Source: Luteibacter flocculans (GTDB taxonomy: Bacteria > Pseudomonadota > Gammaproteobacteria > Xanthomonadales > Rhodanobacteraceae). Taken from it: a DNA stretch of 64,000 nt. Below are positions 1-64,000 of the stretch, piece by piece; positions within the stretch are counted from its first letter, which is position 1, and each line of letters starts with the position of its first letter. The position numbers and the translations under genes are program-made. The notes under the pieces are model-generated. The model was not told where the DNA came from and searched no databases. It saw nothing but the letters and a program-made list of their open reading frames with translations. The stretch is taken from positions 2,400,001 to 2,464,000 of the forward strand of contig NZ_CP063231.1 in assembly GCF_023612255.1 (NCBI RefSeq), given 5' to 3'.

Positions 1-1
1 G

Positions 2-2725
2 GTCATCTACGCAGCCCCTGGCGGCGACCTCTGGGTCAGCCGTGCGGATGGTGGTGCCGCGCGCCTCCGGCATGGCGACATCACGTTATACGACACTGCC
101 GAGGGGCTCCCCGACCACGTCGCGATCGATGCGTTTGGCAGCGACGGCGCGGGGCGGGTCTGGGCCTCGACGGAGACGGGGACATACCGTTTCGATGGTC
201 GCCGTTGGACCGACGTATCGGCGATCTCCGGCATCCAGGGATATGTCGGGGAGTGGCTCGAGGACGCGCGCGGCAACCTCTGGGCAACGACCGAGAACGC
301 CGTTTACATACTGAGGAAGAACGCGTCGCGGTTCGAGAACGTCGGGTTGGGGAGCGACGAGCCCTGGGAACTGTTGAACCATCCCGACGGCAGCGTGTGG
401 GCGCGCACCCGCTCGGGCATCCGTCCCCTACCGCACGAATGGGGCCAGCCGTTCCCGCATACCGAACCGCGCCGGGCCAACAGCACCACCACCATCTTCG
501 ACGCGGAAGCCAACCTGTGGACGGTCGACTGTGCCACGAACCTTTGCCGCGTGGCCGAGAAGGACGTCGACGCCCACCTTACCGGCGACGTGAGCGGGCC
601 AACCGTGCAGGCATACAGCGAAGATCTGGGCATGACCTCACAGGCGACGATGGGCGTCATGGAAGATCGCGACGGCCATGTATGGGTGAGCACCAAGGTC
701 GGACTCGATACGTTCCGCGACAGTTGGCTGTCGCGTGTGCGGTTTCCCAAGCTCGAGGTCTACTTCGCGCTGGTCGAAGACGGACAGGGGCGCACCTGGA
801 CGGGCACGGCCGCGCACACCGGCAAGGTGGACCGGCTGTGGCGCCTTACACCCGAGCCGGTGCCGATCCCAGGATTCGCAGCCCCGGTGACCACGGCCTA
901 CCGCGATGCCGATGGCAGCGTATGGCTCGGCGGCAGGGGCACGCTCTGGCATATGCGCGACGGCGTCCCTGCGCGCGTTCCGCTACCGGAGGACGTCGAA
1001 GCGCGCGAGACCATCGTCCAGGCCATCGCTCGCGACGGCGCCGGTCGGCTCTGGACATCCCTGCGCCTGCGCGGCCTTTACGTGCAGGACGGCAAGCGCT
1101 GGCTTCCGGCCGCGACGGTCGCCGCGTTCCCCGCCGATGCACCGGCGACGATCCACGTCGACCCGGCTGGCAGGGCGTGGTTCGGGTATCTCGACGGCAC
1201 CATCGCGATGCTCGACGGGCACGTACTACGCCGCTTCGGAACGGGCGACGGCCTGCGCCAGGGGCCCATTGTTTCGATCGCCACGATCGACGGAACCCTC
1301 GTCGTCGGTGCCGAGCGCGGACTTTCCCTCTTCGACGGGAAGCGCTTCCGGCAGGTGGCGGCCCAGCCTTCCGGACGCCTCGACTCGATCACGGGGATCG
1401 TGCAAGGCCGGGACGGCGGCGTCTGGGCCTACGGCATCGCTGGCGTCGTCCAATTCAGCCGGGAGGCCTGGGCGGCAGTGCTACGCGCGTCATCGGAAGC
1501 GGTCGCTACGCGCCTCCTCACCATGGAGGATGGCGCCCCCGGCCCGGCCCAACTCGTGAGGCCGCTTCCGACCGTGCTCGCCGCCAGCGACGGCCGCCTT
1601 TGGTTCGCGGGTGCACAAGGCCTGGCGTGGCTGGACCCGACGCGGCAACCGACGCCCCCTTCACCGCCCCCTGTCGTCATCCGCTCGGTGGTCGCCGGCG
1701 ACAGAACCTTCCCGAGCGGTGCCTCGGTGGAACTGCGCGACAATCGCGACTTGCGTGTGGCGTATACGGCGCTCGCCCCGGGGCAGCCGCGTGGATTGAT
1801 GTTCCGCTATCGGCTCGACGGCGCCGAGGTCGCCTACCAGGACGCCGGTACGCGTCGTGAGGCCATCTATACCGACCTGCCGCCTGGGCGTTATATGTTC
1901 CATACGGAAGCATCGTATGACGGCGTTCATTGGAGCCGTTCGGATCCGCTGAGCGTGACGGTGGCTCCACGTCTCTTCGAGCGGACCGCCTTTCAGGTGT
2001 TCTGCGTTCTCTTTGCCTTCGCACTGGTATGGCAGGCGCATCGCTGGCGGGTACGCCTGCTTACGCGCCGCCTCCGCTGGCGGATGGACGAACGACACCG
2101 CGAGCGCGAGCGCATTGCCCGCGACCTGCATGACACCTTGTTGCAAGGTGTGCAGGGGCTCATCCTGCGGTTCCAGGCGTTCGCCGATGCCCTGGCGAAA
2201 GACGATCGGCGCCGGGCGGCGCTGGAACGGACCATCGACCGCGCAGAAGCGCTGCTGGTCGAAGGTCGCGACCGGGTCAAGGGACTTCGCGACCATGCCG
2301 TGGAAGAAGGCTCGCTGGAACAGCAGCTCGCGGCACTCGGCGATGACATGGACCCGCCGCTGCATCTGTCGACATCCTCGCGCCGCCGACGCCCGCTGAA
2401 TCCCGTCGTCGTCGATGAGGTGAATGCCATCGTGCGCGAGGCGGTGATCAACGCCACGCAACACGCCCACGCGCGATCGATTCGCGTCTCGATCGACTAC
2501 GCGGTTCGTTACCTCAAGATCGACGTGCAGGACGACGGCGACGGTTTCGACACGGACGCTGCCCCGCGCGGCGACCACTTCGGCCTGGTCGGCATGCGCG
2601 AGCGCGCCGCGCGTATCGGCGGCCGTCTCGACGTCGTGTCACGTCCCGGGAAAGGCTCGGCGATACGCCTCAGGATTCCTGGCCGCATCGCCTATGCGAC
2701 GAAGGCGCGAACGACCGCGGTGTGA
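2..2725 (+). CDS. Two-component sensor histidine kinase with beta-propeller input domain (5' end outside window)
   Basis: The reading frame is open from the first bases of the window, so the start codon lies upstream; 907 residues are visible. The first two thirds consist of repeated short blades with DLWVS, RVWAS, NLWAT and SVWLG motifs, typical of the two-component regulator propeller (Reg_prop). A Y_Y_Y-type domain follows, then one membrane segment (about nt 1985-2040). The cytoplasmic part has a HisKA_3 dimerisation box, ARDLHDTLLQG, whose His codon is near 2129 (predicted phosphoacceptor), and an HATPase_c domain with NATQHAHA, DDGDGF and GLVGMRERA. It is therefore a NarL/LuxR-partner type kinase sensing an external or periplasmic cue. 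No response regulator follows; it may lie upstream of the window. The ligand is unknown. Confidence 0.93.
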   Translation, partial: VIYAAPGGDLWVSRADGGAARLRHGDITLYDTAEGLPDHVAIDAFGSDGAGRVWASTETGTYRFDGRRWTDVSAISGIQGYVGEWLEDARGNLWATTENAVYILRKNASRFENVGLGSDEPWELLNHPDGSVWARTRSGIRPLPHEWGQPFPHTEPRRANSTTTIFDAEANLWTVDCATNLCRVAEKDVDAHLTGDVSGPTVQAYSEDLGMTSQATMGVMEDRDGHVWVSTKVGLDTFRDSWLSRVRFPKLEVYFALVEDGQGRTWTGTAAHTGKVDRLWRLTPEPVPIPGFAAPVTTAYRDADGSVWLGGRGTLWHMRDGVPARVPLPEDVEARETIVQAIARDGAGRLWTSLRLRGLYVQDGKRWLPAATVAAFPADAPATIHVDPAGRAWFGYLDGTIAMLDGHVLRRFGTGDGLRQGPIVSIATIDGTLVVGAERGLSLFDGKRFRQVAAQPSGRLDSITGIVQGRDGGVWAYGIAGVVQFSREAWAAVLRASSEAVATRLLTMEDGAPGPAQLVRPLPTVLAASDGRLWFAGAQGLAWLDPTRQPTPPSPPPVVIRSVVAGDRTFPSGASVELRDNRDLRVAYTALAPGQPRGLMFRYRLDGAEVAYQDAGTRREAIYTDLPPGRYMFHTEASYDGVHWSRSDPLSVTVAPRLFERTAFQVFCVLFAFALVWQAHRWRVRLLTRRLRWRMDERHRERERIARDLHDTLLQGVQGLILRFQAFADALAKDDRRRAALERTIDRAEALLVEGRDRVKGLRDHAVEEGSLEQQLAALGDDMDPPLHLSTSSRRRRPLNPVVVDEVNAIVREAVINATQHAHARSIRVSIDYAVRYLKIDVQDDGDGFDTDAAPRGDHFGLVGMRERAARIGGRLDVVSRPGKGSAIRLRIPGRIAYATKARTTAV

Positions 2726-2800
2726 CCGTGGTCGGCATTCTGGGCAGCTCGGGATAAGTCGTCGAACGATGGGCCGGCGGGGCAGCCATGGAGGCAATAG

Positions 2801-3112
2801 GCACCTGCCGGTGGGAGCCAGATTGCTGGCGATGGAACCTTGCCTCGCTGCTACACCGCTTCGTCGGCTTTTCGCCAGCAGGCTGGCTCCCACCCCCGCA
2901 TTTGCCTTCTCGCCGCCTGGACGCCAAGCACCTGCCGGTGGGAGCCAGATTGCTGGCGATGGAACCTTGCCTCGCTGCTACACCGCTTCGTCGGCTTTTC
3001 GCCAGCAGGCTGGCTCCCACCCCCGCATTTGCCTTCTCACCGCCTGGACGCCAGGCACCTGCCGGTGGGAGCCAGCCTGCTGGCGATAGGTGCTTGCCTC
3101 GCGGCTACACCG
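2801..3112. repeat. 127-bp tandem repeat built from GGAGCC palindromes
   Basis: Two nearly identical 127-bp units (2801-2927 and 2928-3054) are followed by a partial third (3055 to about 3112). Each unit holds a pair of inverted palindromes: GGGAGCCAGATTGCTGGCGA on the left and CGCCAGCAGGCTGGCTCCC on the right. The two units differ at only a few positions, so the duplication looks recent. The repeat fills most of the 393-bp gap between the convergent kinase and lolA genes. I see no gene there; short open frames through it are translations of the repeat. Confidence 0.9.
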
Positions 3113-3118
3113 CTAGGG

Positions 3119-3766
3119 TTATTTCACCGGCTGGGTCTGGAGGACTGGCGCGTCGCCGATGACGTCTGCACCTGCGGGCGGCACGAAGTTGAACGTGTCG
3201 GCTGGCAAAGCGGCATTACGCTGCCACCCGGCGAACTGGATCGTCGTCGTGTTGCCGAGCTGGTCGCGAAAGGTCATGCGTGCCAGGCCGCTGGCGTCGA
3301 AGCCGAGGTCGGCGAACTCGAACTGCGGGTCCTTGCTCGTCGAAGTCAGGCGCAGCCACTGCAGACCGTCGCGCTCGCCTTGTTCGGTGACCTTGAAATC
3401 CTTGTCGAGCTGGGACAGATCGGTGAGCACCGTGAGCGGGCTCTGCGCTTCCTCGCTGCTCTGCTTGCGCACCGTGACCTGCTCCAGATCCGGATCGTAG
3501 AGCCACACGCGGCTGCCGTCGGCCACGATGGTCTGCTTGTATGGCGTGGTGGTTTCCCAACGGAACTGACGCGGCGCCTGCAGCGCCATGGTGCCGGAGC
3601 TGGTCTTGCCCGGATCGCCGTTGGCGTTGGACATGGTCTGACTGAAGCGCCCGCTGAGGGAATGCATGCCCTTGGCAAAGGCATCCAGGCGCTCGCGCGC
3701 CGGGCCGGCGGCAAGCGCAGGCAGGCTGAGCAGGGACAGCGTGGCGGCAAGCAGGAAGCGTTTCAT
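3119..3766 (-). CDS. lolA: Outer-membrane lipoprotein carrier protein LolA
   Basis: A 215-residue periplasmic chaperone that takes lipoproteins from the LolCDE complex at the inner membrane to LolB at the outer membrane. The N-terminus is a clear Sec signal peptide with cleavage expected after ALA-A at about residue 19-20. The mature part has LolA family features: GRFSQT near residue 40, FRWE, and W-L-YDPDLEQVTVRK. The length is normal for the family. It is the last gene of a minus-strand group ftsK - 142-residue gene - lolA, the ftsK-lolA linkage being widespread in gammaproteobacteria. rarA, often next, is absent here. Confidence 0.95.
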   Translation of the reverse strand: MKRFLLAATLSLLSLPALAAGPARERLDAFAKGMHSLSGRFSQTMSNANGDPGKTSSGTMALQAPRQFRWETTTPYKQTIVADGSRVWLYDPDLEQVTVRKQSSEEAQSPLTVLTDLSQLDKDFKVTEQGERDGLQWLRLTSTSKDPQFEFADLGFDASGLARMTFRDQLGNTTTIQFAGWQRNAALPADTFNFVPPAGADVIGDAPVLQTQPVK

Positions 3767-3796
3767 GGAGGGATTCCGTAAGAGTCGGCGCGATTG

Positions 3797-4225
3797 TCAG
3801 CGATCGTTTTCGAACAACGACTTAAGCATGTCGATGGCTTCGGTGGGCGTGATCTCGCCCGCTTCCATCTTGTCGCTGATCTCCGCGATGGCCTTGCCGT
3901 CGCGATGCCAGAACGGTGCGTCCCGCGTGGCGGTATGCACGGCACGCGCTTCCTGGCCCAGTACGGTGACTTCAGCGATCTCCGGCTGCTCGGCGAAGAT
4001 CACTTCCAGCGCGTCGTCCACGCCGGCCGTGTGGCCACTCGGGTAGTCGCGGGCCACGAAGCACGCGCGGCCGTCGTCGGCGCGCAACTCCAGGCCCGGA
4101 ATCGACGGGTTGAGTTCGAAAATGCTCTCCACTTCGTCGAGCACCTCGCCCGTAGGCGCGAGGTCGCCGGTGACGAGCAGACCCCAGGGACGCTGGCGGA
4201 GCGCGCCCGGCTTCATGTCGTTCAT
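3797..4225 (-). CDS. Conserved-looking hypothetical protein between ftsK and lolA
   Basis: A 142-residue acidic, soluble protein with no signal peptide or membrane segment. I do not recognise the family. It begins about 7 nt after the ftsK stop and ends 30 nt before lolA, so it is probably co-transcribed with both. A GAAGGA sequence lies upstream of the ATG; a second ATG three codons in (MKPGALRQ) is possible. Notable stretches are PWGLLVTGDLAPTGEVLDEV near the N-terminus, which could bind a nucleotide or ligand, and a helical C-terminal segment (AIAEISDKMEAGEITPTEA). Normal codon use and operon position support a real gene. Confidence 0.75.
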   Translation of the reverse strand: MNDMKPGALRQRPWGLLVTGDLAPTGEVLDEVESIFELNPSIPGLELRADDGRACFVARDYPSGHTAGVDDALEVIFAEQPEIAEVTVLGQEARAVHTATRDAPFWHRDGKAIAEISDKMEAGEITPTEAIDMLKSLFENDR

Positions 4226-4231
4226 GCGGAA

Positions 4232-6577
4232 TCAGTCCTTCGGGGGTGGCGGCGCGAGTACTTCGCGGTTGCCGTTGTGTTGCGGTGCGCTGACGATGCC
4301 GTCCTGCTCCATCTGCTCGACGAGGCGGGCGGCACGGTTATAGCCGATGCGCAGATGACGCTGCACGCCGGAGATCGATGCGCGACGCGTTTCGGTCACC
4401 ACGCGCACGGCGCGGTCGTAGAGCGCGTTGTCGCTGTCGGAATCGCCGTCGGCGTCCTGCGGCAGGCCAGCGTCGTTGATGATCTTGCCGTCCGCGGTGG
4501 ATTGCACTTCTTCCAGCACGCCTTCGATGTAGTTCGGCGTGCCCTGCGCGCGCAGCCACTCCACCACGTTATGCACTTCGTGATCGTCCACGAAGGCACC
4601 ATGCACGCGCTCGGGCGTAGCGGTGCCGGGCGGCAGATAGAGCATGTCGCCATGGCCCAGCAGCGCTTCCGCGCCCGACTGGTCGAGAATGGTGCGTGAG
4701 TCGATTTTCGACGACACCTGGAAGGCGATGCGCGTGGGGATGTTGGCCTTGATGAGGCCGGTGATGACGTCCACCGACGGACGCTGCGTGGCGAGGATCA
4801 AGTGCACGCCGGCCGCGCGCGCCTTCTGCGCGAGACGTGCAATGAGTTCTTCCACCTTCTTGCCGACGATCATCATCATGTCGGCGAATTCGTCGATGAT
4901 GATGACGATGTGGGGCAGCGGCTGCAGCGGCTCGGCCACCATGCCGGGCATGTCCGGGTTCGCGCGGAACAGTGGATCGAGCAACGGCTGGCCGCTGTTC
5001 TCGGCGTCCTTCACCTTCTTGTTGAAACCGCCGAGGTTGCGCACGCCCACGGCGGCCATGAGCTTGTAGCGGCGCTCCATTTCGGCCACGCACCAGCGCA
5101 GCGCGTTGGCGGCTTCCTTCATGTCCGTGACCACGGGCGCCAGAAGATGCGGAATGCCCTCGTAGACCGAGAGCTCCAGCATCTTCGGATCGATCATGAT
5201 CATCCGGACGTCCTTGGGGCTGGACTTGTACAGCAAGCTCAGCACCATGGCGTTCACCGCCACGGACTTGCCCGAGCCGGTGGTACCGGCCACCAGCAGG
5301 TGGGGCATCTTCGCCAGGTCGGTGACCACGGCCTTGCCGCCGATGTCCTTGCCCAGCGCCAGCGCAAGAGGCGACTTGACCTGATCGTAGCGCTCGGAGC
5401 GGAGAATCTCCGAGAGGTACACGATCTGTTTCTTGGTGTTCGGGATTTCCAGGCCGATGACGTTCTTGCCCGGGATCACGTCGACCACGCGCACGCTGAC
5501 GACGGAAAGACCGCGCGCAATGTCCTTGTCCAGGCTGGACACCTGGCTGCCGCGCACGCCGGCTGCGGGTTCCAGTTCGAAGCGAGTGATGACCGGGCCG
5601 GGATACACGCCGACCACGCGCGCTTCGACGCGGAAGTCCTTGAGCTTCAGTTCTACCTGGCGCGACAGCACCTCCAAGGTTTCCTCGGAATAGCCGGGGC
5701 CTTGCGGCGGCGCTTCGTCCAGCAGCGACAGCGGCGGGATCTCGCCATCCATCGACGCGCCGGTAAACAAGGGAATCTGGTTTTCGCGGCTGGCACGCTC
5801 GCTCTTGACCACCATCGGTGTCGGGGTCTCGATACGCACCGGTTCGCGCTTGGCCTGCTTGACCGCCTCGGCCTTTTTCACCACTTCGCGCTCGGCGCGG
5901 GCGGAACGCGCTGCCATCACGTCAGGCGCGCTGCGCAGCTTGCCGCCAAACCAGCCGCCAATGCGCATGACCAGTTCGCCCGTGGCATCCATGACGCGGA
6001 ACCAGGACAGGCCAGTGGCGAGGGTCACGGCGATCAGGCAGACCGCCAGCAGCAACAGAGGCGCGCCCTTGTCGCCAAAGGCATTGCGCAGGCCGCGACC
6101 GACCCACTTGCCCACGATGCCGCCCGGACCTTCCGGCAGCACCGTGGCGTCCACGTTGAGGTAGATCAACGCGGGCGCGGTAATAAAGAAGAACACGAAA
6201 CCAATGAGCCGCAGCGACGGCTCCCACGGCTGCACGTTGCGCTCCCCGCGGTGGCGTATCACCTGGATACCCAACGCGAGGAGCAACAACGGGAACCCGT
6301 AACTCACCAGGCCGAAGATGTACCGGAGCAGGTTCGCGATGTTCGCGCCGACTGCGCCACCGAAATTGGTGGCGTGTTCGGCGACGCCCATGTGGCCCCA
6401 GCTCGGGTCCTGGTCGTTGTAGCTGAGCAGGCAGACGAGAAGGTAAAGGGCAAGCGGCAACAGGAGCAGTGCCCCGGCCTCGCGCAGGCGGCGCTTGAGC
6501 TCGTCGCTCAAGCCCTCCCGCTGGGCCTTGACCTGCGCCTTGGCCTGCCTTTTGACGACTTTCGCGCTACGCGCCAC
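4232..6577 (-). CDS. ftsK: DNA translocase FtsK
   Basis: A 781-residue membrane-anchored DNA pump that clears chromosome termini from the septum and activates XerCD at dif. The start is GTG at 6577. Four hydrophobic segments lie within residues 35-200 (4TM_FtsK), then a short linker rich in charged residues. The alpha/beta motor has Walker [13 protein letters not shown], the Walker B-like [13 protein letters not shown] and [12 protein letters not shown]. The C-terminal gamma winged helix ([22 protein letters not shown]) reads KOPS sequences. The linker is short compared with E. coli FtsK (1329 aa), as in many other proteobacteria. It heads the ftsK-lolA group. Confidence 0.97.
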
Positions 6578-6608
6578 TAACGAACGACCTCGGTCCCGGT
6601 TTTCGGCA

Positions 6609-7673
6609 TCATGCCATGCCCTGGAGGGCCGGATGCACGAGCTTGCCGTTCTCGATATTGATGCCCGCGGCCAGCGGCGCGTAGTCGCGCCACTCGTTAC
6701 CGGCAGCCAGACGCTGCACGTACGGCAGGATGGCGGCGGAGATCGCGGTCGAGGACGTCTGCGGCACCGCGCCCGGCATATTGGTCACGCAGAAGTGCGT
6801 CACGCCGTGGACGTCGTAGGTCGGTTCCTTCCAGGTGGTCGGGCGCGAGGTCTCGAAGCAGCCGCCCTGGTCGATAGAGATGTCGACGAGCACCGAGCCC
6901 TTCTCCATCGTCTTGACCATGTCTTCGGTCACGACGCGCGGCGCCTTCGCGCTGGGGATCAGCACGGCGCCGACGACGATGTCGGCATTGCGCACTTCTT
7001 CGGCCACCGACGATTCATAGGCGTAGAGCGCGGTGACGTTCGGGCCCAGGGCCATCATTTCGGCCATGCGGTCCGGACGCTTGTCGAACACGACCACGTT
7101 GGCACCCGCCGACGCGGCGAGCGCAGCGGCGTTGCCACCGGCGGCACCGGCGCCCAGCACCACGACCTTGCCGCGCGGGGTCGAGGCCATGCCGCCCAGC
7201 AGCTTGCCCTTGCCGCCGTTGGGCTGGTGCAGGAGCGTCGTGCCGATCTGGGTGGCGATGCGGCCGGCGATGACGGACATCGGCAGCAGCAGCGGCAGCG
7301 CGCCGTTCTCGTCCACGGATTCGAAGGCGACGCCGGTCAGGCCGATGTCCAGCAGGCTCTTGGTCAGCGCCGGCTCGGCGGCCAGGTGCAGATAGCAGAA
7401 CAGCAGGTGGTGCTTCTTGAGCAGCTTGAGGTCGCCCTCGATCGGTTCCTTGACCTTGACGATCAGCTCGCCCTTTTCATAGACGGCGGCGGCGTCGGGC
7501 ACCACGGTGACCCCGAGCGCAGCGTAGTCGGCATCGGCGTAGCCGCTCTTGGTGCCGGCACCGGACTGGATGAATACCTCGTGGCCACGGCGCACGAGGT
7601 CGGCGGCGGCGGCCGGGATGAGGGCCACGCGGCCTTCGAGGGTCTTGGTTTCGGAAGGAATACCGATGCGCAT
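6609..7673 (-). CDS. ald: Alanine dehydrogenase
   Basis: A 354-residue NAD-dependent L-alanine dehydrogenase (L-alanine + NAD+ to pyruvate, ammonia and NADH). I place the start at the ATG at 7673 ([10 protein letters not shown]), which matches the family N-terminus; an upstream TTG at 7703 adds ten residues not expected in the family. The Rossmann motif GAGAAGGNAA is at about residues 165-175. [16 protein letters not shown] and the substrate-side [16 protein letters not shown] segment are present. It is slightly shorter than the usual 370 residues. It lies upstream of ftsK on the same strand with about 30 nt between, and diverges from trxB across a 223-bp intergenic region. Confidence 0.93.
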
Positions 7674-7881
7674 CTTGTGGAGGATCCTGAATGAGCCGAG
7701 CAAATCGAAGAATAAAGCCGTGCCGTGGGGACGACGCGGCCGCCGTCATGAGGCGAGCATCTTGAATCGCACCTCCGTCTTCCCCATTCTTCCGGGTCGA
7801 CAATGTCCTCTTCGGACCTCGACACGGCCTTAGCATCCTGCCGCAAGAGGCGAGCGGTACGACCGAAATACGCCGCAGTAA

Positions 7882-8859
<978 letters not shown>

Positions 8860-8865
8860 CGGTTC

Positions 8866-8889
8866 TGCCCCGCGCCCCGGCGCGGGGCA
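8866..8889. other. GC-rich hairpin between trxB and the next gene
   Basis: A nine-base-pair inverted repeat, TGCCCCGCG / CGCGGGGCA, with a CCCCGG loop, 6 nt after the trxB stop. There is no T tract, so it may be an mRNA-stabilising or pausing hairpin rather than an intrinsic terminator. It covers the first base of a possible ATG at 8889, which is one reason to prefer the ATG at 8898 for the next gene. Confidence 0.6.
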
Positions 8890-8897
8890 TGCCTCGC

Positions 8898-10031
8898 ATG
8901 CCCGCGATCCGCTTCCTCGACAGCCTCGACGGCATCGCTGCCGCCGACTGGGACGCCCTTGTGCCCGATGGCAACCCCTTCGTGTCGCATGCCTTCCTGC
9001 ACGGCATGGAAGCCAAGGGCTGCCTGCGCGAAGACTACGGCTGGAAGCCCTACCACCTCGCCGTATTCGAGGGCGAACACCTGGTGGCCGCGGCTCCCAC
9101 GTACCTCAAGGGCAACTCGCATGGCGAGTTCGTCTTCGACTGGAGCTGGGCGGCGGCTTGGGAACGCGCCGGGGGCGATTACTACCCGAAGCTGCTGGTC
9201 GCCTCGCCCTACTCGCCCGTGCCCGGGCCGCGGCTGTTGGTGCGCGACGGGCCGGACGCGGGCGCCATGCGCAATCTCCTCACGGCCACGCTGATCGACG
9301 AAGCGGACCGTCTGGGCCTATCGTCCATCCACGCCAACTTTCTCGCCGAGGCCGACCTCGATGCGTTCGACGATCGTTGGCTCGTCCGCTCCGACTATCA
9401 GTTCCACTGGCACAACCGGAACTACGCCGACTTCGATGCCTTTCTCGCGGCGCTGACCGCCAAGAAGCGCAAGAACATCCGCCAGGAACGCAACCATGCG
9501 CATGCAGCGGGGCTCACCCTCGAGATGCGCGGTGGCGACGCATTCTCCGATGCCGAGTGGCGGCAGATCCATGCGCTCTATGAGCTCACTTTCGACATGA
9601 AGGGCAACCACGCGGCGCTCACGGCGCGGTTCTTCCAGTACCTCGGCCGCACCCTCGGTTCGAACGTACAGGTGGCGCTCGCACGTGACGGTCACGACAT
9701 CGTCGCGATGGCGCTGTTCCTGCGCAGCGGCGAGGCGCTGTATGGCCGCTATTGGGGCGCCAGCGTGGAAGTTTCCGGCCTGCACTTCGAGCTTTGCTAC
9801 TACCGCGGCATCGACTACGCCATCCGCGAAGGTCTTGCGCGCTTCGAGCCCGGCGCGCAGGGCGAGCACAAGCTCGCGCGCGGTTTTCTGCCCACGCCGA
9901 CGCACTCGCGTCACTACATCGCTCACGAAGGGTTCCGTCGCGCCGTCGCCGACGCGCTGGAGCAGGAAGCAGCGCATCGCGAGGCCTATCGCGAGGAACT
10001 CATGGCGCATACGCCGTACGCCGACCGATGA
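8898..10031 (+). CDS. GNAT/FemAB-like acyltransferase of the COG3146 family
   Basis: A 377-residue cytoplasmic protein of the peptidogalycan-biosynthesis/GNAT-like family (COG3146, DUF482). Recognisable family stretches include NPFVSHAFLHGMEA near residue 25, GEFVFDWSWAAAWERAGG, YYPKLLVASPYSPVPGPR, KKRKNIRQER and the C-terminal FEPGAQGEHKLARGF. The substrate is not established for this family. The start is uncertain between 8889 and 8898; the second avoids a strong hairpin. The stop overlaps the aat ATG by four bases (ATGA), so the two are translationally coupled, which hints at a role near amino-acyl transfer or protein turnover. Confidence 0.88.
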   Translation: MPAIRFLDSLDGIAAADWDALVPDGNPFVSHAFLHGMEAKGCLREDYGWKPYHLAVFEGEHLVAAAPTYLKGNSHGEFVFDWSWAAAWERAGGDYYPKLLVASPYSPVPGPRLLVRDGPDAGAMRNLLTATLIDEADRLGLSSIHANFLAEADLDAFDDRWLVRSDYQFHWHNRNYADFDAFLAALTAKKRKNIRQERNHAHAAGLTLEMRGGDAFSDAEWRQIHALYELTFDMKGNHAALTARFFQYLGRTLGSNVQVALARDGHDIVAMALFLRSGEALYGRYWGASVEVSGLHFELCYYRGIDYAIREGLARFEPGAQGEHKLARGFLPTPTHSRHYIAHEGFRRAVADALEQEAAHREAYREELMAHTPYADR

Positions 10032-10738
10032 TCCAGCTACCGCAACTGCACCGCACGCGGATCGGCTGGTTTCCGGACCCGGAAAACGCCCTCGCCGACC
10101 CGAACGGCCTGCTCGCCTGGGGCGGCGATCTTTCGGCCGAACGGCTGCTCGCGGCGTACAGCCAGGGCATTTTTCCCTGGTTCAACGCCGACGAGCCGAT
10201 TCTCTGGTGGTCCCCCGATCCGCGCTGCGTCTTCCGCACCGATGGCGTGCACGTGAGCCGCAGTCTGCGCAAGCAACTGCGCCAGTCCAACTGGCGCGTG
10301 ACGGCCGACACCTCGTTCAGCCGCGTGATGCGCGCCTGCGCCGCGCCCCGCGCCGGTCAACCGGGTACGTGGATCGGTGAAGGCATGATTGCGGCATACG
10401 AAGAACTGCACCGCCGCGGCCACGCGCACAGCGTGGAAGTGTGGGACCGCGGCTCGCTCGTGGGCGGCATCTATGGCCTGGCGGTGGGGCGATTGTTCTG
10501 CGGCGAGTCCATGTTCAGCGCGCGCACCGGCGGCTCCAAGGCGGCGCTCGGTGCGCTTTGCCAGTTGCTGCACGGGTGGGGATTTCCCCTGCTGGACGCG
10601 CAGGTGACCAATACGCATCTGCTCAGCATGGGCGCCATCGAGATACCGCGACGCGATTTCGTTGCCGAGGCGCGCCACCTGGCGACCTTGCCGGGCGTAG
10701 TCGGGTCGTGGGTGAGCTACCCGCTGTCCCTGCCCTGA
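10028..10738 (+). CDS. aat: Leucyl/phenylalanyl-tRNA--protein transferase
   Basis: A 236-residue enzyme of the N-degron pathway that moves Leu or Phe from tRNA to N-terminal Arg or Lys of proteins, marking them for ClpS/ClpAP. Family hallmarks are FPDPENALADPNGLLAWGGD, YSQGIFPWF, ILWWSPDPRCVF, TWIGEGMIAAYEELHR, the GHAHSVEVW strand and GLAVGRLFCGESMFS. The ATG lies in the ATGA overlap with the preceding gene. The usual neighbours bpt and infA do not follow; a convergent selO begins 4 bp after the stop. Confidence 0.96.
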   Translation: MIQLPQLHRTRIGWFPDPENALADPNGLLAWGGDLSAERLLAAYSQGIFPWFNADEPILWWSPDPRCVFRTDGVHVSRSLRKQLRQSNWRVTADTSFSRVMRACAAPRAGQPGTWIGEGMIAAYEELHRRGHAHSVEVWDRGSLVGGIYGLAVGRLFCGESMFSARTGGSKAALGALCQLLHGWGFPLLDAQVTNTHLLSMGAIEIPRRDFVAEARHLATLPGVVGSWVSYPLSLP

Positions 10739-10742
10739 GCGA

Positions 10743-12296
10743 TCAACTGCTGCACGAGAGCATCGAGCAACCCACGCGCTCGCGCGCCCAGTCGGGGCGC
10801 TTCCCAGCCAGATGCTCTCGCCCCGGTTGGTCGTCGTACGGATGGCGCAAAGTGTCCAGCAACTCGTGGATGCCGGCGTCGTCGCCCTGCTCGGCCCTGT
10901 CGATCGCCTGCTGGGCGAGATAATTGCGCAGCACGTAGCGCGGGTTGGCGGCATGCATGAGCGCGATGCGCTCGCTCGTCGACGATTCGTCGTCGCGCAC
11001 CCGCATCGCGTAACGCTGCAGCCACGCCTGCAAGGGTTCCGCCACGGCAGCACGTCCCGCGTCGTCGTAGAACGCCGCATCCACCGCAGCCACGTGCGGC
11101 GCGCGGAGGTCCAGCGTCGCCAGATCGCGGAAGAAGATCGTCATGTCCATGCCACCCGCCGCCAGCAGACCGCGCAGGTCGGCGACAAGCGCCTCGTCGG
11201 CGTCGTCTGGCCGGGCCAGACCCAGTTTCGCCACGGAAAACGCCGCGTCGGTAGCCTGGAACACCTCGACGTAACGATTCAGGCCGGCCTGCAACGGCGC
11301 CACGTCCTCGAACAACGGCGACACGGCCTGGGCGAGACGCTGCAGGTTCCAGTACGCCACCTGCGGCTGCTGGCCGAAGCGATAGCGGCGATGCGTGCGA
11401 TCGGTCGTGTTCGGCGTCCAGTCCGGATCGAAATCGTCGATCCAGCCGTAGGGGCCGTAATCGATGGTCAGTCCGAGAATGGACATGTTGTCCGTGTTCA
11501 TCACGCCATGCACGAAGCCCACCCGCATCCAGTGCGCCATGAGCCGCGCGGTACGCTCGCACACTTCCGCGAAGAACGCGGCGTATCCCTCGTCTGCTGG
11601 GAGTGTCGCGATTTCCGGGTAATGGGTGGCGATGGTGAAGTCCACCAGGCGGCGCAGCAACGCCACGTCGCCCCGCGATGACGGGAGTTCGAACGAGCCG
11701 AAACGGAGGAAGGACGGCGCCACCCGGCAGACGATGGCACCCGGTTCCGGCGCGGGGTTGCCGTCGTACATCACGTCACGCACCACCTGCTCGCCCGTCG
11801 CCACCAACGCCAGCGCTCGGGTGGTCGGCACGCCGAGGTGGTGCATGGCCTCGCTGCACAGGAACTCGCGGATCGACGAACGCATCACGGCGCGGCCGTC
11901 CGCGCCACGGGAATACGGCGTGCGCCCGGCGCCCTTGAGTTGCAGCTCCTGGCGACCATGCCGCGCGGTCAGCACCTCGCCGAGGCCGATGGCGCGCCCG
12001 TCGCCAAGCTGGCCCGCCCAGTGACCGAACTGATGGCCACCGTAGGTCATGGCGTAGCCCGTCATGCCCGGCCAGCGCACGTTGCCGGCGAACACTTCCG
12101 CAAAATCCGGCGCCTCCGGCGACACGCCGAGCATCGCCGCTACCTCCTGGGCCACCGCGACGGTGCGCGGGGCCGGCACAGGGGTCGGGTCCACCCACGA
12201 GAACGCCGCCCCGACCACTTGGCGCGGTACGTTCGTGGTGTCCGGATCGGCGGGAAGCGCGCGGACGAAAGCGTTGTCGAAGCGAAGGTCTGTCAT
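10743..12296 (-). CDS. selO: Protein adenylyltransferase SelO (YdiU family)
   Basis: A 517-residue pseudokinase-fold enzyme that transfers AMP from ATP to Ser/Thr/Tyr of target proteins, linked in E. coli to redox homeostasis. The start is the ATG at 12296 ([10 protein letters not shown]), the family N-terminus. Diagnostic segments are [55 protein letters not shown], the [10 protein letters not shown] catalytic segment and [13 protein letters not shown]. The C-terminus is the conserved CSMLSCSS, where eukaryotic orthologues carry selenocysteine; here it ends in Ser at an ordinary stop. It is convergent with aat. Confidence 0.95.
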
Positions 12297-12484
12297 CGGG
12301 GGCCCGGATTGTGCGTTCACCTGACGATATCCGGGCGTGACGCCCCGCACGCAAGGTCATTGACCTCACGGCGGAGCGTCACGGCGAGGTCCAGGGGGTC
12401 TTTCCGCCAGACAACGCGCAAACGTCCGGTAAGAATCGTCGAACTCGTGCAAACTAGCGCCCCGATCACCCTTGCCCGGAACTC

Positions 12485-13123
12485 ATGCGCCTTCTCCGCT
12501 CCCTGGCCCCGCTGCTCGCCGCCGTCCTGGCCGTGCCCGCTGGCGCCGAGCCGGCGATCGCGAGTGTGCAGCGCAGCGACAAGACGCTGGTGGAAATCAT
12601 CAATGCCACCATGGGCACCTTGCCCAATGCCGTGGACTCGCTTGCAGGGAAGATCCCAGGCGGCCTGCATCCCACGGCCGACGCGCCGCCGCAGATCGTG
12701 CGCAGCACGCCGTTCATCACCCGCGATGGCTTCCGCGTCAGCGCCTTCGAGGCGCGCGGTCTGGATGAAGGGGGTGACGTGCCCATGGTTCGCTTCACCT
12801 CCATACAGCTCGAGCAGCGGCCGTGCTTCCAGCGCGGCGAGGTGGGCGACGCCTTTCACGCGCCCAGCTCCGAGACGAACCTGCCCGCCGCGCCGTCCAT
12901 GCTGCCCAACCGCTATCTGGTGATGCAGATGCCCTGGGGGCGGCTGTCGTTTGGCACGTCGAAGGACAGTGGCGGATGCGTCATCGCCATCGTTGGCGAC
13001 GCCACCGGTGGCATCCTCGGAACACGCATGCCGCTGCCGTTGCCGCAGCCGACCAGCGTGCCCGGCATGCCGGACCTTCGCCGCACCTGGCCCATGCCGG
13101 CTGACGCCTACCCGACCGACTGA
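12485..13123 (+). CDS. Secreted hypothetical protein
   Basis: A 212-residue protein with a clear Sec signal peptide (LLAAVLAVPAGA, cleavage near residue 21). The mature part has two cysteines (RPCFQRGE and GGCVIAIVG) and a Pro-rich tail (PLPLPQPTSVPGMPDLRRTW). I do not recognise the family. A GGA sits five bases before the ATG. The 3' end overlaps the convergent PAS-GGDEF-EAL gene by 16 bp. It diverges from selO across a 188-bp gap. It is probably periplasmic; the function is unknown. Confidence 0.7.
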   Translation: MRLLRSLAPLLAAVLAVPAGAEPAIASVQRSDKTLVEIINATMGTLPNAVDSLAGKIPGGLHPTADAPPQIVRSTPFITRDGFRVSAFEARGLDEGGDVPMVRFTSIQLEQRPCFQRGEVGDAFHAPSSETNLPAAPSMLPNRYLVMQMPWGRLSFGTSKDSGGCVIAIVGDATGGILGTRMPLPLPQPTSVPGMPDLRRTWPMPADAYPTD

Positions 13124-14781
13124 CCCGGTTTGCCCGCCGGGAAACCGACGACGCGCTCAAGCCCCTCGCCGGGCACCGCCTCGGAAAACAGGTAACCCTG
13201 CAATTCGTCGCAGCCAGCCTCGCGCAGGAAGGCGAGTTGTTGCTCGGTTTCCACGCCTTCCGCCACCACCGAGAGGCCCAGCGCCGCGCCGAGGTTCGAC
13301 ACCGCCCGTACGATCGCGGCGGAGTCGTCCGCCGTGGGCGCCATCTGCACGAAGGAGCGATCGATCTTCACCTTGTCCACGTCCAGGTCCTTCAGCAGCG
13401 TGAGGCTCGAATAGCCGGTCCCGAAATCGTCCAGTGAAATGCGTACGCCGGTGCGGCGCAGTTGTTTGAGCAGGCGTACGGTAGCCGCGTCCGCGTTGAC
13501 GATGGCCGTCTCGGTAATTTCCAGTTCCAGTCGCTCGGGCGGCAGCCCGGCCTCGGTCAAGGCGCCGAGCACCACACGCGCGAACCGATCGTCGCGCAGT
13601 TGCACGGCACTGACGTTCACAGCCACAAACAGGTCGCCCATCGGCGCGATGCGTTTGCAGGCCGTGCGCAGCACCCACTCGCCGAGTGGACCGATCAGCC
13701 CCGTCTCCTCCGCCACCGCCACGAACTGCACCGGCGGTACGCTGCCCAGCCGAGGATGGTTCCAGCGTGCCAACGCCTCCACGCCGACGATCTTGCCATC
13801 GCTGGCACGGACCAGCGGTTGATAGTGGCAACTGAACCCTTCGCCGGTATGCAACGTTTCCCTGAGCGCCAGTTCCACCTCTCGCCGGTGCGCAATGGCG
13901 GCGTCCAGTGCATCATCGTAAAGCACCCAGCGATTGCGCGCCTTCTTGGCTTCGTAGAGCGCGCTGTCGGCCTTGCGTGCCATCTCGCCGGCGGCGACCG
14001 CGTCGATGTCGATCGGTACGACGCCGACCGACGTTCCCAGAAGCGCGGCATAGGCCGGGACGTCGAACGGCTCGCTGGCGAGCAGGAGAACGTGTTCGGC
14101 GAGCGCTTCGACGTCGAGGCCCTCGGCCTCCTCCACCAGCAGGGCAAACTCGTCGCCGCCGATGCGCGCCACGGTATCTTCCGCGCGCACGGCTCCACGC
14201 AGTCGCGCGCCGAACTGCACCAGCAGTTCGTCGCCTGCGAGATGACCGTAGGTATCGTTGACGCGCTTGAACCCATCGAGATCGAGGTAGAACAGCACCG
14301 ACGGTTTGCCGCCGCCGGCCGCCTGGGCAATGGCCTTGTCGAGCTTGCTGAACAAGGCCGTCCGATTGGCAAGCCCGGTGAGCGCGTCATGGCACGCCAG
14401 CCAGCGCACGTGCGCCTCGGATTCGCGCAATTCGGTGATGTCGGTGACGGAGGCCAGTACGTGCGGCTCGCCGTCCAGGTCGATGCAGCTCTTGCGGGTA
14501 AGCAGCGTGCGCTGACGCCCACTGGTGTCGGCCACCGTTTCTTCGGTTTCGACCACCTCGTGGCCGCGCAGCACCGCATCGTCGCCCGCGGCGAAGCGTG
14601 CCGCCTGGTCGGGTGGAAAGAGGTCGAGGTCGCGCTTCCCCACGACGTCCGCGGAGGCGATGCCGAAATACTCGCAGCCCATCCGGTTCACGTAGACCCA
14701 ACGGTGCAAGGCATCCCGCACGAACATCGCCGTGGGCATCAGTTCCAGCACTTTCGACCAGGTACGCAGGTCGTGGATCAC
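13108..14781 (-). CDS. PAS-GGDEF-EAL protein (diguanylate cyclase/c-di-GMP phosphodiesterase)
   Basis: A 557-residue cytoplasmic protein without membrane segments. I choose the GTG at 14781 because GAGAGGGGGAA sits seven bases upstream; the frame extends further, but that part does not look coding. A PAS domain (LELMPTAMFVRDALHRWVYVN) occupies about residues 5-130. The GGDEF domain has an intact catalytic IGGDEFALL and an intact RAED inhibitory I-site five residues before it. The EAL domain has EALARW, DDFGTGYSS, KIDRSFV and AEGVETEQQL, so both activities look possible. It makes and/or degrades cyclic di-GMP in response to a PAS-sensed signal. Confidence 0.93.
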   Translation of the reverse strand: MIHDLRTWSKVLELMPTAMFVRDALHRWVYVNRMGCEYFGIASADVVGKRDLDLFPPDQAARFAAGDDAVLRGHEVVETEETVADTSGRQRTLLTRKSCIDLDGEPHVLASVTDITELRESEAHVRWLACHDALTGLANRTALFSKLDKAIAQAAGGGKPSVLFYLDLDGFKRVNDTYGHLAGDELLVQFGARLRGAVRAEDTVARIGGDEFALLVEEAEGLDVEALAEHVLLLASEPFDVPAYAALLGTSVGVVPIDIDAVAAGEMARKADSALYEAKKARNRWVLYDDALDAAIAHRREVELALRETLHTGEGFSCHYQPLVRASDGKIVGVEALARWNHPRLGSVPPVQFVAVAEETGLIGPLGEWVLRTACKRIAPMGDLFVAVNVSAVQLRDDRFARVVLGALTEAGLPPERLELEITETAIVNADAATVRLLKQLRRTGVRISLDDFGTGYSSLTLLKDLDVDKVKIDRSFVQMAPTADDSAAIVRAVSNLGAALGLSVVAEGVETEQQLAFLREAGCDELQGYLFSEAVPGEGLERVVGFPAGKPGQSVG

Positions 14782-14936
14782 CGGAGTTCCCCCTCTCAGG
14801 TCATATCCGGCAATCTGCGACGCGCGCCGTGAGCGCCGCGTGTGTGTCAATGGCCCCGAGACCCCAAGGGCCGGCGACGGATCCGGCGGGCATGAACCGA
14901 GAAGCCGGCCGGCCATAGGGGACGGCCGGCCTGCGG

Positions 14937-15938
14937 TTACTCCGGCTGGGTGGCGATGGCGGACGGCACGCTGCCCACCGGCACGGTCGCGATGACCTTG
15001 TTGGTGAATGGATTGATCACCGACACCGTATTGGAGTCGGCGTTGGCGACGTAGACACGGCCCGACTTCGCACTGACCGTGAGCGACGACGGGGAGCTGC
15101 CCACCGGAACCGTCGCCAGGAGCTTCTTGTCGAGCGGGTTGACGACCGAAACGGTGCCGTCACCGAAGTTGGAGACGTACAGCGGGAGCCCGATCGGGCT
15201 GGTCGCCACGGCGTCGGCGCCGCTGCCTGCCGGCAGCGTCGCCACGACCTTGTTGGAGAACGTGTCGATCACCGAAACGTTGTTGGACGCAACGTTCGCC
15301 ACATAGAGACGCGCGCCGAGCGGACCCACGTCGAGTCCGAACGGGGTGGCACCGACCGGCACCGAGGCGACCACCTTCCGCGTGCGGGCGTCGATCACGG
15401 AAACGGTGTTGTCGCCGCTGTTTCCCACGTAGACACGGCTGCCGCTCGGGTTCACCGCCATGCTGAAAGGGACGGCGCCTACCGGCACGGAGGCGACGAC
15501 GCTGTACGTCGCCGCATCGATCACGGACACCGAGCCATCGTTGGCGTTGGCCACGTAGACCGTTGCACCGTCCGGGCTGACAACGACGGCAACCGGCGTC
15601 GACGGCACGGCAATCAGGGCAACGGCCGTGTTCGTATTCGCATCGAGCACCGATACCGTGTTGTCGTTCGCATTGGCGACGTAGACACGCTTGCCGCTCG
15701 GGCTGACTGCCACGCCCGCGGGAAACGTGCCCACCGGCACTGTCGCGGTCACCTGGTTGCTCGCCGCGTCGATGACGGAAACCGTGTTGTCGATCTGATT
15801 CGCCACATAGACACGGTTCGCGGCCATGGCAGGAAGCGCCGCGGTCGCCAGCAACAGGGGGAAGGTGCAGCGGGCTGCGGGCGCGAGCCAACCGCTTACC
15901 TTAAGGCGGCTCTTGAGCGTCGTCTTCTCGTTCGTCAT
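14937..15938 (-). CDS. YVTN-family beta-propeller protein
   Basis: A 333-residue exported protein. The ATG at 15938 is preceded by GAGG at six bases. The signal peptide (FPLLLATAALPAMA) ends near residue 39. The rest is a beta-propeller of about seven 42-residue repeats, each with NTVSVIDA, V-A-VPVG and RVYVAN-type strands. Family members are secreted or surface proteins; the enzymatic or binding role is not known. It is the last gene of the minus-strand run and is separated from gspK by 245 bp in which I see no gene. Confidence 0.85.
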   Translation of the reverse strand: MTNEKTTLKSRLKVSGWLAPAARCTFPLLLATAALPAMAANRVYVANQIDNTVSVIDAASNQVTATVPVGTFPAGVAVSPSGKRVYVANANDNTVSVLDANTNTAVALIAVPSTPVAVVVSPDGATVYVANANDGSVSVIDAATYSVVASVPVGAVPFSMAVNPSGSRVYVGNSGDNTVSVIDARTRKVVASVPVGATPFGLDVGPLGARLYVANVASNNVSVIDTFSNKVVATLPAGSGADAVATSPIGLPLYVSNFGDGTVSVVNPLDKKLLATVPVGSSPSSLTVSAKSGRVYVANADSNTVSVINPFTNKVIATVPVGSVPSAIATQPE

Positions 15939-16183
15939 GACATACCTCGATAGGGTTCGTCGGCACCGCGAAGGGCGCCGTGATGAAGGAAAGATGCCTG
16001 GACTGTCGGCGGTCGCTCCCCGCGACGCTTCCGACACAGCGTGCCTTCGATCGCATGGATCGCCTGCAAGCGCGGTTTGACGCTAACGCACGGGCATGAC
16101 GGTGCGTTGCCGCAGCGGTGACGTTGGATATTGCACAGCGGTTGCAACCATGCGAGAGCCACGCGCGTGCATCGCGCGTCGGA

Positions 16184-17062
16184 TCAACCGCGACCTGCGC
16201 TCGAACGTTCGCGCCATCGCACGACGCGATACGCGGCGGGATCACCCGGGTCGTTCTTCAGGAAAAGCACGACGTCCAGCGTGACCGCCTGTCCGTCCTT
16301 CAAGGTCGCCGTGGCGACGATGTTGAAGGCCGCCACGGGACTGCGTGACGCATCGCCTGGCTTCGTGCCAGGCAACGGTGGAAGCAGAAGCACGCCCATG
16401 GGCGTACGGCTCACACGATCCACATAGGCACGCGCCGCTGCGGCGTCCGCGCCCGTCACCGCGGCGACGACGACAGGCGAGGCATAGGCAAGATTGGGCT
16501 GCTGGACGGTCCAAAGCGTCAACGCGGGCTCGATCCGGTCGACGATGTCGGAAGCGAGGCCCGGCACGCGGCGCAGTTCCTCAAGGCTCGTAAAGCCGCC
16601 TCGCAGCAGCAGCGCGGTGTCCTTGGCCTCGCCCGGGTCGCCCCACGCACCGATCGCCTTGGCCGCCGGGCCGATACGTTCTTCGTCGACGCCTGCGGCG
16701 CGCAGGAGATCGGTAATCTGCTCCGGCGTCGCCAGATTGAGATTGAGCTTCCCCTCTTCCGCCGACACGGACACCGACACCTCAGCATCGCCGACGCGCA
16801 TGGCGTGACTCTGCCAGTCGGGCTGCCAGCGTCGATCCCCATCGGCGTCACTCAGGTGAAAGACCGCCACGTCGATGCCCGCTTCGGCTGCATAGAAGGC
16901 CTGGGTACGCAGCGACTGTGTCCGCGCCTGCAGGCTCTCGATGCGCGCGTTGGTCGCCAATGCGCCCAGCGTGATCGCCGCGAGCGTGCAACCCCATAGC
17001 ACCACGAGCAAGGCGACACCGCGTTGCGCGGGTGCATGCCTCGCGAGCCCCACGACGTTCAT
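16184..17062 (-). CDS. gspK: Type II secretion minor pseudopilin GspK
   Basis: A 292-residue inner-membrane-inserted pseudopilin. With GspI and GspJ it forms the tip of the type II secretion pseudopilus. The start is the ATG at 17062 (MNVVGLARHA), placing the prepilin peptidase site in QRG-VALLVVLW. The residue at mature position 5 is Val instead of Glu, as is characteristic of GspK. The large globular domain (FYAAEAGIDVAVFHL, LNLNLATPEQ, LLRAAGV) matches the family. It overlaps gspJ by four bases (ATGA). No gspL, M or N follows. Confidence 0.9.
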   Translation of the reverse strand: MNVVGLARHAPAQRGVALLVVLWGCTLAAITLGALATNARIESLQARTQSLRTQAFYAAEAGIDVAVFHLSDADGDRRWQPDWQSHAMRVGDAEVSVSVSAEEGKLNLNLATPEQITDLLRAAGVDEERIGPAAKAIGAWGDPGEAKDTALLLRGGFTSLEELRRVPGLASDIVDRIEPALTLWTVQQPNLAYASPVVVAAVTGADAAAARAYVDRVSRTPMGVLLLPPLPGTKPGDASRSPVAAFNIVATATLKDGQAVTLDVVLFLKNDPGDPAAYRVVRWRERSSAGRG

Positions 17063-17718
17063 GGCTTGGCGAAGGTGGTCAATCGCGCCAACCCTTCGCG
17101 CCCATTGACCGCGCGCGGGTCCATGCGCAACGGCACGGCCAGCACCGGCCAGCGCACGCCGCCCTTGAGCACGAGTTCCACGCCGACCATCGTCGGCAAG
17201 CGCGTCGCGTACGGCCAGCGCTCCTGCCAACCCAACAGATGCCCTTGATCGTCCATGCCGTTGTAGACGAAACGTCCGGAGACCACGTCGGAGACCAGCG
17301 TCTCGGGATCGGCCGGCACGATCGGCGAGCCACCGCGCAACGCCAACGGTGCGAACGCCGCTTCGAGACGGCGCTGATCACCGTCACCGATGATCTGGAG
17401 CTTCTGCAATTGCAGGCCGCTCGCGGCGAGATATCCGGGGCCGGGGGCGACAAAGACCAATTCGCTCGCATCGCCCTGGAAGACGATCATGCTGCGGTCG
17501 TGCGCCAGACTCCACGGATAGGGCATCGCATTTGCCAGCGCATGACGGAGGTAGCCCTGCGCCGCACGCACCTCATCGAGCCGTTGGCTTCGCGCCATAC
17601 CGGCGCGTGTCGAACGGGTCAGCGTCTGCAATGCCGCCGTGACGCCGAGCAACAGCAACGCGAGCAAGGCCAGCGCTGCGATCGTCTCCATCAGGCTGAA
17701 GCCGCGAGATTTCTTCAT
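17059..17718 (-). CDS. gspJ: Type II secretion minor pseudopilin GspJ
   Basis: A 219-residue prepilin-like protein. The ATG at 17718 starts MKKSRG-FSLMET; prepilin peptidase would cut after that Gly, leaving Phe1 and the conserved Glu5. The hydrophobic helix AALALLALLLLGVTAAL follows. The mature domain has the GspJ length and the MIVFQGDASELVFVAPGPG strand. Together with GspI and GspK it should form the pseudopilus tip. It is coupled by four-base overlaps to both neighbours. Confidence 0.9.
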   Translation of the reverse strand: MKKSRGFSLMETIAALALLALLLLGVTAALQTLTRSTRAGMARSQRLDEVRAAQGYLRHALANAMPYPWSLAHDRSMIVFQGDASELVFVAPGPGYLAASGLQLQKLQIIGDGDQRRLEAAFAPLALRGGSPIVPADPETLVSDVVSGRFVYNGMDDQGHLLGWQERWPYATRLPTMVGVELVLKGGVRWPVLAVPLRMDPRAVNGREGLARLTTFAKP

Positions 17719-18143
17719 GCATCCCCCTGCACTGCCGGCGCCGGCGTGTCTGCGGGACGCGTCGAAACGGTGCGCAAGGTCACGAATCGCGCCGAGACCG
17801 GTTGACCACCTTCTTTCCACTCGACGGTAAGTTCCACGCGGTAGAGATGCAACGGCGTGGACGTACGTACCGCAGCTTCTTCGGGAGGCGAAGAAACCTG
17901 CATGGTCCAGTGATATTCGTCGTCGAAGTCGCCACGGTGGATTCCCTCCGTGGGAAAGTCAGCGACGAAAACCCGGTCGAGCAAACCACTGGCCCAGAGC
18001 GACGCCTGCGTATAGCCTTCCGAACGGAGGCCGAGGGCCATCGAGGCACCCGCCGCGTGCATCAGCGCACCGAAGCAGAGCGCCAACAGAAGCATCCCGG
18101 CGAGCGCTTCCAGCAGACTGAATCCCCGATCATTCCGTCGCAC
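17715..18143 (-). CDS. gspI: Type II secretion minor pseudopilin GspI
   Basis: A 142-residue pseudopilin. I choose the GTG at 18143 because GAGGAGG lies six bases upstream and the encoded N-terminus is the short basic leader VRRNDRG-FSLLEA with Phe1 and Glu5 at the prepilin cleavage site. The hydrophobic helix MLLLALCFGALMHAAG follows. The longer frame upstream is not needed. Assignment as GspI instead of GspH rests on its position directly before gspJ and on length. No major pseudopilin gspG precedes it; an intrinsic terminator does, so these three genes probably have their own promoter. Confidence 0.83.
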   Translation of the reverse strand: MRRNDRGFSLLEALAGMLLLALCFGALMHAAGASMALGLRSEGYTQASLWASGLLDRVFVADFPTEGIHRGDFDDEYHWTMQVSSPPEEAAVRTSTPLHLYRVELTVEWKEGGQPVSARFVTLRTVSTRPADTPAPAVQGDA

Positions 18144-18236
18144 GGCGTTCCTCCTCGTCGCTCGGAGCTTAGGCACGAGAGCATGTCGACTCGATGACGC
18201 GACGCCTGGTTTGCCGATACGGCGCATGCCTGCATG

Positions 18237-18266
18237 AAAAAAAGGAAGGGCTCGAAAGCCCCTCCT
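18237..18266 (-). terminator. Intrinsic terminator after the PstS-like gene
   Basis: Read on the minus strand, AGGAGGGGCT and AGCCCTTCCT form a ten-base-pair stem with one mismatch and a four-base loop, followed by seven T residues. It separates the PstS-like gene from gspI and should limit read-through into gspIJK. Confidence 0.85.
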
Positions 18267-18298
18267 CTGTTCTTCCGTGAATCGTTTGGTATGCGCTA

Positions 18299-19678
18299 TC
18301 AGCTCTTGATGCAGGTGCTGACCTTGGCCGACACCGTCGGGGTGACGGTGGCGAAGGCGTAGCCCGTGCCGGTACCGATGGTCGTCACGCCCGTGTGCGA
18401 ACCGTAGGCCGAACCGATGAGGCCCTGCACGGCAGCCGTATCGGCACCGTTACCGGTGTTGTTGGCGATCAGGTAGGACACGGCCACGATCGGGTAACGC
18501 GTGGTGCTGGTCGCGTAGGTCGACGGCTCGACGAGGTTCATGCAACCCGCCTGCACGATCGGCGAGAGCGTGCCGGTGACCGGACGGCCGTTGGAATCCA
18601 CACCCGTGATGCCGCGATCGTTGACCGTGGCGAGCGTGATGGCATTGGGCAGGTTGGAGAACGGGTCGAAACCGTTGACGGTGGCGTACGAGACCTGCGG
18701 GTTGGCAGCGGAGATGTTCTTGAAGTTCGCCGCTTCGGCGTAGCCGATGGAGCTGGCGTTCGACGCGACCGCAGCAACGACAGCCGGGTTGCCGCTGGCG
18801 CCGACGTAACGCGACGGCAGGCCGCTCGGGAAGAACAGGCTGTTGACGGTGGTGAAGGCCTGGTCGGCGATGAAGTGCGCGGAGCCGACGGCACCGCACA
18901 CGGCGGCCAGGTGGTTCGCCAGGGAGAACGTGGTGCCGCTGCCGTCCGAACGGAAGACGACCTTGAAGTCATCGCCCGACGAAGGAACCGGCAGGCCGAG
19001 CTGGCTGAACTTGGTCGCCTGGCCGTTGAACACCTGGCAGACCTGCGAGTCGGTGAGGTTCACCGGCGAGGTGATGGCGGAGTTGTTGATGACGATGGCG
19101 ATCGAACCCACCACGGCCGGGAACTGCACCGGCTGGGTGTACTTGGTGGCCTTGTTGCCCGGCGAAGTGAACCAGCCGAATTCCGTCTGCGACATCGGCG
19201 CATCGCTACCTGCGAAATGCGGATTGACCGTGGTGGACAGCGACGCACCGAATCCACCCTGCACCGGCGTGAAGGCGTTGCCGTTGCAGAAATCCGTGCC
19301 GCTCAGCGGGTGGGCAGTCGGCGACGCACCGTCGGTGTTGTCGAAGATCTTCTTGCCGTTGCCGCTACCGGTCTGGCAGTACGACACGTGGTTGCTCGAA
19401 GAGGCCGCCCAGGCACCGAACAGCGAGTTGGCGGCGACGCCAACCGGCGCGGGCGCCGACGGATCGAGGTTGTTGGTGGTGGCGTTCGTCGACAACTTCG
19501 CCGAGGGCGTGACGCCGTTGAAATTGAAGCCGACATAAGCACCGGCCGGCAGCGTGGCGCCGCCGCCAAAGACGTCCGTGCTCATCGCCGAGCCAGCAGC
19601 GGCGAAGCCGACGGCCAGCAGCACGGCACCCGCGATGATCTTCGTGCGGGTGTTCCCCATAACGTGACGCTTGTACAT
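18299..19678 (-). CDS. Exported PstS-like phosphate-binding family protein
   Basis: A 459-residue exported protein of the periplasmic-binding-protein fold related to PstS and DING/LapA-type proteins. The ATG at 19678 has AGGGG eight bases upstream; a signal peptide (IIAGAVLLAVGFAAAGSAMS) ends near residue 33. Family segments are DVFGGGATLPA at the mature N-terminus, FAGSDAPMS, VVFRSDGSGTTF (phosphate-site-like loop) and SSIGYAEAANF. Six cysteines, including one four residues from the C-terminus, fit an extracytoplasmic protein. There is no pstCAB nearby, so it is unlikely to be an ABC transporter subunit. Its place before gspIJK suggests a type II secretion substrate, as reported for some PstS-like proteins; this is inference. 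Confidence 0.83.
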   Translation of the reverse strand: MYKRHVMGNTRTKIIAGAVLLAVGFAAAGSAMSTDVFGGGATLPAGAYVGFNFNGVTPSAKLSTNATTNNLDPSAPAPVGVAANSLFGAWAASSSNHVSYCQTGSGNGKKIFDNTDGASPTAHPLSGTDFCNGNAFTPVQGGFGASLSTTVNPHFAGSDAPMSQTEFGWFTSPGNKATKYTQPVQFPAVVGSIAIVINNSAITSPVNLTDSQVCQVFNGQATKFSQLGLPVPSSGDDFKVVFRSDGSGTTFSLANHLAAVCGAVGSAHFIADQAFTTVNSLFFPSGLPSRYVGASGNPAVVAAVASNASSIGYAEAANFKNISAANPQVSYATVNGFDPFSNLPNAITLATVNDRGITGVDSNGRPVTGTLSPIVQAGCMNLVEPSTYATSTTRYPIVAVSYLIANNTGNGADTAAVQGLIGSAYGSHTGVTTIGTGTGYAFATVTPTVSAKVSTCIKS

Positions 19679-19757
19679 GGTGTTACCCCTAGTCGATAGA
19701 CCTCCATCTGGAGGCCAGACGACTATTCGCTTTTTTATTGTCCTGCGAATGACGTTT

Positions 19758-19775
19758 GCATGTCCTCGAACATGC
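19758..19775. promoter_or_regulatory. Inverted repeat upstream of the PstS-like gene
   Basis: A perfect palindrome GCATGT-N6-ACATGC lies 80-97 bp upstream of the PstS-like ATG, in the 220-bp gap after tpsA. Several further CATG-containing words surround it. It looks like an operator half-site pair. I could not match it to a known box, and it does not fit a Pho box. Confidence 0.4.
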
Positions 19776-19840
19776 CATCTACATGACGATCTTGACGTCG
19801 TGCCGCATTTGCTCATGCACATGACATGCATCGTGACAAA

Positions 19841-19859
19841 GCATCACAAAATGTGATGC
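19841..19859. promoter_or_regulatory. Inverted repeat GCATCACA-N3-TGTGATGC
   Basis: Perfect eight-base arms with a three-base spacer, 40 bp downstream of the tpsA stop and about 165 bp upstream of the PstS-like ATG. No T tract follows on either strand, so it is a poor terminator. It resembles a dimeric regulator site; the half-site order is opposite to the Clp/CRP consensus TGTGA-N6-TCACA. Confidence 0.4.
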
Positions 19860-19898
19860 GCGACGCACGATCCATGTGCATCGCGACACGGCACATCG

Positions 19899-22800
19899 TC
19901 ACTGCGTGAGTCGCGCTCGCTCTGCCGGCGTGAGCCGATCGTTGGCGCTGCCACGACGCATGACCTGCACAGGGCTCGACGGGTCATACGCGCCGTTGCG
20001 TGCCGAATCGACACTGGCGCTGGGATTGTCGCCAAGCACTTGTACCGAGATCACCGACGGCTGACGATCGCGCGCATCGGCCTGCTGTTGACGTGCGACG
20101 TCTTCCGCTGCCTTCGTCGCCGCGCTCGCTGCGGAACTGGCGGCGTTGAGTGCACCGACGTTCACGCTCTGCACCACCGGCAAACCCACGGCGTCGCCCT
20201 TCACCTGGACGTTGTCGGCATTGGCCACATGTGCGGCAGCGATGACGAGGTTGCCCGACACGCGGATGCCTGCGTCGCCCGCATCCACCGTACCGCGCGG
20301 CGCCATCAGATAGACCGCGCCTTCCGGCGCACCCGCAACCGTCTGCAAAGTGGCGATGCCGGCGCCACTCACCTGACCGGCGGGGTTCTGAAAACACCAG
20401 GCATCGGTCGTGCAGAGATAGCTCACCGGCGGAATTTCGCTGGTGGTCTTGGCACCCTTGCCGGCATTGATGTCGCCGTTGGAACTCCAGATCGTGACAT
20501 CGCCGCCCTGCTCCGTGAACACGCGGCTTTGCGCGAGTAACGTACTGCCGTCGGTGAACATGGAAATACCGCCTTGGCGCAAGGTGAGTACACCTTGCGT
20601 GTTGGGACCGTCGAGAACGTTGCCCGCGGAATCGGTCGCCGGAGGCGGCGCGGACGTGCCGCCGAGAAGCGCATCGCCACCGGGTCCGAGAATCGACACG
20701 TTGCCTCCGCGCTGGGTCTGGATCGTGCTGCCGCGCATGTCCAGGTCACCTGTCGATACCCGCGCCTGCGCACCGTTGCTTCCGCCATCGAGGCCGTTCG
20801 CCGTGTAACCGAGCGATGCCGGGAATAGCGTATTGATGGCGGCATAACCCCTTGCATACTGTCCCTTGAAGGGGCTGGCGTCGTCGTTATAGTCCTTACC
20901 CACCTGCGCGAGGATGCGGAACAGCGAGTCCTGGGTGAACAGGGCCTTGGCATCGTCTGGAAGCTGCTGGAGTCGTGCCCAGGCCTGTTCCACGGAATAG
21001 CTCGGCTTGACCGCGTCCGCGATCAGGCCGGTATCCAGGCCAAGGCCCGCGTCGTAGCTTTCGACAAATGCCACGAGCGAGGCAGCACCGTCGTCCAGTC
21101 CAGCAGGCCTGCTCGCGGTGGGGTCGACGTAAGTCGCGATGAACGCGGCCTGGTCGATACCGGGGCCGACGCCGAATGCGGCGTATATCGATGCGCCATC
21201 CGGCCCGAGGAACGGATTGAGCGTGTTGCCCGTCGAGTCGATTCCCGTCATGAACGACGGGGTACCCGGTTGCTGTAACGTCTTGTATGTCGCGGACCGT
21301 GTATTCGGAAGGGCATAGAACTCCGTCTGCGACGCAAAGCGGCCCAGGTCCCGCCCGGCTTCCACGCTGAGATATCCCGAACCGCCCTGCAGTATCACTG
21401 GCAGGATGGACCAGGGTTCCTCGACGCCGCCCGTCTGAAGGAACCTGACGGAGAGCGGCGTATCGTAGATGTCGCGACCCGCGCGGATCACGGAGATATC
21501 GGAGCCGTGTACCTGCTGCCCGACATACGCGAGGTCGACGATGTCCCTGCCCGCCTCGACTCGCGCCACCTTCGACGGCATCAGAAAGACACCGCCCATG
21601 CCGCCGCCCGTGCCGTTGAGGATGTCGCCATCGAGTGCGTACACGCGAACGGGGTCGGCATCGTTGGCATGCCATGGCGTGGGTGCATGCAGGAACTGCT
21701 GATCGGCCAGCGTGCCGAACAATGCATCGGCCAGATAGCCTTGCTGACGCACGCGCGTCGCAGGCGATCCATCGCTCAGCGTCAACGGATCGAGGTAGAG
21801 CGGCGATGGCAGCGACGAGAGCGGCGCGTCGATCTGGCCCCACACGAATCGGCTGCCGGTATCCCCGCCTGCCGGCATGTCGAAGCGCACGGAATCGCGG
21901 GCCAACAGCGTGAGGTTGCCGTCGGCCGAGGGGAACAGTTCGCCGGCCGCGCGCAGGTCGAGGTTGCCGTTGGCGGCCACCAGGCTCACTGTCGCAGGCA
22001 GAATGTCGCCCGCGGACTCGACAGGTACGTCGGCGGTCAGGCCCGGCGTGAACAACGTCAGCGGCGACACGAGGTCGCCATAGGTCAGATCTCCCGCAAA
22101 CGCGGTAACCGACAACCGTGAGCGCGTCGAATACGACTGGCCGTCCGCATGTCCCGTGGGCGCCAGGGCGTCGACGCCACCGTCGTCGAGCCAGGACGGG
22201 TTGAACACGCCGCCCAGTGACACCGACCCGCCCGCCGCAACGTCCACGCGCGCATCCTGCATCGCGATCAGCGTGGAAACCGGCATCGTGCTTTCCTTGC
22301 CGGCGGCTGTCGTGTACGGCACGGAGAAGTCGGCACCGATGCTTCCGCCCGCGCGGATGTCGCCGTCACCCTTGGCGACGAAGTAGCTGCCGCTGAGGAT
22401 GTCGCCGCCCGCGGCAACCGAAAGATCGCCGCCACCGATCGTTCGCAGCGTACGGTCCCCGGAGGCGTCGCTGGTGATCGTCCAGGTGGTGGGCAGCGAC
22501 ACCGAGAGCTGCCGTACGTCACCGCCCGCGGATACGTTCACGTCACCACCGACGCTCATCACACCCTGGTCGAAACTGCCGAAATTGATCGACGAGCGGT
22601 CCGCGGTGTTGTTGACCTGCATCCACTGCCACCAGTACTGCGCGGTGGATGTCCCTGCCGTGCCGGTGATGTCTCCGGTCTCGTCGACCGTATTCTGCAG
22701 GGCTACGATGTCGCCGCCCGCATGCAGCGAGACGTGGCCGCCCTGGTCGGGATTCACCGCGCCGTTGACGACCATTTCCGGCGCCGCCGATGTGACCAGC

Positions 22801-25800
22801 CCATCGATCTGCGATGGCCGTAGCAGGTTCACGCCCGCATCGGTCGCCGTACCGTCGGCAGGTGCACCCGCGGCATAGATCGCCGCGGGTGCACGATCGT
22901 CGGTCCAGCGAATGTCGCCGGAGGCGGCGATGTCGATATCGCCTGTGCCGGTACGCACCAGCGTCGGTGCCACGATGACCCGGCCGGTCGCGGTGTCGGT
23001 GAACTCCGTGTGGCCTCCGAGCATCACGTCCCCGGTGTGCGACGGCGCCAGGGCCAACGGATCGACGGAGAGCGTGTCGGCCCCCGCGACGAAGCGATAC
23101 GAACTGCTGTTTCCACCGGCCAGCGTGGCGCTCAACAGAGGTAACGGATTCTTCGTCACCGCCAGCGGAGACGGGCTGTTGTCGACGGGCGCGCTGCGGT
23201 CGATCGCATCGAGTGTGGTCGGTGGCGCGAGCAGCGGCTGCATCACGTCAGGCACCGAGAGCGTATCGACGAAGCCGGTCAACGCGATCGACTGGTTGAG
23301 GTAGTCGGGATACGCGGCGAGATACGGCAGGTACTGGTTGAGGTTGGTCGGCGTGGGTAGCGGCGCTGGCGCGTCGGGCACCGACATGACGAAACCGAAA
23401 CCGAGGCCATAGGTGATCGCGTCTACCGGACGATAACCGGGCGCCCCCGGAAGTTCGGACAACAGATACGCGGTATAGGCCACGTATTCGGTGTAGTAAT
23501 CGTTGATCGCGACCGGATCGCCACTGGTGAATTCGGTGGGCGCACTGAACAGGTTGGGGAATCCGTCCACGCCAAGGCCCGTATCCAACAGGGCCTGCCA
23601 GCCGGCGCTCGCTTCTTCCCACGTAGTCGGCACCGGCGGACCGCCTGCCGAACCACCTGCGTTACCGAGTTGCAGGAAGCCGTCCGTCACGCTGGCGCGT
23701 ATGTCGAGATCGTGGGCCGCGCGCAAGGTGAGGATCGGCGCTTCGGTCGCCGTACCGTAGCGGAACACCGGATGCAGGTTGCCATCCGTATCGCGCGTGG
23801 CGGCACCGAGGTTCCAGTTGGTCAGGATCGAGATGTCGCCGCCGTCGATCGCCGTGCCGCTGTTGCGCAATTCGATGCCCGGCCTGACGTGGAAGTTGGG
23901 CAGGCCGGCAAAACGCGAGTCGAAAACGAAGCCCGGTGCCTGCACGAAGTGCATGAGCGTACCGGCGCCTTGCGACGGGTCGCCGTTGACGTAGCCGTAG
24001 AAGGTGGCATGCCCAGCGTTGGCCGCGCTGGGCGTGAAGCGATAGCGCGCGAGATAGTCCCGCACCTGCGCGTCGTTGGACATATCCGGTCCGGGCATCA
24101 CATTGCCCGCGTCGTCGCTGAAGGTGCCCGCAACCAGCACGGGGCGCCCCGTCGTCGGATCGGCCTGGAACCACCCCGCCGCGTCGATCATGCCGTCGAA
24201 GTGCTTCGACGGATCGGCCGAGGCATCGGACGTGTCCCACACCGCATAGGCTTCCAGGGTGGTCGAGGCCGTATGTGACAGGTCGACGCTCGGCGCGATG
24301 CTGACTGGCACGTCGCCATCGGCCAGCAGCGGCACGCGGAGATGCAGTTCGCCTGCGCCCGCATCGCCGCCCTGGATCACGCGGGCCTGGGCGCCCAGGC
24401 GAATATGACCTGCATCGCCAGTCTGCACCACCTGGTAGCCATAGGTGGGATCGAGCGTGCCGTCCGTGACGCCCGAGGTTCCGAGCGTGATGTCGCCGCC
24501 GCGATGGCCTGCCGAGGAGGCGCTGGTATCGAGGCGCCCGTCGATATCGACGCCCTTGGCACCGAACAGGTCGATCGTGCCGCCGAACGTCCCCGAGCCA
24601 TCGATCGCGCCCGCCACGGACACGTCGCCACCGTCTGCCGTCAAGTGGACGAGATGCGCGTGCAAGGTGTCGCCTGCCGCCAGCGACAGGTCGCCCTGAC
24701 GGGTGTGCACGCTCAACGAGCCATCGAAGCCCCCGGCCGTCGCGCGCGACGCAAGGCTGCCGAGATCGAAGGCCGAGAACGTATCCACGGCGAGCGTGCC
24801 GCCCAGGTAACCGTCGGCCGCCGTGCCCAGTAGACGACCCAATACGGTCGCGGCGCCTGCGCCGGCTGTGACACGAACGGTGCCGGCATTGCCGCCGTCG
24901 CTTGCGCCGCTGACGTCAACGGTCGTGCCTTGCGCGAGCAGAATGCCACCGGCATCGGCCGTCAATTGCACGGTGCCACCCGGTACGCGTACCGCCGTAT
25001 CGTTGAAGGGCAGCGACAGTCCCGATGCATCGATCGACGCACCGTCGCCGACCGTGACGTCGCCCGTCGTCGCATGCAGACGAACAGTGCCGCCATGCGA
25101 GACGAGTTCGGTGTTCCATGCCAGCGAACCGGCCTGGATATCGAAAGTGCCTCCTACCGTGGTGGCGGCCGCTCCATCGGCCTGCCCACCGCGCGTCAAC
25201 TGCGCTGCGCCTGTGGTGACAAGGCGAACGTCAGCGCCATTGTCGACGCTGACGCGCGGCGTGGTGAGGGTGAGATCGGCGTCGGCCAGATCGAGCGTCC
25301 CCTTGCCCGAGAGGATGGTCCCCGTGGTCGCATCGACGTCCAGCCTGGACAGTCCATGAGTCGCGATGTTGCCGTCGCCCCACTGGAAGCGATTCGTCTC
25401 GACGCGCAAGGCACCGTCGCCCGCCGCCGCGCGCGTCGTGGATGCGCCGGTGTCGTTTTCCAGCGTCAGTGAGCGCGCCGCGAGCGACGCCTGGCCGCCA
25501 TCGCTGTTCAATCCGGGCGTGCTGAGGATGAGATCGTTGGCGACACGGAGTGAGGCGTCACCGAGCAGATCGATGGACTGGCGCGCCCGCAGCGTCGTCG
25601 ATTCACTGTTGGCGAACTGCGCGAGAACGCGCGGACCGATGAGCAGCGTACCTGCGCTCGACGTGCTGTCACCGTTGTCGCCAGCGAGTGCGATACGCCC
25701 CGCGGTGATATCGATGTCCGTCGCCCGCAGCGTCGCGTCTGCCGCCAGCTGCGTCTGCCCGGTGGCATCCATGCTGAGCGATCCCGCGGCATCGATGATC

Positions 25801-28800
25801 GCCCCGGCCCCGATCGTGAGGTAGCCGCCCGGCGTACCGGCTGAGCCATCCAGACCGGTGATGTTCTTACGCACGATCCGGGAGGGATCTCGCCCTGAGA
25901 CGCGCAACAGCGAACCGTCACCGCTGATGCCCGGCACCGTGTCGGTCGCGAGCTGGCCCAGCAACAACGGCGCCGAGGCCGTGTCATCGCTCGCGGTAGC
26001 CGTCGCGCGCAGCAAGCTTCCATCCCCAAGCGTGACGCCGCCTTCGCCGCGAGCAACGAGAATGATCTCGCTGCCCTGGAGCGGATGGGCAGCATCGTTC
26101 GACAGCAGCACGCGATCGGCCTTGACGTCCACGATGTCGCCTTGCGCCGTACTGGTGCGATTGCCGCCGATCAACAGGCTGCCGGCACCCAGCTGCGACA
26201 GCTCGTCGGCCGCCACGTGAAGATAACCATCCAACGCCGTGTCACCCGCGCCGGTGATCTGGATCGCGTCACCGGCAATGTCCACCTGCGAGCCACGTCC
26301 GCCTGCGGCCGGCGCGGCATCGAGCGTGGCGCCCAGTGTCAAGGCCTGGCTGGCGGCGACGCTGAGGCGGCCGGCGTCCTTGCCGAGACGCGGGGCGACG
26401 TCGCCATTGCGAGCCGCCTGATTCGCAAAGAACGTATCCGCCGAGGTGACGGCGTATTCCGAGTATTGGCCCCAGACCTGCGCGGATTGCAGCATGAACG
26501 CGCTGGCGCGCGCATCCCGCGCGCCGGTCAGCGTGTCGGCAAAATAGCCGCCCGCGATCTGCGTGCCATCCGGCGCCTTGACGACTCGACCAACGACCGC
26601 ATCCGTGACGCTCGTGTCCTGCACCACGCGATACGCGCCGGGCAGCGTTGCGTAGCGTGCGGGAAGCAGCGTATAGACACCGTCCGGCAGCCCCGGCACG
26701 CCACTCAGGTACACGCCCTGGCCGACCTGCGGGCCGGCGCCCGCGCCCTTCTCCAGCGCAGCGTCCTGCGCCGACAACGGCGCACGGTAACCCGGAACGA
26801 TCGCGTAGACCGGGCGCCCGTCGGCGTACTGCGATACCTGCGTCCCGGTCTGCGAGTTGCTGAAATCGGTGTGGCTCTGCGCGAGTACGTCGCGCGATCC
26901 CCCCGTGCCCGGCACCCATTCCACGGCCTGCACGTGCCCGCCGCCGGAGAGGTCGACGTTCGCACCGCTGTCGATCGCCACGTTGCCGGCAGCCATCGAG
27001 ATCGACTTTTCCGGTGGCGCGTCGACGATGTTCGGCGACGACGCCGCCTCGCTGTCGAAGTGCCAATCTTTGCCGTCTTCGGTGGTGCCGTAGGGAACGA
27101 CCGCGCCGTCGAGCGAAACGGAGGTGACGCTTCCTGCGGCCAGATGGACATCCTTCGCCACGGACAACGGCATGGACGACGACAGCCCAAGGGCAGCAAT
27201 CGTGGCAGCCGGGTCGTCGGTGCCTAGCGCAATGGCGCCCGATGGCACCCACAGGTTGCCACCCTGCACGACGTGATCGGCACCGACCGCCAACGTGCCG
27301 CCCGCGGAAAGCGGCGTGGAAGTATCAGTGACCGCCGCGGGATGGAAGGCCACGGTGGTCTCCCCCGTGGGGTTGTACGCATCGATCAGAAAGCGGTAAC
27401 CCGTCGCCGGATATACGCGTGACGCGGTGACATCGAGGTCTCCGGTCGTGAACAACCAACCCGTCTGCGGGAACAGCGGTTGGTCGCCATCCAGCGCTAA
27501 GCGCAGGTCGCCCGTCGAGACGAATGAGGCGCGCTCGAAGCCGGAGAGGTTCACATGGCCGCCGATGTCGACGAAGTTCGCCGCGACGTCGAGCGAACCC
27601 GTGCCAACGGAAGCACCGGGCGTCGTCCGCGTATCGGTACCGACGATCGATATATACGGGGCAGCGAGCATGACATGGCCGCCATTCGTCGTGGCGTTAT
27701 TGTCGAATGTGGCCTTGCGCTCGTCCGCATCGAAGGCGGCGACGTGTCGCGCATCGATCTGGATACTCCGTCCGACCTGGACATCGACGTCGCCTGCGAA
27801 CACCACGTCGCTCTTTGCACCGAGCGTGCCGATGGTGAGCGCATCGATACCTGAGTCGTCCAGTCGGTCGATCGCGAAACGCAGGTCGGCGCCATCGTTC
27901 TGGCCAAGCGCTGCGCCGTAGGGATCGCTTGCGCTTGGTACGCGGGTACCGTCCTGCGTCACGATCAGTTGCTGGATGCCGAGGTTGCGGTCGAGCGCCG
28001 TGTGCGCACCGATGTTCAGGGTACCCCCGCGGGCCAGCGGCGCACCGCCGTGCGCGTCGATGGTGCCGTCGAAATAGAAACCCGTGCCTGCCTCGATCGT
28101 GAGCGCACCCGCGTCGCTCCACACGGACGACGGTGCATAGAAGGTCGTATCCAGACCGGCGCGACGACCGTCGGTAGGCAAATCGAAGGTATTGCTGGCA
28201 CCGCCGAGAGCAATCCGCGCGCCCTGCTCCGCCACGAGATCGCGATCCGACGTCAGCGCAACGTTGCCGCCTGCCAGCACTACACCCGTCCTGCGCTGCG
28301 CAAGCACGCCGCCGACACCCGGCAGCACGCCTGCCGTCGGATCGCGCAGTGAGATGCCGCTCGCATCGAGCACCGCGTCGGGACCGAGCCACAGGGACCG
28401 GTTGGCGTAGGCTTTGCCGTTGAAACCGAGCGCATAACCGATATTGTCGAGCGTGATGCTTCCGCCGCGTGCCACGAGCGAGCCCTTGACGACGACATGG
28501 CCCGCGCCAGCCAGCGCGATGGTCTCGCCAGCACCGACCTCGACGTGAGCGCCGTCGCCGATATCGACGGTGCCCGTGACCGAACTGAACACAGAGGGGC
28601 CGGTTACCTGCCGCCAGTTCTGGTACAGGCCAGCTTGAATGGAGATGCCGTCGCCATTCTGGCGATGGAGATAGCGCTGGTACGCATCCGCTTCGCCCGG
28701 GCCGACATTCGCGGGCTGTCCGGCAGTGCCCAGCAGTCCGGTCGCGCTCGGCAGCGTCAACAGGGCTTGCTGGTCGGCCACCATGGTGCGTGGATCGACG

Positions 28801-31800
28801 ATCACACTCGCGCCTGCGGCCACCGAGGCATCGGTGTCGGCGATCAGTGCATAGCGGGAGAAGCCGAGCGAACGGAACAGCCCCGTATCGAGGTACAGCA
28901 TGCTCGCATCGTCCAGCGGCGCGGGCGTGCCACCGATCTGGATGGCCGGCGCGTGCAGCGTAAGCGCGCCGCCGCCAGAGAAGCCTTCGCCGATCAAGGT
29001 GCCATCGAGCTGGATCGCTCCGCCACGAAGATCGTTCGGCGAGGCATAGCCGAAGTAACTGAACAGCCCCGACTCCACATGCGTCTGCAGGGTGACGTCA
29101 CCGCCGCGACCGCGTGGCAGGGCGCCGTTCATGGCAAGCACGCCCTGCGGCGACACATAGCCGCCACCCGACACGTCGATGATGCTGCCGGCGTCGAGGA
29201 CGATGTTCGCGGTGTCGTCGGTGCCCTTGAGGGAATCGACGCCCTGCCAGGTGCTGAGCGACACGCTACCCCCGTCGATCCACGCGTCGCCCTGGAGCGC
29301 GTCGGCCGCGCGACCGCTGTCGTTGATCCAGCGGCCGCTGGTGTCGAGCACGCCCTGCGGTCCGACGTGCAACACGGCCTGTACATAGTTCTGCGAGGGC
29401 GCATTGGCGCCGGTAGGCACCGATATGAGGTTGATGGTGCCGCCGTGCGTCGTGATCGTGCCCTGCACGTCCACGGCGCCCGCGGTGATGTCCACCTCGC
29501 CGCCGTCGGGAAGCTGCAGGTCGGCATCGTCGCTCAGCAGGACCGTGCCGTTGGTGGACAGGCGAAGGCGACGGAACCCGCCGTTCTCGATCATGGCGGT
29601 CGACAAGGGACGCCACCACAACGGATCGCTGGGATCGCCGGGGCGGTCGCCGCGACTCGGCAGCTTCGTGTCTTCGTCGAAGTCCGGCACATAGCTTTCG
29701 ATCGGCCTGGCATCGCGTTGAATGACGTAGTTGATCGCGTCTGCCGGTTTCAGGAAATCGCTGGGCGAGCCGATCGTCGGGTCGACCGCCAGGATGCTCA
29801 GCGTACCGGCGAGCGGGAGCGCACCCGTTCGCACCTGTTCGCGACCCGCGTAGGCATGAGCACTGAGGTCGCCATCGATGACGATGTCTTCCTTGGCGGA
29901 GGGCTGAAAGGACAACGTCCCGGCGTCGCCACCCTTGATGAAACCGGGGTCGAAGCGGCCGACGTTCGCCATCAGCGGACTCGTGGTGAAGTCCTCCGTC
30001 ACACCCCAGCGCGCGTGGTCGCGTGTGTAGGTACCCGCAAAGCCGACATAGGCCACGTTGGGATCGGCCGAGGCGATGTCGTAAAGCAGACCGTCGGCGC
30101 CCTGCAGCCGCGGCGCATCGATGACGCCGGGAAGGTAATTGATGAAGCCGCCTTCGAGGCGCAGCTGCGCCCCGGTGCGCACGATGGCGCTGGCCTTGAA
30201 GGTCACGCTGCCCGCGTTGATCATCAGCTGATCGACGGTTCGCGGCATATTGGCAACGTAGCCCGCCGCGTTGAGCACCGGGCTGCCGACCCATTCGACG
30301 CCATCGGGGCGCGTGCCAGACTGGGTGCTGTCGATCACCACGTTCTTCGCCGCGAACAAGGGACTGTTGCGCAACAGCGGCGAGTCCGCGAGCTCGTTGA
30401 GACCAATGCGCGGGATGGTCACCAGCAAGGCCGACATAGGCAGCGTGACGTTCGCCAGACCGGATACGTCGACGATCGAGCCGCCCGCAAGATAGGCATC
30501 GGCGGCAAACGTCACATTCCCGGCCGGGACTTCCATCAGCGACCCGCTCTCCATCCGGGCGCTGACGTTGACGTCCACGCGGCTGGTCTGGAATGCCTTG
30601 TCGGCCTCCTGGCTGGACGATGTGGTCTCGCCGTCCTTCTCGGGGAGCACCGTGGTCACCGATCCCGCGTCGAAAGTGATCGTGCTGCCGGCAGGATTGC
30701 GCAACGAGTCGAACTGCAGGCTCCCCGGGTGGCTGAGGCTGGTCGACGTCACCACCACGCCGTCCTGGTGCGCCTCGTCGGCGAGCCACTGGATCGAGCC
30801 ACGCCGCGCCTGGATCAGTCCGGTGTTTTCCACGATGCCCTTGGGCGGTGCGAAGGCGGAAAAGCGACTCGATGGCGCGACTTTGAGGTTGCCTGCCAAC
30901 GTCTGCACGGCAACGAGTGCCGGCGCGGCGGCGAGCACCACCTGGCCGTCGTCGGCGACGATCCGGCCAGCCTGCGACACCGTGGGTGCCGAGAGAACGA
31001 CGAAGCCATCCTTGGTGCCGGAAAGCGAAGCGCCCTTTTCCACGGTGACCGCACCGCGGGTCGCATCCGCGTAGCCTTCGACCGAGCCACTGGTGAGGAA
31101 GGTCACGTCATCGGTGGGCAGAATATGTTCAGGATCCTGCGTCGCCCCGATGCCGTACTTCATGAAGAACGCATTGCTCTTCGCGACGTCGTTGGTAAAC
31201 AGATCCAACGAACTGGCAATCAGCGAATGCGTATCGACCTGCGCCCCACCGCCGAAGATCATCCCGTTCCGGTTGAGCAGGTAAACCGTACCTTCGGCCT
31301 TGATCTGCCCGAGGATCTCACTCGGCTTCCCGCTCGGATCGTTGACGCGGTTCAACGCGATCCACTGGTTGCTTCCGCCGGTCTGATTACCACCCGTCTG
31401 GTCGAAATGCACCGTGGTCCCTCGGCCCACGTTGAACGACTCCCACGAGAGAATCGCTTTCGACTTGGTCTGCTTGATCTCGACCGTGGTCTGATCGCCC
31501 GCCACCGACTGCGTCGGCGCGTTGGCGTTCTGCCAGAGCGACGGATCGACACTCACGCGGCTATCGACCTTGAGGCCGCCGGTCGCCAAGCCATTGGGTA
31601 CATTCGAGGCCAGCGCCTGTGCGGCAGCCTGCGCACTTTTCTGCGCGCTCATCTGCGCGGCGACGGCCTGCGCCGCGGCGTCGAGGTTCGCAATCGACTG
31701 CTGCACACGCTGCTGCAACATGACGTTGCCCGGCGTGTAGACGTTGCCGCCGTTCGCACCTGGCGCACCCGTCGGCGGCGTAGCGACCGGCTGCGTCGTA

Positions 31801-31976
31801 CCAGGCTGCTTGGTGGCGAACCAGCCGGGACTGAATGCCGGTGGTGTGGCCGCATGCGCCGTGCCGCCAAACAGGCACAACGCTATGACCTGGCAAATCG
31901 CGCGACGACGCAGTGCGGGTCGGGGTATCGCCGAGGCGGCGCGGGAACGGACGGAAGGCTGGGTGCGTGCGATCAT
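19899..31976 (-). CDS. Giant filamentous-haemagglutinin-like exoprotein (TpsA)
   Basis: A 4025-residue secreted protein, the substrate of the two-partner pore encoded upstream. The ATG at 31976 has GAGG six bases upstream. An extended Arg-rich signal peptide ends in ALCLFGGTAHA (about residue 42). The TPS/haemagglutination activity domain is at about residues 125-275 and includes SWESFNVGRGTTVHF and YLLNRNGMIFGGGAQVD. The body is a long right-handed beta-helix of GGDV/GGSI-type repeats (SVAAGGDILSG). The last 250 residues, with VTIWSSNGDINAGKGAKTT, resemble the DUF3739 family. The only cysteines I noticed in the mature chain are Cys3855 and Cys3861. No CdiA-type VENN motif or toxin domain was seen. 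It is probably an adhesin or biofilm protein. Confidence 0.93.
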   Translation of the reverse strand: MIARTQPSVRSRAASAIPRPALRRRAICQVIALCLFGGTAHAATPPAFSPGWFATKQPGTTQPVATPPTGAPGANGGNVYTPGNVMLQQRVQQSIANLDAAAQAVAAQMSAQKSAQAAAQALASNVPNGLATGGLKVDSRVSVDPSLWQNANAPTQSVAGDQTTVEIKQTKSKAILSWESFNVGRGTTVHFDQTGGNQTGGSNQWIALNRVNDPSGKPSEILGQIKAEGTVYLLNRNGMIFGGGAQVDTHSLIASSLDLFTNDVAKSNAFFMKYGIGATQDPEHILPTDDVTFLTSGSVEGYADATRGAVTVEKGASLSGTKDGFVVLSAPTVSQAGRIVADDGQVVLAAAPALVAVQTLAGNLKVAPSSRFSAFAPPKGIVENTGLIQARRGSIQWLADEAHQDGVVVTSTSLSHPGSLQFDSLRNPAGSTITFDAGSVTTVLPEKDGETTSSSQEADKAFQTSRVDVNVSARMESGSLMEVPAGNVTFAADAYLAGGSIVDVSGLANVTLPMSALLVTIPRIGLNELADSPLLRNSPLFAAKNVVIDSTQSGTRPDGVEWVGSPVLNAAGYVANMPRTVDQLMINAGSVTFKASAIVRTGAQLRLEGGFINYLPGVIDAPRLQGADGLLYDIASADPNVAYVGFAGTYTRDHARWGVTEDFTTSPLMANVGRFDPGFIKGGDAGTLSFQPSAKEDIVIDGDLSAHAYAGREQVRTGALPLAGTLSILAVDPTIGSPSDFLKPADAINYVIQRDARPIESYVPDFDEDTKLPSRGDRPGDPSDPLWWRPLSTAMIENGGFRRLRLSTNGTVLLSDDADLQLPDGGEVDITAGAVDVQGTITTHGGTINLISVPTGANAPSQNYVQAVLHVGPQGVLDTSGRWINDSGRAADALQGDAWIDGGSVSLSTWQGVDSLKGTDDTANIVLDAGSIIDVSGGGYVSPQGVLAMNGALPRGRGGDVTLQTHVESGLFSYFGYASPNDLRGGAIQLDGTLIGEGFSGGGALTLHAPAIQIGGTPAPLDDASMLYLDTGLFRSLGFSRYALIADTDASVAAGASVIVDPRTMVADQQALLTLPSATGLLGTAGQPANVGPGEADAYQRYLHRQNGDGISIQAGLYQNWRQVTGPSVFSSVTGTVDIGDGAHVEVGAGETIALAGAGHVVVKGSLVARGGSITLDNIGYALGFNGKAYANRSLWLGPDAVLDASGISLRDPTAGVLPGVGGVLAQRRTGVVLAGGNVALTSDRDLVAEQGARIALGGASNTFDLPTDGRRAGLDTTFYAPSSVWSDAGALTIEAGTGFYFDGTIDAHGGAPLARGGTLNIGAHTALDRNLGIQQLIVTQDGTRVPSASDPYGAALGQNDGADLRFAIDRLDDSGIDALTIGTLGAKSDVVFAGDVDVQVGRSIQIDARHVAAFDADERKATFDNNATTNGGHVMLAAPYISIVGTDTRTTPGASVGTGSLDVAANFVDIGGHVNLSGFERASFVSTGDLRLALDGDQPLFPQTGWLFTTGDLDVTASRVYPATGYRFLIDAYNPTGETTVAFHPAAVTDTSTPLSAGGTLAVGADHVVQGGNLWVPSGAIALGTDDPAATIAALGLSSSMPLSVAKDVHLAAGSVTSVSLDGAVVPYGTTEDGKDWHFDSEAASSPNIVDAPPEKSISMAAGNVAIDSGANVDLSGGGHVQAVEWVPGTGGSRDVLAQSHTDFSNSQTGTQVSQYADGRPVYAIVPGYRAPLSAQDAALEKGAGAGPQVGQGVYLSGVPGLPDGVYTLLPARYATLPGAYRVVQDTSVTDAVVGRVVKAPDGTQIAGGYFADTLTGARDARASAFMLQSAQVWGQYSEYAVTSADTFFANQAARNGDVAPRLGKDAGRLSVAASQALTLGATLDAAPAAGGRGSQVDIAGDAIQITGAGDTALDGYLHVAADELSQLGAGSLLIGGNRTSTAQGDIVDVKADRVLLSNDAAHPLQGSEIILVARGEGGVTLGDGSLLRATATASDDTASAPLLLGQLATDTVPGISGDGSLLRVSGRDPSRIVRKNITGLDGSAGTPGGYLTIGAGAIIDAAGSLSMDATGQTQLAADATLRATDIDITAGRIALAGDNGDSTSSAGTLLIGPRVLAQFANSESTTLRARQSIDLLGDASLRVANDLILSTPGLNSDGGQASLAARSLTLENDTGASTTRAAAGDGALRVETNRFQWGDGNIATHGLSRLDVDATTGTILSGKGTLDLADADLTLTTPRVSVDNGADVRLVTTGAAQLTRGGQADGAAATTVGGTFDIQAGSLAWNTELVSHGGTVRLHATTGDVTVGDGASIDASGLSLPFNDTAVRVPGGTVQLTADAGGILLAQGTTVDVSGASDGGNAGTVRVTAGAGAATVLGRLLGTAADGYLGGTLAVDTFSAFDLGSLASRATAGGFDGSLSVHTRQGDLSLAAGDTLHAHLVHLTADGGDVSVAGAIDGSGTFGGTIDLFGAKGVDIDGRLDTSASSAGHRGGDITLGTSGVTDGTLDPTYGYQVVQTGDAGHIRLGAQARVIQGGDAGAGELHLRVPLLADGDVPVSIAPSVDLSHTASTTLEAYAVWDTSDASADPSKHFDGMIDAAGWFQADPTTGRPVLVAGTFSDDAGNVMPGPDMSNDAQVRDYLARYRFTPSAANAGHATFYGYVNGDPSQGAGTLMHFVQAPGFVFDSRFAGLPNFHVRPGIELRNSGTAIDGGDISILTNWNLGAATRDTDGNLHPVFRYGTATEAPILTLRAAHDLDIRASVTDGFLQLGNAGGSAGGPPVPTTWEEASAGWQALLDTGLGVDGFPNLFSAPTEFTSGDPVAINDYYTEYVAYTAYLLSELPGAPGYRPVDAITYGLGFGFVMSVPDAPAPLPTPTNLNQYLPYLAAYPDYLNQSIALTGFVDTLSVPDVMQPLLAPPTTLDAIDRSAPVDNSPSPLAVTKNPLPLLSATLAGGNSSSYRFVAGADTLSVDPLALAPSHTGDVMLGGHTEFTDTATGRVIVAPTLVRTGTGDIDIAASGDIRWTDDRAPAAIYAAGAPADGTATDAGVNLLRPSQIDGLVTSAAPEMVVNGAVNPDQGGHVSLHAGGDIVALQNTVDETGDITGTAGTSTAQYWWQWMQVNNTADRSSINFGSFDQGVMSVGGDVNVSAGGDVRQLSVSLPTTWTITSDASGDRTLRTIGGGDLSVAAGGDILSGSYFVAKGDGDIRAGGSIGADFSVPYTTAAGKESTMPVSTLIAMQDARVDVAAGGSVSLGGVFNPSWLDDGGVDALAPTGHADGQSYSTRSRLSVTAFAGDLTYGDLVSPLTLFTPGLTADVPVESAGDILPATVSLVAANGNLDLRAAGELFPSADGNLTLLARDSVRFDMPAGGDTGSRFVWGQIDAPLSSLPSPLYLDPLTLSDGSPATRVRQQGYLADALFGTLADQQFLHAPTPWHANDADPVRVYALDGDILNGTGGGMGGVFLMPSKVARVEAGRDIVDLAYVGQQVHGSDISVIRAGRDIYDTPLSVRFLQTGGVEEPWSILPVILQGGSGYLSVEAGRDLGRFASQTEFYALPNTRSATYKTLQQPGTPSFMTGIDSTGNTLNPFLGPDGASIYAAFGVGPGIDQAAFIATYVDPTASRPAGLDDGAASLVAFVESYDAGLGLDTGLIADAVKPSYSVEQAWARLQQLPDDAKALFTQDSLFRILAQVGKDYNDDASPFKGQYARGYAAINTLFPASLGYTANGLDGGSNGAQARVSTGDLDMRGSTIQTQRGGNVSILGPGGDALLGGTSAPPPATDSAGNVLDGPNTQGVLTLRQGGISMFTDGSTLLAQSRVFTEQGGDVTIWSSNGDINAGKGAKTTSEIPPVSYLCTTDAWCFQNPAGQVSGAGIATLQTVAGAPEGAVYLMAPRGTVDAGDAGIRVSGNLVIAAAHVANADNVQVKGDAVGLPVVQSVNVGALNAASSAASAATKAAEDVARQQQADARDRQPSVISVQVLGDNPSASVDSARNGAYDPSSPVQVMRRGSANDRLTPAERARLTQ

Positions 31977-32034
31977 GGCTGACCTCGGAAAACGGAATGT
32001 CGCGGCGCGGCGCCGCGTTGTGTTGCATCGGCGA

Positions 32035-32526
32035 TCACGGCGTATCCCCGCCCGCGAAGTCACCGGTCATCGTCGCCACTTCGTCGTTGAGTTCGGGAAG
32101 GGCGGCGAGCTCCTTCAATTCGTCGCTGTTCAACTCGCGCAATACGGCTCGGATAGCGAGACGACGTCCGTCGTGCAACCACGCATTGAGCACGCTGGCG
32201 ATCGCACGGATCGCGGGCAGCGCCGTCTCTTCCAGATGCGGCTTGCGGTGACGCAGGCCGTCTTCCACGGCGTAATGGACGCGCGAACCAAGAAAGGCAG
32301 ACGACTCGCGCAGCAGCTTCTCCAGCGTCTCGCGCGAACAGCGCTCCATCAGCACCTCAGCGGCCCTCGCCTGACGTGCCGCGAACAACTGCCGAAGCAT
32401 CTCCGCCAGTGCGTTCATGCAGCTCATGCCGCAGGTCCGTGCATCGACAGCCGCGCGAGCGCGCGACGCGCGCGGCTTCCTCGCGCGGGGTTCGGCGTGG
32501 ACAGAGAGATCATGATCGGGATACAC
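32035..32526 (-). CDS. Hypothetical protein upstream of tpsA
   Basis: Up to 163 residues. The GTG at 32526 has GAGGTGG five bases upstream; ATGs at 32427 and 32418 would remove an Arg-rich N-terminus and leave 130 or 127 residues. The core is helical (MLRQLFAARQARAAEVLM, ELNSDELKELAALPEL) and has no signal peptide. I do not recognise the family. It lies between the coiled-coil protein gene and tpsA, 58 bp from the latter, in the same operon-like run. It could be a cytoplasmic partner or regulator of TpsA export; this is only positional inference. Confidence 0.65.
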   Translation of the reverse strand: MYPDHDLSVHAEPRARKPRASRARAAVDARTCGMSCMNALAEMLRQLFAARQARAAEVLMERCSRETLEKLLRESSAFLGSRVHYAVEDGLRHRKPHLEETALPAIRAIASVLNAWLHDGRRLAIRAVLRELNSDELKELAALPELNDEVATMTGDFAGGDTP

Positions 32527-32628
32527 AAGCCACCTCGCGGCGAGTGCAGCAAAAGAAGGGACCTCCGTGTCCGGTGCGGTGTCCGGTGCCTTCCCTTGCG
32601 CCCCACCGCTGGGCGAAACTCTTCCCGT

Positions 32629-33255
32629 TCATGGCGTCGCGGACGCCTGGCCGGCGCGCGGATCGAAGCGCTGCTCGTAAAGCTTGTCGCCGAACGACTG
32701 TGCGGCGTTCTCCAGCTTCGCCCTGGACTTTGCTGCGAACGGTTGCCGCGAGGCGATCACGTCGCCAAGGTCGAGGTTTTCATAGGCAGCGATCACTTCC
32801 TGCCCGACCCGGTACATCTGCACGTTGCGCGCGGTGCAGGCGTCTACCTGCCCCTTGGCGACATCCAGTTCCTTCGCCAGCCGTGCCCGTTCGCTTTCCG
32901 CCGTGCGCAAGGCCGTGGCGGCCGAGCCTGCCTCCGCCTTGCCGCGCAGTGCTTCGGCCTCGGCGACCTCGCGACGCTGGCGTTCGACCGCGAGCGCGCG
33001 ACTCGCCTCCGGCGACACGCCGCTGGCGCTCTTTGCCGCCGCGCGCGCCGTCTCGGCATCCTTCTTGGCCTCGTCGCGTTCCTTCTCGAGCGCCGCCTTC
33101 TCGGCCTCCCATGCCGACTGGCGCGCCTGCAATTCCTGCACCTGCGTGCGTGCCTCGCGTAACTGGTCGCGAATGCGGCTCTCCAGGCTGGCTGTCTGCG
33201 CATGCGCCGCCGGCAGCACGGCGAGCAAGGCAATGGCGATGACGGTACGTTTCAT
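32629..33255 (-). CDS. Periplasmic coiled-coil protein
   Basis: A 208-residue protein with a signal peptide (VIAIALLAVLPAAHAQ, cleavage near residue 19). Residues 20-135 form a long Glu/Lys/Arg/Ala-rich coiled coil (LESRIRDQLREARTQVQEL onwards). A short globular end carries CTARNVQMYRVGQEVI and AYENLDLGDV. I know no named family. It is encoded 9 bp after the porin gene, so probably made with it. A periplasm-spanning or scaffold role between the Ton motor and outer-membrane parts is conceivable but unproven. Confidence 0.8.
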   Translation of the reverse strand: MKRTVIAIALLAVLPAAHAQTASLESRIRDQLREARTQVQELQARQSAWEAEKAALEKERDEAKKDAETARAAAKSASGVSPEASRALAVERQRREVAEAEALRGKAEAGSAATALRTAESERARLAKELDVAKGQVDACTARNVQMYRVGQEVIAAYENLDLGDVIASRQPFAAKSRAKLENAAQSFGDKLYEQRFDPRAGQASATP

Positions 33256-33264
33256 GTCGCCTCC

Positions 33265-34971
33265 TTAGAACCGGGCATTCATTTCGAGCTGGAACACGTC
33301 GATGGATAGCGGCGGACCGAAGACTTCCTTGGCGTTGAGGTAACGCGCGGTCAGCCATGCGTAGGTCGAGATGCCGTAGCTGCCACCGACGATGAAGCCC
33401 TTGGCATTGGTGCCACCGAGATGGAAATCGGGATCGGCCAAGCCATCGAGCGTGGCATCGGGCTGCAGGTACTTGTAGGCCAGCGCGACGTTCCAATCCC
33501 CCGCGGCGTGCGGGTTCACGTCGCCCAGCGTGGCGCGCACCATCCAGCCGACGGGGCCGCTCTTGTAGGTCTTCTCGCTGAAGTCGCCCGCGCCGAAGTT
33601 GTTGACCAGCCGGTTCAGGCCCACGTCGGGGCGGAACGCGTCACTACGGTGATAAGCCATGTTGCGGAGGTAGTCGGCCTCGATGCGCAGCGGCGTGTCT
33701 GCCACCTTCATGTCGAGCCGCGTGGTCGCATTCGCCACGTGATAGTCATAAACCAACCCGACGTATTGCGGCTGGGCGTATTGGGTCGGCGAGTTCGGAT
33801 CGGGCACGATGTTGCGGATCAGGAACAGCGAGTTGCCCTTCTGCATGTACGCAGAGCGGGTGGCGTCGGTGTCACAGAAGCTCGCGCCGAGGTAGATCGA
33901 ACACGGCGACGACAGTTCGCCGCGCATGTGGTCGAAACGGTAGTAGGCGAGGGCCACCTTCCATTCCGTGTCCTCGTCGAACTTCCAGGAGCCACCGAGC
34001 TGTGCGCCGGTCATCCACTTGTCGCGGCTGGCACTCTTGACGCCTTGCCGCGACGGAAAGTCGTCCGCCTGGTATTCGATCGGGAACATGCCGACCGTTG
34101 CGAACGCACCGACGCTTTCGGTCATCGGCACGTTGAATTTACCGGCGATGCCATCGAAGTTGAGGTCGTTCGCGTAGAGCAGATCCGTGCTCAGGAACGG
34201 ATTGGTCATACGCCCGCCGATCACCTGCGCCCACGTGGTGGGCTTCCAGGCGAGCCACGCCTGATCGAGCCAGAGGTTCTTCTTGACGAGACCGCCGCCC
34301 AGCGTCGCCGTGGTGGACACCGGATTGTTGTCGTCGCCCGAGCCGATCCGGATGCCGGCCGTCACGGTCTCGCCAAGATCGACATTGACGCCGAGGCGGG
34401 CGCGGATGCGCAGCGAATTGGTACGGTTCTCTCGCGTGTTGAGCAGCGGCGGCGGGTTCACACCGTTGAGGTCATACGGGCCCGTGCGGTTCAACTGCGC
34501 GAAGTCCACCACCGGATAGGCATTGCCCTTGTCGTAGTAGTGAAACTCGTCGCGCACGCGCATGTCGCCGGCCCAACTGATCCGATCGAGCCATTCGGGA
34601 AGCGCCCCGGGCTCGGCCCAATGCTCGCTCTTGGCCTGCGCCACCACTTCCTGACGCAGCTCGTCCTTGATCTGGTTGCGCACCACTTCCGGCACGTAGG
34701 TCACGCGTACCTGGCCCGGCGTGGCAGGCGCCGCATTGGCCGTGCCGGCCAGCGTCTTCGCTTGCGCCGCCTCGGCGTTGGCCTGAGCGATCAGCCCATC
34801 CGCATCGGCCTGGGTCAGTACGCCGCGCTTCACCAACAGGCGTACGAGGTTGATGGTGGCGTTGTCCGAGGGCGCGTTCTGCGCATGTGCGGCACCCGTG
34901 CACAGCGCGAGGCCGATGGTCAGGGCCAGCATGGCTCGCGCGGGACGATGGCGGGCCTTTCCGATGGTCAT
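33265..34971 (-). CDS. Putative outer-membrane porin
   Basis: A 568-residue outer-membrane beta-barrel of the putative-porin type (Porin_5-like). I choose the ATG at 34971: GGAG lies seven bases upstream and it gives a 30-residue signal peptide ending ALCTGAAHA. An ATG at 35031 overlapping the tonB stop (ATGA) is an alternative with a weaker ribosome site. After the signal come a short helical segment (LLVKRGVLTQADADGLI) and an amphipathic helix, then a barrel of alternating strands (LRIRARLGVNVDLGETVTAGI, WKVALAYYRFDH). The chain ends in Phe, the usual outer-membrane-protein signal. Confidence 0.85.
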   Translation of the reverse strand: MTIGKARHRPARAMLALTIGLALCTGAAHAQNAPSDNATINLVRLLVKRGVLTQADADGLIAQANAEAAQAKTLAGTANAAPATPGQVRVTYVPEVVRNQIKDELRQEVVAQAKSEHWAEPGALPEWLDRISWAGDMRVRDEFHYYDKGNAYPVVDFAQLNRTGPYDLNGVNPPPLLNTRENRTNSLRIRARLGVNVDLGETVTAGIRIGSGDDNNPVSTTATLGGGLVKKNLWLDQAWLAWKPTTWAQVIGGRMTNPFLSTDLLYANDLNFDGIAGKFNVPMTESVGAFATVGMFPIEYQADDFPSRQGVKSASRDKWMTGAQLGGSWKFDEDTEWKVALAYYRFDHMRGELSSPCSIYLGASFCDTDATRSAYMQKGNSLFLIRNIVPDPNSPTQYAQPQYVGLVYDYHVANATTRLDMKVADTPLRIEADYLRNMAYHRSDAFRPDVGLNRLVNNFGAGDFSEKTYKSGPVGWMVRATLGDVNPHAAGDWNVALAYKYLQPDATLDGLADPDFHLGGTNAKGFIVGGSYGISTYAWLTARYLNAKEVFGPPLSIDVFQLEMNARF

Positions 34972-35027
34972 GCGAACTCTCCGGTATCCAAGGTCTTGGC
35001 GTTCGTGGAAGCGTGGGTGGACGGCGC

Positions 35028-35705
35028 TCATGCGGGTCGTTTCCCGCGGATGGCGACGCGCAAGGGGAAATGCAGGGATACTGGCGGTGCTACGTCGATC
35101 CGCGGCATCGCGCGCAACGCGTCGAGCAGCGCCGCGTCGTTCTGAGCATTGCCGGTGGAGCCGACCAGCTCCGCGCGGGTCAGTTGGCCCGAGGCGTCGA
35201 GCCAGATGTCGGCGCGCACGTCGAAGACAAGCCGATTGACGCGGTCGTCGCGCTGCATCGCTTGCTGGATGGCGTAACCGAGATACTGGTCGTAGCTACC
35301 CATGCCAGTGCCTGTACCGCCATTGGCACCTACCATGCCGCTGCCATCGCCCGCGCCGATGTTGAAGGCGTCGCCGCCCGCCTGCGCGTCGGCGTTCATC
35401 GTCAACTGCTTCGCGACGTCGTTGCTCGGCTTCGGCGCATCGACGGGCTTCTGCGGCACCTCCGTCGGTTTTTCGTCGACCGGCTTCGGTTCGTCGGTCT
35501 TCTTCGGCTCGGGCGGCTTTTCCTTCGGCGGTGGAGGCGGCGGAGGCAGCGGAGTGATCGTCGCGATGCGCGGCGCTTCCCGACGCACACCGACGCGGCT
35601 GCTGGAGAAGTGCCAGATCGCCACGCCCAGCAACAGCAGTGCGACGACGCCGACCGCCTTGCCCAACCAGCGTGGGGTGCCCTGACGGGGTCCGTTGCGG
35701 CTCAC
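35028..35705 (-). CDS. tonB: TonB-family energy transducer
   Basis: A 225-residue protein with one N-terminal membrane anchor (VGVVALLLLGVAIW, residues 18-31), a Pro/Lys-rich periplasmic spacer (PPPPPPPKEKPPEPKK onwards, residues 50-95), a Gly-rich stretch, and a TonB C-terminal domain (residues 140-225) with FDVRADIWLDASGQLTRAEL and SLHFPLRVAI. It should couple the ExbB-ExbD motor to an outer-membrane partner. It lies 4 bp after exbD and overlaps a possible porin start. No TonB-dependent receptor is encoded in the window, so the partner may be TpsB, the porin or an outside receptor. Confidence 0.9.
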   Translation of the reverse strand: MSRNGPRQGTPRWLGKAVGVVALLLLGVAIWHFSSSRVGVRREAPRIATITPLPPPPPPPKEKPPEPKKTDEPKPVDEKPTEVPQKPVDAPKPSNDVAKQLTMNADAQAGGDAFNIGAGDGSGMVGANGGTGTGMGSYDQYLGYAIQQAMQRDDRVNRLVFDVRADIWLDASGQLTRAELVGSTGNAQNDAALLDALRAMPRIDVAPPVSLHFPLRVAIRGKRPA

Positions 35706-35709
35706 GCGA

Positions 35710-36117
35710 TCAGTCCTTGGGTGCCTTGCCGGTGACCAGGCCGACCTGCGGCAGGTCCACCCGGCGCAGCAGGTCGAGAATGTCCATCACCTTCTGGTAC
35801 TGAACCGTCGAATCGCCCTTCACCACGACAGGGAAATCGGGATTCAGCGCCTTCAGCGAGCGCAGCCGGTCTTCCAGTTCGGCGAGCGTCACCGGATAGG
35901 CGTCCAGATAGATCTGGCCCGTCTCCGAGACGGTGATCGCCTTGGTCTGCGGCTTGGCCATGCTGACCGCCGCGCTCGCCTTGGGCAGGTTCACCTTGAT
36001 GCCCTGCACCGATGCGGTGGTCATGATGATGAAGATGACGAGCAACACGTACGCCAGGTCGAGCATCGGCGTGATGTTGATGTCGTCGTACGGCTTGTCG
36101 TCGTCCTGGGCGCGCAT
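35710..36117 (-). CDS. exbD: ExbD/TolR-family biopolymer transport protein
   Basis: A 135-residue protein with a short cytoplasmic N-terminus, one membrane helix carrying the conserved proton-path Asp (TPMLDLAYVLLVIFIIMTT, Asp20) and a periplasmic domain ending in KVMDILDLLRRV. It should form the motor stator with the ExbB protein encoded 10 bp upstream and energise the TonB encoded 4 bp downstream. Confidence 0.93.
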   Translation of the reverse strand: MRAQDDDKPYDDINITPMLDLAYVLLVIFIIMTTASVQGIKVNLPKASAAVSMAKPQTKAITVSETGQIYLDAYPVTLAELEDRLRSLKALNPDFPVVVKGDSTVQYQKVMDILDLLRRVDLPQVGLVTGKAPKD

Positions 36118-36127
36118 GATCCGGACC

Positions 36128-37903
36128 TCAGGCCGCGACGGCCGACGGATGCACGACGCGCTGCTGCTCAGCCAGGCGCGTCACGAACTCGTCGACGAAC
36201 ACCTGCATGTTCGCCGTGACGTTCTTGTTCCGGATCAGCAGGTAGTTGTAGCCGAACAATGCGGGGATCGCGACGAAGAGGCCGGCCACCGTGGCAAGCA
36301 GTGCCGCCGCGATACCGGGAGCGATGGCGTTGACGTTCACGTCGCCTGCGGCAGCAATCGCCGCGAAGGTGATCATCACGCCCACCACCGTGCCGAGCAG
36401 TCCAAGGAAGGGGCCGCCGGAGATCGCGATCGTCAGCATCACCATCGACTTCGCCAGGCTCTGGTTCTCGCGCACCAGCGTGGCGTCCATGGTGGCGCGG
36501 ATGGCCTCGATCGATTCGGAGGCGATGTGATCGTGCCCGTCTTCGTCGCGGCGGCTCCACACTTCGGCAGCGCCTACCTTGTACAGGCGATACAGCGACG
36601 AATCAGACAGGCGCGACGCGGTGGGGTCACGCGACAACGCGAGGATGTTGCGCCCCTGCTGACGGAACGCCTCGAGGAAATCGTCGTTGGCACGGCTGAC
36701 GCGATTGACGTACGACGCACGCTGCCACATGACCACCCAGGACAACGCAGCCATCGCGAGCAGGATGCCGATCACGACCCACGCGTCCACGGTCACCGAC
36801 TTCACGATAATGCCGAAGTAACCGAAGCCGATGCCGGCCTGCTTTTCATCGGCCCCATAAGCGAGCAGCTTGGATTCGGCGCCCTGCGACTGCGCGTCCA
36901 CGGCGATGAGCGCTGCCGGGCGCGCGACGCGCGACACCCGCACTTCGTCGACCAGGCCGGTAAATGGCACCACGCCATCGGCCTGCGCGTTACCGTCGCC
37001 GCCGACCGTCGCCTCGCTGGTCAGCGCCGGCAGTTTCGCATCGAGCGTCGCATACGGCCGACCATCGACATATAGCTGGATGGCGGCGCCGCTGGCGACG
37101 ACGGCGAGATGGGTCCATGCGCCCGCCTTGATCGGCTCTCCGGCCGCGCTGGTGGCGTCGTCCAGTTGGACGAAGGGCACGCCATTGTCGAGCCCGACGA
37201 GCAGCTTCCGATCGCCTTGATGGCGGGCATACACGACCGTGCGCCCGGCCGGCATCGGATCGGGCTTGATCCACGCGCTGAAGGTGAAGCTGCCGCCCTC
37301 GGCGACGTTCATCGAGACACCGCCAGGCAGCGTCATGAAGGTCGTGCCATCCAGGCGCGCCGCCTTGCCGATGACCCCGTCTACCGTCGGGACAGCGTTG
37401 CCGATGGCATTGTTGCCGTATGCGGTCGCATCATGCGGCGGCGTACCGGCAGCATCCTCGAAATGATAGACGGCGGCGTAGTCCGCATCGAACACCGCGC
37501 CCGTCTTCTCGGCGCCCTGCGCCTTCGGATTGCCGTAGTACATCCATATCTGCTGCTGACTGTCGGCAGCCAGTTGCGGCACGTCGACCCAGACCAGCCC
37601 CACGCCGAGCACCGGATCGAAGCTTTCGATCTGGTAGTTCAGCGGCGTCTTGTCGTCGGCGGCCACGAAGCGCACATCGGCGCCGCTCTCCGACACGCCA
37701 TCGAAGGTGAAGTTGCCCGAATGCAGGCGGACGAGCAGCGGCACGCGCCCCACGGCTGTGGCGACGTTGCCGCCCTTGGCCGTCGTATCGAGGGTGATGG
37801 CCTTGCGGAAGGCGAAGTCCTGGTTCCACCAGGAGCCTTCGGCATGGGCCGCCGGGATCCCGCCGAGGATCAACAAGCAGGTCAGGAACAAGAATCGAGT
37901 CAC
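36128..37903 (-). CDS. ExbB/MotA/TolQ proton-channel protein with N-terminal DUF2341- and LamG-like domains
   Basis: A 591-residue fusion. The GTG at 37903 is preceded by AGGGG at good spacing and gives a signal peptide FLFLTCLLILGGIPAAHA (residues 4-21). Residues 25-145 are DUF2341-like (WWNQDFAFRKAITLD, QIWMYYGNP). Residues 150-335 are a LamG/concanavalin-type fold (GTTFMTLPGG, FTFSAWIKPD, WTHLAVVASG, LYVDGRPYATLD, GLVDEVRVS). The first membrane helix is near 383-405. The ExbB part ends the protein, with SGGPFLGLLGTVVGVMITF and LLATVAGLFVAIPALFGYN. Ordinary ExbB is about 240 residues without the large exported head. The head may bind a carbohydrate or a surface polymer. Confidence 0.9.
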   Translation of the reverse strand: MTRFLFLTCLLILGGIPAAHAEGSWWNQDFAFRKAITLDTTAKGGNVATAVGRVPLLVRLHSGNFTFDGVSESGADVRFVAADDKTPLNYQIESFDPVLGVGLVWVDVPQLAADSQQQIWMYYGNPKAQGAEKTGAVFDADYAAVYHFEDAAGTPPHDATAYGNNAIGNAVPTVDGVIGKAARLDGTTFMTLPGGVSMNVAEGGSFTFSAWIKPDPMPAGRTVVYARHQGDRKLLVGLDNGVPFVQLDDATSAAGEPIKAGAWTHLAVVASGAAIQLYVDGRPYATLDAKLPALTSEATVGGDGNAQADGVVPFTGLVDEVRVSRVARPAALIAVDAQSQGAESKLLAYGADEKQAGIGFGYFGIIVKSVTVDAWVVIGILLAMAALSWVVMWQRASYVNRVSRANDDFLEAFRQQGRNILALSRDPTASRLSDSSLYRLYKVGAAEVWSRRDEDGHDHIASESIEAIRATMDATLVRENQSLAKSMVMLTIAISGGPFLGLLGTVVGVMITFAAIAAAGDVNVNAIAPGIAAALLATVAGLFVAIPALFGYNYLLIRNKNVTANMQVFVDEFVTRLAEQQRVVHPSAVAA

Positions 37904-37940
37904 GGTGATACCCCTGGATGGTTGCGCTCGGACCGGGCGG

Positions 37941-39545
37941 TCAGAGATCCGCCTTGAGTGAGAAATGGATGCGCGTGTCGTGCGCGCGTGTCGCCTGCCC
38001 GTCCTTGAAGGGATAGGCGAGTTCGAACGCGCCCGTCGCGACGTTGAAGATCTGGAAGCGCGTACCGAAGCCCGCGCTGGAAAGGTTGTAGCTGCTGACA
38101 CGGGTGCTACCGGCCGCTGGATTGGCGGGATCGATGAGGCTGGGCAGTGCGTTCATCAGCACGAGATGTGCAGCGTCGACGAAAGCGTGGAAGCGCCAGT
38201 CGTTCACCCAATGACCGATGTGCGAGGCGATGGAAGGCGTGCGCAGTTCGATGGAACCGGTGACGCCGTGGTCGGCGGTCTGTTCGGCTTCCAGATAACC
38301 GCGCACGCTGCTTTCGCCACCCGCGGCGTACTGCTCGCTGGAGATCAGCGACGAGTTGGAAAGCTGGCCGCCTAGCCGTCCCGCCAGACTGAAGCCGTTG
38401 TCGAACTGGCGCGTCCGCCCGCCATCGACCTTCACGTAGAAGAAGTTCGCCCGCGCCTTGTAGCGTTGGTTGTCGAACTCGGCCGCGTCGCTTCCGCCTG
38501 CACGGAACCCCAGCGTGCCGCTGATGGCGATCGTGCTGATCGAGCGCTCGCCGGTCGATTGACCCTGGTAAGTCACGTTGAGCGGGATATAGGTAATCGG
38601 CGCCTTGGACGTCTGCCCTGCCAGGCTGATGTTCTGGTCGAAATGTTTACGGGTCAGCCCCATCGACAAGGACTGCGAATACTCGGCGTGCGTGGGCAGC
38701 GTGCGGATGAAGCTGAAGCCGAACGCATTGCCCTTGCCTAGCACCGTGGTACCGCCCACCGCGTTGGCGTTGCTGTTCGAGCGGTAACCGGACGTGAGCA
38801 CGCTCCAGTCGCTCGACAGCGGCACCATGTACGAGCCTGCCCAGACCTCGGCCGCGTTGCGATCCTGCGGCGCCACGATGTAGGTCAGCGATGCCGACTG
38901 ACCATCCTGGAACAGGTTGTCGTCGCGCACGCTCGCTACGGTGCGCAACTCGGGCGTATTCACGCTGTGGTCGTTGTTGACTTCGAGGCTGGCGTGGAGC
39001 GGCGAACTGTCGGTGACCTTCAGCGTCACGTCCATGGTCTGCGGCAGCTTGCCCGGCGCGAGTACCGGCACTACCTGGGCGCCGCTGCGGCGGTTCACGT
39101 CGGTGAGCTGCTGCTGCGCGTCCACGAAGTTCGGCACCTCGCCCTCGCGCAGCGCAGGGACGGCGTCGCGGATGTCCTTGGGCGAGTGGTAGGCGGACCC
39201 TTCGACGCGTACTCGGCCGATGGCGTTCTCCGTCACCTGAAAGCGGATGATGCCGCCCTTTACCTGCTGCGGCGGAAGATCGACGACGACCGACTGATAC
39301 CCGTGCGCCTGATAGGTCTTCTGCAAGGCATCGCGCGCGGCACTCACGTCGTTCATCGACTTGCCGGGGCCGAGAAAGGGATACACCGCCGTCTCGATGT
39401 CCAGCGGCTGCAACGTCGTGTTGCCGTCCACCACGTACTCGTTCACGTCGAACGCCGCGGGCGCGTCCTGGGCGCCAGCGCCAGTGGAAAGTGCACATGC
39501 GACAGCCAGCGCGAGCGCGCGCCGCAAGGCAGCGATACGCGTCAT
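37941..39545 (-). CDS. Two-partner secretion pore, ShlB/FhaC/HecB family (TpsB)
   Basis: A 534-residue outer-membrane translocator for TpsA. The signal peptide ends at ALSTGAGAQ (about residue 25). A POTRA pair spans residues 30-190 (FDVNEYVVDGNTTL, KGGIIRFQVTENAIGRVRVEG). A 16-strand Omp85-type barrel follows, with the lid-lock motif VRGY in GGESSVRGYLEAE, and ends FSLKADL. Usual family length is 550-590 residues. It is encoded first in the structural part of the block, directly before the Ton motor genes (37-bp gap) and 7.6 kb before tpsA. FhaC-type pores are not known to need the Ton system. Confidence 0.92.
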   Translation of the reverse strand: MTRIAALRRALALAVACALSTGAGAQDAPAAFDVNEYVVDGNTTLQPLDIETAVYPFLGPGKSMNDVSAARDALQKTYQAHGYQSVVVDLPPQQVKGGIIRFQVTENAIGRVRVEGSAYHSPKDIRDAVPALREGEVPNFVDAQQQLTDVNRRSGAQVVPVLAPGKLPQTMDVTLKVTDSSPLHASLEVNNDHSVNTPELRTVASVRDDNLFQDGQSASLTYIVAPQDRNAAEVWAGSYMVPLSSDWSVLTSGYRSNSNANAVGGTTVLGKGNAFGFSFIRTLPTHAEYSQSLSMGLTRKHFDQNISLAGQTSKAPITYIPLNVTYQGQSTGERSISTIAISGTLGFRAGGSDAAEFDNQRYKARANFFYVKVDGGRTRQFDNGFSLAGRLGGQLSNSSLISSEQYAAGGESSVRGYLEAEQTADHGVTGSIELRTPSIASHIGHWVNDWRFHAFVDAAHLVLMNALPSLIDPANPAAGSTRVSSYNLSSAGFGTRFQIFNVATGAFELAYPFKDGQATRAHDTRIHFSLKADL

Positions 39546-39676
39546 GCGCTCACCTCGATGGATCGTCTAGCCACGCCGAACTTCCCCTGTCGTTCCGTTT
39601 AACAGAAGACGCGCGGGGCGCCGCGCCACTGAACCACTGTCACTAAAAATTCATCGAATCCGTTCGGCCGACAAAC

Positions 39677-40663
39677 TCAGCTCAGCAAGACCCAGCCACC
39701 CGGTAGATGCGTGGCGTGTGCGCCGTAGGCGTCCTGGATCAGCGTCGCCACGTCGGCCATCTGGTCCAGGGTGAAACGTGCATGCACGCGACGCGCGCCG
39801 AGCGTGCGATCGGTGATGACGATGCGCCCGGGACGGTAGCGATTGATGTCCGCGACAACGTCGGCAAGCGGCTGGTTGTCGTAGATCAGCACCTTGTTCC
39901 GCCAGGACAGCGCGGTGTCGGGATTGACCGCAGTGGGGGCACTGACGCCACGGGCGTCGAAGGCCACCTGCTGCGACGGCTTGACCACCACATCGCTCGC
40001 ACCGACGGAGAGCCGGGTTTCCCCATCGAGGCAGGTGACCGCCGCTTCGTCGTCGATGCAACGGATCGCGAAGGATGTACCTGGCGCGGAGACAATCCGT
40101 CCCTCGGCAAGCTCCACCACGAACGGTGAGGTACGCGACGCGTCGATCCGCACCACGGCCTCACCGCTGTGCAGACGAAGATGCGCGCCGCGGGCATCGC
40201 CGCCACGCAGACCGATATCCGACGACGTGTTCATATCGACGACGACGCCCGGTGCCACGCTGACACTGCGCTGCTCACCGACCGCCGTACGCCACCGCGA
40301 CGCATCGCGATCCGCACCTAGGTCAAGGCCCAGGTCGAGCCCGTAGCGGCCGACAAACACCGCGGCCACCGAGGCACTGACTGCGGCGGCGAGGAACGCG
40401 CGGCGATTCATGCGTATGCCGTGCCGTGGCGGAACCCGCGCCGTGCGCCGTGCGTTTTCTTCATGCATCGCGATGGCGGGCCCAAGGGCTTCCCACATCT
40501 GCCGGGTCCGGGCGAAGGCCTCAGCGTGCTGGGCGCTCGACAGGCACCAGCGACGGAACGCCTCGCCGTCCTCGCGCGTGGCCGCGCCCGAGGTCAAATG
40601 GACGAGCCATGCCCTCGCCTGTCGCTCGCTTTCCTGGATGCCGGTGCTTCCCATATCGTTCAA
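39677..40663 (-). CDS. fecR: FecR-type anti-sigma/sigma-regulator protein
   Basis: A 328-residue membrane protein. The cytoplasmic N-terminus (ERQARAWLVHLTSGAAT, residues 12-30, with W19) is the DUF4880 region that contacts FecI. A single membrane helix (AFLAAAVSASVAAVFVG) is at residues 89-105. The periplasmic FecR domain has VGEQRSVSVAPGVVVDMNTSS, LHSGEAVVRI and VSAPGTSFAIRC. The C-terminus (VLIYDNQPLADVVADINRY) is the STN-like part that receives the signal. Its start overlaps the sigma gene stop by four bases. A 131-bp gap separates it from tpsB. Confidence 0.92.
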   Translation of the reverse strand: MNDMGSTGIQESERQARAWLVHLTSGAATREDGEAFRRWCLSSAQHAEAFARTRQMWEALGPAIAMHEENARRTARVPPRHGIRMNRRAFLAAAVSASVAAVFVGRYGLDLGLDLGADRDASRWRTAVGEQRSVSVAPGVVVDMNTSSDIGLRGGDARGAHLRLHSGEAVVRIDASRTSPFVVELAEGRIVSAPGTSFAIRCIDDEAAVTCLDGETRLSVGASDVVVKPSQQVAFDARGVSAPTAVNPDTALSWRNKVLIYDNQPLADVVADINRYRPGRIVITDRTLGARRVHARFTLDQMADVATLIQDAYGAHATHLPGGWVLLS

Positions 40664-41196
40664 GACGATTCCCCGGCGCCCGGACCGAACCGCTGGATCG
40701 ACTGTCGTCCCACTTTTGTGGCGCAGGTCTCAAGTGCCTTCTTCAGCTCCTTGCCCACCATGCGCACGGAGATGCCGTGCCGGGCCGCGATATCGGCTTG
40801 CGGAAGTTCGTCCACGCGCGCGGCAATGAGAATGTCCCGCTGGCGGCGGGTCAAGGCGGACAATGCATCGCTCAGCGCAGCAAGATCCTGCCGCGAGGAC
40901 AGCACCGTGGGCGGATCGAGGCTGTCGCCTGCGCCATGAATGAGTTCATCGATCTCTTCGCCGGTCAACAGGCGGCGCGAGGCACGATGCTGGTCCGTTG
41001 CCATGTTCAGCGCCATGCGGAACAGGTAGCCCATCGGCTGGACGGCGCGATCGCTGGCGGCGTCCAGCCGCTCCACCTTGAGATAGGTTTCCTGCAGCGC
41101 GTCATCGACGAGATCGTCGGACGGCAAGCGACGGCGCAGACGCCGACGGAAGTCCTCGTAGTTATCGACGAACAGCCCGAGCAGCGACGTGTCCAT
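40660..41196 (-). CDS. fecI: FecI-type ECF sigma factor
   Basis: A 178-residue extracytoplasmic-function sigma factor. The ATG at 41196 (MDTSLLGLFVDN) follows the STN gene stop by two bases and has GGGAG upstream; the longer open frame is rejected. Region 2 is DDLVDDALQETYLKVERL and region 4 is LTRRQRDILIAARVDELPQADIAARHG, with a SVRMVGKELKKAL recognition helix. It should direct transcription of target genes when FecR relays the surface signal. The adjoining secretion genes are the likely targets, but I could not identify its promoter motif. Confidence 0.92.
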   Translation of the reverse strand: MDTSLLGLFVDNYEDFRRRLRRRLPSDDLVDDALQETYLKVERLDAASDRAVQPMGYLFRMALNMATDQHRASRRLLTGEEIDELIHGAGDSLDPPTVLSSRQDLAALSDALSALTRRQRDILIAARVDELPQADIAARHGISVRMVGKELKKALETCATKVGRQSIQRFGPGAGESS

Positions 41197-41198
41197 GC

Positions 41199-41912
41199 CT
41201 AGCTCTCCCACACGGGCGATCCGCGGCAGGGATCGGCACCGTTGAGCGAAGGCCGCAACAGGATCGTCATGGGACTGAAACGGTGGAACGCCGCGTCGAG
41301 GTGCAAGGCACGCAAGGTGGACAGCACACGATCGTCGCGTGTCGGATCGTCGGACGGGGTAAGAGCGACGGCATCCGCGACCTGCCCTGCCGGATCGATC
41401 CAGACCTGCATGGCGAGTCGATAATGACCGGGACGGGTGGAAGCACGTGCGCAAAGCGCACGCTCGATGGCCTCCTGCACGGCAGCGGCAACGCGATCGT
41501 CCGGCAACGCACCGTCGGCAGCGGACGGCACGGCATCCGCAGGCAAGGCGTCGGAGGCACTATGGATCGCTGTGACCGTGAACGCATTCATGGATGAAAA
41601 GTGCGCGGTGAGACCGCTGTCGGCGAGTAACAGGCGCAACGCGTCGCGCGGTTCGAGCAGCGCGTGGACTGCCGACGAGCGACGTCCCGAGGCAAGGTCG
41701 TCGTCGAACAGAACGGCAATGCCGGCCGTCTCACTGAACGAGCGCAGCGCGTCGGGCAGGGCTTGTGCATCGATGTCGAAGCGCATTGGCGCATGCGTGT
41801 CTTCCGATCCCTGCGAGGTCCCCATCGACGTCAAGGCCCGTGCCATCAGCCCGGTTGGCGCGAGCAGGACCATGCACGCGACGAGCGCGAGGACGCTGCG
41901 TGCCACGATCAT
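41199..41912 (-). CDS. Stand-alone STN-domain protein with TonB-C-like C-terminus
   Basis: A 237-residue exported protein. The signal peptide is SVLALVACMVLLAPTGLMA (residues 6-24). Residues 42-115 are an STN (secretin/TonB N-terminus) domain: FDIDAQALPDALRSFSETAGIAVLFDDDL, then RRSSAVHALLEPRDALRLLL. The C-terminal part (VAAAVQEAIERAL, MQVWIDPAGQVADAVAL) resembles a TonB C-terminal domain and also the TonB encoded at 35028. In classical signalling the STN domain is fused to a TonB-dependent receptor; here it is not. It is first in the FecI-FecR group and is the probable signal donor to FecR. Confidence 0.82.
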   Translation of the reverse strand: MIVARSVLALVACMVLLAPTGLMARALTSMGTSQGSEDTHAPMRFDIDAQALPDALRSFSETAGIAVLFDDDLASGRRSSAVHALLEPRDALRLLLADSGLTAHFSSMNAFTVTAIHSASDALPADAVPSAADGALPDDRVAAAVQEAIERALCARASTRPGHYRLAMQVWIDPAGQVADAVALTPSDDPTRDDRVLSTLRALHLDAAFHRFSPMTILLRPSLNGADPCRGSPVWES

Positions 41913-42090
41913 TCCTCGTGCATAAACGGACAGGACGGGAGTCGTCTTCGCGTGCAGGCTAGGCGTGCCGGATGACAGAACGACGCTATCGCGGTGACAG
42001 CATTAATGACCGACATGTGACACGTTCACGCGCGCTCACCCGGCCAGGTGCATTCGTGTTATCCCTGCGCGAGGGCACGGAGGAACGACC

Positions 42091-42438
42091 ATGCATATCC
42101 GGCAATTCGTTACGGCGGCGCTGGCTTTTGCTCCGCTCGCGGGCGCGACGCAGACGGTCGTCGATCTGCCCGGTATGCACGCATCGGCCGAAACGGCCTG
42201 CGTCGAAACGACCGATGGTGCGAGAGCCGCGTTGTCGTACGCATGCCTGAATCGCGCGATGGCGGCCACGCAGGACGGCGGACACTTCGGGCTCGGCACG
42301 CCCGTGGGCGGCCGACCGACGAACACGCTTGGCCTGTACAACGCCAGCAGCCTCAGTCACCGCATGGGGCAGAACCTGGGGATCTCGGTCGAGCCCTTCC
42401 GCCCGAAGACCAGCTACCCGAATCCCTTGGCGCACTGA
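42091..42438 (+). CDS. Small secreted hypothetical protein
   Basis: A 115-residue protein with a short signal peptide (FVTAALAFAPLAGA, cleavage near residue 19). Two cysteines (TACVETTDG and SYACLNRAM) could form a disulfide. The Gly/Asn-rich C-terminal half has GHFGLGTPVGGRPTNTLGLY. GGAGGAACGACC precedes the ATG. It diverges from the STN-fecI-fecR group and converges on gspD. I do not recognise a family; the position suggests a link with the secretion genes. Confidence 0.7.
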   Translation: MHIRQFVTAALAFAPLAGATQTVVDLPGMHASAETACVETTDGARAALSYACLNRAMAATQDGGHFGLGTPVGGRPTNTLGLYNASSLSHRMGQNLGISVEPFRPKTSYPNPLAH

Positions 42439-42469
42439 CCGCCCCGCCGCCCTGACGGCACCGGGGCGG
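42439..42469. terminator. GC-rich hairpin between convergent genes
   Basis: CCGCCCCG and CGGGGCGG form an eight-base-pair stem around a 15-base loop, which itself holds CCG/CGG. It lies right after the TGA of the small secreted protein and 10 bp before the gspD stop. It has no T tract, so the terminator call is tentative. Confidence 0.45.
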
Positions 42470-42478
42470 CATCGCGTG

Positions 42479-44803
42479 CTACGGCTTGAGCGGTACCGTC
42501 ACGGTCGGCTCGGCGGCGGGTCCTGCCGCCTGACCGCGGTACGGCCGCAGCGACTCGAACTTCTGCTGGTATTCGTCGGTGACCTGCTTGGCCTGTTCGC
42601 CGTTGCTGATGACCCGCGGGGTGATCAGCACGATCAGCTCCGTGCGATCGCGATTGCGACTCGTGGACCCGAACAGGCGGCCGAACACCGGAATGCGATT
42701 CAGACCCGGAATGCCGGTGTCTGTAGTGCCTTCCTGTTGCTTGATGAGGCCGCCGAGCAGGACGGTCTGCCCGCTCTGCACCGCCACCTGCGTGGAGACT
42801 TCGCGCTGCTGGATCGGGAAGTTGCCCGTGGTGGTGTCCTTCTGCCCGGGCGCGCTGACCACCTGGTTGATGTTGAGGTACACCAGGCCACCCGGATTCA
42901 CACGCGGACGCACGTTGAGGATCACGCCGGTGTCCTTGTATTCCACCTGCCCGATCGTGTTGTCCGTGTTCGCGTTGGTGTTGACGAAGGTCTGCGTGAT
43001 CGGAATCTGGTCGCCGACCTGGATGTGCGCCTTCTGGTTGTTCAGCACCACCAGCGAGGGTGCGGACAAGGTCTTGGTGTTACCGCTGGTTTCCATCGCA
43101 CGCAGCGCGACCGAGAGATTGTTGTTGACGAACGAGTAGAAGAAGCTCTCGCCGCCGTACGTGGCTCCACCGTTACCCAACGCCCACTGCTGCTTGTTGC
43201 CCGGCTGGGTGGGCTTGCCATCGGTGCTGCCGACCAGGCCTTCGAGGTACCACTGCACGCCGAATTCGAAACTGCCCGTCAAGGCCACTTCGAGGATGCG
43301 CGTCTCGATCTGCACCTGCAGCGGCACGGCATCGAGGCGCTTGATCGCCTGCTCGATCTCCGTCCATTGCGACGGACGGCAGCGCACCATCAACTGGTTG
43401 TTCGAATCCACCGACGTGATGCGCACGCCGTCCTCGGTGGTCACGGGACCACTGCGCTGCCGGCGGGAACCGGAGTCGTCATCGCCGAGCCCGCCGCTGC
43501 CGAACGACGACATGCCGCTGCCGGTAGAGCCGTTCAAACCGGACGACCCGTTCAGGCCGGACGATCCGTTGAGACCGTTGTTGGACGTGTTGAGCAGACC
43601 ATTGCCCGACGAACTGTTGCCAAAGGAGCCAGTGGTGCTGCCGAGACCCGAACCACCGCGATTACCGAGATCGCTGTCGCCGCCGAGCGTGCCCGACGTC
43701 AGGCCCGGTCCGACGCGGCCACCGCGATCGCCCGACCCGCTGCCGCCACTGCCACCGCCGTAGATGTCCGAAAGATAATCGGCGAGATCCGAAGCCTGCA
43801 CGTTGCGCACGTCGTACACGTATAGCTGCGGCTCGTTGCCGCCACCGCGATCGATGCGATCGATCCAGCTCTTGACCTCTTCCAGATACGCGGGCTGCGG
43901 GCTGATGACCACGAGCGAGTTGGTCCGCTCGATCGGAATGAAGCGCAGCAGGCCCGCCATGGGCGTGTTGCCCTTGTCGCCGAAGAGCTTGTCGAGCGTG
44001 GGGGTCAGATCCTTTACCTCGGCGCGCTGCAGGCTGAACACGCCGACCGACATGCCGCGCAGCCAGTCGACGTCGAAGGTCTTGACCGTGCGCTCGTAGT
44101 TGTCCAGTTCGCTCGATGTGCCGGCCATGACCAGCACGTTGCGCGTAGGATCGGCCAGCAAGGTGGCATCCGGCCGCGCGAACGGCTTGATCAGCTTCTG
44201 CATCTCGGTGGCGGAAATGAAACGCAGCGGGAACAGGCGCGCCTGCAGACCGCCCGGGGGCGCCGTGGCCCCGATACTCGGCACGAGGTTACCGGCTACG
44301 GCGTCCTTCGCCGGCAGCACCACGTAACGGCCATTGCTGCGCACCAGGGCGTTGCCGGTCCAGGACAGCAGGGTCTCGAGGATCGGCAGCGCTTGCTCGC
44401 TGGTGACCGGCTGCGAGGTGGAGAACGATACGTTGCCCTGCACGCCCGGTACGATCGAATAGTTTTCGTGCAGCAGGTCGCCCAGGATGGCCTTGACCAC
44501 CGATTCGACCGGCTGGTTCTCGAAATTGAAGGTGACGGTGCCCTCGCCCGCGGCCACCGGCCGTGGCTTCGCGAGCCCGACCGGCTTCACGAACTCGCCG
44601 GTACCCGTGGTGATGTCCGGGGCCGCCGCAGGGGGTACCGCCGGGTTGGCCGTGCCCACCGCGAGGGGGCGTGGCACGGGCTTCTCCGTACCTGCCAGCG
44701 CTTCGCGCTGCAACGATCCGTCGTCGCGCGGCTGCGGCAGCGTCGTGCATCCGGCAAGCGCGACCGCAAGCGCCGTAGCGCCGATCAAAGAGCTTTTCAG
44801 CAT
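42479..44803 (-). CDS. gspD: Type II secretion system secretin GspD (XpsD-like)
   Basis: A 774-residue outer-membrane channel. The ATG at 44803 starts a lipoprotein signal with lipobox LAGC (Cys18), as in XpsD. N0 is near residues 75-150 (VTFNFENQPVESVVKAILGDLL). Repeated N1-N3 domains follow (FPLRFISATEMQKLI, YVYDVRNVQASDLADYL). A long Gly/Ser/Asn linker with repeated NGSSGL lies in the middle. The secretin core has VALTGSFEFGVQWYLEG, LSAPSLVVLNNQKA and the signature IPVFGRLFGS. It stands alone; in xanthomonads gspD closes the xps operon. With gspIJK 25 kb away it shows a dispersed type II system. Confidence 0.94.
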   Translation of the reverse strand: MLKSSLIGATALAVALAGCTTLPQPRDDGSLQREALAGTEKPVPRPLAVGTANPAVPPAAAPDITTGTGEFVKPVGLAKPRPVAAGEGTVTFNFENQPVESVVKAILGDLLHENYSIVPGVQGNVSFSTSQPVTSEQALPILETLLSWTGNALVRSNGRYVVLPAKDAVAGNLVPSIGATAPPGGLQARLFPLRFISATEMQKLIKPFARPDATLLADPTRNVLVMAGTSSELDNYERTVKTFDVDWLRGMSVGVFSLQRAEVKDLTPTLDKLFGDKGNTPMAGLLRFIPIERTNSLVVISPQPAYLEEVKSWIDRIDRGGGNEPQLYVYDVRNVQASDLADYLSDIYGGGSGGSGSGDRGGRVGPGLTSGTLGGDSDLGNRGGSGLGSTTGSFGNSSSGNGLLNTSNNGLNGSSGLNGSSGLNGSTGSGMSSFGSGGLGDDDSGSRRQRSGPVTTEDGVRITSVDSNNQLMVRCRPSQWTEIEQAIKRLDAVPLQVQIETRILEVALTGSFEFGVQWYLEGLVGSTDGKPTQPGNKQQWALGNGGATYGGESFFYSFVNNNLSVALRAMETSGNTKTLSAPSLVVLNNQKAHIQVGDQIPITQTFVNTNANTDNTIGQVEYKDTGVILNVRPRVNPGGLVYLNINQVVSAPGQKDTTTGNFPIQQREVSTQVAVQSGQTVLLGGLIKQQEGTTDTGIPGLNRIPVFGRLFGSTSRNRDRTELIVLITPRVISNGEQAKQVTDEYQQKFESLRPYRGQAAGPAAEPTVTVPLKP

Positions 44804-44953
44804 GGAACAACGTACTCCCTCGTTGGACACGGCACGATACACCGACACAGCTGTACCGGCGATTCCGACAACTCTAAAGGGAGGGTTCTTACAGTGCTAG
44901 CGTCAGGCAGCGGACTTGCGTCATGGATCGCACGAAAAATCCCGACCACCGGC

Positions 44954-44983
44954 GGGATGCGGCGCCGGTTCGCGCCGCATCCC
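44954..44983 (-). terminator. Strong hairpin after gnd
   Basis: A perfect 12-base-pair stem, GGGATGCGGCGC / GCGCCGCATCCC, with a six-base loop, 14 bp beyond the gnd stop. On the minus strand a run of five T residues comes about 14 bases later, after a second weak stem. It probably ends gnd transcription before gspD. Confidence 0.7.
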
Positions 44984-44997
44984 CTTGCCTCAGCCCG

Positions 44998-46410
44998 TCA
45001 TTCCGCCCATTCGGCGTGGAAACTGCCCTTGTCGTCCACGCGCTCGAAGGTGTGCGCGCCGAAGAAATCGCGCTGAGCCTGAATGAGGTTGGCCGGCAGG
45101 GTCTCGGCGCGATAGCTATCGTAATAAGCGATGGCGGCGGAGAACCCGGGCACCGGCACGCCGACACGCACCGCCTCGGCCACGACCTCGCGCAGCGCCG
45201 CCTGGTATTTCTGGGCCACGTCGCGGAAGTACGGGTCGAGCAGCAGGTTGCGCAGGCCCGCATCGTGCTGGTAAGCATCGGTGATCTTCTGCAGGAAGCG
45301 CGCCCGGATGATGCAGCCGGCACGGAAAATTCTTGCGATCTCGCCGTATTGCAGATCCCACCCGTTCTCGTCGGACGCCGCGCGGAGCTGCGCGAAGCCC
45401 TGGGCATAGGAGATGATCTTGCTCATATAGAGCGCGCGACGTACCGACTCCACGAACGCCTTCCTGTCCCCGCTGAACGACTCGCGCGCCGGCCCCGCGA
45501 GCTGCTTGCTCGCCGCCACGCGCTCCTCCTTCATCGAAGAAAGCACGCGGGCAAAGACCGATTCGGTGATGAGCGTGAGCGGCACGCCGAGATCGAGCGC
45601 GCTCTGGCTCGTCCACTTGCCCGTGCCCTTCTGCGCCGCGCGATCCACGATCATGTCCACGAGCATCTTGCCGGTGCGCTCATCCTTGCGCCGGAAGATC
45701 TTCGAGGTGATTTCGATGAGAAAGCTGTCGAGTTCGCCCTCGTTCCACTCACGATAGACCTCCGCGAGTTCCTCGTTCGAGAGGCCGACCACGTGCTTCA
45801 GCACCGCGTAGCTCTCGGCGATCAGTTGCATGTCGCCGTACTCGATACCGTTGTGCACCATCTTCACGTAGTGGCCCGCGCCACCCGGGCCGATATAAGT
45901 GACGCAGGGCGCACCGTCGGGCGCCTTCGCAGCAATTTCGGTGAGGATCGGCGCCACGAGGTCATAGGCGTCGCGCGGGCCACCGGGCATGATCGACGGT
46001 CCTTTCAAGGCACCCTCTTCGCCGCCGGAGACGCCGGTGCCGATGAAGTGCAGCCCATCGGCGGCAAGCTCTTCGCCACGGCGAACCGTGTCGCGGTAAT
46101 ACGTGTTGCCACCATCGATGAGGATGTCGCCCTTGTCGAGCAAGGGGCGCAATTGCTCGATCACTGCATCGGTACCTTTGCCGGCCTGCACCATGAGCAG
46201 GATGCGTCGAGGTTTCTCGAGCGAATCCACGAAGTCTTCCAGCGTATACGTGGGAACCAGCTTCTTGCCTTCGCTGGCAGCCATGACCTCGTCGGTCTTC
46301 TCCTTGCTGCGATTGAAGATGGATACCGCATAGCCTCGGCTCTCGATATTCCAGGCGAGGTTGCGACCCATCACGGCCATGCCGATGACGCCGATCTTCT
46401 GCTTGCTCAC
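44998..46410 (-). CDS. gnd: 6-phosphogluconate dehydrogenase (decarboxylating), NADP-dependent
   Basis: A 470-residue enzyme of the oxidative pentose phosphate pathway (6-phosphogluconate to ribulose 5-phosphate, CO2 and NADPH). The GTG at 46410 has GGAGG seven bases upstream and gives the family N-terminus [10 protein letters not shown]. The Rossmann segment is [30 protein letters not shown] follows. The catalytic block is [20 protein letters not shown] with the active-site Lys and Glu. The full length matches the long dimeric class. It is transcribed away from scoAB. Confidence 0.96.
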
Positions 46411-46655
46411 GTTGCTTCCTCCGCGCGGGGATAGTGGATGGACATTGAGGACGAACTTCCGAGCATCAAGCGCCAGCGAGTGTGCAGGGTCTTGCAAGAA
46501 CCCGACACAGCGAGGCTTCCGCCGCTGCAGTGCAGCACGAAACATGGGTCCGGCGCGCGTGCATTGGACCAAAGGGCAGCCACGGCAAACGCTGGGCGTC
46601 GGCTATCATGGGCGGCGAACCGGCGGCGGGACCGTCCGGATGGAATCGATGACGC

Positions 46656-47375
46656 ATGAACCAGGTGAAGTCGCACTCGCGCGACAAGCGTGTCGCCACT
46701 GCTCGTGAAGCGCTGGCGGGTCTCGTAGCCGACGGACAGACCATCGCCGTCGGCGGTTTCGGTCTCTGCGGCATTCCCGAACTGTTGATCGAGGCACTGC
46801 GCGACTCCGGGGTCACCGGCCTCACCGCGGTGTCGAACAACGCCGGCATCGATGGCGTCGGTCTCGGCATGCTGCTCACCACCCGCCAGATCAAGAAAAT
46901 GGTCTCGTCGTACGTCGGCGAGAACAAGGAATTCGAGCGCCAGTACCTTGCGGGCGAACTGGAAGTGGAATTCACGCCGCAGGGCACGCTGGCCGAAAAA
47001 CTGCGCGCTGGCGGCGCCGGCATCCCCGCCTTCTTCACCCGCACCGGCTATGGCACGCAGGTGGCCGAAGGCAAGGAAACCCGCGAATTCGATGGGCACA
47101 TGTACGTGATGGAGCGCTCCATCGTCGCCGACGTGGCGCTGGTCAAGGCGTGGAAGGCCGATCCGTCGGGCAACCTGGTGTATCGCAAGACCGCGCGCAA
47201 CTTCAATCCGATGGCCGCCACGGCCGGCAAGGTTTGCGTGGCAGAGGTCGAGATCATGGTCGAGATCGGTGAACTCGATCCGGACCAGATCCACACGCCC
47301 GGCATCTACGTCGATCGCATCGTGCACAACCCCGCGCCGTCCAAGCGCATCGAACAGCGCACCGTGCGCGCCTGA
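46656..47375 (+). CDS. scoA: 3-oxoacid CoA-transferase, subunit A
   Basis: The 239-residue alpha subunit of a succinyl-CoA:3-ketoacid (acetoacetate) CoA-transferase, which activates acetoacetate for ketone-body use. Family motifs are [17 protein letters not shown] near residue 30, [15 protein letters not shown], and the C-terminal [20 protein letters not shown]. The usual length is about 230. It is followed 11 bp later by subunit B. Confidence 0.95.
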
Positions 47376-47386
47376 AGGAGATCACC

Positions 47387-48022
47387 ATGGCCTGGAACCG
47401 CGATCAAATGGCGCAGCGCGCCGCCCTGGAACTCTCCGACGGCGACTACGTGAACCTCGGCATCGGTCTGCCGACGCTGGTGGCGAACCACCTGCCGGAC
47501 GGCGTGGACGTGTGGCTGCAGTCCGAGAACGGTCTGCTCGGCATCGGCCCGTTTCCGACCGAAGACGAAGTGGACGCCGACCTCATCAACGCCGGCAAAC
47601 AGACGGTGACTGCACGCGAGGGGGCATCGTACTTCTCCAGCGCGGATTCCTTCGCGATGATCCGCGGCGGCCATATCGACATCTCGATCCTCGGCGCCAT
47701 GCAAGTGACCTGCGAGGGCGACATCGCCAACTGGATGGTGCCCGGCAAGATGGTCAAGGGCATGGGCGGCGCGATGGATCTGGTGGCCGGCGTGAAGCGC
47801 GTCGTGGTGCTGATGGAGCACATGGCAAAGGACGGCTCGCCCAAGATCCTCACCGAATGCACCCTGCCGCTGACCGGCAAGGGCGTGGTGAACCGCATCA
47901 TTACCGATCTGGCCGTGTTCGACGTGGGCCGCTCGGGCCTCGAGCTGATCGAGCTGGCCCCTGGCGTGGACGAGGCCACCGTGCGCGCCGGTACCGGCTG
48001 CGACTTCACTTCACGTCTTTGA
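47387..48022 (+). CDS. scoB: 3-oxoacid CoA-transferase, subunit B
   Basis: The 211-residue beta subunit carrying the catalytic Glu in [13 protein letters not shown] (about residue 46), which forms the glutamyl-CoA thioester. [16 protein letters not shown] and the glycine-rich [18 protein letters not shown] are family features. AAGGAGATCACC is an excellent ribosome site before the ATG. It forms a two-gene operon with scoA. A palindrome pair follows, then a LysR gene that may or may not control it. Confidence 0.96.
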
Positions 48023-48032
48023 GAGAGCCAAG

Positions 48033-48100
48033 GCGGGAGCCAGCCTGCTGGCGATGGGTGCGTGCCGCCGGCACCCATTGCCAGCAGGCTGGCTGCCACC
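48033..48100. repeat. Inverted pair of GGAGCC palindromes (REPIN-like)
   Basis: GGGAGCCAGCCTGCTGGCGA and its inverse TTGCCAGCAGGCTGGC lie head to head, and the spacer itself is palindromic (GGGTGCGTGCC / GGCACCC). Together they can fold into one long hairpin directly after scoB. The same word occurs at 2.8-3.1, 49.6 and 62.9-63.0 kb. Confidence 0.85.
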
Positions 48101-48340
48101 GAGCGCTGAATCATCGAGGCCTGAATTACCGGGGGCTGAAATAAAGTCGCCCCGCAGAGGACGCCTCAGCATGGGCCTCGGGGGGGGAGGTAGGCCAGAT
48201 GCCGGTAGTTAGCGTCGATGCGGGGCGAGGAACCTACCGACCCAGGGGGAGGGGTTGGTGGTAGGCCGGGAAGAATCATAGATTTCCTAGGAAATTCCGG
48301 CCAATATATCTTTCAGCACCCACTTATACGAAAAACGACT
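48101..48340. promoter_or_regulatory. LysR upstream region with a 14-bp perfect palindrome
   Basis: No gene is visible in this stretch. It contains a purine-rich run with eight G residues near 48181 and several GGGGAGG words. A perfect palindrome ATTTCCTAGGAAAT at 48282-48295, 45 bp before the LysR ATG, is the best operator candidate. An AT-rich patch (CCAATATATC) follows and could hold the promoter. Confidence 0.45.
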
Positions 48341-49255
48341 ATGTTCGATCTGCGCCAGTTGCGCTATTTCGTCGAGGTGGCGGAGACCCTCAGTTTCACC
48401 CAGGCGGCTCAACGCCTGCACATCTCGCAGCCGCCACTCTCCCAGCAGATTCAATCGCTTGAAGCCGATCTCGGGGTACGCCTGCTGGACCGCAATCGGC
48501 GACGGGTCGCGCTGACCGAGCCAGGCCGCCTGTTCCTTGTGGAGGCCAAGGCCATCCTGGCGCGTGCGGAAAGCGCTCGGACCGTGGTAGCCGAAGCGGC
48601 GGCGGGATTCACCGGCCAACTGCGGCTGGCCTACGCCGTGTCGGTCTCCTTTCACCCGGCGCTACCGGAAACCTTGCTGCGGTTCTCGCACGCCGCGCCC
48701 GGCGTCAGTCTGCACCTCGGTGAAATGCTTACCGGAGCGCAGTACGACGCGATCCTTTCCGGGCAGATCGACGTCGGACTGCTGCGAGCGCATCCCTCGG
48801 GCGCGGCCAACGCTCGTCAGCTCAATGTCGAGGTTATCGACCGCGAACCGCTGGTGATCGCCCTGCCCCCGCATCACCGGCTGGCGAAGCGTGACGCCAT
48901 CCGCATGCAAGACCTGGCCGAAGACAGCTTTGTCGCACCACCGCGGATACACGCCACCACGCTGACCGATCGGCTCGCCCTGCTTTCGAACAAGGCCGGG
49001 TTCCGTCCGATCATCCGCCAGGAGGCCCAGCAGATCCCATCCCTTCTGCCACTGGTCGCCGCCGGCCTCGGCGTCGCGCTGGTGCCTGCCTCGCTCCGCG
49101 CGGTTCATATGAGCGGCGTGACCTTCGTCCCTGTGGACGATCCGGAAGCGCACCTGTTGCTTGCGGTGGCCTCGCGCGTGGACAATTCGTCCCCGGTGCT
49201 GGAGAGCTTCCTGCGCACGGTGCGCGAGGCCAAGGCGAAGCTCGGCCTCGGCTGA
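48341..49255 (+). CDS. LysR-family transcriptional regulator (CatM/BenM-like)
   Basis: A 304-residue regulator. The ATG at 48341 gives the standard start [21 protein letters not shown]. The helix-turn-helix covers residues 18-38 ([20 protein letters not shown]). The effector-binding domain has the LysR_substrate features [24 protein letters not shown] and [14 protein letters not shown], close to the CatM/BenM group that senses aromatic-pathway intermediates. No aromatic catabolic gene is nearby; the preceding scoAB acts downstream of beta-ketoadipate-type pathways, which fits. The effector is unknown. Confidence 0.9.
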
Positions 49256-49343
49256 AAGACGAACGGCATCCGGGGCTTGCGTAACCTGGGCGAGATCGCT
49301 AGAATTCCGTTTTTCCTTGTCCGTAAAGTTTCAGGAGCTGGCC

Positions 49344-49469
49344 GTGAAGGTGCTTTCCTCTTTGAAGTCCGCGAAGTCGCGTCACCGTGACTGCAAAGTC
49401 GTTCGCCGTCGCGGCAAAGTGTTCGTGATCTGCAAGAGCAACCCGCGTTTCAAGGCTCGTCAGCGCTGA
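49344..49469 (+). CDS. rpmJ: 50S ribosomal protein L36, zinc-independent paralogue
   Basis: A 41-residue protein starting at GTG 49344 with CAGGAG eight bases upstream. The sequence [17 protein letters not shown] to [10 protein letters not shown] matches the C-minus (YkgO-like, type B) form: only two cysteines remain, so the four-ligand zinc ribbon is lost. A strong terminator follows 24 bp later. Xanthomonads typically carry this 41-residue version. Confidence 0.95.
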
Positions 49470-49493
49470 TCCAGCTGCGACGTGTCGAAAAAA

Positions 49494-49519
49494 AGGCCGC
49501 GAAAGCGGTCTTTTTTTTT
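49494..49519 (+). terminator. Intrinsic terminator after rpmJ
   Basis: A seven-base-pair stem AGGCCGC / GCGGTCT with a GAAA tetraloop is followed by nine T residues. A run of A residues precedes it, so it may also end leftward transcription. Confidence 0.92.
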
Positions 49520-49554
49520 GCTTTTGCGGAAGCGATGAGTCACCAACGAAGCAA

Positions 49555-49700
49555 AGGTAGGAGCCACCCTGGTGGCGATAAGCCAACGAAGCGGTGTAGC
49601 AGCGAGGCAAGTTCCCATAAGTCCCCATCGCCAGCAGGCTGGCTCCCACCAGCGAGCCCGGCAGCTCCACCGGCAAGCCCCCCTCGCCGCCATGGCGGCT
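49555..49700. repeat. Cluster of three GGAGCC palindrome variants
   Basis: The cluster holds GGAGCCACCCTGGTGGCGA near 49560, CGCCAGCAGGCTGGCTCCC near 49628 and CGCCGCCATGGCGGCTCCC near 49685. Flanks are constant while the stem bases change in complementary pairs. The 275-bp gap between the rpmJ and GGDEF genes otherwise holds only the terminator. Confidence 0.8.
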
Positions 49701-49744
49701 CCCACACTCTCGATCGGGCATCGACGTGTGGATTCGTCGCCAGA

Positions 49745-51619
49745 CTACCCGCGCGCCTCACTCAAATACGGCGAATCGGGAATATCGCCCGTGTCGCCCA
49801 TGAAGACGCAGTTCCGGCCGGCTCGCTTGGCACGATAGAGCGCGGCATCGGCCACGACGAGCAGCCGGTGCAATTCGAAGCCGCAAGGCACGGTGCTGGC
49901 GACGCCGAAGCTCGCGGTGACCGACGGCGCCGGCTTCCCATGGGGACCAGCCGCCGCGGCGATGGACAAACGCAGTTGTTCGGCACGCGCACGCGCCTGC
50001 GCCGGGCTGCAATCGGGCAGCAACACCGCGAACTCCTCGCCCCCCAGCCGACCGAAGACATCGCAAGCGTGCAGCGCACGGCGGCTCACTTCGACAGCGC
50101 GCTTCAAGACCTCGTCGCCCACAGCGTGGCCGAACGTATCGTTGACGTTCTTGAAGTGATCGAGATCGAACAGGATCAGGCAAGCTGCGCGGTCCGAACG
50201 CGCGCCGTAGGCCAGCACGCGTTCCGCCTGCTCGACGAAGTGCTCGCGGTTGCAGATGCCTGTGAGGCCATCGCGGCGCGCCAGCTTCATGAAACGAAGC
50301 TGCGAGCGACGCAGTCTGAGCACCAGCCAGATGATCGCGGCGAGGCTCGCGATCAGCACAACGATGTAGAGCCGCCCCGTCTCTACTTCCTTGCGGTCGA
50401 GCGCCCCGGTCAGGCGCAGGATTTCGTTCTGCCGGCTCAGCGCATCCACTTGTGCCTTGCGCGCGACGACCTGCTGATCGACCATCTTGAACGCCAGGCT
50501 GCGCGCGCTGACGTCGTCGAGATAGGCCTTGTCCGCCGCCATGTATTTCTCGTGGAAAACGAGAGCGGCCGATGCATTGCCCAGCTTTCGTTCGATCTGA
50601 TACAGCACCTCGTAGCCCACACGACGGGAATCGGTGAACTCGTTAGGAATGGCGCCCGCCACCGCCGACTGTGCAAAGCGACGTGCATTGGCGAGGTCTC
50701 CGAGCGACAGATAGGCCTTGGCGAGCGTTGCATCGAACTCCGACAGCAGCACCGGGTAATCGAGCCGTCGCATGGTTTCGCGGTGTGCCGCGAGCACTTT
50801 CACGGCTTCTGCCGGACGCCCCTGCGCCAGATGGAACGCGGCGATGTCGGCGCGCATGTTCTCGGCAAACACCTGATAGCCCGTGCTCTCGCACACCTGA
50901 AGCGCACGTTCGAACAAAGGATCGATCGACACCAGGCGATTCGCCTCGCGACGCGCACGAAGAAGGTGCTGCGCACCGAAGCAGATGGTCTGACCTGCAG
51001 GCGGGTTTTCCATCATGTCCTTGGCATACGCTTCGGCCTGCTCGAACTGACCGACCGAACTGAGCAATTGCGACGCCTCGCTACGCGCGGCGAACAACGC
51101 ATAGCGATCGCGCACCGAACGCATCAGTTCCTGCAACTGCGTGAGACGCGTGAACGCTTCCTCGTAGTGATGACTGTTGCCGAGCAGGTTGATCAGCGTC
51201 GCCATTGCGCGAAGCCGCAGCACGTCGCCGGTCGAATGATCTACCACGTCGCTCAGCCAACGGCGACCTGCGTCGTAGTCGCCTTGCCATGTCGCTCGCC
51301 AACCCTGCAGGAAATGCAGACGCGATCGTTCGATCGGCGCAAGGTCCGCCTCGTGCGGCGCCATCTGATCGACCAGCCGGGAGAACGTGGCGAAATCCGT
51401 GCCCTTGACGGCATCGGCGCGGTCGAGAATCGCCGATGGCGTCGGATCGCTTACGCCGCCCGCCTGAGCCGTTGCGAAAACGACCAGCAGCAACCCCAAA
51501 GCCCAGCGTAGGCATCGCTGTACGCGCGCCGCAGTTCGGCCTCGTGCCGAAGACGACACGCGGAGCAATGCCGCACGGCTGCCAAGGCAGCCGGCATGCT
51601 GGATAACCCTCCTCCCCAT
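49745..51619 (-). CDS. TPR-containing membrane diguanylate cyclase (GGDEF)
   Basis: A 624-residue protein. I place the start at ATG 51619 with GAGG upstream. The signal/anchor segment is ALGLLLVVFATAQAG (about residues 40-54). A periplasmic helical region of tetratricopeptide-like repeats (RLRAMATLINLLGNSHHYEEA, ANARRFAQSAVAG) runs to about residue 390. A membrane helix, LYIVVLIASLAAIIWLVL, follows, then a GGDEF domain with catalytic GGEEF in FGRLGGEEFAVLLPD, so it should make cyclic di-GMP. The I-site position reads HACD instead of RxxD, so product inhibition may be lost. It is convergent with rpmJ. Confidence 0.9.
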   Translation of the reverse strand: MGRRVIQHAGCLGSRAALLRVSSSARGRTAARVQRCLRWALGLLLVVFATAQAGGVSDPTPSAILDRADAVKGTDFATFSRLVDQMAPHEADLAPIERSRLHFLQGWRATWQGDYDAGRRWLSDVVDHSTGDVLRLRAMATLINLLGNSHHYEEAFTRLTQLQELMRSVRDRYALFAARSEASQLLSSVGQFEQAEAYAKDMMENPPAGQTICFGAQHLLRARREANRLVSIDPLFERALQVCESTGYQVFAENMRADIAAFHLAQGRPAEAVKVLAAHRETMRRLDYPVLLSEFDATLAKAYLSLGDLANARRFAQSAVAGAIPNEFTDSRRVGYEVLYQIERKLGNASAALVFHEKYMAADKAYLDDVSARSLAFKMVDQQVVARKAQVDALSRQNEILRLTGALDRKEVETGRLYIVVLIASLAAIIWLVLRLRRSQLRFMKLARRDGLTGICNREHFVEQAERVLAYGARSDRAACLILFDLDHFKNVNDTFGHAVGDEVLKRAVEVSRRALHACDVFGRLGGEEFAVLLPDCSPAQARARAEQLRLSIAAAAGPHGKPAPSVTASFGVASTVPCGFELHRLLVVADAALYRAKRAGRNCVFMGDTGDIPDSPYLSEARG

Positions 51620-51790
51620 CACCTCATCCTCTGAGTGCAGGGGCCATACCCTGGCCCTGGCGGCTGTCCTCCCCTCGAGGTCCCCCGCGCACGGATCATA
51701 GCCCCGGCCGGGAGCGATGGAGTAGTAGGCCAGCCGGCCGGGTTCGAAGGGTTGTGACGCGGATCGAGAACCCGAGGTGAAGGCCGCGGG

Positions 51791-53410
51791 CTAGAGCAGC
51801 GCTGCCGCCTTCTGCAGGGCGATCCACACGCCGATGAGGAAGGGAATGCCCACGGCCGCCCAGGCCAGGACACCCAGCACACCGAACGGTCCGCGCGCCG
51901 CAGCGGCGAGGTCCACCGCGGACGCCGGCGCCTCATGCTGCAGGGAACGCTCGCGCCGGAGTTCGTCCTCGGTCATGTGGTGTTTGCTGGCAACCGGCCG
52001 CACCAGGAGGTTGCAGACCAGCCCCACCAGCAGCAAGCCGGCGAGGATATACAAGGTGCGGTCGTAGACGAGGTTCTTGGGCACGCCCGCACTCAGTTGC
52101 GCTTCGCGAAGGCTGGCGATCAACACCGGACCGACCACGCCGGCCACGGACCACGCGGTGAGCAGTCGTCCGTGAATGGCCCCGACCATCTGTGTACCGA
52201 AGAGATCGGCGAGATAGGCGGGAACGGTGGCAAACCCACCGCCATACATGGAAAGGATCACGCACACGGTGACCACGAAGGCAGCCGCCATCCCCAGATG
52301 CCCCAGTGTGGGCAACAGGCAATACAACACGATGCCGAGCACGAAGAAGACCACATAGGTGCGTTTGCGGCCGAGAACGTCGGAGGCCGACGCCCAGGCC
52401 AGCCGGCCCACGGAGTTGAACAGGCTGATGAGCCCCACCAGCCCGGCCGCGGCAGCAGCGATCGCCGCCTTCTGAGCCGTGGTGAGTGCGGTGGCGGCAT
52501 CGGCCCCGACCAGACGCGCACCGAACACGTCCTGGAGCATGGGGCTGGCCATCGAGATCACCCCGATGCCCGCCGTCACGTTCATGCACAGCACGCCCCA
52601 GATCAACCAGAACTGCGGCGTCTTCCAGGCGCGATTGAGATGGACGTGATGCGGCGTGACCAGCGGCGCGCTTGCGGCGCTCGCCTTGGGCTGGAATCCG
52701 GCCGGCTTCCACCCGTTGGGCGTGACGCGGAAGCCGAACGCGCCCAGCGACATGGCAACGAAATACAGCGCGCCGAGACACATCAGTGTCGCGGCCACGC
52801 CCGGCACGTCGCCCTGCTTGAAGACGTCCATGAGCTTGACCGCGATTGGCGCGCCGATCAATGCGCCGCCACCGTAACCCATGATCGCGAACCCGGTCGC
52901 GAGGCCGCGGCGGTCGGGAAACCATTTGATCAACGTCGAGACCGGCGTGATGTAGCCAAGCCCCTGCCCTACGCCGCCAAGCAACCCGCAGCCGAGATAG
53001 ACGAGCCAAAGCTGGTGGATCGCTACGCCAATGCCACCCAGCACAAGTCCACCGCCCCAGCAGCAGGCGGCGATGAACCCCGCCTTGCGTGGGCCGGCGT
53101 GCTCAAGCCAACCGCCCCAGATGGCAGCCGCGAGACCCAGCATGGCGATGAAGGTTTCGAAGATGTGGTTGACCGAGGGCACGGTCCAGTTGCACGTCGT
53201 GGTGGTCAACTGATCGAGAAAGCCCTGGCTCGCGCACAGGGCGGCATCCGCGCCCGGTACCAGCTTGGTCATCGGCAGCCAGAACACCGAGAAGCCGTAG
53301 GCCATGCCGATGCATAGATGGATCGCTAAAGCGGCCGGTGGAACAAGCCAGCGATTGAACCCCGGTCCTGCGATCGTACGTTCCCGCGACAGCCATCCAC
53401 CTGCACCCAT
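51791..53410 (-). CDS. OFA-family MFS transporter (oxalate/formate antiporter-like)
   Basis: A 539-residue membrane protein with about 12 helices. OFA features include AIHLCIGMAYGFSVFWLPM in helix 1, GQGLGYITPVSTLIKWFPDRRG between helices 4 and 5, GYGGGALIGAPIA and a long central loop. A cytoplasmic tail (RPVASKHHMTEDELRRER) precedes a last helix near the C-terminus, as in DUF/OFA proteins with extra segments. The ATG has AGGGGG upstream. It lies 187 bp after a LysR gene on the same strand, which may control it. The substrate is probably a small carboxylate. Confidence 0.9.
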   Translation of the reverse strand: MGAGGWLSRERTIAGPGFNRWLVPPAALAIHLCIGMAYGFSVFWLPMTKLVPGADAALCASQGFLDQLTTTTCNWTVPSVNHIFETFIAMLGLAAAIWGGWLEHAGPRKAGFIAACCWGGGLVLGGIGVAIHQLWLVYLGCGLLGGVGQGLGYITPVSTLIKWFPDRRGLATGFAIMGYGGGALIGAPIAVKLMDVFKQGDVPGVAATLMCLGALYFVAMSLGAFGFRVTPNGWKPAGFQPKASAASAPLVTPHHVHLNRAWKTPQFWLIWGVLCMNVTAGIGVISMASPMLQDVFGARLVGADAATALTTAQKAAIAAAAAGLVGLISLFNSVGRLAWASASDVLGRKRTYVVFFVLGIVLYCLLPTLGHLGMAAAFVVTVCVILSMYGGGFATVPAYLADLFGTQMVGAIHGRLLTAWSVAGVVGPVLIASLREAQLSAGVPKNLVYDRTLYILAGLLLVGLVCNLLVRPVASKHHMTEDELRRERSLQHEAPASAVDLAAAARGPFGVLGVLAWAAVGIPFLIGVWIALQKAAALL

Positions 53411-53597
53411 GACCTACCCCCTGCTTGAAGGTTGACCCACCCCGCATCGCATCTTAGGCAGGTTCCACCTCCGCACCACCCTACGTTGGTCTTATGGACG
53501 GCGGATGGTTGGAGTTGCAGGATGCGAGAAAATCGCAAGAAAACACCGGTGCGGCGCACAACGAAGCGATCGGCGATGTTGCGATGCAAACCTCCCT

Positions 53598-54653
53598 TCA
53601 GGCGGTCGTCGCGTACCGGGCGTGGCGCGAAGTCTTCACCGACGAGGGAGTGGCCAGTCGCGCAGCCATGACCTCCCCCGCATACGACGCACTGCACGCG
53701 CGGATAGACGCCACCATGAAGTCGATGAAGACGCGAATGCGTGCCGGCAACTGCCGGCGGCTCTGGTAGCAGATGTAATGCCCGCAATCGTTGGGTGCGT
53801 AGTGAGGAAGGCACGCCACGAGTTGCCCCGAGCGCAGGTACTCGCTCACCTGATAGCCCGCGAGCTGCGCGATGCCACGGCCTTCGAGCACGGCCTGCAG
53901 CACGAGATCGCTGTCGTTGAATGCTTCCATCGCGGGTGGCAACAGCTTGCGCGAGTCGCCATCCACCGAGAATTCCCATTCGGCAACCCGTCCCGATGCA
54001 GTGCGGAAATGGATCGCACGCTGGGCGAGTAGATCGTCGATCCGCTCGATCGGTCCGCGTCTTTCCAGGTAGCCCGGTGTTGCGCAGACGAAGAGATGCA
54101 TCGGCATGATCTGCCGCGCGATGACCTGGCTGTCCTCCATGCGGCCGTCGCGAAATGAGACATCGACCCGGTCGGTGGTGAAATCCACGACGCGGTCGTC
54201 CAGCATGAGATCGACTGCGATCTCGGGATACGCGTCGCGAAACCGGTGCAGCAACGGCGCTACGACCTTGCGACCGAATCCCACCGGGGCGGCAATGCGC
54301 AACTGGCCGCGCGGCGGCCCATCGCGAAGTTCGCGCATGTCGTCCAGCGCCTGCGCGATCCGTTCGATGCCCGGGTGGCAGTTCTCGAAGAAACGTTCGC
54401 CTTCACGGGTGAGCGAGGTGCTTCGTGTGTTGCGCGAAAAGAGCCGCGCGCCGACCTGACTTTCCAGCTTCTGCACGCTGCGGCTGACCGCCGACCGCCC
54501 GATACCGAGACGATCGGCTGCCCGCGCAAAGCTGCCTTCCGTTGCCACGGCGATGAATGCGACGACGCCCGCGTACGTGGCCGAGAACGATGTCGCCAGC
54601 GCGTCGGGAACGACCAGGGCAACGGAGGATGAGGTGATGGCTCGCAGGGCCAT
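53598..54653 (-). CDS. LysR-family transcriptional regulator
   Basis: A 351-residue regulator with a longer N-terminus than usual before the helix-turn-helix (FIAVATEGSFARAADRLGIGRSAVSRSVQKLE, residues 33-65). The effector domain (RGQLRIAAPVGFGRKVVAPLL, LMLDDRVVDFTTDRVDVSFR, LEGRGIAQLAGYQV) is of the CrgA/DsdC-like GbpR-type group. A 40-residue tail follows the domain. It begins 3 bp after the sigma-region-4 gene, so the two are probably one transcript that may read on into the MFS gene. Confidence 0.9.
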   Translation of the reverse strand: MALRAITSSSVALVVPDALATSFSATYAGVVAFIAVATEGSFARAADRLGIGRSAVSRSVQKLESQVGARLFSRNTRSTSLTREGERFFENCHPGIERIAQALDDMRELRDGPPRGQLRIAAPVGFGRKVVAPLLHRFRDAYPEIAVDLMLDDRVVDFTTDRVDVSFRDGRMEDSQVIARQIMPMHLFVCATPGYLERRGPIERIDDLLAQRAIHFRTASGRVAEWEFSVDGDSRKLLPPAMEAFNDSDLVLQAVLEGRGIAQLAGYQVSEYLRSGQLVACLPHYAPNDCGHYICYQSRRQLPARIRVFIDFMVASIRACSASYAGEVMAARLATPSSVKTSRHARYATTA

Positions 54654-54656
54654 GGC

Positions 54657-54917
54657 TTATTTCCTCGAACTCGCTGCCGCGTGGACCTGCGCGTGTGCTT
54701 CGTCGATCAGCCGTCGGCAGGCATCGGGGTTTCGATGCAGCAGCATCGCGATGTCTTCGGGGGACGCGTCAAAGACCTCCGCCAGGAGAAGTGCCAGGCG
54801 CGCATCGGTCGGCAAGGCGGCAATGGCGTCGATCAGGTCGAGCCAGAGCACGTCGCCGGCATGGCGTGTCGTGAGCGCGCTGCGCAGCCGTCCATAGGTG
54901 GAAGTCTTCTGGGCCAT
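54657..54917 (-). CDS. Sigma-70 region 4-only protein
   Basis: An 86-residue protein. I choose the ATG at 54917 because the upstream promoter element ends eight bases before it; ATG 54938 lies inside the element. The C-terminal part (AIAALPTDARLALLLAEVFD and DIAMLLHRNPDACRRLIDEA) aligns with region 4 of the ECF41 sigma factor encoded at 56084 (LERLSPEARAAFLLREVFDV and EIARTLGKTEAACRQLVHRA). Region 2 is absent. It could be a decoy, anti-sigma-like or DNA-binding auxiliary factor. It is co-transcribed with the LysR gene 3 bp downstream. Confidence 0.75.
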   Translation of the reverse strand: MAQKTSTYGRLRSALTTRHAGDVLWLDLIDAIAALPTDARLALLLAEVFDASPEDIAMLLHRNPDACRRLIDEAHAQVHAAASSRK

Positions 54918-54925
54918 GTTGCTTA

Positions 54926-54952
54926 GACGTGCCTGCATCGCGGTTTGTGACG
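54926..54952 (-). promoter_or_regulatory. ECF41-type promoter for the sigma-region-4 gene
   Basis: On the minus strand CGTCACA (54952-54946), a 16-base spacer and CGTC (54929-54926) match the ECF41 promoter pattern TGTCACA / CGTC with one change in the -35 element. The ATG follows CGTC by eight bases, so transcription would begin at or just before the start codon. Confidence 0.65.
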
Positions 54953-55078
54953 GCGTATTGGTGCGCGCGACGCAACACCGTGGACTCGGCGGCGGATCTA
55001 CCGGGTGCCGGGAGCGAGGCCTAGCCTTCGAGTGCCCGCCATGACGGCGGCTCCCCCTTACCTCACGAGACCTACGCC

Positions 55079-55558
55079 ATGACCCAGCGCATCGATTACA
55101 TGAAGCAGTCGCCCGAACTCACCAAGAAAATGATGGAACTCAGTGCGGTGAACGCCAAATCGTCCGTCGGCGCGACGATCCAGAATCTGGTGAAGATTCG
55201 CGCATCGCAGCTCAATGGCTGCGCGTTCTGTCTCGACATGCACGTGAAGGAAGCCACTCTGCACGGCGAGCGGCCGTTGCGCCTGCACCATATCGCCACG
55301 TGGCGCGAATCCAACCTGTTCGAGCCGAAGGAGCGCGCCGCGCTGGCGTGGACCGAAGTGCTGACGCAGATCCCTGCAGAAGGCGTTCCCGACGACCTCT
55401 ACGAGCGCGTCCGTGGGCAGTTTTCCGAACAGGAGCTTTCCGATCTCACCTACGCGGTGATGATCATCAATGCATGGAACCGCGCGAACGTCGCCTTCCG
55501 CGCTGAACCGGGCAGCTACGACAAAGCCTGGGGCCTGGACAAGGCGAACCTGTCCTGA
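55079..55558 (+). CDS. Carboxymuconolactone decarboxylase (AhpD-like) family protein
   Basis: A 159-residue cytoplasmic protein of the CMD/AhpD fold. The redox motif CAFC is in LNGCAFCLDMHVKEA (about residues 45-59), with the following His and Glu of the AhpD proton-relay type. RLHHIATWRESNLFEPKERAALAWTE is a family segment. The partner of many ECF41 sigma factors is exactly this family, which supports the locus assignment. It was probably made as an alkyl-hydroperoxidase-like reductase; the physiological substrate is unknown. I found no ECF41-type element on its own strand. Confidence 0.92.
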   Translation: MTQRIDYMKQSPELTKKMMELSAVNAKSSVGATIQNLVKIRASQLNGCAFCLDMHVKEATLHGERPLRLHHIATWRESNLFEPKERAALAWTEVLTQIPAEGVPDDLYERVRGQFSEQELSDLTYAVMIINAWNRANVAFRAEPGSYDKAWGLDKANLS

Positions 55559-55587
55559 TGCGCTTTCGATCGAATGAGGAACACCCC

Positions 55588-56007
55588 ATGCGCATGATGA
55601 AAGTGCTCGCGCTGCTCGGCGCGTTGACGCCCGCTGCTGCCCTCGCCCACGATGCCGCCGGCCATGGCGGCTCGGCGCCCCTGCCCGTCGTCAGCGATGT
55701 CATGACCAAGGCCTTGAAGGACTATCCGGGCAAGGAGATCACACTGATCTCCGTGGACTATCCACCCGGGACCGTCGAACCCATCCACCACCACGACGCC
55801 CATGCCGTCGTGTACGTGCTTCAAGGCACGATCGTGATGGGCGTCAAGGGTGGTAGGGAGCAGACCCTGAAGGCCGGCGACACGTTCTACGAAGGCCCCG
55901 ACGACATCCATACGATAGGCCGCAACGCCAGTCAGACCGAGCCGGCGAAGTTCGTGGTGTTCATCCTGAAGGACGCCAAGAAGCCGCTGGTCATGCTCGG
56001 CCTCTGA
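55588..56007 (+). CDS. Exported cupin-domain protein
   Basis: A 139-residue protein. The ATG at 55588 has GAGGA eight bases upstream; an earlier ATG at 55558 overlaps the preceding TGA. A signal peptide, VLALLGALTPAAALA, ends near residue 19. The single cupin barrel has the metal motif PIHHHDAHAVVYVLQG and the second motif GDTFYEGPDDIHTIGRN, giving three or four His ligands and one Glu. It is probably a periplasmic metal-binding enzyme or sensor. It lies between the CMD gene and the ECF41 sigma gene on the same strand. Confidence 0.88.
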   Translation: MRMMKVLALLGALTPAAALAHDAAGHGGSAPLPVVSDVMTKALKDYPGKEITLISVDYPPGTVEPIHHHDAHAVVYVLQGTIVMGVKGGREQTLKAGDTFYEGPDDIHTIGRNASQTEPAKFVVFILKDAKKPLVMLGL

Positions 56008-56047
56008 GTCGGGGCACTGGCTTCCCTGGACGCCTTCCGCCAAGACA

Positions 56048-56074
56048 TGTCACAAAGCACCCGTCAGGATCGTC
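56048..56074 (+). promoter_or_regulatory. ECF41-type autoregulatory promoter
   Basis: A perfect TGTCACA (56048-56054), a 16-base spacer and CGTC (56071-56074) match the published ECF41 promoter pattern. The element lies directly upstream of the ECF41 sigma gene, with ATG 56084 starting nine bases after CGTC. Autoregulation and a leaderless or near-leaderless mRNA are inferred. Confidence 0.75.
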
Positions 56075-56083
56075 TTGATGGGT

Positions 56084-56989
56084 ATGAGCGACGCCACTGC
56101 CACTTTCTCCGCCTTGCGATCCCGCCTGCACGGCATCGCCTACCGCATGCTCGGTTCCGTGGCCGAGGCGGAGGATGTCGTGCAGGACATCTGGCTGAGC
56201 TGGAACGCGGCTTGCGACACGGTCGAGCATGCCGAGGGCTGGCTGGTCGCGGCGACGACGCGCCGCGCGATCGACCGGCTGCGTGCCGCCAAGGCCCGCC
56301 GCGAGGACTACGTCGGCATCTGGCTGCCCGAGCCGGTGTGGACCGATGAGGGCGCGTCCCCGGAAGACCTGAGCGAACTGGCGGACGACGTATCGGTCGC
56401 GTTCCTGCTGCTGCTCGAACGGCTTTCCCCTGAGGCGCGTGCGGCCTTCCTGCTGCGCGAAGTGTTCGACGTGGACTATGCGGAGATCGCCCGCACGCTG
56501 GGCAAGACGGAAGCCGCCTGCCGCCAGTTGGTGCATCGTGCGAAGGATCAGGTGCGCGAGGACCAGCCGACCCGCTACGTACCGCAGGACGCGCAACGGG
56601 AACTGGTGCGGCGTCTTGCCGACGCCATGGCGAGTGGCGACTTCCCTGCCATCCGTTCGATGCTCGCCGAAGACGCGGAACTGCGCGGCGATGGCGGCGG
56701 CAAAGTCACCAGTTTCCCGAAACCCATGCGGGGCGGGCAGCGCATTGCGCAGGTGTTCTACGCAGCGCATCTTCGCTACGGCACGGACGTCGAGGTACGC
56801 GCGACGCGCATCAACGGCGAGTGGGCGCTGCTGCGCTACATCCAGGGCCATCTGGAATCGGCGATGACCTTCACGACCGATGGCAGCACGATCCGCCGCA
56901 TCCATGCACAGCGAAACCCGGACAAGCTTGCCCGCATCGGGAACGGCATGCGTGGATTTGCGTTACCCGCTGGCGCACTGTCGCTGTAG
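56084..56989 (+). CDS. sigJ: ECF41 (SigJ-like) sigma factor with SnoaL-like C-terminal domain
   Basis: A 301-residue sigma factor. I take the ATG at 56084 (MSDATATF) because a promoter element ends at 56074; ATG 56078 is possible. Region 2 (RMLGSVAEAEDVVQDIWLSW) and region 4 (LSPEARAAFLLREVFDVDY) are followed by a SnoaL-like domain of about 120 residues. The ECF41 signatures WLPEP (in the linker), DGGGK and NPDKL are all present. In this family the C-terminal extension, instead of an anti-sigma factor, controls activity. The CMD and cupin genes upstream fit the family's genomic context. Confidence 0.93.
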   Translation: MSDATATFSALRSRLHGIAYRMLGSVAEAEDVVQDIWLSWNAACDTVEHAEGWLVAATTRRAIDRLRAAKARREDYVGIWLPEPVWTDEGASPEDLSELADDVSVAFLLLLERLSPEARAAFLLREVFDVDYAEIARTLGKTEAACRQLVHRAKDQVREDQPTRYVPQDAQRELVRRLADAMASGDFPAIRSMLAEDAELRGDGGGKVTSFPKPMRGGQRIAQVFYAAHLRYGTDVEVRATRINGEWALLRYIQGHLESAMTFTTDGSTIRRIHAQRNPDKLARIGNGMRGFALPAGALSL

Positions 56990-57013
56990 ATCGATGCGGC
57001 GCCTGAGGGCGGT

Positions 57014-57029
57014 CCGGCATCCCTGCCGG
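57014..57029. terminator. Small hairpin between convergent sigJ and greA
   Basis: CCGGCA-TCCC-TGCCGG is a perfect six-base-pair stem 25 bp after the sigma gene stop and 26 bp beyond the greA stop. There is no T tract; it is a weak bidirectional terminator candidate. Confidence 0.35.
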
Positions 57030-57054
57030 CCGCGTTCAGGTCAAGAGCAACCGA

Positions 57055-57533
57055 TCAGCTATAGCGAACGCCAACGATCTCGTAGGTCTTGACGCCATTG
57101 GGCGCCTTGAAGTCGAACTCGTCACCTTCGTTCTTGCCGATGAGCGCACGCGCGATCGGCGAGGACACGGCGATGAGGTTCTGCTTGATGTCGGCCTCGA
57201 GGTCACCGACGATCTGATAAGTGACCTTGGCGTCCGAATCCAGGTCGACCAGGTCCACGATCGCGCCGAAGACGATCCGCTTGCCCACGCTGAGGCGCTC
57301 GGTGTCGATCACTTCGGAATTCGACAGCGCTGCTTCCAGCTCGGCGATGCGGCCTTCGTTGAAGCCATGCATCTCGCGCGCGGCGTGATACTCGGCGTTC
57401 TCCTTGAGGTCGCCGTGCGCACGTGCTTCCGCCACCGCGGCGACGATTTCGGGCCGCTTCACACGCTTGAGGTACTCCAACTCGTCACGCAGGCGATCGG
57501 CACCCTTCTGGGTCATGGGAGGACGAGTGCTGC

Positions 57534-57537
<4 letters not shown>
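57055..57537 (-). CDS. greA: Transcription elongation factor GreA
   Basis: A 160-residue factor that rescues backtracked RNA polymerase by stimulating transcript cleavage. The N-terminal coiled coil carries the acidic tip in [18 protein letters not shown] (Asp and Glu at about residues 43-46). The C-terminal FKBP-like domain ends [12 protein letters not shown]. The ATG overlaps the carB stop by four bases, so it is the third gene of a carA-carB-greA operon, an order common in gammaproteobacteria. Confidence 0.97.
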
Positions 57538-60761
<3,224 letters not shown>

Positions 60762-60807
60762 GGTTTCTCTCGCGAATCGATGGCGGATGGATGGGCGGTG
60801 GCGGGCG

Positions 60808-61950
60808 TCAGGACGCCTGCTTCACCTTGTGCGCTTCCATCGCGGCAATGAACGTGTCGAACAGGTAGCCGACGTCTTCCGGGCCCGGGCTCGCTTCCGG
60901 GTGTCCCTGGAAGCAGAACGCGGGGCGGTCGGTCAGGGCGAAGCCCTGCAGCGAGCCGTCGAACAGCGAGGTGTGGGTGATGCGGACATTCGCCGGCAAC
61001 GTGGCCGGATCGACCGCGAACCCGTGATTCTGCGAGCTGATGAGCACGCGGCCGGTGTCGTGATCCTTCACGGGGTGGTTCGCACCGTGATGGCCGAACT
61101 TCATCTTCAGCGTCTTCGCGCCGATCGCCAGCGCCATGATCTGGTGCCCGAGGCAGATGCCGAAGGTGGGGATCCTGGTATCTAGAATCTGGCGGGTCGA
61201 CTCGATGGCGTAGTCGCACGCCGCCGGGTCACCCGGGCCGTTGGCGAGGAACACACCGTCAGGATTCATGGCGAGGACTTCGGACGCGGGCGTTTGCGCA
61301 GGCACGACCGTGATGTCGACACCGCGGCCGGCGAGCAGGCGCAGGATGTTCTGCTTGACGCCGAAGTCGTACGCCACCACGCGGAATTTCTTCGGCGCGT
61401 TGTAGAACGCCTGCTTGTCGAGGTCGTACACGCCCTCGTTCCACTGGTAGGTGGCCGTCGTGCTGACGACCTTGGCTAGGTCCATGCCGTTGAGGCCGGG
61501 GAACGCCTTGGCCTTGGCCACTGCGGCATCGGCTTCGATCGCCTCGCCCGCGACGATGCAGCCATTCAGCGCGCCCTTCTCGCGAAGGATGCGCGTGAGA
61601 CGACGCGTGTCGATACCGGCGATGGCGACGATGCCATGACGCTGCAGGTACTGCGGCAGCGGTTCCACGCTGCGCCAGTTGCTGGCGAGGCGCGGCACGT
61701 CGCGAACGATGAGGCCCGCCGCGTGAACGCGGTCGGCTTCGACGTCGACGTCGTTGGTACCGGTATTGCCGATGTGCGGGTACGTCAGCGTGACGATCTG
61801 GCGGGAGTACGACGGGTCGGTCAGGATTTCCTGGTAACCGGTCATGGCGGTGTTGAACACCACCTCGCCAACCGTCTCACCGCGGGCACCGACAGAGTGG
61901 CCGTGAAAAATGCTGCCGTCTTCGAGAGCAAGCAGAGCAGGAGTACGCAT
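60808..61950 (-). CDS. carA: Carbamoyl-phosphate synthase small subunit
   Basis: A 380-residue glutaminase subunit that supplies ammonia to CarB. The ATG at 61950 ([17 protein letters not shown]) is the family start; a longer open frame upstream is not used. The N-terminal CPSase domain has [17 protein letters not shown]. The class I amidotransferase domain has the nucleophile Cys in [18 protein letters not shown] and the catalytic His in [13 protein letters not shown]. It heads the carA-carB-greA operon. Confidence 0.97.
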
Positions 61951-62168
61951 GGGATGGCCGCCTTCAGGTGCAGCAAAGCCCGCAAGCCTGCGTGAAGCGG
62001 CTCGTGGGCCTTGGGGATAAGGATCGTAGGGCGGGTAAGAATGATAGGCGCGAAAGGCCTTACTGTCCACCTCATCCGATGAATGAACGCGTAGGAAAAT
62101 GCCGCGAGGGAACGTGGTCCGACACGATACAATGCTCGGCAAGGTACCCCTGAACCGAGATCGCCTGC

Positions 62169-62852
62169 ATGCTGCTCGACCCCGCCCGCCTGGAACGTCC
62201 CGACACAGACATCAGGCACGAGCCTTTCTCGTTCATGATCGCCCACGGGCAACTGCCGGACGAGGCGCGCAGCGACCTGGAGCGCGACTTCCCCCAGTAC
62301 AGCAGCGCCGGGTTCTTTCCGTACGACGCCAGCGATTGCGGCCCGTCGGTGAACGAGCTGGTGGAACAGATGACCTCGCGCGCGTTTTCCGCCGCGATCG
62401 GCCGCCATCTGGGCATCGAAGGCCTGGAGAACTACCCCACCCTGGTCACGCTATGCCGGCTGCTCAACCGCCGCCACGGCACCATTCATACCGACAGCAA
62501 GTCCAAGATCGCCACGGCGCTGATCTATCTCAATCCGATGTGGCCGGACACCAGCGACGGCTGCCTGCGTTTCCTTCGCTCGATCAACGACATCGACGAC
62601 ATGGTTGCGCCGGAGTTGAAGCCGCTCTACGGCGAGTTCGCGGTCTTTCGCCGAGCGGAAAACTCCTTCCACGGCCATCTGCCGTACGAAGGCGAACGCC
62701 GGGTCATCCAGGTGGCCTGGCTCACCTCGGAAGAAGAAAAGGCCCGCAAGACCAAGCGCGGCAAGTTCTCGCGAGCCTTCAAGAAGATCTTCGGCAAGCT
62801 CGACCGTAAGGTCGGCGCCGACCGCGACCGCAACGCCTCTCACCCCGACTGA
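62169..62852 (+). CDS. 2-oxoglutarate/Fe(II)-dependent oxygenase family protein
   Basis: A 227-residue cytoplasmic protein of the 2OG-Fe(II) oxygenase superfamily. The iron motif HxD is HTD in [19 protein letters not shown] (about residues 107-109), the distal His is in [13 protein letters not shown] and the Arg for 2-oxoglutarate is in [11 protein letters not shown] basic C-terminus ([21 protein letters not shown]) is added. The substrate is unknown; such proteins often modify sugars or small molecules in surface polysaccharide or antibiotic pathways. It diverges from carA. Confidence 0.85.
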
Positions 62853-62854
62853 GC

Positions 62855-63210
62855 CGTATAGGAGCCGCATGGCGGTTCCTACGAAGCAGAGGTAGGAGAC
62901 ATCCTGGTAGCGATAAGCCAAAAGCACGGTGGGAGCCAGCCTGCTGGCGAAAAACCAACGAAGCGATGAAGCGGCGAGGCAAGATCCCATCGCCAGCAGG
63001 CTGGCTCCCACCCGCAGGTCCCGATCGCCAGCAGGCTGGCTTCCACCGGCAAGTTCTGGAGCGAAGTTGTGGGAGCCGCCATGGCGGCGAGAAGCCCACA
63101 GAGCGGCGACGCGGGAAACCTGCGGGAAGCGGTAAGGCAGGTTTCAGCGGTGAAACAAGCTTCCCTCGCCGCCATGGCGGCTCCTACAAGGGGAATGGCG
63201 GCCCCTAGGG
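62855..63210. repeat. Dense cluster of GGAGCC palindromes
   Basis: This 372-bp gap between convergent genes holds about eight palindromes with the shared flanks GGGAGCC and GGCGA. Versions with stems GCCAGC/GCTGGC (near 62935, 62994 and 63029), GCCGCC/GGCGGC (near 63074 and 63169) and a degenerate GACATC/GGTAGC (near 62896) alternate in both orientations. No gene is visible. The arrangement is like REP clusters of pseudomonads and xanthomonads, with no RAYT transposase in the window. Confidence 0.85.
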
Positions 63211-63224
63211 GGATTGGTGAACCC

Positions 63225-64000
63225 TCACCGCCCCCCGAACCACCACGCCACGAACAGGGCGAACACACCGTAGAGCGCTCCGATTGGCATCAGCCAGCGG
63301 GCTTCGACCGCGCCCCGGCGGAACATGGCCCAGAGCACGATGATGGCGACAGCAGTGATGACGCCCGCCACCACCAGCGGCGTATCGAACAGCCACGGCG
63401 TGGCAAACAGCGCCAGCGAACTGGGAATAGTCGCCTGGATCATCATGGCGCCCGAGATGTTGGCCAGTGCCAGCCGCTCCTTGCCCTGACGTACCCAGAT
63501 CAAAGCGTTCACCGTTTCGGGCAGTTCCGTCGCGACCGGACTCAGCACCAGCGCGACGATGTGTGGCGATAAGTTGAAGAAGGTACCGAGCGACTCCAAC
63601 TGCCAGACGAAGGTGCGCGACGCGACCGCGATCACGAGCAGCGCCAGCCCGGTCTGCAATACCACCCAGCCCATCGCCGGATCGGCCTCGTGCCGGCGGA
63701 ATGTGAGCGGTTCGAGTTCCTCGTCTTCCGGGCCGCTGGTGTCGTCGCGCATTTCCCGCCACACGTAGAAGGCATACGCGGCCAGGAACAGCACGCCCAG
63801 CCACGGCTTCCACGCGAAGGCCACTAGGCCGAGGCCCAGCTTCACGAGAAAGATCGCGAGGAACCAGGACTGATCACGGGCAAGCCGCCGGTGGTCCACA
63901 CGAATCCGTGTGTCCTGTCGCTTCAGGCGCTTGCGACCTGCATATAAAGCGAATCCGACGACCGCATAGGCGATGGTAGCCAGCACCAGTGGGCCGCCGA
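63225..64000 (-). CDS. Sodium/calcium exchanger family protein (5' end outside window)
   Basis: The frame stays open to the window edge, so only the last 258 residues are seen. About seven membrane helices remain (VLATIAYAVVGFALYAG, FLVKLGLGLVAFAW, GWVVLQTGLALLVIAVA, ITAVAIIVLWAMF). The alpha-repeat SPVATELPETVNALIWVRQG carries the conserved Pro-Glu cation site of the CaCA superfamily. The first alpha-repeat should lie beyond the window. It is a cation/H+ or Na+/Ca2+ antiporter of the inner membrane. Confidence 0.88.
   Translation of the reverse strand, partial: GGPLVLATIAYAVVGFALYAGRKRLKRQDTRIRVDHRRLARDQSWFLAIFLVKLGLGLVAFAWKPWLGVLFLAAYAFYVWREMRDDTSGPEDEELEPLTFRRHEADPAMGWVVLQTGLALLVIAVASRTFVWQLESLGTFFNLSPHIVALVLSPVATELPETVNALIWVRQGKERLALANISGAMMIQATIPSSLALFATPWLFDTPLVVAGVITAVAIIVLWAMFRRGAVEARWLMPIGALYGVFALFVAWWFGGR

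Follow-up and report, generated by a model that had tools for sequence, protein, structure and literature searches.

According to a review, two-partner secretion (TPS) is regarded as needing neither ATP nor an ion gradient. The Vre/Pdt (PUMA3) locus of Pseudomonas aeruginosa, as presented in Llamas 2009 (PMC2729926), a 2016 paper (PMC4971064) and a 2020 paper (PMC7035377), includes vreAIR, hxc, lapA, pdtA, phdA, pdtB, exbB2-exbD2-tonB4 and PA0696-PA0701. These accounts place the locus under the control of PhoB and sigma-VreI and describe PdtA and PdtB as a functional pair. They also report that VreA is dispensable both for sigma-VreI activation in vitro and for virulence, and that insertion mutants in tpsA, tpsB, tonB and PA0696 kept the VreI-induced lethality in zebrafish. 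The exbB2-exbD2-tonB4 genes were still called uncharacterised in 2020 (PMC7035377). As the T2SS content differs among the published homologous loci, a complete Hxc-type T2SS is not counted here as defining.

The same gene combination is found in Luteibacter flocculans, in the 64,000-nucleotide stretch of contig NZ_CP063231.1 that was analyzed (hereafter, the window). The original prediction knew of no experimental account of such a combined system; the three papers, as far as their descriptions go, provide one in P. aeruginosa. Judged by the published descriptions of that locus, the Luteibacter locus appears to be of the Vre/Pdt (PUMA3) type.

The locus in Luteibacter flocculans

Domains were assigned by Pfam scans of the block ORFs and, for the T2SS genes, by NCBIfam (Table 1). 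The matches confirm the predicted co-oriented block of an STN gene, FecIR, TpsB, ExbB, ExbD, TonB, TpsA, PstS-like and gspIJK genes, all of them located on the minus strand and running in the order of the table from gspD to gspK. The Porin_5 and coiled-coil genes sitting between TonB and TpsA were absent from the text of that prediction. Gaps of about 0.57 kb each separate the coiled-coil gene (orf208) from tpsA and gspD from vreA.

Table 1. Features of the locus, numbered by position in the window.
Feature	Position	Strand	Evidence and remarks
gspD, T2SS secretin, adjoins block	42479..44848	-	Secretin/Secretin_N (Pfam); NCBIfam GspD above cut-off
Candidate pho box before vreA-like gene	42006..42023	-	Site begins 111 nt ahead of start codon
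vreA-like gene: signal peptide, STN, TonB-type C-terminal domain, without barrel	41199..41912	-	STN 25.6 bits, below 28.4 cut-off
vreI-like ECF (FecI-type) sigma factor	40660..41196	-	Sigma-70 r2/r4; ORF 40660-41454, start 41196 inferred
vreR-like anti-sigma factor	39677..40663	-	DUF4880 and FecR
pho-box-like element and GGTTCAGT / CGTCT promoter-like element before tpsB	39606..39653	-	Conserved in Rhodanobacteraceae-type loci
TpsB, Omp85-type transporter	37941..39545	-	POTRA_2/ShlB
ExbB fused to DUF2341 and LamG-like domains	36128..38101 (ORF)	-	DUF2341, Laminin_G_3 and MotA_ExbB in a single ORF; true start probably near 37.9 kb
ExbD	35710..36117	-	Pfam ExbD
TonB-like energy transducer	35028..35705	-	TonB_2 weak, 16.9 bits, cut-off 22
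Porin_5 outer-membrane protein, PA0696-like by position	33265..35031	-	Porin_5 586 bits; start probably 34971
Coiled-coil protein, PA0697-like by position	32629..33255	-	Likely signal peptide, conserved C-terminal part
TpsA exoprotein, 4054-aa ORF	19899..32063	-	Signal peptide, TPS 77.9 bits, C-terminal DUF3739 119.5 bits
PstS-like binding protein, variable neighbour	18299..19831	-	PBP_like_2
GspI-like pseudopilin, variable neighbour	17715..18227	-	N_methyl; named GspI by position
GspJ-like pseudopilin, variable neighbour	17059..17820	-	N_methyl; below NCBIfam cut-offs
GspK-like pseudopilin, variable neighbour	16184..17230	-	No Pfam match; NCBIfam T2SS_GspK below cut-off

Both features of a type Vb system are present, namely a TPS domain in the exoprotein and a POTRA_2/ShlB transporter, as are the components of a Ton motor: ExbB, ExbD and a TonB with proline-rich spacer and C-terminal domain. 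Among the Pfam-scanned ORFs of the block there is no TonB-dependent receptor or plug domain. A probable TonB-dependent receptor (STN match at 4132437) is encoded elsewhere in the genome, unlinked to the block.

The locus shares with Vre/Pdt an STN receptor without barrel that carries a TonB-type C-terminal domain, with an ECF sigma factor and a FecR-like regulator next to it. It also shares a TPS pair and ExbB-ExbD-TonB, followed in the same order by a putative porin in the position of PA0696 and a gene in that of PA0697, as well as nearby T2SS genes; the candidate pho-box elements before the Luteibacter vreA and tpsB may be counterparts of the pho-box-type promoters of P. aeruginosa. Unlike in P. 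aeruginosa, where tpsA precedes tpsB, the Luteibacter tpsA is the last in the block; gspD, gspI, gspJ and gspK alone stand against a full Hxc system, a PstS-like gene occurs in place of lapA, and the ORFs scanned gave no Pfam match to phdA, PpiC or YbjN.

As in FhaB/FhaC and CdiA/CdiB, TpsA has a TPS domain, and the Luteibacter TpsB is matched by the FhaC and CdiB structures. The locus differs from those systems in its dedicated Ton motor and porin, in the DUF3739 C-terminus of TpsA (a term not found in the literature searched) and in the N-terminus of TpsB, where POTRA1 begins about 6-7 residues past the likely signal peptide and hence leaves little or no space for a plug helix and a linker at the N-terminus. 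By a rule biased to short values, this distance is of 10 residues or less in 62 of 85 TpsB proteins; the same crude estimate gives longer low-complexity N-termini in some relatives. Such a short N-terminus, together with the position of the motor genes directly after tpsB and the length of most TpsA frames (3.4-5.1 thousand residues), would suit a motor that opens TpsB or frees the very long TpsA in place of the canonical plug-and-linker cycle, the linker being needed in FhaC according to a review. We consider Ton-powered export rather unlikely. H1 is dispensable in FhaC, some TpsB relatives have the longer N-termini just mentioned, the constant presence of a special porin would be left unexplained, and type V translocation is held, in the review, to run without energy source or gradient.

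Informal inspection of TpsB and Porin_5 brought no TonB box to notice. A C-terminal cysteine hook in TpsA was also considered and rejected, since the pair of cysteines close to DUF3739 falls short of 60% conservation among 35 sequences.

Conservation of the core and its variable neighbours

The gene order TpsB, ExbB, ExbD, TonB, Porin_5, coiled-coil protein is kept by 74 of the 76 related loci, with the motor genes directly 3′ of tpsB. The flanks of these loci extend to 10 kb at most, so that absence of vreAIR or tpsA from them carries no meaning. In one Sphingomonadales MAG, the TpsB-porin-coiled-coil-TpsA genes (L095) are on a different contig from ExbB-ExbD-TonB (L068). For more distant genomes, a class sample of 229 evenly drawn genomes was used, 15 with DUF3739 over cut-off and 214 without, and distant genomes were probed with HMMs built from the loci themselves. 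Full-length Porin_5 is present in 15/15 DUF3739 genomes and in 1/214 of the others. DUF2341 is present in 14/15 (including G117, where it lies in a 1632-aa frame that is perhaps not an ExbB) versus 7/214, and in 13 of the 15 it lies on the same contig, no more than 24 kb away; in one genome (G026) the genes are rearranged, within about 31 kb. POTRA_2 exceeds the cut-off in 113 of the 229 genomes, some of these frames being BamA-sized, which indicates that a TPS-type transporter does not in general imply the motor/porin set.

The linkage of the block genes is far beyond chance, and the core is made up of the TPS pair, the motor, the porin and the coiled-coil protein. Across the genomes compared, a Ton motor and a special porin nearly always accompany the DUF3739-type exported protein. 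The association of Ton genes with the TPS pair, predicted from one genome, extends both to the related loci and to the class-wide sample, and the class-wide co-occurrence led us to reject a chance neighbourhood of the core.

The T2SS genes behave otherwise. With gspD upstream and gspIJK downstream, they lie on both flanks of the block. Among 11 Luteibacter loci, 8 have the secretin gene at this position (L004 is cut off, and there is none in the flank of L009 and L010). Genes of the T2SS F, E and D types adjoin the block in three of 11 distant genomes (G037, G123, G135) and in L086, E and F genes do so in Caulobacter (L091), and weak GspD matches were obtained in L086, L104, L105 and L118. Most Burkholderiaceae loci (33 of 38) have a GspK-type gene in the flank. 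Probes of one sequence each for PstS, GspI, GspJ and GspK detected nothing in the regions read from the 11 distant genomes; the PstS-like gene is near tpsA in 11 of 16 genomes. T2SS genes are, as had been proposed, recurrent neighbours of the block, with variable composition. A full private T2SS in the window was rejected: there is no GspE match for the ATPase, gspD, I, J and K being the genes recognised. The genome has a fuller T2SS at about 3.85-3.86 Mb and an ATPase gene at 0.23 Mb without further recognised T2SS genes, the neighbours there not having been domain-scanned.

Variation of the T2SS and PstS-like genes among relatives is what would be expected if Ton and T2SS genes were stable neighbours without joint function. 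For the core this is very improbable, in view of the co-occurrence of DUF3739, porin and motor across the evenly drawn sample and of the shared promoter-like element.

The restriction of full-length Porin_5 to DUF3739 genomes, with its single exception, bears on a further possibility, namely that TpsA is a giant surface catcher whose catch, probably a phosphorus source, is imported by a Ton-energised or Ton-gated Porin_5, the PstS-like protein being a further binder. The frequent PstS-like gene near tpsA and the pho-box-like control would fit, and HxuCBA, the haem capture system of Haemophilus influenzae, is according to a review an example of a TPS pair at work in Ton-dependent uptake. Hxu is, as described there, a three-gene operon with the TonB-dependent transporter HxuC, whereas Luteibacter has a motor and a porin and no such receptor. 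The scanned ORFs lack a receptor or plug domain, Porin_5 has no sequence match to any solved structure, and the PstS-like gene is missing, by the one-sequence probe, from the distant stretches. We regard uptake as a possible, though doubtful, function of the locus.

VreA, VreI, VreR and the pho-box-like elements

The predicted FecI/FecR-type switch at the head of the block is borne out by the sigma-70 r2/r4 and DUF4880/FecR domains. These genes resemble FecI-FecR-FecA in having an ECF sigma factor, a FecR-like anti-sigma factor and an STN domain; they differ in the lack of a TonB-dependent transducer barrel and in the TonB-like domain in which the STN protein ends. By profile comparison (probability 97.6, E 2.8e-12), the C-terminal domain of VreA is homologous to that of the TonB of such loci, and the C-terminal half of the VreA profile matches the cluster TonB in 12 class genomes (positions checked). 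This likeness could mean that VreA competes with TonB for an outer-membrane partner and reports the state of the partner to VreR. Such signalling appears improbable: P. aeruginosa VreA is dispensable in the published accounts, and the motor set persists in genomes without a recognised VreAIR. Reading of 11 distant class genomes revealed no VreAIR, and at full length it was detected in no other of the 229 class genomes either (up to 10 candidates scored per genome), from which it follows that phosphate control is not general. No Pseudomonas name occurs among 49 proteins found as VreA homologues, nor among the matches listed (120 of 766) for an ExbB query from a class genome with P. aeruginosa-like gene order.

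Upstream regions were scored with the pho-box consensus. In 17 of 39 regions preceding vreA a candidate pho box was found, within a range of positions picked after the first scoring of sites; shuffled sequences gave a mean of 0.08 and a maximum of 2. In the window, the box in the tpsB gap has a moderate plain consensus score of 15.6, above the 95% but below the 99% background mark; the tpsA gap, at 12.8, has no box (background mean 12.5). The pho-box-like and promoter-like elements precede tpsB in 32/32 Rhodanobacteraceae-type loci, chosen by record name (Luteibacter, Dyella, Rhodanobacter, Pinirhizobacter and one MAG named Lysobacterales), and in 20 of them tpsA too. Their spacing is fixed in 52/52 sites and a reversed control gave none; the criteria for promoter and pho box were chosen with the sites already in view, and the loci are mutually related. 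At up to 3 mismatches, the tpsB element is the single match in the Luteibacter genome. With 3 mismatches allowed, the shorter version of the promoter motif occurs twice in the window, where 4.1 occurrences are expected by chance; the longer version alone carries information. A related element on the opposite strand, its pattern likewise set after the sites were seen, precedes the pseudopilin-type operon in 20 of the 76 loci; the names of all 20 are those of Burkholderia or Paraburkholderia.

By analogy with P. aeruginosa, lack of phosphate probably activates the locus, and we infer the same control in Luteibacter. The original prediction had the block switched on by a surface signal. This is partly supported: the input described in P. 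aeruginosa is phosphate limitation via PhoB, with VreA dispensable, and the pho-box-like sites of the family likewise suggest phosphate.

A proposed mechanism and its meaning

The observations taken together, that is, gene content, order and conservation, the co-occurrence of DUF3739, porin and motor, the promoter-like element and the homology of VreA to TonB, are in our opinion best explained by a Vre/Pdt member under PhoB/sigma-VreI control in which TpsA leaves via TpsB, DUF3739 serves for docking and Ton acts on the complex, an explanation that we consider likely to be correct. Counting against it are the lack of a noticed TonB box, the separate contigs in the Sphingomonadales MAG and the rearrangement in G026, the distant genomes in which VreAIR was not found, the moderate consensus score in the tpsB gap with none in the tpsA gap, and the zebrafish lethality kept by the P. 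aeruginosa mutants. Upon phosphate limitation, PhoB would turn on the vreA-vreI-vreR operon, and sigma-VreI and PhoB would then act on a single dedicated promoter ahead of tpsB. From it TpsB, ExbB, ExbD, TonB, Porin_5 and the coiled-coil protein would be expressed, and TpsA by read-through. TpsB would be the exit route of TpsA, whose DUF3739 C-terminus may dock it on a complex that TpsB and Porin_5 would form in the outer membrane, the private Ton motor acting on that complex. Ton may, as the original prediction proposed, energise the release, folding or recycling of TpsA. The docking, the action of Ton on the complex and the direction of the energised step are the inferred parts of this scheme.

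The Vre/Pdt locus type was already known; the core order, the class-wide co-occurrence, the promoter-like element and the VreA-TonB match are added here. Tentatively, DUF3739 exoproteins may constitute a distinct TPS class in which TpsA, TpsB, the porin, the coiled-coil protein and ExbB-ExbD-TonB form one surface machine powered by the proton-motive force, with VreA resembling TonB and sensing the condition of the machine. If true, this would, going by one review, be the first demonstrated case of a type V system drawing on cellular energy. An exoprotein class nearly always accompanied by its own Ton motor and porin makes the assumption of energy-free secretion testable, and it offers a task for exbB2-exbD2-tonB4 of P. 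aeruginosa. Luteibacter and Dyella provide environmental hosts in which the role of Ton can be tested.

Gene content and conserved core of the block

Domain scans of the window bore out the gene list predicted for the minus strand, and added to it a Porin_5 gene and a coiled-coil gene, whose product probably has a signal peptide, between the genes of TonB and TpsA, a TonB-type C-terminal domain on the STN protein (vreA-like gene), and the T2SS secretin gene gspD, 567 bases upstream of the block. The genome encodes one DUF3739 protein (the domain is C-terminal in TpsA) and one DUF2341 protein (the domain is fused to ExbB in the block), and has three POTRA_2 matches and three secretins.

A protein scan with ExbB, whose relatives with 82-85% identity belong to Luteibacter, resulted in 76 loci. 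Their hosts belong to Luteibacter, Dyella, Rhodanobacter, Pinirhizobacter, Burkholderia, Paraburkholderia, Caballeronia, Trinickia, Pararobbsia, Caulobacter and a few other Alphaproteobacteria. The original prediction proposed that linkage of motor and tps genes be checked in related genomes; it is kept, with the order TpsB-ExbB-ExbD-TonB-Porin_5-coiled-coil on the same strand in 74 of the 76 loci. The exceptions are a 5.8-kb contig (L034) and a Sphingomonadales MAG (L068), in which the Ton genes lie apart from the TPS set and the TpsB, porin, coiled-coil and TpsA genes are on a different contig (L095). Sixteen of the loci were chosen for a DUF3739 search: the domain was present in 16/16 genomes, in 15 of them on the ExbB contig at 5-19 kb, the remaining one being the MAG. 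The tpsA gene follows the block in Luteibacter, Dyella and Caulobacter, and stands ahead of tpsB in the Burkholderiaceae members of these 16 genomes. DUF3739 is patchy within the host's family (11/59 genomes); a Caulobacter genome, G014, has three DUF3739 proteins.

Co-occurrence was then analyzed in 229 genomes evenly drawn from the class. DUF3739 was found in 16 (15 over cut-off), DUF2341 in 21 and POTRA_2 in 136 (113 over cut-off, some frames being BamA-sized). Full-length Porin_5, every match above 460 bits, occurs in 16 genomes, namely the 15 DUF3739 genomes over cut-off and G120, where DUF2341 and Porin_5 share one contig; all other Porin_5 matches cover only part of the length and score less than 120 bits. 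Hence full-length Porin_5 is present in 15/15 DUF3739 genomes vs 1/214 others (Fisher p 1.3e-22), and DUF2341 in 14/15 vs 7/214 (p 2e-16), both p values being only nominal because class genomes are related. In G117, DUF2341 belongs to a frame of 1632 aa that is perhaps no ExbB, and DUF3739 sits at a contig end; G216, 64% complete, gave no DUF2341 match. By coordinates, DUF2341 is on the same contig as DUF3739, within 24 kb, in 13/15 genomes.

Neighbourhoods were read in 11 of the 14 other DUF3739 genomes (all but G086, G117 and G216). The order ExbB-ExbD-TonB-Porin_5-coiled-coil is kept in 10 of these 11 distant genomes; in G026 the core genes are rearranged, all within about 31 kb. TpsB is near the core in nine (eight by locus probes, G152 by a POTRA_2 match), lies about 15 kb away in G052, and was not found in the stretch of G237, where TpsA is interrupted by the contig end. 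No match to vreA, vreI or vreR was obtained in these 11 stretches. The predicted linked block is thus confirmed by both domain scans and genome comparisons, and Ton/TPS linkage extends beyond one genome. Three class genomes carry second, ExbB-sized DUF2341 proteins (see table); in G135, ExbD and TonB lie alongside it and the main set is some 23 kb away, and in G152 there is a TonB match nearby.

T2SS genes and other variable neighbours

Of the T2SS genes, the window has D, I, J and K. Downstream of tpsA, GspI-J-K are present in 4/16 genomes (L078, L079, L080, L084), and a PstS-like gene is close to tpsA in 11/16. A GspK-type gene lies within the flank of 33/38 Burkholderiaceae loci, Caulobacter L091 has T2SS E and F genes, and Paraburkholderia L086 has F, E and D. 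T2SS F, E and D stand beside the block in 3/11 distant genomes (G037, G123, G135; by probes, partly by Pfam). The original prediction was right to include the pseudopilins; T2SS genes recur as neighbours. From this survey of neighbours we define the core as TpsA, TpsB, motor, porin and coiled-coil protein, with T2SS genes as frequent, variable companions, like in the P. aeruginosa locus. The pseudopilins perhaps serve to secrete the PstS-like protein.

At the block the genome thus has an additional T2SS-type secretin (gspD) and a second set of gspI-J-K, and an ATPase-bearing T2SS set is found elsewhere in the genome. The block-side genes may provide a tip and a secretin that can be exchanged to handle a different substrate, e.g., the PstS-like protein. 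Among the T2SS-type genes of three distant class genomes listed in the table, E and D are present in all three and F, by Pfam, in two. In the Paraburkholderia locus, the isomerase and the protease could plausibly act on the exoprotein in the periplasm, the former as its chaperone.

Coordinates of individual features in the window, in the rest of the L. flocculans genome (G000) and in related loci (L) or class genomes (G)
Feature	Sequence	Position	Strand
Beta-propeller (YNCE-like) gene after gspK; relative near PstS-like gene in L078 and L082	window	14937-16037	
Small ORF without Pfam match, in gap between coiled-coil gene and tpsA	window	32035-32526	
Promoter-like element ahead of tpsB, 26-base form	window	39628-39653	minus
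T2SS-type secretin	window	42479-44848	
Sites noted together with the T2SS-type secretin of the window	G000	3.707 and 3.850 Mb	
ATPase-bearing T2SS set	G000	3.85-3.86 Mb	
2318-aa YadA-type trimeric adhesin gene, directly upstream of T2SS ATPase gene	L099 (own genome)	7762-14715	
T2SS-type genes adjoining Ton-TPS block, with thioredoxin-fold (DsbA/DsbC-like) gene	L104	7927-15804	
T2SS-type genes adjoining Ton-TPS block	L105	3003-9676	
T2SS-type genes adjoining Ton-TPS block, with thioredoxin-fold (DsbA/DsbC-like) gene	L118	6448-11142	
PpiC-type isomerase and DegP-like PDZ protease, continuing the block	L023 (Paraburkholderia)	15579-19960	
DUF4915 protein directly 3' of tpsA	L074 (Burkholderia multivorans)	1202-2353	
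Element ahead of divergent pseudopilin-type operon (example)	L049	about 7648	minus
Second DUF2341 protein	G135:C3	154263	
Second DUF2341 protein	G152:C1	2983279	
Second DUF2341 protein	G166:C3	171325	

Promoter-like elements, VreA and TpsB

A two-repeat pho-box-like site is located 85-130 bases upstream of the vreA-like gene in 17/39 regions (shuffled controls: mean 0.08, maximum 2), the best being that of L002, with two perfect CTGTCAT repeats. Ahead of tpsB there is an element, TGAA-n-TTTT-n-GTGACA, 1-2 bases, GGTTCAGT, then GTCT. The pattern, derived from the sites themselves, was searched in all 76 loci and gave 52 sites: one ahead of tpsB in 32/32 Rhodanobacteraceae-type loci, with a further copy ahead of tpsA in 20 of these, and none in the 44 other loci or elsewhere across the 76. 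All 52 sites have a distance of 17 from GTTCAGT to GTC, where 15-17 was permitted, and a reversed control gave no sites. The window copy is the sole match in its genome to the 26-base form (up to three mismatches).

The first part of the element resembles, on the reverse strand, a pho box; by plain consensus the window's box has a moderate score (15.6; background 95% 14.7, 99% 15.9). Compared by positions, not letters, with the mapped pho box, -35 and -10 of the P. aeruginosa pdtA promoter (PMC4971064), the placement is roughly alike if the transcription start is chosen to suit. Dyella, with two copies, resembles P. aeruginosa with its two promoters; as Luteibacter has one copy, its tpsA is probably transcribed by read-through from tpsB. 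A related TTTT-n-GTGACA element precedes a divergent pseudopilin-type operon in 20/76 loci (Burkholderia, Paraburkholderia), a hint from sequence that the T2SS-like genes there may be under the same phosphate switch.

When VreA and TonB profiles of these loci were compared, 90 C-terminal columns aligned (probability 97.6, E 2.8e-12). With the VreA profile as query (E up to 1e-12), the 229 class genomes gave a full-length match in the own genome only; the C-terminal half matched the cluster TonB of 12 others (11 adjoining the porin and one, in G026, ExbD), and the STN half alone matched seven further genomes. Profile comparison and genome search suggest that VreA combines an STN domain with the C-terminal part of a cluster-type TonB, which is closer kinship than the TolA-like resemblance described in 2009 for P. 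aeruginosa VreA. By this similarity, VreA and TonB may contact the same partner, but in P. aeruginosa VreI activation does not need VreA (PMC7035377/PMC4971064).

The window TpsB is matched by the structures of CdiB and FhaC. In FhaC, a plug helix is dispensable and a 30-residue linker is needed (PMC5422565, available text); in the window TpsB only about 6-7 residues separate the likely signal peptide from POTRA1. By a crude rule, 62/85 TpsB sequences have at most 10 residues there. Because this stretch is short vs FhaC, the TpsB group of these loci may be gated differently.

Relation to the Vre/Pdt locus and a proposed energised step

The original prediction knew of no experimental account of such a combined system. 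Its interpretation is right in part, but this point does not stand, as the P. aeruginosa PUMA3 locus has been published (PMC2729926, PMC4971064, PMC7035377; described here from the accessible portions of these papers). PUMA3 consists of VreA, VreI and VreR, VreA having an STN domain and a TolA/TonB-like C-terminus without a barrel; the genes it controls lie mostly just downstream and include the hxc T2SS, a TPS pair, exbBD, PA0696 and others (PMC2729926). The locus is under phosphate control via PhoB, with pho boxes at vreA, pdtA and phdA, and PdtA/PdtB are a functional pair; exbB2-exbD2-tonB4 is termed a putative TonB system, still uncharacterised (PMC7035377, PMC4971064). The top matches of a literature search, with small coverage of subscription papers, held no account of the role of this motor, and the word DUF3739 was absent from the literature so searched.

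In the most likely reading, a lack of phosphate would raise expression of the block by way of PhoB and the sigma factor, TpsA would exit via TpsB, and DUF3739 would anchor it on a TpsB-Porin_5 complex, on which the Ton motor would act. In each of the 15 class genomes with DUF3739 over cut-off, the porin accompanies this domain. That the energised step is export or docking of TpsA is compatible with the data, if somewhat doubtful; the top literature matches, mostly outside subscription papers, contained no account of Ton-dependent TPS export, and the finding that tpsA, tpsB, tonB and PA0696 mutants of P. aeruginosa are as virulent as the parent in zebrafish (PMC2729926, available text) says nothing on export. 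The same data are compatible with uptake of captured material, a tenable if tentative reading, for which HxuCBA is a precedent (PMC5422565, available text). The Luteibacter block adds a member to the Vre/Pdt-type loci; its core is now defined more tightly, and it poses a question that can be tested.
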